Below, piece after piece: positions 1-64,000 of a stretch of DNA of 64,000 nt. This DNA is from Paramyrothecium sp. XJ0827 (Eukaryota; Ascomycota; Sordariomycetes; Hypocreales; Stachybotryaceae). The notes under the pieces are model-generated. The model was not told the DNA's origin. It searched no databases and saw nothing but the letters and a program-made list of their open reading frames with translations. The position numbers and the translations under genes were made by a program. The stretch spans positions 434,001 through 498,000 of the forward strand of contig JAJFPB010000006.1 in NCBI GenBank assembly GCA_020881915.1, in the 5' to 3' direction. Each line of letters starts with the position of its first letter. Within the stretch, counting starts at the first letter, position 1.

Positions 1-2343
1 CTGTAACTACTTATTCCATTTATTAGCTATAAATAAATAATTAACTATATTATTGCTATATATATCCTTAATACTATCCTACTAGATCTGCAGTAACTAA
101 TAATCTGCGTTATTAGCGGGTGCTATTATTAACTTGGCTAATAATTCCCGGGTCTTATGTACTAACTTATATAATATAATGCTTAACTGCAGTATACTGA
201 ATTATATCTTTTGAAATATAATAATATTACTATTTTAATGTACTATAGCCAGCGCTGTTATATTGTACTAGATCTTTATGCTATATATATGCGCCTCAAA
301 TATCTAATCTATTAATATTGGTTTAGTATTAATGCTACCTAATATTTGGATTATAAATCTATATACCTTGGCTTGAATAATACTGAAAATACTTGGTGCT
401 TCTTTATGTAATTGCTATTCGATCTGCTGCTGCTGCCTACTCTCTAATATACTGGGCGATATATGTGTCGCGGCTATGGCGGCGGCTACCCCGGCTATGA
501 TCTTGGCATCCTACTCCCGCCATAATTGGTATAATACTAAATACTGCGCTATTTTAATTATAGCCGAATATATAGGCATATAATTTAATAGTAATTCCTA
601 ACTACCTTACCTATTATCTTAGATTCCTATTATGGCTAAACTGCTAATAATAATATTACTGTGATGGTCATGGCTAATAAAATAGTCGAACTAACTAATT
701 ACTATATTTAAATATAATAACTCTAACTAATATTCTGCCTTATTCTAGTCCTAATTAGTATAGCTAATATTGTTAATACTGGTGGAACTATTATCTTCGC
801 TCTCTATACTTAATTCACTTATCTTACTATCTAGACTGCTACTTATCTTAAACCGGCTACTAATAATATTTCTTCTTCTCTACTATTATAACTATGCCTT
901 AATAAACCGGTTAATACTATTATCCTACTTGGCCATATAATAGATCTAGCTCTTGCTAGTTTAGTATAGTAGCTACTTATTCTCTGGCCATATATTTATC
1001 CACTTAATAATAGAAATAATCTTTCTAAATACCTCCTTATATTATTTCTATATATTATCTTCTATTCTATTAGTAAATAGCCTCCGCAGCTTCTTAGCTA
1101 TATTACTGCATTAAATCTCGAATAATACTAGGTTGCTAATTACCTTAGCACTGGCTGTGGCTTGGGCTTGATCTATAACCTATTCCGTAATATACTACTT
1201 TAATACTAACTATGGCTCTTCCTCCTTAATTAGCTCCATAGTACTATATAACTTACTAGGGTTTAATCTATATAAATAGACTGCCTACCCAACCTAACCT
1301 AACTATTTATTTAGTTCCTTGCAATTATTTACTACTTTAATTATCTGGTGTATCTGTTCTGTAACTTGCCTCTTTTTCTGTGCCTATGATGTATTTAATA
1401 ACCTAATTCTAACCTGCATCTTATCTTCGGGGCTCTTGTCTTATCCGCTGGCTGGCTGGCCTACACCGACCTCGAACCATTGCCTGCTGGTATGCCCCTT
1501 GAAAAAACGCTAATACTAGATACCTACTGTCTATGGGGCGGTATTGTGGTTACTTTATTGCTTTGGGTATTGGCTATAACCCCGTAGATTAATCTATTTA
1601 TGGCTATCTTAGTAATATATTTTAATACTATCCTTGCTGCACTTTATATCCCTACAATTATTATATTTAAACCCATTAACTGATGGTGCTATATATGGTA
1701 TTGGGGCTGTTTCCGGTGGCGGTGGCTTAAATATCTTGATCTTATCTACGTTCTGTAATAATCTATTAATCTTACTAGTTCTTGCCTAGATGGCCCTGCA
1801 CTTAATGCTAGATATAGACTTACTATGGTAGTATTATAAATGTAACTTAATCTCTATTATAATATATATATATATATATGGCTTGTAAATTAAAAATGGA
1901 TACTTGGGTAACTTAATAAATAGGTATAATTTCTCTATAATAATATAATAGGTATTATTAGTATATTTATTCTATACTCTTTCTCTCTATTTTTAATAAT
2001 TTCTTTCTCTTTTCTTCTTTTATTTTTCTTTTTACTATTTTTATTACTATATAACTACCCTTAAACCTTCTTCTATATCTACTCTGGCCTTAGTATTCTG
2101 ATCTAGTATAACTGTTATAAATTATGTGCTTGATCTACTCTTAATAACTAATATAATAATTATAATGAACTTGATTTAATTACTATACCTTATAGATGGC
2201 TTAATATCTTATGAAAATAGATGAACGGGATCGCCTAGTACTTAACTTTAAATTGGATACTTTTTTATATATTTTACTCTAGTGGTTCTAATTTAATAGG
2301 GTATCTAACTTTAATTTGTTTTACTGTTTAGTAGATATGCTAA

Positions 2344-2742
2344 GACTTTAGCTACTATGGGGTTTTAAATTAATGGACTGTCTAATGATCTGCGTATATA
2401 GGATAGACTTTAGCTACTATGGGGTTTTAAATCGATGGACTGTCCAACGATCCGCGCATATAGGATAGCGGATATACCAAGACTTTAGCTACTATGGGGT
2501 TTTAAATCGATGGACTGTCCAACGATCCGCGTATATAGGATAGCTACTATGGGGTTTTAAATCGATGGACTGTCCAACGATCCGCGCATATAGAATAGGA
2601 TAGACTTTAGCTACTATGGGGTTTTAAATCGATGGACTGTCCAATGATCCGCGCATATAGGATAGACTTTAGCTACTATGGGGTTTTAAATCGATGGACT
2701 GTCTAACGATCCGCGCATATAGGATAGGATAGGATAGGATAG
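2344..2742. repeat. Tandem repeat, 62-bp unit, about six copies
   Basis: The unit begins GACTTTAGCTACTATGGGG, continues through TTTTAAAT and ends CATATAGGATA. Copies start near 2344, 2406, 2481, 2543 (lacking its first bases), 2603 and 2665. A 13-bp spacer interrupts between the second and third copies. The array ends in a run of GGATA pentamers. The first copy differs from the others mostly by C-to-T changes (for example CAACGATCC versus TAATGATCT), consistent with RIP. Confidence 0.9.
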
Positions 2743-5700
2743 CCTAATATCTGGGCCTATGGTATGGCTATACCTGCTATTTATTTAATATGAGGATGGC
2801 GCGTCTAAAAATGCAGAGATTAAATCTTCTTATAGCAGCCTTTTCTTTCTCTTATTAGCCAAGATGGCTTTATTATTAAATTTCTATCCTATTCTTGTTG
2901 TTATCTATGTAATGGCTACGGCAGTATTACTTTAATACATTGGCCGTGTTTGGCTTGTCCTTCAACAACAACAAGAGTCTCCCGAATGTTATCTGGGTGA
3001 ACTGCTTATGTTAAAGTATAAAACACTCTTCTTACTTATCACAGTTGGGCATATTCTTCTCTCTATAGGTATAGCCGCCCTGTTTCTAGCCCTTGCAATA
3101 TTAAAAGGGGGTACTTGGACCGTTATCTTTCTATTATCTATAGTGATTATTAGTATGGCTAGATAGGTAAAGTATCCTTAAGTTATTATCTAGAATGCAG
3201 CTAATGTGTGGTAGTGTGCTTGGATGGCCGGTTAATGGGATCTCCAACGAGATAGCACCTACCTACTCTTAATACTCTTTGGTCTGAATAGCTTATTTGC
3301 ACTTTTTACTTATGGAGTTATTACTGCAGATAAAGACTAATTGCTCGGAAATATTTAGCTATGTTCATCTATTGCATTATTCCGCATTTGGATGGCGATC
3401 GAGTGGATCAAGTTTGCTAGGGATTTCTAAAAATCCCTGCCCTTTGAACCTTCTCCATAAACACGAAAACAACTCTTAATAGTGAAGGGTAGCTGCTAGA
3501 TTGAAGTGGGCTTCGCCTTTGTAATGCTAATTGCCTATATTCTTATGGCTTACTACATTAATTTGTGGAATCTTGGCCTTATTTATCTAGGCATGCTAGT
3601 AGTATATCTTTCTACTATTATTAAGTTTTTTATATTGGCTAATGGTTTAGATAATGGCTCTTGTAACTAGTTTCTATGACCTTTGTGTGGATGGATGGTT
3701 ACTAGTTGTATAAATAGGACCTTATCTAAAAAGAGCGATATTTGAGTTTGGATCGCGTATGTTGGTGGTACTGGGGCCACGAGAGTCACAAACCGATGAG
3801 GATAATATTGAACTTATATAGCCGCAAGGATAATATTGATTCAAAGGGGCTAGTAGAGCATTGGCGGCAGCAGGACCTTGGGCTTCTTATAGACAATTAT
3901 GCTACGTAACTCCGGGTTTATGCTCTACTACTGCTAGTACTAGGATAGCTATATTTTGCCCATGTAATTCTAAATTAAAATAAGGCTATGCCATAGGTTG
4001 CCTCCAATTATTTGGAACTCTTTCCTGTTCCATTAGCTAGTCAGGCTGAGGATGGTGGTGTAGAGTATAAAGTCAATTAGTAAATAAGTATCTATAGCAT
4101 CCTTTATGGGGTGTATGTCCCTGAACTTTCGCGGTATGCCTCCTTTGACCTTGTACGGTGTTGGCTGTTGTGTCTCCCCTGTATGAGAATGTTCTAAGTA
4201 TTTAAACTAGTTCCCCTCCCTAATCTTGGATCTCTTGTTCTTCTTTTCTCTGCTCTTAAATACGTTTATCCGGCCTAAGACCTTAATACTTGGTGTAGAA
4301 CCTCTAGAGGCCGTTAAGGGGAGAGTTATAATGGTACGAATGCTAGCATATTTGATTAATATATTTAATAGCGATAGCTTGACTAATGTGATCTCTATGA
4401 TGGATGGACTTAAGTTGTTATTAAGTATAATTAACTTTATCTTAATATTACTACTAAAACTTAATCTAAGGTGGCATGATTACTGCCCCAGTGCTTCCCT
4501 TGCCTGCTGTAATTATAAAGTATTATAGAAAAGCTACCTAGGAAGCAATAAGCTATTATCGCTCTGCTTATGTACTTAAGAGGATAGCTTGCTATTGCAC
4601 TATGTACTGATTACTACAATAATATTAATGCTTGCGGAAGTGCTGCTCCATTCCTAAACTGCGTCTTTCTTCCGGGGTGTTTGGGGCTTCTTCTACGTAT
4701 CTTATCTTGTGTGCGGCCGTGCTGCCGATTTTATATTTGAATTACCAAAAGCGGTAGGAGTTTGCTTACGTGGAGATTAATAGCATTGATTAATGGGACT
4801 CTAAATGGCTGGAATAAGGCCACCTGCTTGCAAAGTTTAACTATGATGGGCTTAATCCTATATGAAAGCGCATTATATAGCAAGGAGATAATGTCCCTTA
4901 TGACTTAGTATAGCCCTTATAGAAGCCGCTATTGATATATTAAGAATTAATTGCGATATCTTTGGAATTGCCTCGCAAGGGCTTGTATGCTTCTTAGATT
5001 AACTTGAGCAGAGAATGATAAACTCGAGTAATAGAACTAACTCCAGCAACCGACTAGCTTTCTGTAATACCTTGAATACTGCTATTATTTTCTGTATTAA
5101 TCTCTTACTGTGCGACCCGATATATCTAGCACGAGTATTACAAAGGTCGATGGTAAGTTTTATCCCCTTTTGTCTTTGTTACTGGGAAGAATTTCTACGT
5201 CTGTAATAATATGAATTTGTTCTAATATAAGTATAAGATTATAATATAGGATTGGAAACTGAGTGCAGCTACGTAAATGTCAACTTAGGGTTTCTCTTTT
5301 TGTATGTTAACCCGGAGGACCCTATAACCTTATAATTACTACTTGGCTCTTCCTGACGAGGACGCAGAAGATGAGGACGGCAAAATAGAGGAATCTAAAA
5401 CTGCAGTTGCCCCGTCTATTAGTGTTAAGCTATTCTTTACAAGTATTAATATTAGCTGGTCTATTCTTAGATATAACACTTCTTAACTCCTGAAGTAAAG
5501 GAATAACTTTATCTAACCTAAGTAAATATTTCGCTATGCTTGCCTTAAGACGCTCGACCAAATTTAAGTGGTCTTTGATTTAACTCTCTAATATTTTATG
5601 CCCTATTTCTAGTCTACAGTTTTCTTCCTCTAGCTATTTTCTCTGTTTTACCTTAATATCTTTTCTTTTTTGTAGATTACATATGATATGTGAAAGCCTG

Positions 5701-6285
5701 GTATTCTCTTTCCTAAGTTTAATGACTATATTGTTTAAACTTGGGCCTGGAGGATTTAACTAAGAGATAATGTATTAGTATCTTGGATATGTAATGAGCT
5801 AACTATACTAATGGATATTATAGTATATATAGCTGGTGGTTTTTTGTAGTAAGGTACAGCTGTAAATATCTTTCCGACTTCTTGGTAAAGTAGACAGAAA
5901 GTCCCTATTAAATGATCACTTAGATTTTTGGTAAAGACCTTAGTATAGAAGTTTTCTTGGCTAGGCATAACCTGCTATGTATAGGGGTCTTTTTCTTAAG
6001 TAATGAGGCGGACTTTAGATGGCTGTATTTTAATACCTAGTTTTTGACCTATTGAAGTTAGTTGTTGCTTTTGGTTATAAATGAAAATAGTATATGAATA
6101 TATTCTAAAAGTACCTTGTGGCATTTATTTCTCTCCTATTATTGTACTATACTCCTCTCTTGTGTTGGTACTATTCTGAGGGCGATGAAGCTTTTGCTAA
6201 TTAACCTAAGAAAACTAAATAAGGTACTGTATTTCTAATTAAGTAATAATGCCTTTGTATTACTCCATTTTATATCTAAATTTTA

Positions 6286-6345
6286 GGTCCCAAATGCGTA
6301 GTGGGGGGTCCTAAAAACGTAGTGGGGAGTCCTAGATTTGGGACC
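6286..6345. repeat. Short hairpin element with internal direct repeat
   Basis: Ten-base arms GGTCCCAAAT and ATTTGGGACC are perfect inverted repeats. Between them, a GCGTAGTGGGG-like segment followed by GTCCTA occurs twice in direct orientation. It could be a fragment of a transposon terminal repeat. No coding potential is present. Confidence 0.6.
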
Positions 6346-9300
6346 CCTCTATATCTGACTACCTAGCTCCAGTTGATATTACGACGCATTAGACCTAATC
6401 TAGGTCCAAAACTGGGAATAAAAAGCGCTGCTGCGCAAGTAAGGCATTAATGTTGAGCTGAAATAAATTGGTATACCTGGGTGGATGGTTCTATTACAGC
6501 AATGTAGAGAACCATTATTACTCTATAGCTTTGAACCTTTATGTATACTCTTTGTATAACTATAGTTGCTATACCTTAAAAACGCAATTACAAAAGTGAT
6601 AACTCTTTAAGAGCTATAAAGCGCTTAATCAAAAGATATTATGATATTAGCAAATGCTATAATAATGATATTTATATCTTGATTTGTTGACGATAGAAAT
6701 ATTATAAGTATAAGTCGATTGATAACTACTTATTTCCGCCGCCTACTGGAGACCTAGTAAGTGAAATTCTATGTCTATTCTACCTAAGCTAACTAAATAA
6801 AGGATAAGGCATATCTATTACCGGTCAGGAAAACTGTATCTGACTTTAAAGAAAAGAAAAGGGAAGAGGAATCGGAAAATAGAGATGGTGACCCGGAAAT
6901 TCTTCACATATCCAAGGACATTTGAAATATAGTTTTATTGTTCTGAAGGCGATACTGTACTATAATAAAGGATACTAATTGTGAAACTAATGAGGCTAGG
7001 GCGGAGAGCTAACGTAGAGTCACGGCAACTATTTTGTAATATTCCTATCCTAAAGCCATTACCTTATTATTTTATGTAGAGATTAAAGTTAGATGTGCTA
7101 ATTGGTAATTCTAGCCCTGTAGTTACTATAGGTATGAGTAAGATCTATAGATGCTAATGGGCTTTATGTTCCTATAACTTGCACTAGATATATACCTAAC
7201 TATATCTTGTAAAGATAAAAGAGAGATTAACTATTAACTAAATAGCTAGGTAGATTACTAAGTGACTTAATATTTGGTTACTAATTTATTAGTGAAGTCT
7301 GAGATAGAATGCTATTACTAGTTACTTAAAGGCTCTTATTAAGTGTAGTTATAATTAGTTATTTTAAGTCTTATATATTAGTTTATTACTATTGAGGCTA
7401 GATAATAGTCTCTATACTCCCGAGCTATATGGTTTGTAAAGTGCTTATTTATTCTAATAATTGTCTTATACCTATTATATGGATAGCGAAATGGTATCTT
7501 AATTATTGTAAGATACTAAGAATAAATATGTCTTGCTAGGCTATTAATATGCTACTGCTTCTGGTGCTATTTATTTCTAACTTCTATGTCTTGCTATTTG
7601 CAGAAAGGACACGTTCGCGAAATAACTGAAGATTTTAATTGAGATAGTACTGCTTGTGTGCTGATATTGACTTCTGTCTTCTCTTCTAATCTTGTATAAG
7701 GGATAGTATTGGCCTTATGTTATATTGCTTGCATTGAGGCAGTTATAATAGCTTTTGTAGACTTAGGTACTTTAAGTTAATGTAGACTCTCTTGCCTCTA
7801 ATATAGCTATAATAGAGCGTAGATAAGTTTTATCTGTAGTTTAAAAAGTTCCTCTCTATTACTAATATATATTGTATTGGAGAATAGGTAAGCTACTTAG
7901 GCTCTTTCTTTGAGCTTATATTTAATTATTGGGGGTACTAAGGTTTCTCTAGATAGAGTTATTTCCTTTAATTGCTGGGTGATTTTCTCTCTGTGTATCT
8001 TTTGGTGGAAGTCTGCGATAGTATATATTAGATATTTTGCTTTTAATGTTTTTCTGAGGCTATCTACTCTCTTTTAGTACTTTTTATATTACTTACTAAT
8101 ACTAGCTTTTTTAGTATCTATATAAGACTTATAATCCTTCTTTTTGAACTTTTTAAGTTCCTTAGACCTTAATCTAAGAAATCTAACTAGAATTGGGTCT
8201 TTATAAATCTCTCTCTCCTATTCTTCAGTTAGTTATTTTGGAGTATTCCCATAATATATAAGTTGGCCCATTAAATTAATAAGATCTATCTATAGGTTGC
8301 TTCTAAATATAATAGCCTGAGTGTTTGTACTGATGAAATCTATTATATAATACCGCATATAAGTAAATAAATTACTAAGTCTATGATTTATAGCTTGGTT
8401 CCTTTCCTTAGGGGTTAGTATCTCTATAAATAATTAGTAATATCTACCTGTAAATTCTCTTATTATACCGTTTAGTATCTTACTAGATCTACAACAAATA
8501 TTATAAAACTCTAGTCTTTTCTTATACCCAAGGGCTAGCCCAAGTTAAATTAAATCATTTTAGGTCTTACTATATATAAGAGCTTTCTTAAGTAATATTT
8601 TTAGCCCTTCTAAATTGCGAAAAATAGGTTGTAACTCCTATTCCTTTTTCTACAGTAGTCTTACTTAGTCCATATAAGCCGGAACCTTAAGTTCATAAAT
8701 CTATTCTGGACTTATGAAGTTATTTAGAAATGTATTGTTGGCAAATACTAGAGATAGTATATAGAGTATTAGATTATGTAGGAGAGTGTCTTCCTTGTGA
8801 AAGCCAAATTTAAGGATTTTAGATATACCTGCTGACTTCTTTATATTTATAAGGTTAAATAAAAGTCCAAGGCATGGATGCTTTTCTCTAGGACTTGGTC
8901 GGAAAAGCTAAAATTTAATATCCCTATAAAGCACTTTTCTAATAAGTGCATTAGGTCTAGTTGCAGTTGCACTAGCTACTATTAGGATTAGGGCAAGCTA
9001 TATATAAAGTCTTTTATAAGTAAATATGAAATTGTCTTAAATATAGTAATAATAAAGAATTAAGTCTAGATCTTTAATAAATAATCTAGACTTATCCTTC
9101 TTTGATATATCTAGGTTAAATAAAGGTATAAGTTTAGTATAGATCTACTTAAGAAAGCTATTTAGAATCTATTTAAATACTAAATATACTAAAGGATAAG
9201 AACTAATATTACCTATATTATAGAGGATACCCCCTTCTATCTATTGAGCTATTTTGATAGCATAAACCATACTAAGAATATTCTAATAGGTTATAATAGA

Positions 9301-10553
9301 TGATTCTTTTTTAATTCAAGAGTTTTTTACTCTCTAGTATAGGTATATTTTAAATATAGATGCTTTATATGCCCTGAGGGCCTTAATAGGATCTTGTTGA
9401 GTTATTTTATAGAAGCTATTAGGGAAGTAATTAGCTTAAATTAATATCTTAGCTAAAAGATAAAATAAATCTATTCTACCTTACTTCTTTAGGAACCATT
9501 ATTTATCTTATGTTCTTGTTATAATTGGCTATTATTGGTCCTTCTTCTTTGAATTAATTGATTAATCTATTATAAAACTCTACTACCTCTTTTAGGTCCT
9601 CCTTGGTACTAGTATACCTAGAATCTAAGTTAGAAATTAAAGAGAAGTCTGGGTTATAATTTAAATCTAAATTAGAATTACTATTAGATTCTGGAGCTTT
9701 ATTACTATTAACTTTATTATTTAAGATAAGTAAGTTCTTTTAAGTTATTGTAGTATAAAAATGAATAGATTTTAAGGAATTTTAGAAAGAGACCCTATAT
9801 TCATTTCCGTCCTTAAAGTCCAGAGTACTACTATTTAAAGGCTTAGATACTATAGCAAAGTCTTGTTTATATACTATAACTATATTACTTAAGGGAATTT
9901 AAGTATAATTATAGCTACCTTATGTAGGCACTGAGATATCCTATGTAGATACTCCAAGCCAAGGTATATTTTATCTCTATCTCGCTCTTCTAGGAATATT
10001 GTAGGTTCGAGCTATAATAATGGCTTATAAGTAAACCAAGTATAATAGGTATAAAGATATTAGAGGGCGATTTGAGGGAGAGTAGACTAGAATAAGAGAT
10101 AAGTATTAGGAGGAGTATTAATATATTAGATAAAAAGGTTAGTCTAGGAGTAGGGTCTAGGGAGCTATTGGGGGCAATAAAGTATATAATGGCTTGCCTT
10201 ACCTACTTATATTATCTCTCTTCCTAATACTATAATAGGGAAGTAGGTACTCTTAGGTAACCCTAATCTAAGATAATTTATATTAGGGAGGCTAAATAAA
10301 TAATGACTTATAGATCTAGCCTATAACTTATAGGAGACTAGGAAGTACTAAATTAATTTAATTTATTAAGTTAAATTTATAACCTTATTATTATTATATT
10401 TAATTAATAGTAATTTTAATAATCTAATAGAAGAAATAATCCTATTAACTTAAATTAATTCTTTACTTAAGCTAGTAGAGATATAGGATATAATTGCCTC
10501 TACTTATAGGAAGGTAGGCTAGTAGAAAGGACTAACTTCTAGAATACTACATA

Positions 10554-10900
10554 TTAGGTAGGTAGTTAGAAGAAGGATAACTTCTTGCCTACTAAACTAG
10601 TGAGATTATAAATTAGGTAGGTAATTAGAGCTTATAGAGATTACTAATTTAGTAGGTAGTTAAGATAGGATAAGTTCTAGGATATGTAATTTATATAATT
10701 AAATAGATTTAGTAGGCGGTTAGAATGGGGATAACTTTTGGGGTAATATAATAATATAATTAGATAAGCTAGGTAGGTAATTAGATTGGGGATAAGTTTT
10801 GGAACTGCAAGTATTATAGTATTTATAAATTAGGTAGGCGGTTAATAGAAGGATAAGTTTAAGGTTACTAGGGGCTTTAAATTAAGTAAGTGGTGAGATA
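10554..10900. repeat. Degenerate tandem repeat, about 60-bp period
   Basis: A block resembling TTAGGTAGGCGGTTAGAA followed by GGGGATAAGTTTTGG recurs near 10554, 10613, 10649, 10709, 10769, 10830 and 10882. Spacing is close to 60 bp for most neighbours. Copies are heavily diverged, mainly by transitions. It lies within the most A+T-rich part of the block and has no open frame. Confidence 0.6.
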
Positions 10901-13900
10901 AATAATTATATTAGGAAGGTAGTAAATAGAAGACTTAGTAAGAGGTATAGAGAATAAAATGTAGTTAGGTAGCCTAAATTAGCGGGGTAAATCTGCTATA
11001 TTAAGTAATACTTCTATATAGAAGAAGATATTTGTAGTAATTATAATTCTACTATTATAACTTAGCTATTATTCTAATTAAAGGTAAATCTTTGGTCCTT
11101 TAGTTATAGTTTACTTAGAAATATATTAGATTATATCTATATTATATTAAGAGTAATATTATAGGTAATTCCCTATATTATTATATAAAGAATTATCTCT
11201 TTATTTACTAGTCTCTTATTATAAATAAAAGGGATTTCTTCTATATTTATAGCTTTATATAGTTTCTTCTTTTTTCTCTATAGGATTTTATATTAATTTA
11301 TAAAGTTAGGATTAATATAATTTTCCTTAGTACTAGTATTTACCCTAGTATTAATAGTTATATCCTAGACTATAAAATTAATATAGTACTCTTATTATTT
11401 TATTTATTTTTATTTTTAAACTATAATAATAGTTTATTACTTTCTTTTATTACCCTATAGCCTAATTATAGTTAATAGATCTTATTTTTTATTTAATTAC
11501 TTTATACTAGGATCTTATTAATTCTCTATTTAGTTTCTCTAATACTAATAGGTAATTTATTACTTATCTTCTTTATATAAATAGTATATTTATAGTAGGT
11601 TTAGTATAGATAGTAGTATTCTTTATATTTCTAAGTATATTCTTCCTTTATAGTACCTATTATTTTAGGTTCTATTTCCCTATAGAGATATATTCTTTTT
11701 ATTTTATATTTTTTATAATTATAATAGTAATATAGATTATTCTTTATATAACTAATCTCTATAGAGCTAGATTTAGTTCTATAGGCTATAAGTACTTTCT
11801 TTTTATAGTTATAAGTAAAGTATCTTATTCTATAATAATATTCTTTTCTTAGGAGCTTATTAAGAAATTATAAGATTACTATTTTAATATATTTATAATT
11901 TTTATTTAGAAATATATTTTTTAACTAAATATACTCCCTTCTATATTTATCTTAGAGTTTATAGAGTTAGTTAATCTTTACTTAATAATATATTTAGTAT
12001 TTATTAGTTTTATAGGTTTCTTTTATCTTAAAGTAATATTCTTTAGAGTATTTCTTACTTAGTTTAAGGATTATAATTTAATATCTAAGGTAATATATCT
12101 TAATCTCCTAGTAAGGTATTTTCTTAAATATATAGGGGTTTTCTATCTTAGTGCCTTATATATATATAGGAAATATATTTTATTTTACTTTAGTAGTAAG
12201 ATAAATAGAATATTAATATATTATATAAGATACCTATAAGATTTTATTATATCTATAATAATTAGAATTAAATAGGGGGTTATATTATAAGTTAATAATA
12301 AACCTTACTCTTTATAGGCTTATAATTACCTTTATATTTACTACTTAAATATATACTTCCTAATCTCTAAAGAGTAAATTATATTACTTAGTTCTAGCTT
12401 TAATTAATATATAATTAAGTAGAAGTAAGGTACCTTTAGTAGTTTCTATATTAGATTCTAATTTATTATCTAAGGGTTTACTAATTATAGAGATTCCTTA
12501 TAGTAAGTTAATTAGGCTAGTAATATTAAAGATATTTTTAATTATTACTTATTAATTAGAAATATTTTTAGTAGGTTCCTATTTAGTAATAATATTAATT
12601 AATTATTTTTTAATTATATTAATATTATATTAGTCTTCTTAGACTAGCTAGAAATAGGTTTTCTTTCTATCTTAGGGCTTACTTCTATAGTCCTATATAT
12701 AGTATCTCTTTTTTCTATAATTATAGTAGGAGAAGTCTTTTTCTTATTTCTAGATAATATTAATTTCTATAGGTCCTACTGTAGTTCTATAGGCTATAGG
12801 GATAAATTTCTTTGCCTTATTTTCTTATTCTCTTTTCTTCTAGTATTCTTAATTATAGTTATTAATTTCTACTACTTTATATATATATTCTAATAATAAG
12901 ACCTTATTATATTTAATTTTAATAAGTTTATTTTTTATATTAGATTTAATTCTATTATAAAAGGTCTTCTTTAGGATATTCTCTAGCTAATAGAGTAATA
13001 TAGTAATATAGAGGAATTTAGTAATAAGCTTAGTATAGGACCTAATCTATTTAAGTAAGTTAAGGACTCTCTTAGTATTTTATATTTTATTAGTTATCTT
13101 AAAGATATATTTAATTTCTTTTTTAAACTTCTAGAAACTTATAAAGATATATTTAATATAGTTTATTTAAAAAATAAAAGTATTATTTATATAGTCTTAG
13201 AATATAAACTTAAATTAGATTTATACTTTTTTAATTAGATTATAAATTATAAATATAATCCTATTATAGTTTTATATAAAAAGTAAAAAATAATCTAAGT
13301 AATATATTTTAAGTAATATAATAAATATTTAGAGCTTACTTAGGGTACTATTAAAGGGCTTAGGCTTTTTAGTTTATAAAATAACTCTCTTATATTTTTA
13401 GGCCCTTATAGCTCTACTAAGGTTTATATTCTAGAATTATTTAAGTATTTCCCTATTTTTCTTAGATTCTTTTATATAAAGTTATATTATATTAGCTATT
13501 TTCTTTTTAAGGGTTTTAATAAATTACTTTAGTTTATAGGCTTATTAAGTATTAAAAATATTATCTTAGAATTAATTAAGTTTCTTATTAGTAATCTTAA
13601 TATTTTCTTAGACTTTTACTTATAAGGTAGTAATTTTATTATTATTATTAGAATCTAATTATAAAATTAGGTCTTTACTTATAATAATATTATTTCTTAA
13701 GGGGGTTTTCTTAGAAGTAATCTTAATAGGTAGAGGCCTTAGTACTATAAAGTAAACTACTTTCTTTCTCTTAGGGATTAATTTAATTAACTTACTTACT
13801 ATTTTTAATATTACTTTAGATATAATAATATTACCTAAAATAAGAGCTATTAATATATAATAATTAGGGGTAGTCTTATACTAGAAGGTATAGGGTAACT

Positions 13901-14349
13901 AAGGATTATTAGGGTTTATTTATTCTTAGATAAAATAATAGAAAAGTATCTAAAGTATATAAGGGATTATTACTAATCTATAAGAGAATAGTATAGTAAA
14001 GATTATTTTAAGGACTATATATTATTAATAGTTAGTAGTCTTTTATTTATCCTAAGGTAGAATCCTCCTATTTATATACTTATTATAATTACTTTATTAG
14101 GGTAATTACTAGTATACTTAGTTTAGTATACTTAATTATAGTATATAAGTATATATATATAATTAGTTATTCCCTTACTTGGCCTTATATAGGAATTTAC
14201 TTATATTCTTAGTTCTAAGGTAATTAAGTACTAGCCCTTTTTCCTTCTTACTAGGTAGGGACCATATCTTATTAGACCCCTAGAAGAATAACTATATTAT
14301 ATCTAATATATTCCCCTATTATTTATCTAAACCTCTAGCTATATTAGTT

Positions 14350-14583
14350 CTATATAACTATATCCTTAGTAAGAACCGGTATATATTTAAGTTATAGTCT
14401 ATTACTTAGTTTATCTAGCTTCTTTATATAGTATTTATTATAATTAGTATAGGTTATATTTATTCTATACTGGCTTAGTCACGGGGTTAGTGCGGGTTAT
14501 AATAAGGGAACCCTATTCCCTATATTAAATAATAAACCGCAAAACTACCTACCCTGTACTTAGGTTTAGGTTCGGTCGTTACA
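14350..14583 (-). mobile_element. Probable LTR end of a decayed retrotransposon
   Basis: Read on the minus strand, the sequence starts TGTAACGACCGAACC, which has the form of a fungal LTR 5' end, and then becomes A+T-rich. Immediately outside it on the plus strand begins the inverted-repeat element at 14586. The left limit is arbitrary because I could not find the partner LTR or internal coding sequence in the decayed block. Treat this as a suggestion only. Confidence 0.3.
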
Positions 14584-14585
14584 TA

Positions 14586-14788
14586 CTGCGCCCCCTTATT
14601 TATTAGTGCGTAGCGAACTATGCCTAATGTTATTTGAGCCTTATGCTAGTAATGTGACTTGTATACTAAATATGTGAGGCTCGTTTTAGCTATTAGGCCC
14701 TTATACCTAAAATACCACCAAATTATATGTAAAATGCCGCCGGTTTAACAGGTATAGTACGCTACGCGCCAAAAATGAGGGGGCGTAG
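14586..14788. mobile_element. MITE-like element 1 with terminal inverted repeats
   Basis: The left end reads CTGCGCCCCCTTATTTATTA then GTGCGTAGCG. The reverse complement of the right end reads CTACGCCCCCTCATTTTTGG then CGCGTAGCG. The arms are about 29 bp and differ mainly by transitions. The flanks are TA on the left and CA on the right, consistent with a TA target duplication in which one copy differs by a transition. At 203 bp with no open frame it is a non-autonomous miniature element. Confidence 0.65.
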
Positions 14789-14809
14789 CAGCAAGTAGAA
14801 CCAAGAATA

Positions 14810-15052
14810 CTACAGTATCAGGCATAAGTAATGTTAGCTCGCCCCGCTGGTCCGGGGTATCTCGTCAAGTCGATTTTCGAGCCTTAAAGGTCCTTGAGAT
14901 CTGGCTTTCTTATCAGTGAGTGTAGAATGCTTATCAGTGTGCGGAAAATCTGTATTATATAAGCAAGCTACTTCCATTAGAAGATTTTTCTACCTGACAA
15001 GGTACCCTAGATCAGCGGGGCGAGCTAACATTACTTATGCCTGATACCGTAG
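14810..15052. mobile_element. MITE-like element 2 with long terminal inverted repeats
   Basis: The left end reads CTACAGTATCAGGCATAAGT and continues through AATGTTAGCTCGCCCCGCTG. The right end is its near-perfect inverse complement. The arms extend about 65 bp, becoming less similar inward, and most mismatches are C/T or G/A. The element is 243 bp and is flanked by TA on both sides, the target duplication of Tc1/mariner-type elements. No open frame is present. It lies 21 bp from element 1, so insertions cluster at the edge of the decayed block. Confidence 0.75.
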
Positions 15053-15374
15053 TAATCAAGTATCAATTTGCGGTTCAACAATTCCTCCGCTGACACGACA
15101 AGAAGCAGACCTCGCGGCCGCAACCCCTGCTAGTACGACTGCACAACGCCATAAGCAGAACGGCGATGACATTCCTCTGCTGACCCGGCAAGTGTCTATT
15201 GCAACCCCTGTTAATACGACAGTCGCGAATTTTGGTTTGTAAAATATTCATCCCCACAATGAAGAATGGTTATATAAAGCATGAGTTCCCGTTGTCTTTT
15301 GAATTCACAGAGACAGAGTCGGTATAACCTTCGATTCCTCAACTTTTAGCAAGACAAGCCCGCATAGACTCACC

Positions 15375-15746
15375 ATGTTGCCCTCACTTCTCTTGACCTT
15401 GCTCCTACCGGTCGCTGCCTTGGCCATACCAACGAACGACATTGAAGATCGCGCCGTGGTCAAGCCTTGCACACTCAAGACAACGACCGCCCTCAAATAC
15501 AGAACCTGCCCCAAGACGAGCTGCAGAGCTGTTGGTCAATACAAGAAAGGGGCGAAGGTGAAGGTCTCTTGCGTTACTACGGGAACATCCGTAAAAGGGG
15601 AGAAGTAAGTTCAATGCACTATGGAGACAGAGTGTGAGACTGATGTCATTATTAGTGGCTGGGTGAGGAACCCGTCAGGATACTACGTGTCAGTAGCTTA
15701 TCTAACGCCGAATTTGAACTCTTGCGGCGCGCAATACATCTGTTAA
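15375..15746 (+). CDS. Small secreted SH3-like (SH3b) protein
   Basis: Two exons, 15375-15604 and 15656-15746, join across a 51-bp intron (GTAAGT donor, CTGAT branch-like sequence, TTATTAG acceptor) and give 106 residues. The first 18 or so residues (MLPSLLLTLLLPVAALA) form a signal peptide. The mature part has six cysteines and the pattern of bacterial-type SH3 domains: LKYRTCPKTSC, then KGAKVKVSC, then GWVRN and GYYVSVAYLTP. Fungi use such small secreted SH3-like proteins at the cell surface or during host contact, but no substrate is known from sequence. It stands alone just outside the decayed repeats. Without splicing the frame would stop at residue 77 and lose the conserved C-terminal half, which supports the intron. 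Confidence 0.8.
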
Positions 15747-17041
15747 AGGTGTCGGGGGTCGGAATTGATATCTTTGTAAACTAGCATGGATATCATGAAG
15801 TGTTCTACAAGAATGCACACCACTTAATTCAACCAACGTAACGGCTCAGTGGCGTTGAGTTGACTTGGTTAACCATTCTCTCCAGTGGCATTGATCAATT
15901 GGTTGTCATATTGAGTCGAGTCAGCACTGGTTGAAGTCGTTGATCTCCAGGCTGAGCTTTTTAACCCTTGCTCTTCCACTTGTCTTCATATTCCACCTCT
16001 ACCCACGATGTTTCTTCCGTCCAAATGCCACTACCCTTCTCGACAGGGAGTAATAACACGTCCAAGTCGTTTATTACCCCAGCTCGCAACAACGACTGCA
16101 TCACTTGACATATCCCTATGATGTCCGCAGCGAGCCGACTTCGTACGGGCATTACCATCCGCCTGCCGCCGCAAACACCCTCTCACACTGTGCGAACGTT
16201 GGCTAAACGATAAGAAAGTCTGGCGCTATTTATAAATGACAAGGATACTGCCGCTTATGCTGGTATTAATATAATATTAGATCTTTTTGTGAGAAGGGCT
16301 TTCTTATGTGTCAGGAAAGGGATGTAATAATTCAAGTTAGTTATCTACCTATTGTACATTGTTGGAGCGGCTTTAAAGGTCCATATAGAGCTATCCGCTC
16401 CGCGCCTGTGTGCAGCACAGCTCGTGCGCTGTATTCTAACACTTGAAGATTTAAATTATAAACTGAAAATTACCTCCTAGGTATAAGGGGAAAAGGCCAA
16501 TACTATTCTATCTAACTAGCTTATTGCATTGTTTTCTGATTTTAGTTCTTAACCTTAGATGATGTTATTTTTCTTGCTTCCCCCACAGGGTATGGCTACC
16601 ATATTTATAACAAGTGACGTGGAGAGATATATCCTTCATTTTCCGCAATTTCTCGCGTATATGATAGCACTTTGATGCCTAATCCCATTGTCCATAACCC
16701 CTCCCAAGAAACAATAAGGATATACTTCCACGCCTTAATATTTTTAATTCAGTAAGAGAAGATTAAATAAATACGCAAAATGGGAATCAGTGGCTCCAGA
16801 CCAAGCTAATACCTGGCCGTTACTAATATATGGATGGAGGATAATATTAAAATTAAGAGGCATACATGGTTCTTACCACCCTTCGGGCGACGGATGCACT
16901 TAAGGAAAGTTTCCATTCTCTCTCATCTTCATTATATGATCCGTTTATAGATTTCAATTCAAAACGTCCGCTAAGCAGTATTTTCAATCATTTACTATTA
17001 AATCATTAACATCTTCTAGCTTACAACCCCATGCCTATAAC
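15747..17041. other. Intergenic stretch with a possible gene remnant
   Basis: I see no convincing gene. A minus-strand frame at 15961-16158 contains SLLRAGVINDLDVLLLPVEK. It resembles WLRASIIRDLDPLLVSV encoded on the minus strand near 17.6-17.7 kb, so it may be a remnant of the same family. From about 16.2 to 17.0 kb the sequence is moderately A+T-rich. Confidence 0.4.
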
Positions 17042-17410
17042 ATGGAGTTCGGCGTATTAAATAAGGATCGTTCTGAGATCCGCGTTTATGTTAGTTTCAT
17101 AGTCGGTCCAGATATAGACAAAACCGACAAGTACAACGCGCTTCAAAAGTATGCAAAGCTATTAGCAGAGGCTGACTATGGCTCGGGTCGGCATAGCGCT
17201 AATAGAGCTAATGATAAGGCTATTGTCAAGGGCTGCATTCAAGGCGAACTGCGCCGATTTATCGCCTCCAAAACCGATGGCCAGATGGCAAATGGGCTGC
17301 AGTGGGAACCATTCGACAATATCGTTAAGAAACTCAACAATGAATTCGGGTTGAAAAGCTACATTGCCCAGGGCTCAATCCACTCCACTCAATCCGAGCA
17401 AAGGCAGTAG
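17042..17410 (+). CDS. Hypothetical protein, 122 residues
   Basis: This is a single uninterrupted frame starting MEFGVLNKDRSEIRVYVSF. It has no signal peptide, no membrane segment and no motif I recognise. The protein is mixed charged and hydrophobic (for example LQKYAKLLAEADYG and LQWEPFDNIVKKLNNEFG) and looks like a small soluble domain. Composition is less A+T-rich than the surroundings, which favours real coding sequence. The neighbours are broken genes, so it could itself be a fragment. I assign no function. Confidence 0.45.
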   Translation: MEFGVLNKDRSEIRVYVSFIVGPDIDKTDKYNALQKYAKLLAEADYGSGRHSANRANDKAIVKGCIQGELRRFIASKTDGQMANGLQWEPFDNIVKKLNNEFGLKSYIAQGSIHSTQSEQRQ

Positions 17411-17569
17411 CATGGATTGGTCTTAATCCACGAAGCCCGCCATTGTAGTGGGTCCATTTGAAGCCATCGTGTACGTGGAGTGGATGTAGTGGAATAGTGC
17501 ATAGGCCCATTATATCAGCAATTAAGCAGTTGTAAAAAGGTGAAGCTATTCCCAACCCCTTCCTTCTTA

Positions 17570-18735
17570 GTTGCACTTGGCCATATTCTCAAGCCACACT
17601 GTTGCCCACTCTTGAAGCTCATTTTCCATCACGTGAGCCATCTTGAGATTGTTCTGCTCTTCTGCTACAGAGACAAGTAAAGGGTCTAGATCTCGAATAA
17701 TACTAGCCCTAAGCCATGACCATAAGGAATTCCACGAGCCCAGAAGCCACTTTTGCGAATCCCTCGACACAGGCTCGATCCAGGGCGACGTTCAACTGAT
17801 CAATTGGTATGCCGCAAACGTTGGTATCTCTGTATAATACTAGTTTCTTTGGGCGGGCTTTTGCTCATGAAATCGCCGAAAGAAGTATGCGAAACGCCTG
17901 CGTAGTGCGCATCCAGACATTGCGCCACGGCAAGTAACGGACACTTTCGATGGGCCAGCGAAGAGATGATCCACGCCCGAGCACAACACTGGCCTCGAGG
18001 GCAATTTCATCGATACTTTCCAAGCCACTTAAAGCCCTGGTCAATTCCTCGCACAAATTCGCACCGCACATGGCGTTTTGCTCGACAACTCTACCCTTTA
18101 GCCATTGTCGGTCTCTAGGAGTCCGTAGAGGAGTCCACGATCCTAGGGTATCATCCCATGGCCATTTGAATGGACTGGGATCTTCTTTGGAGGCGGATGC
18201 ATGTGCGCTTGCAGCTGTCTGCGGCGTAATATGCTCTGGCAAGATGTCGTTTTAGCGCTGCAGCAACAAGGTGCTACTAACATCAGCTTACGACGCACAA
18301 CATCAGAGCATGAGAGCGTCCTGGCATGATGAATCGGGAGCGTATCGCGTGCAAATTGGGCTTCTGTGGGGTAGGTAGACGATACGTTGGTTCCGACCTT
18401 GAATCGACGATCCCAAACTTGTTCATGTGATAAAAGTAGTTGCTTGTAAGCTCGTAACGAGACTTGCCCGATGTGGTGTAAGCATCAGCAGCTTTCCCCG
18501 ATCTCTAGTTTAGGCCTTCACCCGTGTACTTTGTCCAAGAGAGCATACCAAAAATATCTCGCATAGCCGCGAGAAAGCTCTTCGGTGCGACTTGAGTCAA
18601 GTCGAGAACCAACAATGGTAGAAAGTCGCATTCACCAGAATACTCGACGGAATAGTGATTGTGTGCTATGGGAAAGATGTATGTATACAAGGCATTGTCC
18701 GACAAGAAGGAAAATGATATCAAACAGCTAAACAA
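17570..18735 (-). pseudogene. Broken gene of an unrecognised fungal family
   Basis: Protein-like sequence runs along the minus strand but is interrupted. The 5' part (from 18735) reads YTYIFPIAHNHYSVEYSGEC and then LPLLVLDLTQVAPKSFLAAM. It meets a TAG at 18508-18510, after which the same frame continues as GKAADAYTTSGKSRYELTSN. A second segment (18242 down to 17868) ends in TGA and continues in frame as AKARPKKLVLYRDTNVCG. A further frameshift leads to WLRASIIRDLDPLLVSVAEE. A possible intron lies near 18.25-18.29 kb. I do not recognise the family. The stops and frameshift make it very likely non-functional. Confidence 0.5.
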
Positions 18736-18803
18736 TCATTAAAAACACAAAGCATCTCCAAAAACCCTCTCTACGCAGACCGATCTCTTTCACCACGACT
18801 ACT

Positions 18804-20704
18804 TTGAACAAGGCGTTGGCCGTTATCTTGCTTGTTTCTGCGCCTCAAGTGGCCGCTGCTCTTCGAGGTTCGTTGTCCATCTTCATCCCCGCCAATCAAT
18901 AACAGGTCGACAGTGATGAACGACTGATTGCTAACCTTTCACAAGAGCCACTTGCTGCAGACTTGGCTCGGCCGACGGAACTCACACAGGTAATAGTCGA
19001 AATCCGGCAACACTACATCCCCCATGGTCCTGGGATAGTAGGCGGAGGTGGAACGATGATTGACTGTGGCAATCCAACTGTCATCACAAATGTTCCTCCA
19101 GGGCCCACAATCGTTCTAGATGGAGACAATGGCGGGAACGACTCTGAGAATAACGAGGGACAAGACGATGAAGGGGAAAAGCACAACTAAAATGACTCGG
19201 AGAATAAGGGACAAGACGACGAAGGGGAGAAGGACAACAAAAATGATGAGGGAGAAGACGATGGAGACGATGATGACTTGATCGTGGTTTCTCCACCTAC
19301 TGGTGGCGGTGGAAACGGTGGCAACACCCCTGACGGCCAAGGAGAAAATAACCATCAAGATCAAGAGGATAAAGACGACGATGGTGACAAAGAGTCCGAG
19401 TCCGAGGACAAGGAAGAATGCGTCCAGACAGTTACCTGCACTCAAATATGCACCCTAAAGCCTCAACCCAAGACGACTGGAACGGCATCATGCGAGCAAG
19501 ATGAAAACAAAATCCCGTGCGAAACCACTACGGCATCTCAATGCGAACCAATCTCGACAACAACAACCACCACAACAACCCAAGCTTTACCAACTAGCGT
19601 TTGCGACGCGGCAGGGGGTTGCGGTGGCCAGTCATGTGCGCTGCCACTTCAGGCCCGTCAAGCGAACCGCCTTCAGAAGAGACTCTTCCGGCCGCCCGCC
19701 CCAGATGCTCCAATCGTGACAGGCGACTTTGTTGAGCCGGGTAGTGGCGCTCAGTCGCGAGAGAAGTGGTATGAGATGGCGGCAGATCGAATATTCAAGT
19801 ATGGCGCCGGCAACAGACAGACGGGGGGTAACACCGGCCCTGGTGAACCTTTGGCCAAGATGTGGTCCATCGAGAACCTGGATTACCCTTCATAACTGGC
19901 GCTGGGCCTTCGTGGGGCTGCACCAGTGTGATTGTGTACTCGGATCTGGGTATTTGGCTGGGACAATTTTGGGAGTTTGAAACGTTCATGTCCGAGGGAG
20001 GTTTCCAAAAGGTTGAGCCTTTTCTAAAGGACACGGACCCAACAAGCATGTATCCCTCTCTCTCGTCAGCCGCACAGCGGTTTTTCGGAGACAATGCCCG
20101 CTTTGTTCGTGCTCTGGTCTTCACTCCCAGTGTTGGTCAAGGAAGGCGGCCTCTATCAAGTGGTGGCGAGCTCACACCTGCCCCTCGTCCTGGACTCGAG
20201 GCCACTGATCCCTGGTGGCACGAGGAAGTTGGCCAAATTGTAAAGTTCATCCGAGACATAGCTCCCAAAGCCACAGTGAGCGAGCTTACGTACACCCTGT
20301 ATCCGGGAATGAGAGATTTGGTGTTGGGCGGGAGTTGGGAATCCGGTCTGGCCGTCCTTCATTATGTCCCTCAAAGACAGCACAAAGTCGGAGATTGTTG
20401 CGTTTCAATTCGCTCGATCCGGATACTGTATCCCGATGGTGGAAAGTATGGGCCTACTTCTTGGCCGGCGGCTCCTAGGTCCCAGAACAGGAGACGATTC
20501 GAGTCAGAGCCAAGTCAGTGCTCAAGTGACATCGACAAGCTACTCGAGGCACAGGATCCATCGTCCAAGGATGTTTATGAGTTTTGTAATTCTTCCAAGT
20601 TTGAGGGTGATCTCCAAAATCACAACTGCATCCCGTATTTCCTCTTCTGTGGGCTTTGTTTATGGATCAAAGCTGCCTATACCATGCTCTTTCGTCCAAG
20701 TTGA
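18804..20704 (+). pseudogene. Broken secreted acidic-repeat protein gene
   Basis: A hydrophobic signal-like stretch (LNKALAVILLVSAPQVAAAL) at 18804-18867 lacks an upstream in-frame ATG. A probable intron (GT at 18868) leads to the frame beginning near 18950. An acidic region built of NDSEN-GQDDEGEK-type repeats follows. It is broken by TAA at 19188-19190, where the next repeat copy has lysine. A Cys/Thr-rich segment is next. A frameshift near 19885 then separates it from a C-terminal part containing GPSWGCTSVIVYSDLGIWLG and QFWEF. The GCTSVxVxS...WxxxFWE pattern occurs in fungal secreted proteins whose family name I cannot give. Missing start, stop and frameshift together indicate decay. Confidence 0.55.
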
Positions 20705-20726
20705 TTTATGCCGGAAACCAATCAAT

Positions 20727-21751
20727 CTAGTTCCTTCCTTCCGTAACCTTAGTAAAGATATTTCTGATGTCTACATGCTCTACACCTTGAACACCGATCT
20801 TTAACAGACCGTCGTCAGCCTCTATTTCCGCCTTTCGCTGGATCAACTCTTCTACATCCCAATTTGCCCACACAAAACGGCCATGTAGGAACGATGCAGC
20901 AGGAGTGGAAGCCCAGACGCTGTAATCACCTGGTAGACTCTCTGGACGTGCGATCAGTATTTAATGTGAATTAAAAAATCACGGCAAGGTCGCAGGAAAA
21001 GATAGACATAGGAACATACCATCGTCCCAGGGCAGGGAACTCCTCGTCAGGCCGTAGGCATCAGCAGCCTCCGTGAAGATGGCACCAGGGTGTACGTTGA
21101 TAATTGTTGCTTTGCTAGAAGATATTTCCTCAGCGAGGTGCTGGAGAAGTGACGCACCCGCGGCTTTGCTTGCCGAGTACGCTCCTTGACCAGGGGCCGG
21201 ATTTGAGTGCGCCATAAACGACGAGATGTTGATAAGAGCCTATTTTCTTGCTAGTTATGGATAACTGGGACTTGAGATTGGAACACCAGTCTTACATGAC
21301 CGTTCCTTTCTCCCATTTGAGCCACGAAATGCTGAGTCATCCTTAGATTCCCTAGCACTGTGGTCTCAAATGATGCCCATATCCCATTAATATTCGAGGT
21401 CAAACTTCCCGGAATGATCAACGCCGCATTGAGCACTAGAACATCGACGTGGATTCCTTCGTCACCGAATCCTTTCCAGAGATTTTGGACGTCAGACTCG
21501 GATGAGATGTCACAGACTCGAGCCTCAGCATTAGATAGCGCTGTGGCGGCCGTGGTGAGAGTCGATGCGGTGCGACCAAGCATAATAATACGAGCAGCGG
21601 AGGCCTTGGCGAATGACTGCGCAATTGAGCGTCCTATACCACTGGATGCACCTGCTATAACAACAGTACGGCCGACTTGGCTGTTTAACGGATTTTCTGA
21701 CGAGATTGTCGAGTAGGAGGCTTGGTGATAGATATTTGTGAAGTGCGCCAT
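20727..21751 (-). CDS. Short-chain dehydrogenase/reductase
   Basis: Three exons (21751-21296, 21239-21020, 20941-20727) give 296 residues with phases that match. The first intron is 56 bp and the second 78 bp, both GT-AG. The classical SDR layout is complete. A Rossmann motif GASSGIG lies near residues 34-40, an LNAA segment follows, and the catalytic Ser (INISSF) precedes YSASK at about 173-177. The C-terminal part SLPGDYSVWASTPAASFLHG then GRFVWANWDVEEL is typical of a fungal SDR subgroup that reduces ketones or oxidises alcohols with NAD(P)H. The substrate is unknown. It is divergent from the Zn2Cys6 regulator gene, so the pair may be a small regulated unit. It is intact, unlike most neighbours to the left. 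Confidence 0.88.
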
Positions 21752-22128
21752 GATGTGAAGTTATCAAAGGTATTGATTCACAAGTATTAATGCTGTTTTG
21801 CAATGTCTAAATGAATGATTCCTCAAGAGTTGGAGACAGCCAGAAGCACCATATTTATAGTTATGGATGGGCTCGTCAAAACGTCCATCTTCCCACTCCT
21901 ATGGTAATGGTAAGCAATGCGGGATACCCGCTTTCTCCGGGAAATAGCCCCACTGTTCGAACCTGTTGGAGGGCTGCGGAGGGACGGCGGTAAAATACCC
22001 GCTTTTATCCGCTCTCGCCCCCTCAGCGAGGACGAACCTGGAAACAACGCCTGCCATCACCATCCAATCCCTCATCCAACACTACCAACTGCAGGCCACC
22101 CGCAGGCCATCACATCTCAGGGCGCAGC
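21752..22128. promoter_or_regulatory. Divergent promoter of the SDR and Zn2Cys6 genes
   Basis: 377 bp separate the two start codons. It contains a near-palindrome CGGGATACCCG at 21920-21930 and another CCGGG close by. Such CGG half-sites are the usual targets of Zn2Cys6 proteins, so autoregulation is plausible but unproven. CATCCAATCCCTCATCC at 22061 resembles the cluster motif but lacks the 8-bp phasing. Confidence 0.3.
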
Positions 22129-23325
22129 ATGCAAGAGGCTGATACTCTGTCCTTGGATGCGTCACCAGTAGTCTGGCGCAGAGCTTGTACCGCATGCACC
22201 GGAGCCAAGCGCAAATGCTCCAAACAGGTTCCCACTTGTCGTCGATGCGACCAACGAGGGCTGCAGTGCCTCTATCCGCCCGCACGCGCATTGGAGGATG
22301 GTGCAACTTGGTCAGCAGGCATTGTGAATTACGCTGATGTCTTCACATCCCCTATTGCTCGCCTTTCACAGCATCTGGAGTCATCCCTAACTTGGAACGC
22401 GAATGCTTCTCTCCAGCCGCCGAACTCATCCACACAGGAGCAAGCGCATTCTCATGTAGCCCATTGGTTTCTAGCACATGACTCGTGGGAAATTGCTCAC
22501 CTTCCACCTCAGCCTATACCGGAGCTGTTCGGTGAAGAGACCCTGAGCACTTTTGTATCTATTATCCAGGACTGGCTGCGACTGTGGGTTACAAATGATC
22601 ACTGTCCCTTAATCCACCGCTACCTATATCGCGTGCATATGCCCAAAAGGGTGCAAGATGCTTATTCAACCGTCTCTGTTCATCTCCATAAGACGCCAGC
22701 AACCGATGCGACGGTGCGCCGCATTATTGAGCACCGCCTACACCAGTTGATAGAAGAGAACGCCGTCGAGTCGGCGTTGGAGCTCGGGTCTACGACACTC
22801 ATAGACCACCTCGCCCGCGTGCAGGCGTTGCTCGTGCTACTGATCATCTGCCTCTTCGATGGTAACATCCGGCTGCGGGCTCAAGGCGAATTGCACCTGG
22901 CGACGCTGCTTGTCTGGAATGACCAGATGTGGCAAGAGTCAACACAGGCAATGCAAAGGGACGCCACCATGGAGCCCTGGCGGCTCTGGATTCTTAGCGA
23001 GAGCCTTCGGCGGACATGGCTTACAACTAGCATTATCCATGGTGTCTACATAACCCTCAATCAAGGCTACTCGTGCTGTCCCGGGGGAGTGTACTGCACT
23101 TTCGGGAACGGGCTATGGGATGCGACCACAGCACATGACTGGGAGAGGAGATCCGAATCAGGGAGGAAGCGCTTCTTTATGCAGAGCTTGGATGTGAGCG
23201 AGCTCTTTCAACAAGAGGATCCTGGTGTCGTTGATGCATTTGGCAATGCAATTATGTTGATTTCTTCTGGCGTAGATAAGGTTCAACGGTGGACGGCAAG
23301 CAAGGGTGCGCCTACTGATAGCTGA
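22129..23325 (+). CDS. Zn2Cys6 transcription factor
   Basis: This is a single exon of 398 residues. The DNA-binding domain is near the N-terminus, with cysteines at residues 20, 23, 30, 37, 40 and 47 (ACTACTGAKRKC, then CRRCDQRGLQC), the complete fungal binuclear zinc cluster spacing. The rest is helical and hydrophobic (for example LLVLLIICLF), like the regulatory part of such proteins, although short for the family. It is nuclear and DNA-binding by family knowledge. It is divergently paired with the SDR gene and lies about 7 kb from the biosynthetic cluster, so its target could be local or the cluster. A fungal-specific TF domain is not clear to me. Confidence 0.87.
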   Translation: MQEADTLSLDASPVVWRRACTACTGAKRKCSKQVPTCRRCDQRGLQCLYPPARALEDGATWSAGIVNYADVFTSPIARLSQHLESSLTWNANASLQPPNSSTQEQAHSHVAHWFLAHDSWEIAHLPPQPIPELFGEETLSTFVSIIQDWLRLWVTNDHCPLIHRYLYRVHMPKRVQDAYSTVSVHLHKTPATDATVRRIIEHRLHQLIEENAVESALELGSTTLIDHLARVQALLVLLIICLFDGNIRLRAQGELHLATLLVWNDQMWQESTQAMQRDATMEPWRLWILSESLRRTWLTTSIIHGVYITLNQGYSCCPGGVYCTFGNGLWDATTAHDWERRSESGRKRFFMQSLDVSELFQQEDPGVVDAFGNAIMLISSGVDKVQRWTASKGAPTDS

Positions 23326-24028
23326 CTTCATCCCATAGGCGTTTTTGTAGGGAACTCCAGCCTAAAGGTGGATATGCATAGCCTCAGGGTTCACTAGACA
23401 GATGCAAAGCATGAAACAGAGGTCCCGTGCGTACAGCGCATCACATCTCACATTTATCACGCCCACCTTCACCGATTCACACTCTAATTATCTCGTCCTA
23501 GTCTCCATTAGAAGCACGAATAGGCCAAGGTGAAGTCAGATACGAGCCTCATAAGAGAAGAAGAGCAGCTACCTACGTGGTGGGTGCTTGCTTACTGACT
23601 GATGTGGAAGTGGGCCGTGTTGGGTGCGGGGCGTCCCGCGTGTTGCGGACGCTGCGGATAATTGTGGGCCAGAATTAGGCATGTCCCCCTATTCTTAGTG
23701 CCCAAGATATCTGCTCCGTGAGGGGAAAAATCGAAAAATAGTACCAAGTCAGGAAAGATAACTCCAGTTGTTCAACATGTTATGACCCTTGCTGCCGCGT
23801 ACTCTGTGAGGCCGCAGATAGCAGTGATAAAATTCATGGACAAGAAGGTATATAAAGACGTGAGGAAACCCTCAAAATGTGAGAATGATCTTTAGAGAAT
23901 CACTCAAGCATCGCACAGCAGCGATTAACATTATAACCAGTCAAGATCGCACTTCTCCAGGCAAGTGTTTATATGTCGTAATCAAAGTCAACAAGGTCTA
24001 ACACGGGGAATGGCCCATCATAGTCAAC
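23326..24028. other. Intergenic, no gene seen
   Basis: About 700 bp with no supported reading frame and no repeat I can recognise. The last 200 bp before 24029 have normal base composition and could hold the promoter of the following secreted-protein gene. Confidence 0.5.
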
Positions 24029-24602
24029 ATGATCTTCACCAAGGCTCTTCATCTTAGCATTTCGTATCCTCTCCTGGCTCAAGCCATGCCATTGGTCGGC
24101 GAATTCACCGACCTTGTTGTCCTCCTGACCGAAGAGCGGGAGGGCAGTGGTACGTTAAACTTATACGGGGCCGCACCGGACTCTGCCGCTGAGGCCGCTT
24201 TCACTCCGGTTTAGGCAAACATGTAGCTCCCGAATATTTGATTGCGATGGCGGTCACGCACCCGCTGTTGGGCCATACTCTCAATTGATCTCCATCACCC
24301 GCAACGACCCCAACAGGGTACTTTCTATATCACCTCGATCCATCGGTCTCGCCTCTGCGGGCACCCAATGCTATATTAGCTGGAGCGCCCCAGTCCCAAA
24401 CTTGCGACAAGGAAGCTTGACGAATGCTGCACAGCTGGTTTTCGATCGCTGCGTTTCTGATCGTGGTCATTCAGGTTTGACCAGGAATACCGAACTGCAA
24501 GGGATTTGTGCTACTCAGTGCCTTTCCAATAGGCCCGACGGCTGTAGTTATAGGATGGATCGTGCTCAAGCACCTTGGATGGAGGCGTTTCATCCCAATT
24601 AG
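24029..24602 (+). pseudogene. Small secreted protein gene, probably frameshifted
   Basis: The frame from 24029 starts MIFTKALHLSISYPLLAQAM, a signal-peptide-like start, and continues to AAEAAFTPV before TAG. In another frame, protein-like sequence resumes at once (CSSRIFDCDGGHAPAVGPYS) and continues through LSISPRSIGLASAGTQCYIS, WSAPVPNL and AAQLVFDRCVSDRGHSG. The two parts look like one secreted Cys-containing fungal protein. A GTACGT...TTTAG intron at 24150-24214 is possible but leaves the wrong phase, so a frameshift is the simpler reading. The family is not named; similar secreted proteins are common in plant- and insect-associated fungi. Confidence 0.45.
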
Positions 24603-24793
24603 TTTCTTTCAAACAAGCGGACGAACTCAGCCTCGTTCTGCCAATTCATACACTTATTCAGCGACGTCACCCTAAATAGCTGTGTAAACGATGGTGCAAG
24701 CCGTGTTTCAGGGGTGTCGGTTGGGAGTCTCTCATTGGGTCGAAACTTATGAATCAAGGTCTAGACTTCGCAATCCCGGCGCGGCTAGTTTGG

Positions 24794-25850
24794 CTACTGC
24801 GGAATCGAGAGGAGGGCACCGGATCCTTCTGTCCATGCACATGGACTTGGCAATGGGCCAAGATTAGGTCGTAAGTGTATGTGCCTGGAATCAAAATGAT
24901 GTTGCTGGAGGAGTATCTTGGTGTAATCTTGGACCTCGTGGGCCTCGACGAAACTATCATAGAAACCCGGATTACGCTCGCTATGGCAGCTTATGAGGTC
25001 GCGCAAAATGCGATCGGCTGCGATGCGGAGTTTCTGAAGGTTGGGCTGTATTGCTGACCGAATCAGCTGGTTGAAAACATCTTCGTCATCACACGAAGCC
25101 TCAAGTGCAAGCTCAATGAAGGTCTCCACCACCTGCCAAACATCATTTACATGGCGACCGGTTGTACTGCCTCAGTTCCGGGATTGGTGCGCAAAGAGTC
25201 CCAGGTAAGCACTGTCTCTTGGCTCTCTACTAGATCCGTTCGACTTCCACTGGTCGATCCGGGAGCGAACCCAGCTCTCATAATCGTCTAATAATTTGCC
25301 CAAGTGCCCAACATCCTGGTAGTAAGCTACCGTGTCTGTGGCAGAATTTCCATATCTCTGTCTCTGCCGAAGCTTGGCTGAAGTGGCAAGCCGGTCGGAT
25401 AAGCAGTCAATTTCGTCGTTGTTCTCGTTCCATTGGTAGGAATCGTCTTGCCATGCCGACGCATTGTAGGGGCGAACTTTTTGTTCAGTGCTCGGACGTT
25501 GGCACGCAATTGCTTTTGAGTGCTGGCTGGATTCTGGGTGCCGAAAGGATCGAAGAAAACTGCACAGTCTTGACATTGCTCGCCAGTTTGATGATCTCTG
25601 TTGCATCTTTCATTTTCGTAAGTTTCTTGAACTGCTTCGCGAGTAAGCCGAGCAATTTGTATACAATTTGGCTCAAGTATTTCCGGCGGGCCTCAGGTGT
25701 TGCTCTGGCTCGAATAGACGAGTCTAGCCGAGATTCATCTGCTCGAATTCTGGCTTTGATCTCAGAGACAACATTCGGGAGTTCTTGTCGTCTATGAGAT
25801 CGAATCATCGTCTTGAGGGTTTCTCGAAGAGTGCCCCCGCCGCCGCCGCC
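24794..25850 (-). pseudogene. Dynamin-family GTPase remnant (middle and GED regions)
   Basis: On the minus strand the sequence reads like the stalk and effector parts of a fungal dynamin-like GTPase. It has LPNVVSEIKARIRADESRLD then EARRKYLSQIVYKLLGLLAK, later VRALNKKFAPTMRRHGK, then LFAHQSRN, VVETFIELALEASCDDEDVF and LRIAADRILRDLISCHSERN. These match the order I know for that family (stalk helices, the Fa-x-M-x-x-G segment, LF-x-x-Q, and the GED-like end). The GTPase head is absent. The frame changes at least twice, and a TGA at 25172-25174 replaces an expected Trp codon. It is joined directly to a crotonase remnant upstream. Family identity is by recognition, not by search. Confidence 0.6.
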
Positions 25851-25856
25851 GCCGCC
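25837..25856. repeat. (CCG)n microsatellite at a pseudogene junction
   Basis: A run of about six to seven CCG units (GGC on the minus strand) codes for a glycine run. It lies exactly where crotonase-like sequence gives way to dynamin-like sequence. It may have mediated the fusion, or the run may have expanded from the family's glycine-rich segment. Confidence 0.85.
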
Positions 25857-26418
25857 AGGAATCAGGCCGCTTGTGACCTCGGGCTGTCTGAGGAGGGTGT
25901 CCATCGTTGTCGCGAATCGCAAATCCAGCGCGGATAGGAACTCGGCTCCCGCGCCCCGTGCCGTGCCCTTAACAGCACCAATGGTGGCTTGAGGGAGAGT
26001 CGTGATGTTGTACAGGAGCGCAGCGAATGTGAATATGAAGTTGGCTGCAGAAGTGTCAGTCACGCCGTGTGGATCTAAGAAAGGGGCAGAGGGTTTGGGC
26101 AAATGGGAATGTACTATATGGCCCGGCGAGGATGCTGGTGTCGAGGTGGGCAACGAAGAAACGCGGGACGTCGCTATTGAAGATAACAACCTTGGTCTCG
26201 TTGTCGACGTGGAGTCTCCCAACCACGTCCGTGAGTTCGTCTTGGGTGTCCTGGCTCCAGAGGTTGACAACGGGAGAGTCAGAATTATGAAAGGTGATTC
26301 GGAGCATGCTTTTGTCGAGACATGTCTTGAGGGCTCGATGGCTCGGGAGCTCCAGCGCGAGAGTCATGGGCAGGTTGGCCGAGGCCAGAGCCAGGGCTGT
26401 TAGGGGCGTGAAGAGCAT
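25857..26418 (-). pseudogene. Enoyl-CoA hydratase/isomerase (crotonase) remnant
   Basis: A start at 26418 gives MLFTPLTALALASANLPMTL. Crotonase sequence follows: LRITFHNSDSPVVNLWSQDT, DVVGRLHVDNETKVVIFNSD and VPRFFVAHLDTSIL. A frameshift near 26125 is needed to reach TLPQATIGAVKGTARGAGAE, FLSALDLRFATT and QPEVTSGLIPGGGG. These are the family's oxyanion-hole and active-site loop regions. The normal C-terminal third is missing and is replaced in frame by dynamin-like sequence. An active enzyme is not expected. Confidence 0.65.
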
Positions 26419-26520
26419 TTTCGAGCTTTTCAAGTTACTGGTAAGGTGTCGTTGATGACGGTGAATGTGATGAGCTTTCTCGTCTGAACATATCAGGGAA
26501 CGGACCGTATCCGGCACCAT

Positions 26521-28463
26521 ATATACCTACTCATCCCAGCAAAGGTGGATGTGCATGGTTTTGACCACTCCGGTGCCGATGAGCTTCGCTCGTCTTTGCT
26601 AAGCAAACCATACTGGTAACCCGAACCCTGGTCACCTTGTTGATGGCGAAGACGACCTGAATCTACGCTACTAGCGCTGAAGAGAGGCAGAGAAAGAACT
26701 GTGGTCTGCCGAAAGGGCTTAGTCAAGGCCAATGGACTAATAAACAGCCCGATGAGGCGTACTATGTGCTGACCCACAATATCAAGTCCATCCCATCCGG
26801 CGGCGTAATGTACTAGTAAGCCTCCACAGTTTGTCTTACACTATGCAGAATTAGTAAAATAAGGCAATGACTATCAAGATAGCCTACAGTACACGCTAAT
26901 CTGGGGACAAACCCTGAGTACCGTAATGCGCAGATTACACATTTCGTAGATTACACCTGCCAGTACGGCAAAGCTTTGCAAAGAGCACGTTGCAAAGAGC
27001 CCATCCACAGCAAGCGTGATGCCATAGGAATATGCAGTCGAACGTCACGCGCGAGTAATGATAAATCGCTTGTTAGCGACTCCCCTTAGCATCTCCTGCC
27101 GATGGCATTGCGGATTTGCGAAGAAAACATGTCTGGTTAATTCTTCTCTTCCCTAAGTCCGAGCTTTAATTTAACTGCACAATTCTTGGACCAGCGTAAG
27201 ATCTCCTTAGGCTCAGCTAATACCAACTTAGTTACAAAGATCTTAACTTTATAGAAAGTATATACTACCGGGAGCCATCTATTCCAACAGAAACTCGGTA
27301 GAGTTAATTAAGATATTGCTGCAGCACCAAGGTCCAAACGAACTTTGTGGCTGCAGCTGTGGCAATGCCAGCAGCAAAGCCAAAGTCAATATGAGTTCTG
27401 CAGTAATATGCGTTGTCTGCCCTCAACCAGAATACTAGAACTTCTATTATAGGTAATATTACTACTAGTGGGAAGTAGAGGCTACAGTATTTTTTCGCGG
27501 TTTTGTTTGGGTTAGATTCCTGTTCGGGTTTATGTCTCCACACTGCCAAGGAGATAAGCGTTCGGGGGTAAGTATTGCGTCCGGTAACTCGGGAGATGAT
27601 CGACGATTGGGTCCACCAAGTCTTGGCCATGATCTGCAAGCGGGTCTTTGATAAATATACATCATACCTTTTGCTCTCCTTGGGAAACATCTTGGTAATA
27701 TTCTTAACAGAGAGGCATATAAGTTTAATCGCGGGCATCAAATTGGAGGCTACATCTTATCGAGTTAATAGAGTCATCCAGATATATGTGAGACAATTAA
27801 TAGATATGACGGGGGTAACTATGGGCCCTGCCTGAGATATAAAATTTACTACCGAATAAACACCTTAATAGAGCTAATTAGTTTAAAACAGGAAGTAACT
27901 TGAAATAATATTCAATATTAAATGCTGATTATTGCATCCTATCAACTGCACGAAGATAACAGACATGTGTACCAGCATTGCCCCTCAATGCACGTCAGAC
28001 AGCCATCTTGAGTCCATGGTTCTGCAGGTTCCTCAGAGGGATCCGTGTTAGCAGGGCCGAGCCCAGCCCGGACGGATTTGCCACTGACTTTTTTATTCTC
28101 TATTAGCTATTTAGGTATTCTCATTAATAGCTTGCTAGTATTTTTAGTAGTGCGGAGTTTAGGAAGCAACATTCTGTACTAATATATGAACCAAGACGTC
28201 ATGGGGCAGCTACATATCTCTTCCCTTCGCGCAGTCAACGGGATATACTTATCGTACTTCTACTCAATGTCACCCTTACCCCGCACAACTCTGTCGGCCT
28301 GGTGTCTCCTGCCAAAGCCTAGTCCTATATCTATTGGGAAGCCTCTCTTCCCCGAAAGCCGCACTGTCCCAGCCCTTGATACTTTGCTACTCAGTGTTGG
28401 ATACAACCCTAGCCTCTATAACCCTTTTAACGACGCACTTGTCCCACTCTACTACAGGCAACC
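26521..28463. other. Long intergenic stretch with one doubtful ORF
   Basis: I find no confident gene in about 1.9 kb. A minus-strand frame of 145 codons at 27304-27741 has two hydrophobic stretches near its end (YFPLVVILPIIEVLVFWL and a later Ala-rich one), but I recognise no family and the surrounding DNA is A+T-rich in places. It may be chance or a decayed membrane protein. From about 27.8 to 28.2 kb the sequence is low complexity. Confidence 0.35.
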
Positions 28464-29204
28464 ATGACACAAGAGTATGATCTAAATTCTGTCATGCACT
28501 ACAATTACGACCTGTTAGTCTGTGAGATGGATCTGGGTTCTGACGAAGCTAGACAAGGACCACAGGCGGACATGGTAATTACTGGATATGACAACCAATG
28601 TACTTCGTACACAAGCATCAGCGCCACAGCTGCGAACCACGGATCTGGTGGTATTGATGGAGAGCTCGGAGTGACAGCGTACTCTGACGCGCCATTCGAT
28701 AGTTCCCTCGGCAATCTCATTGAAGGCTGGTACGACCCAGCCTCGACGGCTCAGATCTTCCCCCATGTCTCAGACATGACACCTCATGGGCAAGTCGCCG
28801 ATTCAGGCTATCCTTCATATCCGACCCAAGCCAGCGCACAGCAAGAGTCGCATCATTCACAACTGGACTACGACATGATGTCTTTATCACCTGGTCAGGC
28901 TGGACAGGAGGGAGACGATTCGGCTCGATGCTGGGACCACGGTTGCAACGGGAGGCGCTTCTCCACACGAGGCAACCTGATCCGCCACCAGAGGGAGAAG
29001 GCTAACCGCGAGGCCAAGTTCTACTGCTTCAACTGTGGGGCACACTTTTCCCGGACGACGGCGCGGGATAAGCACGTACTGAATCAGAGCTGCGGACGTA
29101 TTCGCCGCTACTCGAATGGGCGGATGCGACCCAAGTTTGCAAAGCTGCTGGAGGGCGGGACAGAGTCGCTCGACTTTGCACAAGGCAGCGCAGTAGACGA
29201 GTAA
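28464..29204 (+). CDS. C2H2-type zinc finger protein, candidate cluster regulator
   Basis: A single exon of 246 residues. The first 150 residues are acidic and rich in Ser, Gln and Asp, like an activation region. Near the C-terminus are two zinc-finger-like segments. The first is CWDHGCNGRRFSTRGNLIRH followed by QREKA, where the usual last His position is Ala. The second is CFNCGAHFSRTTARDKH followed by VLNQSC, a C2HC form. Degenerate fingers of this kind occur in fungal C2H2 regulators. It lies directly to the left of the biosynthetic genes, so control of the cluster is a reasonable inference. No regulator of another type lies inside the cluster in this window. Start chosen at the first ATG of the frame. 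Confidence 0.75.
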   Translation: MTQEYDLNSVMHYNYDLLVCEMDLGSDEARQGPQADMVITGYDNQCTSYTSISATAANHGSGGIDGELGVTAYSDAPFDSSLGNLIEGWYDPASTAQIFPHVSDMTPHGQVADSGYPSYPTQASAQQESHHSQLDYDMMSLSPGQAGQEGDDSARCWDHGCNGRRFSTRGNLIRHQREKANREAKFYCFNCGAHFSRTTARDKHVLNQSCGRIRRYSNGRMRPKFAKLLEGGTESLDFAQGSAVDE

Positions 29205-29432
29205 ACATGGTTGCAATGGTTTCCTACTGGCAATAGTTTCCTACTGGCAATGGGATGGATGATACGACTCTCCATCCTGGGCAAGGGACGGAGACGGCAG
29301 AGCTTCAATACTATGGGTCGCGCTGGCTCCATGCCACTCAACGAGGAAGATGGCGACAGGCGCTAATATTTCTCTTATTCAATGATTTAAGTAAGAAAAA
29401 AAGTAATTGACAAAGACCTCCTACTCCTCCTC

Positions 29433-30329
29433 TCAATCCTTGAAGAAGACCCATGTTCTCACCTCGATAGATATGCGGTTCGGCGCATCTGCTGGCGTGT
29501 TGTCGTCCCAGAAGGCGCAGTGAGGAATTGCGAGACGCGGATCTGTGTGGAACGCATAAAAGACATGGACCTCGTCCGTCCTCATGTCGCTGGTGTAAAA
29601 GTACTTATATCCCGGATCGTACCTGAGGATGGCCTCGTGGCTCTTGGCTCCTCTCTCATCGAGTTTCCTATCATTCGCAATATGCAGCCGCGCCATATGG
29701 GTGTCATAGTGCCACTCTGGCACGTCCTCGTGGTCAACTAGGCATAGCGGCCATTTCTTCACCGTGCTGCCCAGCGGGCGCCATACGTTGACACTGGCCC
29801 AGTTCTTGTACTTGCTCATCAGCTGCTCTGCCTTGTCTGCTCCCAGGCTGTGGCGAAGCCGGTCCGGCGCCGTGGCCAAATCGCGGTCAACGTGGGCTGT
29901 CGGGACTGTGTCTGTGTGCGTGTCCTGCTTGCGCACATCGGAGGCCTCTGACTTGGCGTTGCTCTGGTCCCGGACGCGGTAGACGTAGGTGTAGGCCTCT
30001 GCGGCGCCGGTTACCTTCTTCACCAGGCTACAGCACTCTTCAAAATACTTGTCCTCGAGGAGGGCCTTGTTTTCTGAGGTGTTTCCGTTTAGGAAGACGG
30101 CAGTTGGGATGCTGGTGGGGTGCTGTAAGAACTCGTAGCCATGGATATTCAGAGTCCGCGCGGGCTGGGCCCCTCGCATGTCCTGTACCTGTATGGCGAC
30201 ATTCCTGTATAAATTGATATTGGTCCTGTTATTTCCCACGTCTATATAGCCCTCTTTTCCGTCCTTCGTGCCATTCCACATGCAGATGGTGCCCGTGGTC
30301 GTGCGGCCTTGTTCTTGGGGGTGAGACAT
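29433..30329 (-). CDS. AsaB/CmcJ/NvfI-like iron oxygenase 1
   Basis: A single exon of 298 residues from the family that includes AsaB, CmcJ and NvfI-type proteins, usually treated as non-heme iron oxygenases or desaturases of secondary metabolism. Visible signatures are HVDRD at residues 146-150 (likely iron-binding His and Asp), NVWRPL, a Trp-rich WPLCLVDHEDVPEW block, a YKYFYTSDM segment, and the C-terminal IPHCAFWDDNTP with distal His 270, then SIEVRTWVF. It is closely similar to the second copy at 47.5-48.4 kb. It is probably cytosolic and acts as a tailoring enzyme, possibly hydroxylating or desaturating the cluster product. Its promoter region carries the cluster's 8-bp repeat motif at 30781. 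Confidence 0.85.
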   Translation of the reverse strand: MSHPQEQGRTTTGTICMWNGTKDGKEGYIDVGNNRTNINLYRNVAIQVQDMRGAQPARTLNIHGYEFLQHPTSIPTAVFLNGNTSENKALLEDKYFEECCSLVKKVTGAAEAYTYVYRVRDQSNAKSEASDVRKQDTHTDTVPTAHVDRDLATAPDRLRHSLGADKAEQLMSKYKNWASVNVWRPLGSTVKKWPLCLVDHEDVPEWHYDTHMARLHIANDRKLDERGAKSHEAILRYDPGYKYFYTSDMRTDEVHVFYAFHTDPRLAIPHCAFWDDNTPADAPNRISIEVRTWVFFKD

Positions 30330-30773
30330 GGTAACAATGGGATGATCAAGTGAAGGACAGCGTTCCGTGTTCCAATGACGGATATGGTGTTTTCAGCAAT
30401 GAAGCGATGGCTGGAGAGAGGGCAGAGAAGATCAGTTATAGTTGGGATTAGGCAGTACTCAATTCTTTTCATCTCCAGTCCATGGACTGAAGGATAAGCT
30501 ACACAATTACACTTGCGCTGTACGCTCTGCTGCTCAGCGCCCTGCTGCTTTGAATGCCAGAGTCCCGCTTTTAATCCCTGTATAGGGCACCAATTATCCA
30601 ATTGACCAAATGGATGGTCAGTCTAGGAGCTGCTGAAGGAGCCGACTCAACCCCCTAATAAAGAGGGCCTTCATTCAAAAGCTGCCGAGGCGACGTTCAT
30701 CTGGCACGATGCCTTGGTAAGTAAAAGTCTGCAATGACATGTTCACAGGACTTTGCATAAGTATAATCCCCTT

Positions 30774-30798
30774 TTCCTCTAATCCTCCAATCCTCCTC
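30774..30798. promoter_or_regulatory. Phased GGATTGNN motif, site A
   Basis: On the minus strand it reads GGATTGGA then GGATTAGA, two units at 8-bp spacing, preceded by GGA. It lies about 450 bp upstream of the first AsaB-like gene. The rest of the 30330-31043 gap shows no gene. Confidence 0.55.
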
Positions 30799-31043
30799 AC
30801 ATGCATTTATTTTCTGCAGCACAGCGTCTATGCTTACGGTTGAGCTTACAGTCTTACACTGGCTTGATGATCCATGCCGCCAAGAAGTACCCCAACGGCA
30901 CGCTGCAGGTCAGAGCGGAAACCGCGCGTCCTTAGTGGACAGGGCAAATCAAGACGTTTCAAGGACAAGGATCTCAAAAGGACGTCAAGGCAGTTGTGCT
31001 TGAAGTGGTAAGTGTTTTGGAAATAGTAGACAGTACCAAAGTC

Positions 31044-34000
31044 TTAACATCCAAACCCACTTCCTTCATCAAGCTTTCTATCCGACCTTTCATTCGAGAG
31101 GAAGCTGACAGCCGATTGGAACTCGTTGAGTATCTCATGCATCTCATCTTTGGAAACAACCCTATCATCGAACATGGCCCAGACAAACGCCCCCTTCTCG
31201 TCAAGCTTGCATTGGACAAGAATCGGGTACGGGGATAACTGGGCCTGCCGGTATTGCCCACTCACCTTTCGGAGGCCTGGAAAGCTGTCCGTCATATCGC
31301 TAGGCGCAACTACGAGGTTTGTTCGTAGGTGGTATTTGCCACGTATGTCAGACCTTGGCGACCCGTCCACCAAGAGAGGCCTCTGCTGGAAAGGTGCCAT
31401 TGCAACGCTTTGGTCTTGGGCAGCATGTAGATACTCCCCGATGGTCACATTCTTGTCAATGCATACACGAAACGGGGCTATTGCAACGGTGGGACCGGCA
31501 ACATCCGCGATCTCGGCCATGGCCTCGTTGCGGCCGCTGACGAAAGTGCCGAAGACGACGTCAGCAGACTGTTCATACCTGCTCAGGACCAACGCCCAAG
31601 CGGCGTGCAGTACTGTAGCCGCTGTAATTGGAGACGAGTTCCGGTGGGTGAACTGGAGTCGGAACTGGGTCCGGGCCTCACAAATTGGCAGGAAATCCGG
31701 ATGAGGATATGACGGGAATCGCGGCTGGGGAGCGTTGCAAAGGCACCGGTTCCAGAAATATTCAGAGGCATCGGCGTCTTTCGTCGTGAGATAATTGACG
31801 TAGTGCTTGAAGCCGAAGGTTGACGCAGGACGTTCGCCTCTGTAGTTTTGAGCCACCCGTTGAAAGATCTTCGCTATTGACCATCCATCGTAGAGTGCAT
31901 GATGCAGAACCAGCACGAATGTTCTGGATCCGGACTTTGTATCATTCACGATAGCATATCGGGCCAAGCGATCACCATAGCCCATTGGTAGCAAGGCCGC
32001 GCCGTGAAATATGTTTTCGAGAGATGATTCCCATATCCATTCAATTCTCTCTTTGAGTACGACTTGGAGACTTTGCAAGGCACTTAGCCTCACCAACCGT
32101 GTCCGTAGTATAGGCAGATGCCTCACGGCCTCCTCCCAAGCGGCGCAGAATCTGTCAATGTCATACTCTGGAGGAATTGCGTATGCCATTTTACCAACCC
32201 ATACGCGTGAGTCCTTGACGTGTGATTCCATCGCATCATGCTGCGCCGGTGTTGAGATGAAGAAGTCCTCCACCGCGTCCTCTTGACCGATGCATTGAGC
32301 AAATATTTGGCGAAGAAGGTCTTGTTCGGTACCGAAACCACTAGGGCGCAATGGGTCGGAAAGGTCCATATCGGAAGACTCCCTAACTGGTTCGATAGCC
32401 AGGACCATTTTCGACAACCTGGCGGTTTGGTAAACGTCTTCGAATCGCAGACCTAGTCCACATGCCCGGGCACTAGACACAAGTTGAATAGCCAGCAGCG
32501 AGTTGCCCCCCAATTCGAAGAAGTTGCTGTCCGTCATGATCATGTCAGCCTCGAGGCTGAGGACCTTGGCCCATATCGACTGCAGCTTCTTCTCTTCAGA
32601 TGTCAATGGGGCCATTTGGCCATTGTTAGTGTCCATCTGGGCCGCAATCTGTTCTTTGGATAGGCGTGAGCCCATATCGCGGAGGGCTGGTCGATCCAGT
32701 TTTCCAGACGTGGTCGTTGGCATCTTACCAAGGAAGACGAATATGGCTGGAATCATGTAGCTTGGAAGGACCCCAGACAATTTCGATTTGACTCTGCGAT
32801 TTACTTCCATGTCTTCTGACTTGAGGGCTGGATGGATTGCATTGTCAATCTGGATAAAAGCGGCGAGATGCTGCTTTCCAGCATTTCCATCGAGAGTGAT
32901 GATCTCGACAGCAACGTGTGAGTCTCCACCAGTTAGCTGAAGAAGAGCCTGCTGGATCTGGACCTCAATTTCTCCTGGTTCGATACGCTGCCCATGTAGC
33001 TTGACTTGCCTGTCTTTCCGGCCTACGATGTTCAATGAACCGTCAGTATTTTGACAGACAATATCCCCGGTTTTGTAGAGTCGCTGTGGTCTTTGATTGG
33101 GGCCCAGCCTCCGCGCCCAATCGGGAGCTGGGACAAAGGCCTGTGATGTTTTCTCAGTATCGTTGATATATCCTTGAGCCACTATAGGGCCTTCTATCAG
33201 CAGCTCACCCACAGAGCCTGGAGGTACAAGACTGTGATGATCATCTCGGTTCACAACCCAGACCCGTGAACCAATCATCGTGCCAATGTTCTCGGGATTC
33301 TTTGATGCTGGGAGAACCTCTCTCATCGTGCAGAGAACAGAGGCCTCAGTAGGGCCATACCCTTGGTTAAAATCCAATACGGGGCCCCATCTGTCACATA
33401 CAGCGTCTGTGAGCTTCTCGCCGGCACTAAACAGTGTTTTCAGTGATGGAGTATCTTCAGGCCGTAGTAAGAGTGCCACTGTGTTTGTCAGACATGCCCA
33501 GTTAACATTCATGGCTGTCATGGCCTCGGCCAGACCATCAACTCTCTGGCACTCCGATGGAACGCACACACAGCCGCCGTATACCAAGGTTGCGAGAATT
33601 TCCAAAAGACTGACGTCAAAGGAAAGTGAAGCAAACTGTAGAGCACGAGTTTTCGGACCCATCTTTACCCTCGTCTTCCAACTCATAATGGCCGTACTGA
33701 TTGACACGTGTTGCACAATAACACCCTTTGGTTGACCAGTAGAGCCCGAGGTGTACATCAGATAACACGCATCGGTAGGGCTCGTTGAATATTCCTCAGG
33801 AGCGTTTATCTCGGAGAGCCAATGCTTCATTGACGGGGAGACCAGAATGACATGTTCGACCTTGTGCATCATGAAAGGTGTTTTTTGTGAGACGAAGAGG
33901 ACTGTGGCACCAGTTTGCTTGATTATCTCCTCTACGCGTTGTTGTGGATGAGATATATCAATCGGGACAAACGCCGCACCAGCCTTGAGTATTCCCAGCA

Positions 34001-35000
34001 TAACAACAATAGTCCACGAGGATTTCTCAAGGTGAAATGGGACAAACATTCCTGGCTTAATACCCAAGTGCAGGAGGTGATGCCCTAACTGTGATGACAG
34101 ACGCTCCAACTCCTCGTACGAGAACTGATCGTCCCAAGAATATACTGCTGGCAAATTTGGAGCTTCTGAAGCAGTTTGAGAGATAATGTCATGGATACAG
34201 CGCTGCACTGATTGCACAGTTGAATGGTTCCATTCCATAATTTGTTGGAAGTCGGCTTCGCTCAAAAGATCAATTGATGCGATCTTTTGGGAAGGATCTT
34301 GCCTTATTCGCTCAAGAGCATTCTTATAGAGATTTCCCATCCTATTTGCGAGACTGTGCGATATTCCTTTGTAGTAAATCTGAAAATGGGCTGGGTAAAG
34401 AGCCGTACTATCAACTCCAATACTCAACTAGCAATTAATGAGTCAGTAGTGTCCGTAATCCATCCGTGTCGTAAAACGTACTTGAACCGATATGAACTCG
34501 TTATCGACAACAGCACCGGGGTGTTCATTCACATGAAAGAGAACCGAAGTGTCGAACAGTCGATGCCCAACCAGACTATGGATTCGCGACAAGCTATCTT
34601 TGGACAAGAAAGTATATGATCGATTGCGTTTTATGTTGGCTTCAAGTCTCTTGGTAAGACTATCAACGATGTCTTCATTTTCAATGTTTGCGAGAATAAC
34701 AGAATACTCGCTATCGGTTTGCTCAGAGTATGAACTGTCGACATGGGCGAAACACACACTGTTCATGCCTGCGTACAGTCGTAGAACGAGAACCCATGCT
34801 GTGAGGCAAATGTCTTTCCATGATGAACTGTAATTTGCTGATTTAGAACCGAATACGCCATGTTTTCCCATCGGAATTGCTACCACTCCCTGCTCGGGGT
34901 GCCCACTTCGTGATGTTGGAATAATGCAAGGTTCTGCATCAAGGAGGTAATCTCTCCAGAACTCTTCCGCTGATATTTTTGAAGGATTTAATGTTGCCAT
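31044..35000 (-). CDS. Monomodular NRPS (partial C - A - T - C)
   Basis: Two exons (35000-34482 and 34427-31044, 54-bp GTACGT...CTAG intron) give 1300 residues. Residues 1 to about 230 look like the C-terminal half of a condensation domain (EEFWRDYLLDAEPCIIPTS) and lack HHxxxDG. The adenylation domain spans about 245-760: YLMYTSGSTGQPKGV near 395-409, FDVSLLEI, NQGYGPTE, and TTSGKLDR with the catalytic Lys. The carrier domain has FELGGNSLLA with Ser 816. The last domain is a full condensation domain with HHALYDG (His 1015-1016, Asp 1020). No thioesterase or reductase is present, so release probably uses the terminal C domain. It should load one amino acid. The start at 35000 was chosen because the domain begins there; an upstream ATG at 35108 is possible. 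Confidence 0.9.
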
Positions 35001-35554
35001 TCTCGAAAATATTTTGAGTATGTTACTGTGCCAATATTTTGAGATGCAGAGACGGCCGACGGCATAACCTGTGTGAGCGGGTTGTCGCGAAGTTATGCAC
35101 GGGAACAAGTTTGGGACTTGCAGCTCCTCTCGTAAAGCCCGATTTTCAAGGAACGTGACTTATGAAAGCTATACAGCTATGGAACCATGCGATTACGATA
35201 GGCGGAATAGGTTCAATTTATAATATTCGATGGCTGTTACTTGACCTGAGCCTTTAAACCCCTTAAGAGGCGAATTCTGTCTTATAGATTAGTTGACGGT
35301 TGCGTGTACTTGAACATGATCACACTGCAAATCAAATATATTTTCTGAAATCCAAATATCACATTTTTACGTCAGTGTCAACTACATTCCTTAACCATTC
35401 TACTGGAAGCTCTTGAGACTGATGCATCCGGCAGCCTTCAAAACACACAAAATGGCTTGAGTAGACGTCTCTCACAATCAGAATGCATGACTGTATTCTG
35501 CCAAAGTAGGGGTCGATGTTCCACCTATCGTTAAGTAAATTAACTTCCAAAATT

Positions 35555-35602
35555 TGATTGCAGGATTGAGGGATTGGCGGATAGGCGGATAGGCGGATCA
35601 TG
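35555..35602. promoter_or_regulatory. Phased GGATTGNN motif, site B (six units)
   Basis: Consecutive 8-mers TGATTGCA, GGATTGAG, GGATTGGC, GGATAGGC, GGATAGGC and GGATCATG follow each other without gaps. The site lies between the NRPS and the citrate synthase gene, which are divergent, about 550 bp from one start and 220 bp from the other. The remainder of the 35001-35822 gap holds no recognised gene. Confidence 0.7.
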
Positions 35603-35822
35603 TGGCGGGGGTTGAGAACGGGTGGCGAACGCACCTCTCGTCACATCGTAAACCGTTTACTCGGTGCTTTGTACTCTTTTGGTTTTTCTAATGGTTACAA
35701 GACTAAACCTCTCCGAATTTTGGTAGGCGAACATTCGTCTTTTTACTCAAGCCTTGGACGCCCTCCTCCCGGTTTACTTTGCAACGAATCTCACCCATCC
35801 GGATTACTTTACCTATGCAATA

Positions 35823-37299
35823 ATGGTCGCGGCTAAAGGTAACCATCTGCATATTGTCGATTCCAGAACCGACAAAAAATATGAAGTTCCAATCGAGGAC
35901 AACTTTATTCGCGCGTCCGACTTGGCGGCTATCAAGGCTCCTTTGGTAGGAGATGAACGAGAACAAAAGCTCGGAATATTGGACAGAGGATTCGAAAACA
36001 CAGCCTGTATGGAATCTTCAATCACTAAAATGTACGTGAAAAACGTGGTGACGAGTGAATAACTCGATCTTTGCCCGTCCCTGAGAAGACTTCTAATGAG
36101 AGCATCAGAGACGGTCATCGTGGCGAGCTCCTCTATCGAAACATCCCTATTCAGAAGCTATTCCACGAGAATGACTTTGATGACGTCATGTACCTTCTGA
36201 TATGGGGCAAATTACCTTCTCTAGAGGAGAAGAAGGCAATGCGTAATGCCTTGTTCCAATACTCCAGTCCACCTGAAGTTGTCATCTCAGTGATCAGGTC
36301 TTTCCCGTAAGTGCTCAGATCGATACTCAGACATGACACTAACGTCCAGCAGACGGGATGCAGATCCTTTTGCACTAACTATTGCAGGACTCAGTGCCTA
36401 TGCGGCTGCGGACGAGGAGGTCGTCACTGCCCGCCATGAGCCTCGGCCAACGTACCACAACAGCCCAGAGGCAGTTGACAACGCGATTCTGAGGAGCATC
36501 GCATATGTAATGGTTGTTTTTGCTCTTGTATACTGCCATCAGCAAAACAAGCCATTTACACCCCCAGGGGCCAACCAGTCTCTGCTAGGAAATATGCTAA
36601 TCATGATGGGGTTCGAAGTGTCGGACGACCTGAAGACGCATGCGGGCAAGAGGCTGCATTGCCTTCAGAAATTATGGATTCTCTATGGAGACCATGAAAT
36701 GACAAACTCTACCGCCGCCTGTCTTCATGTTGGATCAACTCTCACCGACCCTATCTCGTGTGTCATCGCGACCATTGTGAGTGGAGCTGGACCACTTCAC
36801 GTCGGAGCCATCGAGATGGCGTACAATGTCCTCGACAGGATCGGCACGCCTGATAAAATTCCTATGTACATCAAAGCGGTCAAGGACAAGAAGTTTAGGC
36901 TTTTCGGTTACGGCCACCGCGTGTACAAGACGCGTGACCCGAGAGTTGATCTACTGTACGAGCTCTTGAAGGAGTACAAAGATCTTGTAGCCTCAAACCC
37001 ACTGCTGCAAGTGGCGCTGGAGATTGACAATACTGCCAACACGGATCCATACTTTGTTGAGCGGAACCTCAAAGTCAATGTAGATCTATTCGGCTGTTTC
37101 TTGTACACTGCATTTGGCTTCAAGCAGGATATATTAGTCGGGCTGGTGGCTATATCGCGAATCCCCGGCGTCATGGCTCATTGGCGGGAGGCAATGGGTA
37201 AGTCACCATTCCATTCCTAGGCTGGCATTGCTAACCAAGAAAATAGGCCAGTCAATTAAGATCTGGCGCCCACGTCAGAAGTATAGAGCTCAGCTTTGA
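35823..37299 (+). CDS. Citrate synthase-like enzyme, probable alkylcitrate synthase
   Basis: Four exons (35823-36031, 36109-36306, 36353-37197, 37247-37299) give 434 residues in consistent phase. Spliced exon 1-2 reads ITKIDGHRGELLYR, the family's ITxIDG entry. Catalytic residues are present: His 250 in DHEMTNSTA, His 324 in GYGHRVYKTRDPR and Asp 367 in ANTDPYF. The GPLHVGAIEMA loop binds CoA. Citrate synthases condense acetyl-CoA with oxaloacetate. Copies inside fungal PKS clusters are known to use longer acyl thioesters and make alkylcitrates (maleidride, squalestatin and related pathways), which I infer here. I see no obvious mitochondrial presequence from this start. The start ATG is uncertain, because the frame is open 99 bp further upstream without an ATG. 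Confidence 0.88.
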
Positions 37300-37625
37300 G
37301 GAACAATTACCATAGTTTTAATATCGTGTTCAATATGCCATATCACTTCAAGTCTCTAAACAAGCTGATCTTATTGTGTCAATCCCCACGTAGCGATTAC
37401 CTCAACTGAATCTCTGTAGTCTCCCGACTCTACTGCATCTCGATCCCAAAGCAATTAATCATCGATAATTACTGCTACTCTGCTATTGCATTACTGCATG
37501 ACGTGTGCCTGTGTAATGTATTAACAGCCTCTACGGGGAAAATCCATACTACATTTGGCTCTCGGCAGACAAGAAAGCCGGCTATGTCATGTTGAATTTC
37601 TCTGCAGCTCTAATGTGAATCCCCG

Positions 37626-37667
37626 TATCCTTCTATCCTCCAATCCTTCAATGATTGCATCCCCTCC
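37626..37667. promoter_or_regulatory. Phased GGATTGNN motif, site C
   Basis: The minus strand reads GGATTGAA, GGATTGGA or GGATAGAA-type units in 8-bp register (ATCCTTCTATCCTCCAATCC on the plus strand), followed by a less regular ATTGCATCC. It lies 300-340 bp upstream of the beta-lactamase-type gene. Confidence 0.6.
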
Positions 37668-37763
37668 CTGCCTCTGGGGGTTCTACTAGTTCTCGCCAAG
37701 CCTGCTTCTGCTGGTGCTACCCAACGGTGCATCTGTTTACTTATCCATGTAATCTATATTTAT

Positions 37764-37782
37764 CGCATCCTTCAATCCTTTA
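37764..37782. promoter_or_regulatory. Phased GGATTGNN motif, site D
   Basis: The plus strand reads GCATCCTTCAATCCTTTAG, that is GGATTGAA then GGATG on the minus strand. It is the second site in the promoter of the beta-lactamase-type gene. Confidence 0.5.
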
Positions 37783-37963
37783 GTGCCACTGAATTTACAA
37801 ATGTAGGTTGCAGCATTGGGTATGTATACCTTAATTGTACTAGTCTTGTCATCACCATCTAGAGGTCATCGTAGTTTGCTTCATGGATGTCTTTGAGTTG
37901 CGCGAGATCATCAGCTTTCATGCATAGTAACTATTGAAAGTATATAGGTTCTGTGTCGAAGCT

Positions 37964-39905
37964 ATGGAAAAATCTCATAGTCTGTTTAACTCGACAATGT
38001 TATTTGTTGGACTTCTCGTAGCTCTCGGGTTCGTGTCTATTGCCCTAGCGGCATCATGCGAGCCACCACAAGCATTTCTCAAGCCCATATACTCATCTGA
38101 GTCACTCAATCCAGCTTTCGAGGATATCTCTGTCGTACTTAAAAACCATTTCGGGCGGATTGAGCATCACACTGGTTCAATTGCACTTGAAATCACTTCA
38201 GGCGAGCGCTCGCTCTGGAACTTCTACCATACCTTCAACGAATCGTCAGCTGTTGATGGATCTGCAGTATTCAGAGCAGCAAGTCAAACCAAGATACTCA
38301 CATCTCTGGCAATTTTGAAGCTTCATGCGCAGGGGAAGATCACCAGTCTCGATGAGCCTGTAACGAATTACGTGGAGGAGCTTCGACAAGATGATGGTGA
38401 AAAGCTGGTTCAGTGGGAGCGCATATCAATTGCAGACCTACTGAATCACAGGGCTGGGATAATGAATAAGTGTTTGCTTGTCTGATCTCTATCGTATGAA
38501 GGGTCATGAAATAATGCTTGTCACAGATGCCCAGAGCGATATGCTGATAGACTTGCCGCCGTCGGTACTCTCGCGTATTGGGCTCCCATCTGTATCGAAC
38601 AAGACTCTTGAATCGTTGCCCGAGTGTGAGGTTGACTACAACATCCCCTGTGAAGCAGATGGTGGGTCAAATATGTAGAAAAGTATTCTATGTGAACATC
38701 GAATAACAGAGTTCAGGTTTACTTTCGAAGCTACGATCAACTAATCCAGTCCTCCCACCACGCCATGAAGCATCAAATAGCAATGCTGGCTACAGTCTTC
38801 TTAGCATTGTGATTGCTCATGTCACGGGCCTCAATGCGGAGGATTACATCACTGACACTCTCGTCAAGCCACTTGGACTGAAGTCTACAGGCTTCAAGGC
38901 CCCAGTTGATGCAGCTGCGCCGATCCCAAAGGGAAGAAGCCTCTGGAACTGGAACATGGGTGTAAACAATCTGTGCGTTTCCGTTTCCGCCTTTGACTAA
39001 CAATCAACTGACAACATTCCAGCTCAAGTGGATTGTACACCTCCACAGACGATCTCTCTGTTCTCCTTCGTTGGGTCTTGAATAACTATAATAGTTTTCA
39101 TCCTACCATTAACTGGTTGACTCCGGGCTTTTTCTCTGGCGGCTCGCACTCGCTCATTGGTATGCCATGGCAAATCTTCCGAACCAGTTCTCTCCTACCA
39201 GCAAGAACCAGGCCCGTCACATTCTATACCGTTGAGGGATGGCTGGGTCTTTATTACAGCTATTCATTCCTTTTGCCGGAGTACGACATTGCCGTGGGCA
39301 TATTAATGAATGGAAAAATAGGGGATCCCCACACAGTGGTAGAGAAGATCACAACACCACTACTCGTCAAACTCGAGGAATTTGCACTACAAACTCTCCG
39401 GAAAAACTACGAGGGTATTTACGCCTCTGGTGGTGGCAGAAATTTGAAAACAAGCATCAAACTGGTTCAGTCTCCAGTCCACGGTCTCCAAGTTAAGGAT
39501 TGGGTGATGAACGGCTCTTCAGTCCTGGATGAGATTGCGGAGTTGAACCGCAACATTACTGGCCTTGACAGAAAGCTATATTATAGGTTCGTTCCCAGCT
39601 CTACCATACGTCATAGAAAACACGAGGGCGATACTGGCCTGCAAACTGGTGAAGTATGGCGCATGTACCACATCCTGGATGTTCCTGACGACGAGGGATG
39701 GAATGACTATTGCATCAACAGCTTTGATGCATTGTCGTACGCTGGCCATCCAGCAAGTGAAATGATATTCTGGCGAGGGAACGATGGAATAGTAGAAGAG
39801 TTGGAGGCGACGGCGTATAACATCACCTTGGCGCGGTCGTCCTTGTCGGCAATCAATCCGAATGAGCATCAGGACCAAACTGTCCTTGTCAACATGGAGT
39901 TGTGA
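37964..39905 (+). CDS. Secreted beta-lactamase-type serine hydrolase or acyltransferase
   Basis: Four exons (37964-38471, 38527-38661, 38717-38972, 39023-39905) give 593 residues. A signal peptide is visible (MLFVGLLVALGFVSIALAAS). The class C beta-lactamase fold signature SxxK is present as SQTK at residues 107-110. LNHRAG, VLPP and LVKPLGLKSTGF follow the usual order. Where relatives have Tyr-Ser-Asn, this protein reads Asn-Ser-Asn (ASNSNAGYSLL), so the second catalytic residue may be lost. The C-terminal part has repeated N-glycosylation-type sequons (NGS, NIT). Family members hydrolyse or transfer esters and amides. The donor of intron 1 (GTTTGC) is weak, but it is the only one that keeps phase. 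Confidence 0.75.
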
Positions 39906-40084
39906 AGACATACAATATCGCAACTGAATCCTGGTTAACTAGGAACCTTAGCTTGGTATTAAAACTTCGCTAGTGAAAGTCATTGCAACCTGGTACATGC
40001 TAAGAAGGGAACAGCATATCGGCAAATTTTTGGGTGGCCAGGCTCAAAACCTGGCTTGCCCAGGCAAGCACATGCCAGGCAGAA

Positions 40085-40103
40085 CTGGAGGAATGAAGGA
40101 TAA
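40085..40103. promoter_or_regulatory. Phased GGATTGNN motif, site E
   Basis: The plus strand reads CTGGAGGAATGAAGGATAA, which gives GGAATGAA then GGATAATA. It is about 225 bp upstream of the NmrA-like gene. The flanks on both sides (39906-40325) show no gene. Confidence 0.45.
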
Positions 40104-40325
40104 TATTGGTTCTTATCTGTTAAGTTTAGCCTACGGGTATTGGACGGGTGAATGGCTTGTATTGTAGCAGGGAACAACCCATTAATGGCCAGTTGGCTCA
40201 TTATAGGTGCCTACTGCTTTGTGATTATGCCCACTCAGCGCAAACAGTCTGCTCTTGACAACTTGTACTGCAGTTACAATCATTATCACTTCCTTGTCTA
40301 ATCAAAGTTATCTCTCCAATTCGCC

Positions 40326-41264
40326 ATGTCTAGGTTCCTCGTAACTTGCGGGACTGGCCAACAGGGAGGTGCGGTAATTGACAATCTACTCGCAGCCGGG
40401 GCCAAAGTCCACGCTGTTGTCCGCGATCCAACCAACGAGAGAGCACGGCGGCTGGAAATCCGGGGTGTTTCTCTCTTTGAAGGAGACAATGACGGTTTTG
40501 AGGTATTTCGCAAGGCATCTCAAGGATGTACTGGGCTTTTTCTGAACCTCCAACCAACACCAAAAGACCGGACAGCACAGGTGCGACAGACAAGAGGCAT
40601 CATAGCGGCCTGCAAACATTCTGGCATTGAGATGGTTGTCTTGACAACCGCTCTCTCGGTTGGACACAGAGAAGCATGGGATAACGAACTTGGAGAAGCA
40701 CACGGCGTTCGTCGCTATTACGCGGCCAAAGCCGAGATGGAAGACATTGCTCGGAACTCTGGAATCAAACACTGGACCATTATCCGCCCGGCGTGGTTTC
40801 ATTCGAACTATCTTCTCCCGTACGGGCTTCACCATTTCCCCGGACTTATAACAGATGGCGAGCTCGTGCACTCATACGATCAAGGCGTCAAGATGGTGCA
40901 TATTGATGAAAGAGACATTGGAAGATATGCAGTAGCTGCGTTTCTCAACCCAACCAAGTTTCACAGCCAGGAGATAGAGCTAGGGGGTGAGAGCTTGACT
41001 ATAGAGGACGTTGCGACTATCCTCAGCAAGGTCAGCGGGTTGGCGATCAGAGCGAGAAGGCGCACGCCACAAGAAATGGAAGCCGTTGAGAATACTGTGC
41101 CTACGCAGAAGTTTCATTTATGGGCCAACATTAACAGAGGCTCCAAGGGGATTGACCCAAGGGAGAATGAGGTCAAGTATGGTATACTCCTCACGACTCT
41201 TGAGGAGTATATGATCAGGGAGCGGGACCGGCTCATTGCGTCCCTTCCACCGACATGGATATGA
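40326..41264 (+). CDS. NmrA-like NAD(P)-binding protein
   Basis: A single exon of 312 residues. The N-terminus FLVTCGTGQQGGAVIDNLL carries the GxxGxxG dinucleotide-binding loop typical of the NmrA/isoflavone-reductase group. Downstream VVRDPTNERARRLE, LTTALSVG, HWTIIRPAWFHSNY and HIDERDIGRYAVAAF follow the group's pattern. The catalytic YxxxK of classical SDRs is replaced by a YYAAKAEME segment, which could still provide Tyr and Lys. Members act either as redox sensors or as reductases. In a biosynthetic cluster a reductase or isomerase role is more likely. It is probably cytosolic. Confidence 0.85.
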   Translation: MSRFLVTCGTGQQGGAVIDNLLAAGAKVHAVVRDPTNERARRLEIRGVSLFEGDNDGFEVFRKASQGCTGLFLNLQPTPKDRTAQVRQTRGIIAACKHSGIEMVVLTTALSVGHREAWDNELGEAHGVRRYYAAKAEMEDIARNSGIKHWTIIRPAWFHSNYLLPYGLHHFPGLITDGELVHSYDQGVKMVHIDERDIGRYAVAAFLNPTKFHSQEIELGGESLTIEDVATILSKVSGLAIRARRRTPQEMEAVENTVPTQKFHLWANINRGSKGIDPRENEVKYGILLTTLEEYMIRERDRLIASLPPTWI

Positions 41265-41547
41265 AGAGCAGAAATCTCGCGTAATTAGTTTATCATTCTC
41301 AAAGAATAAGCGAATAATAAGCTAAAATAAAATCAACCACTATTCTTTTGTCTCATTTTGAACTAATAAACTTGTTCTTTGGTTTCAGTTCTTATCCGTA
41401 GAGCTCAATAAAATATATACCGTCCTCTACTTCTGGTACTATTACCAGGTTTCTGTTATATCTCTCATTTTGACTGAATTAATAGACCAATCACCTGACT
41501 TTGGCTCACTATCTGGTCCTAGACGAGCCTCTTGTCTTGTCCCTTGT

Positions 41548-43265
41548 CTACCATCCATTGACTACTTTGGCCACTGTGAATAAGCCATTCTTCATTTTGG
41601 ACATTGCACCCCCTCTAACAATAGCGATATTCTCGTACTTCTCTTCCTCGTTCAGGAGGGCAAACTCGAGTTTTCCGAGCCATGTAGCGAGGATGCAAGC
41701 CATTTCTGATTTTGCAAACTTCTCACCAATGCAGCTACGTGGCCCGTGGAGAAAAGTCAGATTGGCGTAGTTGCTCACTGCACCGCCATTGCTGGCAAAG
41801 TGCGGAGTCTCCCCATCTGCCTTTTGGGTGAGCCACCGTTCTGGCTTGAACTCCAATGCATCGGGTCCCCAGAGGCCCGTAGATCGGTTGATGGCCCATG
41901 GAGCGAGGACTACCCGTGTTCCCTTGGGTACAGGCACTCCTAATATGGTGGTGTCGACGTCGGCTTCTCTCATGGTTATAGGTACGACGGCCAGGAATCG
42001 AAGCGCCTCGTTTATGAATGCATGGAGGTATGCCATGTTATCAATGACGTCTGGGTCAAGTACACTGTCAGGACCCGGTGAAGGAAGTGATGAACGAACG
42101 TCCTGGCGGATACGTTTCTGCGCCTCTGGATGGATGCAAAGCATGTAAATAGTCCAGGTCAGTGCCGTGGCAGTGGTTACATGGCCGGCAGTGAGGAAGT
42201 TCATGACTTGGTCCACGAGTCCCTCGTCAGTAAAACCCCCCGACTGCAGAGCCACGGCAATGATATCAACGTCGGCTAATTCTTTGCGAGCAAGCTTCTT
42301 CTTCTTCTCTTGGATGATGTCCCAGGCTGTGGTTCTTAATTTGTTGACCGACACAGCAGTGGTTTTGTTGCGCTCCAAAGGTAGCAGGAACACAAGCCAA
42401 GCAGGTAAAAAGTCGAGCAGAAGCCGTCGGAGCTTCGCTTGCTTCGAGGGTGTAAAGACGCGTAGGTAAGTCTTTTTCAGCTCATTCTCGGGGTCCCTGA
42501 TTGAGTTGAAATCACAGCCAAGTCCGGCCACGCCGATGATGTCGAGTGCAGACCTGCTAGCCCAGTCGAAAATCTGTAAGATGGGCTGTCGTCCGGCTTT
42601 GTTGTCTTCCTCAATTGAGTGAACCATGGCCTCAACCGACTCTCCAGCCTTCTCCCAGAAAACGGGGTAGAGGCTCTTGATCCGTCGAAACGTGAAGGCT
42701 GGTGCGAAGTTCTTTCTCTGGACTTTATGTTCTTCTCCCTCAGCGAAAAATAAGCCGTTGCCCAGAACACGGCCGATTGAGTTCAGAATCCAGCCTGGTT
42801 TTGGGAAAGAATAATTTTTTGTTGTAAGCACCTCGGCTAGTGCCTGGGGTGATGTTATAAGAAGATATTCTTTGTTCAACATATCCCGGTATCGAATCAG
42901 GCCATCGTTTGGAATCGTGTTTACCCTGTCCGCATATGGTGTCAGCTTGTTTCTTTGAAAGACTTTTCTTGTCTCCCTTACCATTCGAGCTCGGGGAGGC
43001 CATGTGGCTCCCTCAGAAGGCGAAAGTATTGGCCCATGAAAAAGGAATTTCCTTTGGGTTCTGGCAGGCTACGAAAAGGGGAGAAGAAGTTTGGATAGAT
43101 GATGACTTTCCATGATGCCCAACTAAATAGCTCAACAAGAAATGTGCCAATGAAAGACGTGGTCGTCGAATTTGAGCCTAGACCAAGCGCTTCGGAGCAG
43201 GAGTGTAAGAAAAAAGTCGTGATAGCCGCTCCGGCGGCCATCGGGATGTACGGAATTTCGTCCAT
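41548..43265 (-). CDS. Cytochrome P450 monooxygenase
   Basis: Two exons (43265-42982 and 42925-41548, 56-bp intron) give 553 residues. The N-terminus contains a hydrophobic segment and a PEPKGNSF-type Pro-rich hinge, as in ER-anchored P450s. The oxygen-binding helix reads AGHVTTATALTW, the ExxR motif is EALR, the PERW segment is KPERW, and the heme loop is FLHGPRSCIGEKFA with ligand Cys 493. It should hydroxylate or otherwise oxidise the cluster intermediate with help from a P450 reductase encoded elsewhere. I do not assign a CYP family. It is divergent from the alpha/beta hydrolase gene and shares a motif-bearing promoter with it. Confidence 0.93.
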
Positions 43266-43536
43266 TTTGAAACTAGTATGGTGTGTATTGTTTCAGGAGT
43301 CGAGAGGCTGGATCGAATGGAGTTTGTCTTTGAATGTGAGGAGTTCTAAATATATTCATCTGAGATGAGGCATAGCGGAGATCACGGGGAGTCGACGTCT
43401 TTCATGCTAGATACTGCCCGCACCACTACGCCAGCACGAACCTCGGCTGGTTGTAACAATGTCGTAAACTGCCGTGAATTTGTTTTTTAGTTTGTAATTT
43501 TACTTCTTATCAAAATGCATTGAGCAAGTGATGGTA

Positions 43537-43566
43537 CATCCTGCAATCCGCCAATCCTCCATTCCC
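43537..43566. promoter_or_regulatory. Phased GGATTGNN motif, site F (four units)
   Basis: The minus strand reads GGAATGGA, GGATTGGC, GGATTGCA and GGATG in exact 8-bp register. It lies in the divergent gap between the P450 (start 43265) and the hydrolase (start 43955). No gene is supported elsewhere in that gap. Confidence 0.68.
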
Positions 43567-43954
43567 GTAATCGCGCTCCCCTGTGTGGGTGCCGTTACAT
43601 CCCTCGAACGCCTCAATTTGAAACACTGCAGGAGGACGATCAAGAGATCCTATCAATACGATGTCACACCGATCCTTTCATCTGTAAGAAGCACTAAGAA
43701 CTGCGTGGAAATCATGGACATGCTTATTGGTTATCTGGAATTCATGCAGCAGGGTTTTTAGTGGTTCGACTCTTACTTGGACAGTCGACGACGTGGATGA
43801 GTCAGACCAAATGATTGAGGTCTCAAATCTCTAAGGTCAGTTCACAACTTGGTTTTGTAAATATTGGCAAGTAAGCATCTACGAAAGATCCAGCTCTGTG
43901 GATCCTGTGCCCCGTGTCTCCCTACGTGAATTTCAACTTGATTCTGATAACAAA

Positions 43955-45014
43955 ATGTCAAGAAGCAAGTTCGACTCGTTCGACCGGCTGGACCTGACCT
44001 ACAGCACAGTCAACAATCACCCGCTACTATGCTCTGTCCTCACTCCCAAAGCTTCCCTAGAGCAGCCGTCCGCGGCTTGCCCAGTGCTGGTGTATTGGCA
44101 TGGCGGAGGGTTCATAGCAGGGAATCGCTTGTACGAGACATGGTGGTCAAACTGGTAGGCAGGCAAAATGATCACGCTTTGGAGCTCCGCTAAAATGTCC
44201 CTAGGCTGATAGATCTGGCCCTGTCTCAGAATGCGATGATAGTGAGCCCTGATCACCGGCTCATGCCAGAAGCTTGCGGTGCGGATCTTTTGGAGGATCT
44301 TGACGCATTTTGGACATGGCTCCAGAATGACCTACCGTCAATGTCAAAGTCGTGGCATGCCCAGCCCGATCTGGCCAATGTTTTATGTTGCGGTCAGAGT
44401 TCAGGCGGGTGGCTGGCAGCTCAGTCGACAGTCGTGCGCCCTGAATTAGGTATCAAGGCTGCTGTGTTCATATCGGCACCGTTGTTTGCAGACGTTCCGC
44501 AAATCACGGTTGCAAAGCCCAAGGTCATCATGGGAGTCAGTGCTCCTCCTCCACGTGAGGTTGATTCGCAACTCAGGTCATACATCAGAAGTATTCAACC
44601 TGGAACAGTCCGAACCGATGGTGATCCTTCAAAGTATTGGACTCTTGTGACTTGGGTATTGCAGCGTGGATGGGTGCCCAAACTGATTTTCAAGCGAGCT
44701 GATACACGACTTGACATCATACGCAATTTGGAGACAGCCCATGGACTACCGCCGTTTTGGATTATTCATGGCCAACAAGACTCCGTGGTGAGTAAAGATG
44801 CCGATTATATCTATCTACTAATGTTTTTAACGCAATATAGATTCCCTTGACTTGCTCAACGGAGTTTGCCAAGAAAGTACAATCCCATCAGCCACAAGTG
44901 CCCATTCTCCTATCTTCGAAGCCGGGAGAGCACAATTTTGATGTGCATCTAGGTATGCAAGAGCCTTGGATAAAGGAGGGTTGCGACTTTCTGTTGCAGT
45001 ACTGGTCAGCATGA
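43955..45014 (+). CDS. Alpha/beta hydrolase (esterase/lipase type)
   Basis: Three exons (43955-44154, 44205-44787, 44841-45014) give 318 residues with phases that match. Hallmarks are YWHGGGF (oxyanion hole), VSPDHRLMPE, the nucleophile elbow CGQSSGGW, a late HGQQDSVIPL acidic-residue region and EHNFDVHL with the likely catalytic His. This is the hormone-sensitive-lipase-like esterase fold. In PKS clusters such enzymes release or hydrolyse thioester-bound chains, so it may offload the polyketide or hydrolyse an ester later. It has no signal peptide, so it is probably cytosolic. The start is the first ATG; the frame is open slightly upstream. Confidence 0.85.
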
Positions 45015-45109
45015 GCGAGTCGAAGGTATCATAGGCTTTACAATTGAGCACGGACACTCGAAGTTAACTTCATTCCACTGAAAGTAAATTGGATGAGCTC
45101 TTTATCAAC

Positions 45110-46997
45110 TTATTCAACCCTATCAGAGTTTTGAACATCCCCATTCTCTTCCTTCTTCTCCTTGAGCATAAAGCAGACTCCTGCAACACCAATACCGTAG
45201 ATTCCGGCCGCGACGAAGTATGATAACCCAACGAGATACCCCCCAGCTTCCAGACCCATAGAGAATGATAGAGCCAGAAGGGGTGTTGAAATGATTAGAG
45301 CAATACCCTCGAAGACGGATAAGGTGGTATAGAGGGTAGCAAGTTGGGATTTGGGAAGGAAACACGTCATGTAGGACCTGAGCACCGAGCCGTATCCGGC
45401 CCCTAGTGTCCATACAATCATAGCTAAGAGTCATTAGTATATTTCCATACTTTAGACCTGTCTTACCTACGCGGCATGAACCAGATATCTGTTGTTGCGG
45501 TTCCCATTCCAACGCATCCCAATACGCGACATATAATAGTTATCCTTGCAAGGATCAGATTTGCTGTTGAGGTGCTATGGCAATGTTATCAGAGTTTGTT
45601 TGAATATTTCTAGATAGGGAAAATGAAGGGTTAGGGTTAGGAATCATGGGGTTGTCTATTAGAAGCTTGGAGAGTCTGGTAGAGGATGGTATGAAGACAG
45701 AACTTATACGCACTGATTCCTTTTTAGCAACATTTTGTAACCAGCTGGAAGAATAAGAAGAAACAGAGGGAGTTGAGATGCTGCTTTAAGTGACAAAAGG
45801 AAGTTTGCCTATCAAAATGGTCAGCTTGCAGACATATCGTCGCTGCAAACACCTCAGCCTACCTTGCGAAGTGGCCAACCGAACTTGGCAGACATGTATT
45901 GCAACGTTACATCCATAATAGGTCGAGTTAACTTCTGGACAGCGGCAGAGACCAGGGCAACGGCGACAGCTCTTTGAGAAAGCATGCTACGCATGTCCCC
46001 AACCACCGAGGCAAAGAGTCTGGTGAACCAGCTCTTGGGTGCAGGTGCAACGGATGTGCTGGAAGGATCTTCTACATCATTCGTGCCGTTGGTTTGTCTA
46101 TTTTGCTTCCTCTCCTGCTTTGTCATTTCTGGTAGGAAGAATACGATGAGAAACCCGACCGCTTCCATCGGGATTCCGATGATGAAGGCAATGTAGGGGC
46201 CAAGTGCTTTCATTAAGAAAGATCCAGCTGGCGGCGCAAGAAGCTCAGCGATAAAGAGAGTAATGTTCATGTAAAAGAAGGCTTGGGTCCTAAGACCTGT
46301 TAGTTATCACGCGAAACTCCTCGCACTCCCTTGTGACTCGCCTAAAACTCTCTGGTACAGCTCCAGCCACAACGGCCAAGAGTGTTGCGTTCATGATGAT
46401 TACGCCTCCGCCAATGACGGCAAATGCTGGCGCGGCGAGAACTGCACGAATCGGAAATATCTTGTAGAAGTAAAGGACCAAGAAGGTGAAAAGATCACCT
46501 GACATGATACCAACAAGACTAAGTGCAGTGACCAGTCGTCGGCCATAGGCATCCGCCAGCAATCCATAGGGAACGGCCAGGATCAATCCTGGAAGGTTCT
46601 CCAGCATAGATAGAGTTCCCCTAATCCGTGCAAGGCGGCTTTGTATGATTGGAAGTTTGCATAGTTGCTCAGGAATGTTGCCATCGGTGTCGATGAGCTC
46701 AGGCTGGGTTCCGCTGTAATATTCGCGGCATAGGCCGAGTTCTAGAATGCGTATCTTGGCGGCCTGGCCCATGAACATAGGAAAGCTAACAAGCAAAACA
46801 AACAGTATGCAAAGATATAGCGTAGCTCGACTAGAGAGATATTGACCGATATCTTTGGCCAGTTTCGCAAGCCGCAACCAACAGCGTTCGAGGACTGACG
46901 GACCGCTGGAGAAAGAATGATTACAATCGCTTCCGTTGTGATTATCGTTGTCAAGCAATGGGGATGCTTCAGTTGGTGAATGATGTGAGGTACTCAT
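45110..46997 (-). CDS. MFS transporter 1
   Basis: Five exons (46997-46342, 46289-45863, 45808-45714, 45574-45471, 45423-45110) give 531 residues. The frame holds about 12 hydrophobic segments. After a soluble N-terminus, the first helix is TLYLCILFVLLVSFPMFM, and the inter-helix loop LLADAYGRRLV matches the MFS signature. A large cytosolic loop (KQERKQNRQTNG) separates the halves. It probably exports the cluster product or a precursor across the plasma membrane. The first intron appears to start with GC (AG/GCGAGT), a rare but accepted donor, because this alone restores SFRTQAFFYMN. The fourth-exon junctions are less certain. No phased motif is present in its own upstream gap (46998-47536). 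Confidence 0.8.
45628..45641. repeat. Short telomere-like repeat inside an intron
   Basis: GGGTTAGGGTTAGG, just over two TTAGGG units, lies inside the 139-bp third intron of the transporter gene. It is far too short to be a telomere, and real genes continue on both sides. Confidence 0.6.
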
Positions 46998-47536
46998 CGT
47001 TGCAAATATCTTAACAAGAGTATTGTCGGTGGTGGTGGTTCTCTGATAATTGTAGCACTACACGTTTGGGCATAAGATTGGGGGGGCGTTCAAGGGTTCT
47101 TATATGAGAAATTCCACTATGTGTGCGTACATAAGCCCCAATTAGTGCGTCATGCCCCCCTCAGGGCTGGCTAATTGATGGTCAATAGCCATTAGGAGTA
47201 AGAATTCCTAGTCTGGGTACGAGTTCAACGACTATCGAGCATACAGACGAAAGGAGATGGTTCCTGGGTTACAATCTCATCTAGTCCCGATTGGTCTGAA
47301 GATTACTGCCGTAGGTACTCAGGTTTTGCAGTCTCTCCTACCATAGTTTGTTATTTCAGCGCCTATTTTTGAAGTGGGTTTATTTTTGGTAAGCTCAGTC
47401 TTGGGTGCCTTATGAGAAAGAGGCTCTAACTAGGAGAAGATATGCAGCTCTTTGACAATCCTCGTTTGTGCATATTCAACCAGAACTAGTCAAGGCAAAG
47501 CTAAACCCACCCAGCTCATCTCTTTGATTCCTTGCC
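46998..47536. other. Intergenic gap between transporter 1 and oxygenase 2
   Basis: About 540 bp with no supported gene, no recognisable repeat and no phased motif. It contains the promoter of the transporter and the 3' end of the oxygenase gene. Confidence 0.5.
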
Positions 47537-48439
47537 TCACCAAAAGACCAGAGTGCGAACCTCGATGGACTTCCTCGGCAGCGCATCTTGTGGTGTATTG
47601 TCATCCCAAAATGCGCTGTGCGGTTGAACGTAGCGCACATCCGTATCAAAGGATGAGAAAACCAGTGCCTCGTTAGGAGTCATGTTGCTAGCATAATGAT
47701 ATATGTATCGTGAATCGTGCTTGACCAGACAGTCATAAGACTTCTCGCCGCGGTGTTCGACTCGGGGATCGTTGTGGTTGTAGATGCGTCCTGTATAGTT
47801 CTCATAGTTCCAATCAGGAATGCGGTCATGGTTCATAAAAGTTAACGGCCACTTCTGAACCATGTTCTCAATGGGTCGCCAAACGTTAACTTGAGCCCAT
47901 CTCTTGGACTGCTTCATCATCTCGGCTGCTTTTTCTTCACCCAGAAGATCGTTCAACACTGTAATGGCAGTCGTTGGATCACGATCAACGTGGGCAACTG
48001 GACGAGGCCCGTGGCTACCGGCTTCTGCAAGGACCTTGATCTTGGGTGCGTTGGGATCAATGTTCTTCTCTTTGTCTTGTCTGACGCGGAATGAGACAGG
48101 AAATACAAGTGATGAGCCTGTCATACGCTCAACCAGCTTGCGACATTCCTCGTAATAAACATCGTGAATGAACGCTTTGCCGTCGGACGAGTCGCTACCC
48201 AAGAATTGCTCTGTGGTAACACTTGTCGGTTCATCCACTAGCTCATATCCATTTTCCTTGTAACTGGGCTTGGGATCAAGATGTCTAATATCTTGTGCAG
48301 TGATGTCTAATGTGTAGGGTGGAATCAAATTTGACGTGGCATGCTTGTAGTCGATGTAGCCATCCCTGCCATCCTTCGTTCCACCCCAGACAGTAATTGT
48401 GCCGGTGGTAGAAGTCGGGAGTATGCTTGCAGTCGTCAT
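47537..48439 (-). CDS. AsaB/CmcJ/NvfI-like iron oxygenase 2
   Basis: A single exon of 300 residues, paralogous to the oxygenase at 29.4 kb. Both share GTxxxWxGTKDGxxGYID, HVDRD (here His 150 and Asp 152), NVWRP, a WPL block and the C-terminal PHxAFWDDNTPxDAxPRxS followed by IEVRTxVF. The family is associated with iron-dependent oxidation in secondary metabolism. The start was set at 48439 (MTTASILPTS) because this aligns with the other copy. An in-frame ATG 159 bp upstream would add a hydrophobic, basic 53-residue leader with no counterpart. The copies differ enough that they may act at different steps. Confidence 0.85.
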   Translation of the reverse strand: MTTASILPTSTTGTITVWGGTKDGRDGYIDYKHATSNLIPPYTLDITAQDIRHLDPKPSYKENGYELVDEPTSVTTEQFLGSDSSDGKAFIHDVYYEECRKLVERMTGSSLVFPVSFRVRQDKEKNIDPNAPKIKVLAEAGSHGPRPVAHVDRDPTTAITVLNDLLGEEKAAEMMKQSKRWAQVNVWRPIENMVQKWPLTFMNHDRIPDWNYENYTGRIYNHNDPRVEHRGEKSYDCLVKHDSRYIYHYASNMTPNEALVFSSFDTDVRYVQPHSAFWDDNTPQDALPRKSIEVRTLVFW

Positions 48440-48690
48440 TTTGATGCAGATTCGATGAAGAATGAATAAGAAGAATGATTCTGCTTTCTTTTTGGCTACT
48501 GGTGTTGCGGTGAACCGAAAGATGTGGAACAAAAGCCTCAGACACAAGCCTGCTGCAAACACATATACTCGCGACAACTTTTTCATGGTCTGATTCACTC
48601 CAGGAGACTATTACACTTACAACAAGATAATCGTACGTTCAACGACTCACAAATGCTAAGAGATGCCATTGATTTCCGAGGCTGTCGAAC

Positions 48691-48714
48691 ATAGGAGGAT
48701 TGAAGGATAGATGG
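48691..48714. promoter_or_regulatory. Phased GGATTGNN motif, site G
   Basis: The plus strand reads ATAGGAGGATTGAAGGATAG: GGATTGAA then GGATAGAT in 8-bp register. It lies in the divergent gap between oxygenase 2 and the FAD monooxygenase. Confidence 0.6.
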
Positions 48715-48796
48715 AAAAATCCAGTCTGAACGCCCTATTGGCAAGCGTCATTGTGTGCTGATGCTGGGGTCAAATGATATTTGGTGGATGGACAGC

Positions 48797-48830
48797 ATAG
48801 GATTGCAGGATTGGAGGATTGAAGGATGGG
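48797..48830. promoter_or_regulatory. Phased GGATTGNN motif, site H (best array)
   Basis: GGATTGCA, GGATTGGA, GGATTGAA and GGATGGG follow each other without gaps; three units keep GGATTG exactly. This is the cleanest example in the window. It is about 360 bp from the oxygenase start and 205 bp from the FAD monooxygenase start. Confidence 0.72.
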
Positions 48831-49033
48831 AAGACCAGCGGAGGAAAGACCAGCCGTTGGGTGGGCAACTAGGAGCCTAAATGAAGGGAAAAACTAACAA
48901 CTAAGAACTAGGAGATAGGAACTTCATGCTCAGTTAAAATTCACCGCGAAGTCGAATACAATTCGAGCGGCAATCAAGCATATGATTTCCCCGCATTGCG
49001 CATATTGTAGATACTCAAGTGCCTCACAACAGC

Positions 49034-50320
49034 ATGGATTCAAGCAAGAAGCTCCGCGTCGTGACTGTAAGCCAATTTCCATTTCAAAGTGCCGCTCACG
49101 TCCTGACATACTTACAGATTGGAGGCTCATTGTCTGGTCTTATGAACTCCATAGTCCTACTTCGAGCTGGCCACAGTGTAACAATCTATGAGCGTTGGGC
49201 GAAGCCCTTCTTGAACGGCCTTCACAACGGTGTGGTTGTTGCAGGGGGGGTGGCGTCTTTCATGTCCGACTACGACACAAGCAAGACGCCATTGTCAGTT
49301 ACCCATCGCGAAAGGGTGACATTGGATCGAGAAGGAGAGACCATAAGCAGAGAACAGTCCGCGGAATCAATGACCAGTTGGGATCTCCTTTACGGAATTT
49401 TGAGAGAGCACTTCGATGGCGAGAAGAGTGATTATATGGGCGGCGGGAGGAACATGGAAAAACCGGAGAGTGCCAAGGGCGTGTATCGTCACGGGCACAT
49501 CGTCAAAACAATGAATGAGGTGCCAGATGGAGTCGAGCTGGAGATCAAAAATTCAAAAGGAGCGATTGAGAAAGTGCTCGCTGATGTGGTCATTGTATCA
49601 AATGGCCCGTCGTCGGAGTTTAGGCCACCTCTTCTACCAGGCGACGCTGTTCGCTTTTACCCAGACTACATCGCGTTCCGCGGCAATGTCGTCGAATCAG
49701 AGCTGTCCGAATCACAATTGGAGTTCTTTTCAGGGAGATATCTGACTTATCAGGGTCCTCTGACCCGGGTGGTTGTATATACCGTTCCTGGCCGCGCAGG
49801 GAGCTTGGAGGCGGGCGAACGGCTCATCAACTGGGTTTGGTATGTGTACTGCAAGGTCACACCGGACGCAATTGAAGAATACGATAACATCTTCAAAGAC
49901 ACGGCTGGAATCGTACATAACTATACGCTCCCCTCTACCGGCTCCGGGGGACGCATTCGGCGAGATATATGGTCGACACAATTGGAGCAAGCCCGCAACC
50001 AGCTCCCGCCTCAACTTGAGGAACTTATTTCCAAAACGAACGAGCCTATAATTGAGGCTCTCACAGACGTGAATCCTCCAGCGAATGGCCGCTGTCATTT
50101 TATGGGAAGTAAAGTGGTCCTCGCAGGAGAAGCACTATGTAATTTCAGACAGCACACAGGAGCAAATACGAGTCAGGCAGCTCTCCATGCTGATTTACTC
50201 GCGAAAGTCTTGGGAGGAGACGATTATGGATTGGAACAGTACGACCAAGATGCAGTCAAGTTTGCAAAGGAATGGCAAGGCCCTGGAATTCGCATGGGTG
50301 CTTTCATGCCGTCACAGTAA
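49034..50320 (+). CDS. FAD-dependent monooxygenase
   Basis: Two exons (49034-49066 and 49118-50320) give 411 residues. Joined, the N-terminus reads RVVTIGGSLSGLMNSIVLLR followed by AGHSVTIYER. This is the FAD ADP-binding GGSLxGL fold with the acidic end of strand 2. The middle VLADVVIVSNGPSS matches the second dinucleotide contact. The late motif KVVLAGEALCN resembles the GDA motif with Glu replacing Asp. The group includes aromatic hydroxylases and Baeyer-Villiger-like enzymes. The 51-bp intron is a multiple of three and lacks a stop, so the unspliced frame is also open, but it would break the FAD-binding loop. The shared divergent promoter links it to oxygenase 2. Confidence 0.85.
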   Translation: MDSSKKLRVVTVSQFPFQSAAHVLTYLQIGGSLSGLMNSIVLLRAGHSVTIYERWAKPFLNGLHNGVVVAGGVASFMSDYDTSKTPLSVTHRERVTLDREGETISREQSAESMTSWDLLYGILREHFDGEKSDYMGGGRNMEKPESAKGVYRHGHIVKTMNEVPDGVELEIKNSKGAIEKVLADVVIVSNGPSSEFRPPLLPGDAVRFYPDYIAFRGNVVESELSESQLEFFSGRYLTYQGPLTRVVVYTVPGRAGSLEAGERLINWVWYVYCKVTPDAIEEYDNIFKDTAGIVHNYTLPSTGSGGRIRRDIWSTQLEQARNQLPPQLEELISKTNEPIIEALTDVNPPANGRCHFMGSKVVLAGEALCNFRQHTGANTSQAALHADLLAKVLGGDDYGLEQYDQDAVKFAKEWQGPGIRMGAFMPSQ

Positions 50321-51850
50321 CTATATTGATAAAGATTAATGATAGATTTTGCCACCATTCAAAATGATCCAACCCACTTCACAGTGTCTAAGTAACTTCA
50401 AACAGTTAAATTAACGTGATAGTATCCTCGTCACATTTTTCGAACCAAGTATACATATCTGCAAACCGAGCGGCCACTGGTTCTCGAAATCTTTTGCGAA
50501 CTGTGCCTCGAAGTGTAGGGCGGGACAAGTAACAAGACACAGATGCAAGTGTAGGTACCCCTCTATTGATACCTTAACAAAATGCCTACATAGACAGCCT
50601 CAGAAAAGTCCTGATTACCAATCTCAGGCTCTTCAACGTGCCTTAGGCCAAGCGCAAGAAGAAGAGACATCTTCCTCCCCTGAATGCCGAATCCATCAAG
50701 TTCTCAGGCGTCAGAAAAAGCACGCAGCGGCAGAAAGTCTTGGGGGCTCCTAGAGCCAGGTAGACTTCGCCAATCGTAATGTTCTTCACCATCATCAGAC
50801 CACTATTGCTTCCATTCAGCTGTCTTCATGCTGCCACAGACTCTCAGTCCGCCAGAATCAACCGCTCCACGCTTTGAAACGTGCACCTTCAACTTGATAT
50901 TAGTATCAATGACTCTCATGTCCTAAGGGTGTTTGTTGGAGCTGTCTTAGTCCCAACCCTTCCTACGGAATGGAGTGAAGGACATGTTGCCATCGACAGA
51001 CACTTAAGTCCAGGATGGACCTTGAAACAGAGTTGGCCGCTCCCCAGTACATCTCTAAATGTGCTAACAGAGGTCTAGAGGGGAAAACCAGCTCCATAGC
51101 CCCGCCAGATACTGGCCCGAAAAGACCCCTGAGTATTAAGATTTGACTCAAAAACAGCACACCTACCAGCCTGTCAGTAGATATAAGATCATTTGATCGA
51201 AGTAAAATCTGAAATTGAGAAAAAGAAGATATAAAATTGGTACCTAATAAGCTAAAATAGGAGCTAATTTCCCTTCTTTAAATATAAGAAACTAATAAAG
51301 AACCCCTAAATTAACTCTAGGGTACCCAAGCAAGTGCATTTCCTTTCCACCAAATCACAGTATCTCTCCGCAATGGCTGGGATGGGGAGGACTTGGTCAG
51401 TCTTGTGTGAAATGGCACGGCTTGTGTAGGAACTAAGAAATCTCCGCCATGTAAGAAGTAAGAACTGGAGTTCCACCCCGGTCCCATCTTTGCGTCGGGG
51501 TAAATGAGCTCTGAGGGCAGGCTTTCTCCGCGTCCTTCGCTGTATTCCGCATCAGAGGTCCAACCATCGCAGTGAGCAGAGGTATTCGTTCTTCAAATGA
51601 AACGTGTTTGCCCATGCATCAAACTGGATGATAAGACGCGCCAACAACCGTTCCTGCATGCTCCAGGTTCGCATATCAAGGCGCTCCTCGGGCGTACGTT
51701 CAACTCTCTCAGAGAGTCACAGAACCTATTTCACCCTTCTTGCATCTGAATAGCAACTGGAAGAATTTGTCGGTGGGGTCTGTTTGACGATTGAGAAATT
51801 CGCTTTGTGCATCTTTTGCAGAGCTCAGGCACGGGAGTGGGTTCAATGGA
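50321..51850. other. Intergenic stretch, possible gene remnants only
   Basis: No convincing gene is present. On the minus strand near 50.45-50.83 kb short protein-like pieces appear (GEVYLALGAPKTFCRC, and RKRFREPVAARFADMYTWFE) but stops and missing motifs prevent identification. The 51.2-51.3 kb part is A+T-rich. It may be a decayed gene between the cluster halves. Confidence 0.35.
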
Positions 51851-52000
51851 GCTGGCCGCAACGGAGCTGGAGCCTGAGACAGGCGTGGAGAAGAATCTGG
51901 AAGCCGCCGGGCTGGATACCACGGGGCTCGATGCCACAGAACGAGATACCACGGATTTGGATAACACGGGGTAGGAGACCAAGGAGCTGGTCACAAAGTG
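51851..52000. repeat. 15-bp minisatellite, about ten units
   Basis: Units related to GCTGGATACCACGGG begin every 15 bp (51851, 51866, 51881 and on to 51986). On the plus strand this reads as a pentapeptide-like series (DTTGL, DATER, DTTDL), broken by a TAG at 51971. On the minus strand it lies inside a 196-codon frame and reads as a Ser/Val series. I do not consider either frame a proven gene. Confidence 0.7.
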
Positions 52001-52313
52001 GCTCGTTATCGGAGAAGTAACTGGAGGCGGGTCCAAGTGAATAGGGTTAGGACTCGTGACGACTACGACCGACGTCTCTGTGTGGACGGGACATGCCCAG
52101 TTACGAGCGAGTACCGACGGAGATAAGGGCGAACGAAACGGTGGGGCGGCCCATCCTGTAAAATGAATGACTGCCCGGAAACCTGGGTTGAAGGTGAAAG
52201 GAGCGAATGCATGAAAAGAGAGACCAGAGTCGTGAATATCATTAGTTTGTTTGAAATAATGCAGAGGTATGGATGTTGACCGGCGAGTTCCGATCAAAAG
52301 TAATACAGAAATA

Positions 52314-53366
52314 TTATTCATGTGGTTTTATGACAAGCTTCATGCCACTCACTCCTTGCTTGCTCATATCAAGGGCATGGTCCACACTTTCCAGACCACC
52401 AATGACTTTGACCTTGTTAGGCGTGAGTAGCTTTTGAGCTAGCCAGCCATCAGCACCACCAGTAGCCTTCATAAAAGGCTCAGAGACATATCTTAATTTT
52501 GGCAGTGACCCCATACCCATTATCCCCTTGATACTCACGGGGTATTTTGTATCCTTGGAGATTTCAATTGGGGGGGTTACTCCTAAGAGAGCCACGACCT
52601 TTCCTCCCTTCAGCTGTCGGAGGATATCAACACCAAGCAATTGCGTTTCATCTGTCGAGATGGCATCGACGACGTAGCTCGACTCTAACCCAGCTGTAGC
52701 TGTTGCATAGTCTTCGGGTGATGAGGTTGAACGGTCGAAGACTGCCGTGGCTCCCAGGCTTTTGAGAGCGGCAAAATGAACGGGGGAACTGTTCGCTATG
52801 ATCCTTGAGAATCCTGAAAGTCGAGCCAGCTGGATTGTATATTGGCCCACTGAACCAGAGCCACCCAGGATGATGATGCATTTTCCACGCCCGGCGTCAT
52901 GACCACGTTCAGTCCATGGCGGCTCGAATCCATGGCCGTTTGGGGCGTAAAGTGCGGTAACAGCTGCCATTGCTGCCACGCATACGGATGAAGCTTGTTC
53001 GTCAGAGACGTTCAGAGGAGTCTTGCCCACAAGTTCAGCAGGCATTTTGCAGAGCCCCTGGAAGGTGGAGTTGTCGATTTTGCCAATTATACCCTGGAAG
53101 AATACCCTCTCGCCCACTGCAAAACTATCTACCTCTTCACCAGTATCAACGATTTCTCCAGCGCCATCGGAACCTAACACCGCCGGATATTCAACCGCAT
53201 TTGCGTGGAGATCTCTCAACTTCCAGTCAGCAGGATTGACACTGGCAGCGGTGACCTTGATGAGGACTTCTCGGGGGCCAAGTTGAGGGGTTGGTCTGGT
53301 GTCAATCTCATGCGATGTGTTGAAGGTTCTCAACAAAGCTGCACGATGTAAGGCGGTATGCGACAT
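52314..53366 (-). CDS. Zinc-type (MDR) dehydrogenase, ToxD-like
   Basis: A single exon of 350 residues. The N-terminal GroES-like half reads VLIKVTAASVNPADWKLRDL, then YPAVLGSDGAGEI and GERVFFQG. The C-terminal Rossmann half has IILGGSGSVGQYTIQLARLS. This medium-chain reductase subgroup includes ToxD-like and trans-acting enoyl reductases of fungal clusters. Structural zinc cysteines are absent, as in quinone-oxidoreductase-type members. The PKS here already has an ER domain with intact motifs, so a trans-ER role is not required. Reduction of another double bond or an aldehyde is possible. The upstream gap 53367-53807 has no phased motif. Confidence 0.88.
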   Translation of the reverse strand: MSHTALHRAALLRTFNTSHEIDTRPTPQLGPREVLIKVTAASVNPADWKLRDLHANAVEYPAVLGSDGAGEIVDTGEEVDSFAVGERVFFQGIIGKIDNSTFQGLCKMPAELVGKTPLNVSDEQASSVCVAAMAAVTALYAPNGHGFEPPWTERGHDAGRGKCIIILGGSGSVGQYTIQLARLSGFSRIIANSSPVHFAALKSLGATAVFDRSTSSPEDYATATAGLESSYVVDAISTDETQLLGVDILRQLKGGKVVALLGVTPPIEISKDTKYPVSIKGIMGMGSLPKLRYVSEPFMKATGGADGWLAQKLLTPNKVKVIGGLESVDHALDMSKQGVSGMKLVIKPHE

Positions 53367-53807
53367 GGTTAGTAATCAGCCAATGATCTGTCTTGCTGTC
53401 TTTGGAGACTCTTGAGTGGTTGAAGAGGCAGGTAAAACCAGATACCAAGGAGAAAGATGGCAGGGTAGTAAAACGGGGAGACAGCGCCCTATTTATATAT
53501 TTTCCGTCTATACTGCTTACAAATACGCTCAGGTATGATTTGTGACTTTGTGTTCCATGCCTTGCAGCATGCAGTTTTTGTCATGAGCATCAATGTTAGG
53601 AAGGACGAAGTAGATTTATTTACAGCCACATGTTACCTAAATGGAGCTAGAGACCGGCTACTTGTTGGATTTGATGAAGTCTTGATGTACAATTAGTGAG
53701 TTCTGGCTATTTAGGGTTTATATTCTATGAGACTCATTCTCGTAAGTTATCGTTCTATGAACAATCATACTGCCGTGATTGTCGAATAACCAGCTTCTTG
53801 ACTGGTC

Positions 53808-55503
53808 TCAATTTCTTGGCCTGGGCGACCCATGCAATGTTACTCCTGTGACTGTTAGTTCAACCTCAGTGCTTTCCTCTGTTCCTGGTGGCCGCGAATC
53901 AAGCCCTCGATCATGCCAGAAAAGGCAACCGAGTATGGTGAATGCGCTGATAGCGGTATTCACGATAAAAACATGCCGAAATGACGAATTATAGGCTGGT
54001 ACAAGTTCACCACGAGTGGTCGAATTGATCACCGGTAAGGAATATACTCGGCTGGCAATTTCCCTATGTTGATCGGGAAGAGACGATTTCAAACTGGCCT
54101 GTAAAATGGCAACGGATGCTGCAACTCCACAGGCGCCCCCGAGGAATCTGAAGAACGTCCGCGCTGAGATGACAACTGCACTCATGTCTTTGGATGTATG
54201 TGCTTGTAGTGCCACCACGATAGGCTGGTTAGAATTGCCTACGCCTACCCCGAAGACGGCGAGTATCACGGCGATGACCGCCGGGCTCGTTTTGTGGTCC
54301 ATAATGATCATTAAGCCCGATCCAAGGAGACAGAACAGCACTCCCAGTCGCAGGACTCCGCCGTACCTGTGCTTGTCTGATATGTATCTGCCACTGGCTG
54401 CAGAAACAATAACTTGCACACCAGTAATGGCCGTCAATAAGCCGGCAGAGCCCAGAGGGCTCCATCCCCGGAGACTTTGAAAGTACACGGGCAGAATGTA
54501 AGTGCTCGCTTGATACACCCAGCCAACGAGAAACGTCTGAGCGAACAGAGCACATACATCCCGAGTTTTGAACATAGATACTGATAGAAATGAGACACGG
54601 TACAAGTCATAGAGATTTTTGAAAACTCACGAGGAAATATAGGAAGACTTGCCCATTTCTTCTCAACGAAAAGAAAAACGATAAAAAAAAAGGCGCTTAA
54701 GGACAACATGCTAATGGCCAGTGCTGAGTCCCAGGGAAAATATACGCCCCCGCATGATATGGGAATCAGGAAGAAGATGGTCGTAACGGTTGAAGTAAAC
54801 GAACCTAAGTAGTCAATCTTTTGGACATTTAGCCAAAAACTATCAGTCGGCGTGGTTGACGGGTATGTGATAACAGCTGTGAGAGCAGCTAATGTGCCCA
54901 AGGGCGCCATCAACCAGAAGAAACCCCGCCACGTGGAGCTATACGTTGAGTGTTAGACTTGAAGCTAGGGAAGGCGTCGTGGTCTTCTTACCTTTGAGCA
55001 AAGCCTGCAGCAATGAAAGGGCCAATAATATTACCCATTGCCATGAAACTGCCGGCAATACCTTGATATTTGCCCCTTTCAGCCAGTGAGATCAAGTCAC
55101 TCGTGATGATCATGGCCAGGTTGCCAACGCCTCCACCTGAAAGCCCCGTAATGGCGCGGAAGACATATAACATCGGGCCATTCTGGGCGAACGCGCATGC
55201 CAGTTCACCGGCCGAAAAGACGAGCAAGGCGCCAACGAAGAGCACTTTTCGGCCAAAAATGTCCGAGAGCCGCCCGTTAAGCATGGAGAAGACCGCTGTG
55301 GCCACAAATGACGCTGTTCCGGCCCAAGAAATGGAATTTCCCGCCTTTAAGTCGTGGCCAATGATGGGCAGGATCGTCGAAATACCATTAGTGTCCATAT
55401 TCACAACACCAAGGATTATACCGGACGTGAATATCAGCGTCCATTTTTGCCGCCTAGTCAGGGTTCTTTCCTGCTGATGCAATTTTGGTGCTTGGTTGAC
55501 CAT
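53808..55503 (-). CDS. MFS transporter 2 (multidrug-type, DHA2-like)
   Basis: Three exons (55503-54992, 54938-54631, 54580-53808) give 530 residues with phases that match. The first helix IFTSGIILGVVNMDTNGIST, the loop GRLSDIFGRKVLF, the RAITGLSGGGVG segment and STWRGFFWLMAPLG are typical of fungal drug:proton antiporters with 14 helices. It probably exports the cluster product and may confer self-protection. It is divergent from the PKS across a gap that holds several phased motif sites, so both may share regulation. Confidence 0.9.
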
Positions 55504-56013
55504 GGCTAGCTACAATAGAGCACGAGGCTGATCATAAAACGCTGGAGCTGCCAGCAAGGACGGCGAAGCAGAGATCTGCAGGTGTTCAGAGTGAAATCAT
55601 ATCCAGTACTCGCCACCCGGGTATGTAAGGGTAACGTGTTTCGTCGATAAGAAGGTAATAAATAATAAAAGTTCGGTAAATCAACTTGACAGGGGAATGG
55701 GACCTTCATTGCATGATTCATGTAGTAAACATCAGCAGCAACCCACTCACCGGGAGCGGAGTTTCGCATCCAGATTCTGTTTCCATGTTCAATTACTTAA
55801 AACGGCTTAGCTAGTTGATCCTTCACGATGGGATCGGCATCATACAGTTCTTACAGTAATCATGACGAGGCGCGTCGTAAATGCGACAGGTTTGTGACAA
55901 TAGGCTAACTATGCCTCAAAGCTTTTGAAGAATGAAAGCAGCCAAACTGTTACATAGAAGCCCTCGTAACAATAGTTCAGCTTCCCAAAGCGGCACCAGG
56001 CTATGTGGCGACG

Positions 56014-56056
56014 TTGAATTGGAGGATTATGGGAAAGGAGGAATGCAGGATTATCC
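56014..56056. promoter_or_regulatory. Phased GGATTGNN motif, site I (five units)
   Basis: GAATTGGA, GGATTATG, GGAAAGGA, GGAATGCA and GGATTATC follow in exact 8-bp register. Individual units are diverged but the phase is kept over 40 bp. It lies between MFS transporter 2 and the PKS. Confidence 0.58.
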
Positions 56057-56180
56057 ACCTCGATTTGACCAATGACGAAGCCTTTATTGACGTTGGGCAC
56101 AAGATCTTGTGATCCGAAGCAAAGAAACGCATACGGTACTACACCCATCGATTACTTGCATAAAGAATGGCCACTTATCA

Positions 56181-56200
56181 ACCAATCCCTCAATCCATTA
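56181..56200. promoter_or_regulatory. Phased GGATTGNN motif, site J
   Basis: The minus strand reads GGATTGAG then GGATTGGT, two units in 8-bp register, about 500 bp upstream of the PKS start. Confidence 0.55.
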
Positions 56201-56292
56201 TATCTACGCCTTGGAGCTGAGCACGTGTCGTAGCTGAGGGGTATCTCAGAGATAGTCTTCAGTCCCATATACTTTGTGTGGGGGGTTGACTT

Positions 56293-56315
56293 GGCGGAGG
56301 ATTGGAGGATTGTCC
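56293..56315. promoter_or_regulatory. Phased GGATTGNN motif, site K
   Basis: The plus strand reads GGCGGAGGATTGGAGGATTG: GGATTGGA then GGATTGTC in 8-bp register, with a preceding GGC. It is about 380 bp upstream of the PKS start codon. Confidence 0.62.
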
Positions 56316-56694
56316 ATCAGTAGATACTGAACTTCAAACGTGCAGACCCCTCGCTCCATGGCACATCCGGACACTGCCTTGGCCACTCGGAAAGCAGTAT
56401 TGGATAGGACCTTGCATCTGGAGCCGAGCCATCTCGACCAAGTGAGGAGGGATTCAACCAGATTTGATTCCAAAGTAAGCGCGGTGAATCATAATGCTAG
56501 TTCTTTGATAGACAAGCAACTATAGCAGGCCATGCGAGCTGTAAATAAGGGTGCTGAATCCGCTCATGACGTGCTTGTACTTAAAGGCCAAGGAAACACA
56601 GTGAGCGCTTGAAGCCCTCGCTATCCTTCTATGTCTTTCAAACCTATCAAATTGTTCGCATTGGTTTTATACTTGACCTTAGCAGCGCAATACA

Positions 56695-59600
56695 ATGTCT
56701 TCAGCTACTAGTATCAACAACGGTATTGGACACACTGTGAATGGAGATGGTGCCGTTCACGAACCAAGGACCAACGGCACATCAGTCAATGGCATGCACA
56801 GTAATGCTGTACAGAGCAACGGTGTGCATGGATATACCAACGGCAACCATACCAGCAATGGCACCAACGCATCTTATCCGAGTGTTCCGGTTGCCATCTG
56901 CGGCATGGGACTGAGGTTACCTGGAAAGATCCGCAAAGACTCAGACCTCTTTGAATTTCTTGCGAACCACGGAGATGCGAGGCAGGTGGTGCCCAAGTCC
57001 CGCTACGACATTGACAGTTTCTATGATCCCCTCGGCCGGCCGGGAACGATCGTGTCACGCCATGGCTATTTCATCGAGGAGGATCTTGAACAATTCGACA
57101 ATACAATGTTTAGTATGACTCCTGCAGAGGTCATTCAGCTTGACCCTGCTCAACGTCTCCTCCTCGAAGTGACCCGCGAGGCCTTCGAGAGTGCAGGAGA
57201 GGTCAACTTTCGTGGCAAAGAGATCGGCACATATGTGGGTGCATTCAGCGAGGACTGGAAAGATATGCGCATGAAAGACACGATGGACTACTCATCATTC
57301 AAGCTGTTTGGACGAGCCGACTTTGTCATGTCCAACCGCATCGCATACGAGTATGATCTCCAAGGGCCTAGCATGACCATCAAGACTGCTTGCTCAGCGG
57401 CAGCAGTTGGAGTACACGAGGCTGTTGGTGCGATTCGTCTAGGCCAATGCACCGGAGCCATTGTAGCAGGAGCCAACCTCAATCTGGCGCCAGACTCAGG
57501 CATCGCGCTCACAGCGCAGGGCACCCTCGCCCCTGACGGCAATTGCAAAACGTTTGACAGTTCGGGCGATGGATACGCGCGAGGCGAGTCTGTAAGCGCC
57601 CTCTATATCAAACGCCTCGATCTGGCCCTCCGCGATGGCAACCCGATCCGTGGCGTTATCAGATCATCTGCCAGCAACGCCGACGGCACCAGCCAGGGCT
57701 TCAGCAACCCAAGCGCCAAAGCCCAAGAGCACATGATTCGGCAGTGCTACCGAGACGCGGGATTGGAATTATCACGTACGCGCGTGATAGAGTGTCACGG
57801 AACAGGCACAGCCGCTGGTGACCCCATAGAAGTTGCTGCCATAGCAAGCTGTTTCGGCGAACAGGGGGCCTATATTGGATCCATCAAGGTGAGGGTTCCT
57901 TCCGTTCTCTTTGTAGTTCTTAAGAAACTAATACATGCGTAGCCCAATCTCGGACATAGTGAAGGTGCTTCGGGCATTTCAAGTATCGCCAAAGCTGTAG
58001 TCGCCTTGGAAAACAGGGTCATTCTCCCGAACATCAAACTCAAGAACCCTTCACCACAAAGTAAGTTGAGAAGAGAAGATCAATAAGAAGAATGTCAATA
58101 CTAACTTGGTATTTAGTACCGTGGGATAAGGCAAAGCTTAGAGTACCTCTGCAGCCTATTCCTTGGCCTGAAACTTATGTGGAGCGTATGAGTGTCAATG
58201 GGTTTGGAATTGGCGGGTCCAACGTCCACGTATGTTTGCTCTTAAACTTTTCGACTTCGGCTTTTAATAATTCGAGCAGTTCATCATCGATTCTGCAGCG
58301 TCAATGGGATTGGCTCGCCCAACGACGATCCCTCCTAGTCTCCCCGCCCCTATACAAACTCCCAAGAAATCACTGCTCGTCTTCTCAGCAGGTAGCACAG
58401 AAGCTCTCAACAAGGTGGTAGAGAATCACCAGTTGTATCTTCAACAACACCCCGGTCTACTTCAGACGGCCGCTTATAATCTGTTCGAACGGAGAGAGCA
58501 TCTGAAGCTTCGCACCTTTGCAATCTCTGATGGCACTTCGCCCTTGCAGGCAGCGCCGGCTGCTCAAAACGAAAACGTGGATAAGATAGCTTTTGTCTTT
58601 ACCGGCCAAGGTGCGCAGTGGGTGCACATGGGTAGGAATCTGATGACAGCCCACCCATCTTTTCTGAAAACCATCCAGTCACTAGATGAGGTTCTCAAGT
58701 CTCTAGATCCTTCCCCTGACTGGACCATCGAGGGTAAGTATAGTCCTGTTGACCAAAGAGAATAGAAGGTGTGGTAGGAGGTAACTGACGTTGAGCAGAT
58801 ACTCTCATGAATTTGGGGGATGCAAAGCTCCTCGCTACCCCAGCACGCGCGCAACCAATCTGTTCTGCTCTTCAGATTGCCCTTGTAGACCTCCTTGGCG
58901 AATTCGGTATCAAGCCATCCGCTGTCGTGGGCCACTCTAGTGGCGAAATCGCTGCCGCCTATGCAGCCGGAGCACTTACAAGCAGAGAGGCACTGCTGGT
59001 AGCTTTCTTTAGAGGAGTAGTCTGCACCCAAGTACGCTCCGCCGGAGGCATGGCTGCCGTGGGACTAGGAAGAGATGGCGTCAAGCCCTATCTCGTTCCT
59101 GGAGTGGGCATTGCTTGCGAAAACAGCAGCTCAAGTATCACCTTATCCGGGGATGTGAAACTGCTTGAGGACGTCATGGCCAAGATCAGGGATGATCAGC
59201 CAAAAGTGTTTGTCAGGAAACTGCTTGTACCGATGGCATATCACTCCAGTAAGTCGCTTCTTTGTTCTTATGGACGACAACAACCCACTGAATCAAACAG
59301 GCCATATGAAAGAAGTTGGTGACACATTCTCGGCTCTCATCAGCCCCCACATTCAGTCCAAGCCTGCCCAAATCCATTTCTTCTCGAGTGTTGTCACCAA
59401 GAACATGCGCGATTCAAACGACAATTTCGGCGCCCGATACTGGCAGGATAACCTGGAAAGCCCCGTTCTCTTCCGATCTGCAGTGAAGAAGCTCATGGTT
59501 GAATCCTCTGGAAAGTTCATGCATTTGGAGGTTGGACCCCATGCAGCATTGGCTGGTCCTTTGCGTCAAATTTACAGCGAGCTTGAAACTTCTGTCCCTT

Positions 59601-62600
59601 ACACTTCTGTTCTCCTGCGAGGAGACAACGACGAGAAGGCGTTCCTGGAAATGCTTGGGCGGGTACACTGTGCAGGCTTCAAATATTCAATGCCATGTTC
59701 ACCCGAAGTGGCTAGACCGCTGGTCAATCTTCCTACTTACCCATGGCATTATGCTCATCCATTTTTCATGGAGACGAGAATCATCACTGAATGGAAGCGA
59801 AGGCCGCACGGAATTCATGAGCTACTGGGTGTCAGAGTCCCAGAAAGCAGCTCCATTGAGCCCATCTGGCGCAATATCATCCGCCTACGCGATCTTCCCT
59901 GGCTCCAAGATCACAGCGTCGGCAAGGATGTTGTGTTCCCAGCAGCAGGCTACATGTCCATGATGGGCGAGGCCGCAATGCAAATGACTGGCGCGACGAG
60001 CTACACCTTACGAAACGTGAACATTGCCGCAGCAATGTTGCTTCACGAGAATGAGGGGACCGAGGTAATGCTTTCTCTTAGAAGACAGCGTCTTTCCGCA
60101 GCAATGGAGAGCCAATGGTTTGAGTGCTCCATATCCTCTCATCACAATGGCACTTGGACAAAACACTGCTGGGGCTTGGTCATTGGCGGCAAGGTCACAT
60201 TTGGCCCTACGAGCCGGCCTGTAGAGTCTTTTCGGAAGAATATATCCTCGGCTCGATGGTACAAGACAATGTCGAGAGTCGGACTCAACTATGGTCCCAA
60301 ATTCACTGGCCTTGAGAACATCACGGCTGATACGATGAACCGCTCGACGGCGCTCACAGTCACGGACAGGCCTGAGGAGACGGGATCTTCATACCCTTTG
60401 CATCCCTCAACTATTGACTTGGTCCTGCAGTCATGGTCGGTTGCTTCTGTGCAAGGAGAATACCGACTATTCACTAAGCTCTTCTTGCCCACCTTTGTCG
60501 AAGAATTCTACATCGGCCCAGGGACTTCCAAGACGATCCAGGTGAACACGATAGCCACAGGCGACCGCAATGCTGCTATGGGCGAGTCGTTCGGTACGGC
60601 GGATGGTGAGCTTGTCTACTACATGCAGGGATTCAAGGGAACTCCTCTGGAAGAGGGAAGCATGCCCAAATCGGACCAGCTGAAAGTCATGCAATTGCAG
60701 TGGACGCCAGATTTCGACTCCACAGAGATACACAAGCTTATGAAACCCACGAAGAATGTCACAAGAGATTTTGAACTCCTCGAGAAGATGTATATCTTTG
60801 CAGCTTTGGAGCTACGAGATCAGTTGGAGGGCGCAGCTCCCGCAGCTGCTCATTTCGAGCACTATCGACATTGGCTTAATGAAAGATGCCAACTAGATGA
60901 AAGTGCGAAGTGGAAGCTCACTGCACAGCCTTCTACTTTCCGTCACCTTGACTCAGCGGCTCGACGTCAGGAAATAGTCCAATGTCTGGAGCAAGCCAAA
61001 AGTACAGAGCTGGAGACTGCCGCTAAGACAATTTGGCATTGTTACGAACACGGCCTTGATATCTTTGAAGGACGCGTCGAGTTGCTTGATCTCCTTCTCC
61101 CTGACGGCCTTTTTACCAAGTTCTATGACTGGCTGGGTCGACTTTCAGATCTTACCAAACTTTTCAGGACTTTAGGACTAAGCAAGCCACTTCTCAAGGT
61201 TCTCGAGATCGGTGCTGGCACTGGAGCGACAACAGGCATTGCTCTTGAGAACCTGATTTCTGAATATGGCGAACGCTTATACCAGAGCTACACTGTTACG
61301 GACATCTCTTCTGGCTTCTTTCCCCAATGCGAAGAGAGATTCAAGAACTATGAAGGTGTTGAATATCGGGTGCTTGATGCCTCCGAAGACCCAGCTGAGC
61401 AAGGGTTCAATGTTGGCGAGTATGACTTGGTCATCGCATCAAATGTCATCCACGCAACACCTTGTCTGGTCGATACCCTAAAAGTCTGCCGCAAGCTACT
61501 CAAGCCTGATGGGCATTTATTGCTTCAGGAAGTCGACACTGTTTGGATGTGGTGCGACCTCATTTTCGGAATGTTCTCTGGTTGGTGGCTGGGCAGAGAA
61601 GATGGCCGTGTTGGCCGCCCTGTCATCCCCCCAGCTGAATGGGATCTTCGGCTCAAGCAAGCTGGCTTTATGGGTGTCAATGCTATTGGTTTTGACAACA
61701 ATCAGCCATACCATATGAACGCTACTATGATCGCCAAGCCAGACGTGCAGTTCGAGCAAGCTCCCAAGGTTACCTTGTTGACCAAGTCCAAAGAGCTCAG
61801 CCCCTTTGCAGCCAGCGTTCAGGATCTACTTCAGAAGGCCAGCTATAGCCCCGAGCATCATGTATGGGGTCAACCTCTACCATCTAACCAAGACACTATC
61901 TCGCTCATTGACATTGATTCGTCAGATCCTCTACTCAAAGACATCAGTGAGAGTGACTTTGAATGCTTGAAAGAGACCATCGAATCTCTCGCTGACTCCA
62001 CCCTTCTCTGGCTTTCTAAACCTGCCCAGATTGGCTGCAAGGATCCATACCGCGCCGAAATCCTTGGTCTTGCACGAGTGGAACGACTGGAGTCTGCTGT
62101 GGATTTTGCAACGCTGGAACTGGAGCCCAAGGAGCCAAACGCAGCTTATGCCGTGGTTACTGTTTTGCAGAAGCTTCAGCGTGCAGTTCGACAAGAGGGA
62201 GATGTCCAGACAGACATGGAATTCGCTTTGGTGAACCGAGAGATTTGCGTCAGCCGGTTCCACTGGTACCCCGTAGTCGACGCCGTTTCAAAGGCCTTGG
62301 ACGAGCCGGACGCCAAGGAGTTGTTCATCGGCACCAGAGGAATGCTTCAAACCCTCAAGTGGAGGGGTCAGAATTTCCACCCACTCGGCCCAGATGAGGT
62401 CGAACTGAAAGTGTCTGCTATAGGCATGAACTTCCTCGATCTAGCCATGGCCATCAACATTGTTGACACCACTCCCGAGGTTGGTGCAGGCTTCGGGACA
62501 ATGGGTAAGGAAGGCATCGGCTACATTGCCAAGGTTGGCTCCAATGTCAGCCACCTCAAAACAGGTGACCGTGTGGCCTTTAGAGGAGTCGATTGTACCG

Positions 62601-64000
62601 GTTTCGCCACAAAGCTTCAGCGTCCAGCTGCAGATTGCAACCTCGTCCCGGCTGGTCTCAGCGATGTTGACGCAGCCGGGTTTTGGCTTCCATATATGAC
62701 TGTGCTGTGGAGTCTAGTTGACAAAGCCCACCTTCAAAAAGGACAGTCCCTCCTTATTCACAGCGCCGCTGGAGGCGTTGGGATCGCCGCAATTGAGATT
62801 GCACGATGGATCGGTGCTGAGATATATGTTACAGTTGGCACTCCCCAGAAGAAGGAGTATCTCATGAACAAGTTTGGATTTACTGAGGATCACATCTTTA
62901 ACTCACGTGATGACAGTTTCTTGGATGGCATAATGAAGGCAACCAACGGAAAGGGTGTTGATGTTGTCCTGAACTCGTTATCCGGAGAACTACTCCATGC
63001 ATCGTGGAACTGTGTGTCTTCGAGTGGATGCATGGCAGAGATAGGAAAACGAGACTTTGTCGGTCGGGCCACACTTGCCATGAAGCCATTCGAGGACAAC
63101 CGTGCCTTTTTCGGCATTGATATTTGGCGGCTCAGTTTCAACAACCGTCCTGCCATGATGCGTCTTGCCCAGCAAACCATGGACCTTTACGAGCAAGGCC
63201 ACATCCATGAAATCTATCCTACAACAGTTTTCGACGCAGTAAAGATTGAAGAGGCATTCCGCTACATGCAAAAGGGTGTACACATGGGGCGCATAGCGGT
63301 TAAGATGCCAGAGGATGATTCTGTTCTGCCACTCTCCTCATCAACACCCGTCCCCAGATTCCGAGAAGACGCCTGCTACATAATGATCGGAGGTCTTGGT
63401 GGACTGGGCCGAGCCATCATTTCTTGGATGGCCATGGGCGGTGCCAAGAACATACTGGTTCTGTCACGCTCTGCTGGAAAGTCTGAAGCCAACCAGGCAT
63501 TCATTGGGCAAATGGAGGATGTAGGATGTACTCTGACATGCATTCCTGGAGACGTTGCAGACGAGGACTTTGTTAAGCAGTGCGTGCAGCAAGCACAGTG
63601 TCCTATCGCTGGTGTCATGCAAATGGCCATGGTTCTTCGTGATGTTGGCTTTACGAACATGAGCCACGAAGCGTGGAATGAGGCAGTGCGACCCAAAGTA
63701 GCGGGAACATGGAACCTGCATAAGCATCTACCCCGTGACTTGGACTTCTTCTTGATGTTCAGCTCAACATCGGGAACACTCGGTATGTATGGTCAGTCCA
63801 ACTACGCAGCTGCAAACACCTTCCTTGATGCCTTTGTCCAGTATCGACACGGCGAGGGCTTGCCAGCGTCAGTTCTTGACATTTGCTTCGTTGGTGACGT
63901 TGGATATGTTGCCGAGCAGGACACCTTGGAAGAGCAAGCCGATAAAATCGCAGGCCAGCCGATTCGTGAGCAGGAATTTCTCGACTCTCTGTACCTGGCA
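56695..64000 (+). CDS. Highly reducing polyketide synthase (partial, runs off the end)
   Basis: Six exons are visible (56695-57888, 57943-58060, 58117-58229, 58280-58733, 58799-59248, 59301 to the edge), giving the first 2343 residues. An Asn/Gly-rich leader of about 64 residues precedes KS (Cys 233 in KTACSA, His 368 in ECHGTGT, His 403 in LGHSEG). AT follows (Ser 673 in GHSSGE). DH has His 981 in [13 protein letters not shown]-methyltransferase motif VLEIGAGTG starts near 1410, ER has SAAGGVG near 1932, and KR has GGLGGLG near 2139 and Tyr 2278. The carrier domain should lie just beyond the window. The order is that of a type I iterative highly reducing PKS, making a reduced, possibly methylated chain. 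The unusual Lys in KTACS is noted. All catalytic motifs seen look intact. Confidence 0.95.

Follow-up and report, generated by a model that had tools for sequence, protein, structure and literature searches.

Alkyl-citrate gene clusters yield inhibitors of squalene synthase and phospholipase A2, and the ctr (cinatrin / CJ-13,982) cluster, present in 47 of the 47 Hypoxylaceae genomes examined and termed cryptic, combines two FAS subunits with an alkyl-citrate synthase, an oxygenase, an FAD enzyme, a transporter and a transcription factor named ctrR2, as described in the main text of the source (PMC13178491). A search of that main text for the term "C2H2" was negative, and the one promoter that the text mentions is a cloning promoter. 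An in-cluster alkyl-citrate regulator, as we propose here, is described for the alkyl-citric-acid cluster of Aspergillus niger (PMC7338620), in a main text that never uses the term "binding motif"; that regulator, AkcR, is a Zn2Cys6 protein with PF04082, whereas the regulator type common to both clusters described below is C2H2. Our literature search found no description of the array motif, although papers containing its letters may mention it in passing; in the part of PMC5127561 covered, the letters AGGAT occur solely in a primer.

We analyzed a 64,000-nucleotide stretch of the Paramyrothecium sp. XJ0827 genome (the window), whose cluster is like ctr, as given in the main text of PMC13178491, in its citrate-synthase and oxygenase types, but has a PKS and an NRPS where ctr has FAS. 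Its intergenic gaps hold phased arrays, which are probably tandem operators, with the unit TGNAGGAW, of a two-finger C2H2 regulator encoded in the cluster, a paralog doing likewise in a second cluster on contig C8. This proposal draws on two clusters in one genome.

Phased arrays in the window cluster

The initial annotation described GGATTG-like units in 8-bp register at 11 intergenic places, lying in promoter gaps. Inspection of the sequence bore this out, with at least two units in exact register at all 11 places, and same-strand GGAW pairs 8 bp apart number 26 in the 11 intergenic cluster gaps, compared to 0.95 expected (1000 random sets, maximum 5). The arrays and the genes to which we refer are the following.

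22129-23325: Zn2Cys6 gene, Zn_clus match
28464..29204, plus strand: gene for C2H2 two-finger protein, candidate array reader; uninterrupted frame from first ATG
29433-30329, minus strand: oxygenase 1
30762..30793, minus strand: array, 4 GGAW units, promoter gap of oxygenase 1
31044..35108, minus strand: NRPS; A, T and C domains in 31044-34427
35555..35602, plus strand: array, 5 GGAW units and one TGATTG unit, divergent gap NRPS / citrate synthase
36092..37220 (approximate, open-frame limits), plus strand: alkyl-citrate-synthase-like gene, PF00285
37615..37646, minus strand: array, 4 units, gap upstream of beta-lactamase-type gene
37763..37778, minus strand: array, 2 units, gap upstream of beta-lactamase-type gene
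40090..40105, plus strand: weak array, 2 units, gap upstream of NmrA-like gene
43534..43565, minus strand: array, 4 units, divergent gap P450 / hydrolase
48697..48720, plus strand: array, 3 units, divergent gap oxygenase 2 / FAD monooxygenase
48800..48831, plus strand: array, 4 units, divergent gap oxygenase 2 / FAD monooxygenase
56016..56055, plus strand: array, 4 GGAW units and one GAATTG unit, divergent gap MFS 2 / PKS
56181..56196, minus strand: array, 2 exact units, divergent gap MFS 2 / PKS
56299..56314, plus strand: array, 2 exact units, divergent gap MFS 2 / PKS
56683..57942, plus strand: PKS, first long frame (ketosynthase); gene continues beyond frame

Within the NRPS, the frame at 34443-35108 has no Pfam match and is assigned to this gene solely by position.

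When up to one mismatch per unit to GGATTG was allowed, the window contained 13 arrays of at least two units, where 30 Markov-1 sequences led us to expect 3.4 and never exceeded 7; of arrays with at least three units there were 3, compared to 0.03 expected from these sequences (maximum 1). Control periods of 6, 7 and 9-15 gave 1-5 arrays each, none of them with three or more units. The 8-bp phase stands, but GGATTG does not survive as a fixed word: the unit is degenerate, GGAT or GGAA followed often, not always, by TG, and is better written TGNAGGAW. The sole exact GGATTG triple among the genome matches listed lies inside the 48800..48831 array, and the weakest arrays are those at 40.09 kb (GGAATGAA GGATAATA) and 37.77 kb (GGATTGAA GGATGCGA).

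The window cluster holds 7 GGAW runs of at least three units at 8 bp, all outside presumed gene frames; gene limits here are those of open reading frames. Arrays had been described as absent from the 1-28 kb part and from coding sequence; this is correct for runs of at least three units but not for two-unit matches, which occur with 2 mismatches at 22288 (and elsewhere in the window at 36257 and 57091) and as GGAW pairs within cluster frames, for example at 31691, 39778 and 48367, in both cases at about chance level. The gap upstream of MFS transporter 1 (47058-47536) and the gap adjacent to the zinc dehydrogenase (53376-53807) are array-free, as had been noted, and no array lies upstream of the C2H2 gene at 28464. 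Of the 7 window runs of at least three units, 5 sit in divergent two-gene gaps, so that each of these may serve either gene.

A second cluster and the genome-wide distribution

The C8 locus, which was located by motif search alone, shares with the window cluster both the phased arrays and a C2H2 gene, the two genes being homologous. Its Pfam content comprises FAS alpha, FAS beta, citrate synthase and MFS, with zf-C2H2 below the cut-off; an oxygenase frame shares 41% identity over 164 aa with window oxygenase 2, and a DAO-type FAD enzyme is represented by two frames, one above and one below the Pfam cut-off. The locus thus has the ctr gene set of FAS alpha, FAS beta, ACS, NHI oxygenase, FAD enzyme, transporter and transcription factor, as given in the main text of PMC13178491, the likeness being drawn at the level of gene kinds. 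Judged from its sequence, it looks like an alkyl-citrate-type cluster, and each of the two clusters probably makes a citrate-derived compound.

Over the window and C8 clusters together, we counted 19 arrays of 2 to 7 units in 11 of 16 gaps, with array copies on both strands and spacer bases that vary between units; four of the 19 were judged doubtful (43244, C8:5925084, C8:5934338 and C8:5940904). GGAW pairs at 8 bp are present in 7 of the 11 gaps examined on C12, the window contig, and in 4 of 5 on C8, a set that leaves out the gaps upstream of the C2H2 gene and the FAD gene. In the gaps of each cluster, the commonest pairing of 4-mer and distance is GGAT at distance 8. The C8 FAD gene has no array at its gap. 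The gap before the C8 C2H2 gene does have one weak GGAW pair of two units (C8:5918489), upstream of the gene; we take it as chance, and the description of the regulator gene as array-free is therefore strictly true for the window only.

A genome scan had been suggested as a check on the arrays, and it singled out the two clusters for three-unit runs (11 of 13) but not for two-unit pairs (51 of 62 elsewhere). The 13 places are the matches to GGAWTGNNGGAWTGNNGGAWTG in 51.8 Mb when up to one mismatch is tolerated; the window cluster has 5 of them and the one C8 locus 6. The 62 are exact GGAWTG pairs, two-unit matches being common. All four exact GGAWTG triples at 8 bp in the genome fall in the window and C8 clusters, a further genome-wide search for three-unit runs placed 7 of 23 matches in the window cluster and 4 on C8, and exact GGATTGNNGGATTG has 6 of its 15 genome matches in the window cluster. 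Period-9 triples with at most one mismatch (control 17) gave 3 matches genome-wide and none in either cluster. Flanking DNA totaling 169 kb (95 kb of C12 and 74 kb of C8) contained no GGAW run of at least three units, and two-unit runs outside the clusters numbered 8 in the 95 kb and 16 in the 74 kb. The arrays show the distribution expected of a pathway-specific operator of a fungal biosynthetic cluster, present in most promoter gaps of the clusters and rare elsewhere.

One more close couple is found among the 62 GGAWTG pairs, at C10:4711214 and C10:4728669, 17 kb apart; as a third array locus, a rough estimate suggests that it is about what chance would give. Another citrate-synthase gene, at C15:3042079, has no GGAWTGNNGGAWTGNNGGAWTG-type match near it, the nearest lying 108 kb off with 2 mismatches.

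Tandem units varying in count from 2 to 7 could also represent a chance-expanded intergenic minisatellite with no regulatory role, and slippage in replication would be a plausible source of the phase. A repeat of this kind should occur regardless of gene function, yet almost all runs of at least three units belong to the two clusters, whose regulators are related, and the flanks have none; their spacers differ, both strands are used, and the arrays are spread over 11 of the 16 gaps. We consider a minisatellite very improbable, and for these longer runs we reject the microsatellite reading, two-unit matches being common elsewhere.

Candidate readers of the arrays

Each of the clusters encodes a candidate DNA-binding protein of the C2H2 type. 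The window 28464 protein and the C8 protein are 55% identical over 76 aa in the finger region, and at E below 1e-5 the genome encodes five members of the family, including paralogs on C7, C9 and C14; when the frames were read, the tail RIRRYSNGRxRP was found only in the window and C8 members among the five. Homologues of this short fungal C2H2 family are mostly annotated as hypothetical in their sources. Pfam returned no match for the window protein, and the C8 protein scored 22.1 bits for zf-C2H2, compared to a cut-off of 25.2. AF2 predicts two beta-beta-alpha fingers in the 28464 protein, with helices at 169-183 and 198-206 and block mean pLDDT values of 78-92 over residues 151-210 (58.9 overall). 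In the alignment, the ligands of finger 2 are C-x2-C...H-x5-C; those of finger 1 are C-x4-C...H, a fourth zinc ligand not being obvious. Foldseek on the predicted fold gave 183 matches, none with E below 0.001, and the best 50 of the 183 are zinc-finger structures.

All 30 sequences of the alignment (28 of 38 homologues plus the window and C8 proteins) share residues N171 and R174 in finger 1 and R197 in finger 2, and by the C2H2 code these residues predict the read-out G-G-A. The C7 paralog is identical at the three contact positions. Among the matches listed by three pattern searches, no arrays lie near the C7, C9 or C14 paralogs; 1 kb was read around the C7 paralog, whose contact residues without a nearby array count against the C2H2 reading.

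The initial annotation had named the 28464 and 22129 genes as candidate regulators; the former fits the arrays and has a homologue in the C8 cluster. Zn2Cys6 proteins are frequent governors of fungal clusters, and the 22129 gene encodes a Zn_clus protein about 7 kb from the first array. However, it lies about 6 kb beyond the run of array-bearing genes, and the CGG half-sites that Zn2Cys6 proteins mostly read are absent from the unit. A Zn2Cys6 pattern scan of 100 kb around the C8 cluster found none inside the cluster, the sole pattern (C8:5905759-5907858) being 11-13 kb from its C2H2 gene. With no counterpart found within the C8 cluster, the 22129-23325 protein is disfavored and is very unlikely to be the array reader.

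Alternatively, the arrays could be operators for a factor encoded outside both clusters, such as a homeodomain or Myb-type protein on GGATTA/GGATTG, a GATA factor or a CCAAT-binding factor, the C2H2 genes being coincidental. K50 homeodomains read TAATCC, some units hold GATA (GGATAG) or opposite-strand CCAAT (GGATTGG), and a common global factor could govern both clusters. Such a factor would nevertheless be expected at more than two loci, whereas strict triples fall so largely in these two; GATA and CCAAT match part of the units only and leave the 8-bp period unexplained; and the C2H2 contact residues suit the GGA core by alignment, AF2 and the C2H2 code. We regard an outside factor as unlikely.

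The proposal that the arrays are binding sites of a cluster regulator is supported, and from here we infer binding by the C2H2 protein, one molecule per unit, and activation. Each 8-bp unit would bind one C2H2 protein (28464-29204), and neighbors would therefore be bound head to tail in one register and several copies gathered at a multi-unit promoter. Finger 1 would contact GAW through Asn at helix position +3 and Arg at +6, and finger 2 the preceding G through Arg at -1; the basic tail, which is invariant and in most members reads RIRRYSNGRxRP, may touch TG. The paralogous C8 regulator would act alike in the second alkyl-citrate-type cluster. A TGNAGGAW register leads one to expect better retention of TGNA on the 5' side, and its T, G and A are kept at 36 of 57 positions 5' of the first GGAW and 20 of 57 3' of the last (p = 0.005; p = 0.006 without the four doubtful arrays), a modest asymmetry from a register set after viewing the units and from arrays that are not fully independent within a cluster.

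More tentatively, the promoter might serve as a template that aligns two-finger proteins every 8 bp, like one multi-finger chain, with regulators that act across clusters and a site that is readable for the family; we think this somewhat doubtful. Since both clusters share the TGNAGGAW unit, cross-action coordinating the PKS-based and FAS-based alkyl-citrate pathways would be possible, and were the template idea true, targets of the RIRRYSNGR C2H2 family could be found through the readable site.

Comparison with known operators

Tandem operators read by the in-cluster C2H2 protein would provide a testable regulator-site pair for alkyl-citrate clusters and, if true, the first site for the short fungal C2H2 family. 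A known operator with its regulator would offer a route to studying when alkyl-citrate clusters turn on.

Like the 28464 protein, the Tramtrack domain on DNA (PDB 2drp) has two C2H2 fingers. It is reported to recognize AAGGAT, finger 1 using Asn +3 and Arg +6 as we propose for the 28464 protein. The match to 2drp is weak (profile E 0.76; Foldseek E 0.38-0.56), and 2drp is missing among the matches listed in other comparisons of the 28464 protein.

Among fungal cluster regulators, for which single or palindromic sites are usual, AflR has the operator TCG-N5-CGA; a C2H2 protein from work on gliA is reportedly a cluster regulator too, with single or palindromic sites. The system proposed here would resemble both in having a pathway regulator with short sites in the promoters of its own cluster. 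It differs in layout: the sites of AflR and of the gliA study are reportedly single or palindromic, whereas the arrays are strict tandems of 2-7 direct units in 8-bp phase.

Phased arrays in promoter gaps of the window cluster

The genome comprises 51.8 Mb in 15 contigs, the window being part of contig C12. Pfam searches of open frames revealed a biosynthetic cluster running from about 28 kb to beyond 57 kb of the window, with an NRPS (A, T, C), citrate synthase, beta-lactamase-type enzyme, NmrA protein, P450 and alpha/beta hydrolase, as well as an FAD enzyme, zinc dehydrogenase, PKS and MFS transporters. The first MFS transporter (45123-47057) takes its name from the initial annotation, and its frame had no Pfam match when tested. 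Gene limits in the window are those of open frames, with introns left unresolved. Two further frames of the cluster are paralogs (42% mutual identity), which we infer to be of the MfR1/MfR2 type:

Window 29433-30329, minus strand: oxygenase 1, oxygenase frame with no Pfam match
Window 47537-48598, minus strand: oxygenase 2, oxygenase frame with no Pfam match

A Zn2Cys6 gene (22129-23325, plus strand) is located outside the stretch of array-bearing genes.

The initial annotation placed phased units at eleven intergenic places, and we found them at all eleven. Counting same-strand GGAW pairs in eleven gaps of the cluster (6913 bp), with no fixed sequence required downstream of GGAW, we observed a distance of 8 bp 26 times, 16 bp 15 times and 24 bp 9 times; distances of 4-40 other than multiples of 8 occurred 0-2 times each. 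Across 1000 random length-matched sets drawn from DNA outside both clusters, pairs at distance 8 had a mean count of 0.95 and a maximum of 5. When all 4-mers were scored at distances of 5-40, GGAT/ATCC at 8 ranked first with 17 pairs, compared with a top count of 12 for any 4-mer/distance pair in 100 random sets. The phased units lie in promoter gaps: each of the cluster's seven runs with at least three units falls between frames taken as genes, and no such run occurs outside the cluster in 95 kb of C12.

Genome-wide runs and a second cluster

Genome-wide repeat counts are lower bounds. Exact GGATTGNNGGATTG had 15 matches, 6 inside the window cluster (reversed control pattern, 2). Triples with at most two mismatches gave 23 matches (control, 1). 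The window cluster accounts for 7 of them and contig C8 for 4, and it was these four that brought the C8 locus to light. GGAWTG triples numbered 57 at up to two mismatches (control, 17), 13 at up to one (5 in the window cluster, 6 at C8, and 2 elsewhere, on C7 and C9) and 4 exact, two in each cluster. With overlapping matches treated as one array, the 13 reduce to 7 distinct sites, of which the window cluster has 3 and C8 has 2. Period-9 triples with at most one mismatch matched 3 times genome-wide (control, 17), none inside either cluster. The two-unit motif is common across the genome (62 exact GGAWTG pairs, 7 in the window cluster and 4 at C8; control, 17); single and double units are thus nonspecific, while runs are specific, and runs are nearly limited to the two clusters.

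C8:5918000-5944000 (5.918-5.944 Mb): alkyl-citrate cluster of ctr-like (cinatrin) type, encoding a C2H2 protein of its own and carrying phased runs of 4-7 units
C8:5941346-5943300 (approximate), minus strand: FAD gene, FAD-dependent oxidoreductase (DAO) by Pfam

By Pfam, the C8 locus also encodes an MFS transporter, a citrate synthase and FAS beta and FAS alpha frames, with the C2H2 gene slightly under the cut-off; its oxygenase frame shares 41% identity with window oxygenase 2 over 164 aa. Runs precede the MFS gene (4 units, or eight if AGATTG and AGAATG are included), FAS beta (7) and FAS alpha (6). The citrate synthase/oxygenase gap holds two weak two-unit runs, and a weak two-unit pair (C8:5918489) lies upstream of the C2H2 gene. 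There is no phased run upstream of the FAD gene, which is consistent, as a single case only, with the result for its counterpart CtrL2 in the published ctr cluster, where a new compound was not observed according to the available part of that study (PMC13178491).

The pre-set GGAW distance-8 count in the C8 gaps was 18 (random mean 0.74, maximum 5), a count that is not independent because the locus was chosen for carrying the motif. The top 4-mer/distance pair there, GGAT at 8 (n = 9), does not exceed what random sets can reach (maxima up to 12). Gene content and regulator played no part in choosing the locus.

A candidate C2H2 regulator

Both clusters encode a homologous finger protein. The 28464 protein, a two-finger C2H2 protein of the window, aligns convincingly with the C8 protein over 76 residues only (55% identity), covering both fingers and the tail, and the nearest homologues of both genes are in Hypoxylon, Hypomontagnella, Xylaria and relatives, which suggests that the host fungus belongs to the Xylariales. 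Among five family members in the genome with E below 1e-5, these two alone carry the RIRRYSNGRxRP tail; it is absent from the C7, C9 and C14 paralogs in the frames read, where an intron could conceal it. Aligning both proteins with 28 of 38 homologues (30 sequences) gave 27 invariant columns, including N171, R174, R197 and most of the tail. AlphaFold modeled the 28464 protein as two beta-beta-alpha fingers, the remainder being disordered (mean pLDDT 58.9; block means 78-92 across residues 151-210).

In the C2H2 code, Arg reads G and Asn at +3 reads A. With helix starts at residues 169 and 198, N171 and R174 fall at +3 and +6 in finger 1, and R197 falls at -1 in finger 2; given this code, the arrangement predicts 5'-..G-GA.-3', the core used for counting units. 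The Asn and Arg of a designed DSNR finger (PDB 1a1f) align with those of the C8 protein at the contact places. With finger 2 placed upstream of finger 1, the unit would reach 5' from GGAW. The T, G and A of TGNA were kept at 36/57 positions before the first GGAW, 20/57 after the last and 87/132 within arrays (5' versus 3', Fisher p = 0.005; 0.006 leaving out four doubtful arrays), in a post hoc test whose hypothesis arose from inspecting units. Given this 5' bias, GGATTGNN is probably a circular shift of TGNAGGAW.

The simplest account casts the arrays as tandem operators for a small C2H2 regulator encoded within the cluster, an arrangement that two alkyl-citrate-type clusters of one genome would share in parallel. 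The regulator would bind one molecule per 8 bp and would activate the array-bearing genes, and cross-talk between the clusters may be possible. Against this account, two-unit matches are frequent elsewhere in the genome, finger 1 of the proposed regulator is missing a clear fourth ligand, and one paralog keeps the contact residues with no array near it among the matches listed:

C7:3598598-3598786, minus strand: third C2H2 paralog, same named finger contact residues, no RIRRYSNGRxRP tail in the frame read

Comparison with known systems

In-cluster operators as such are already known. Our literature search did not find strict 8-bp direct arrays for the RIRRYSNGRxRP C2H2 family, although passing mentions of the motif letters are possible. 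A further citrate-synthase gene (C15:3042079-3043274, minus strand, two matched pieces) may mark a third alkyl-citrate locus; around it, there was no strict array, and no C2H2 relative among the matches listed. According to the available part of the published study, the ctr cluster of Hypoxylaceae makes CJ-13,982 and cinatrins (PMC13178491), and the C8 locus resembles it in kinds of genes, a likeness of gene types rather than of compared sequences.
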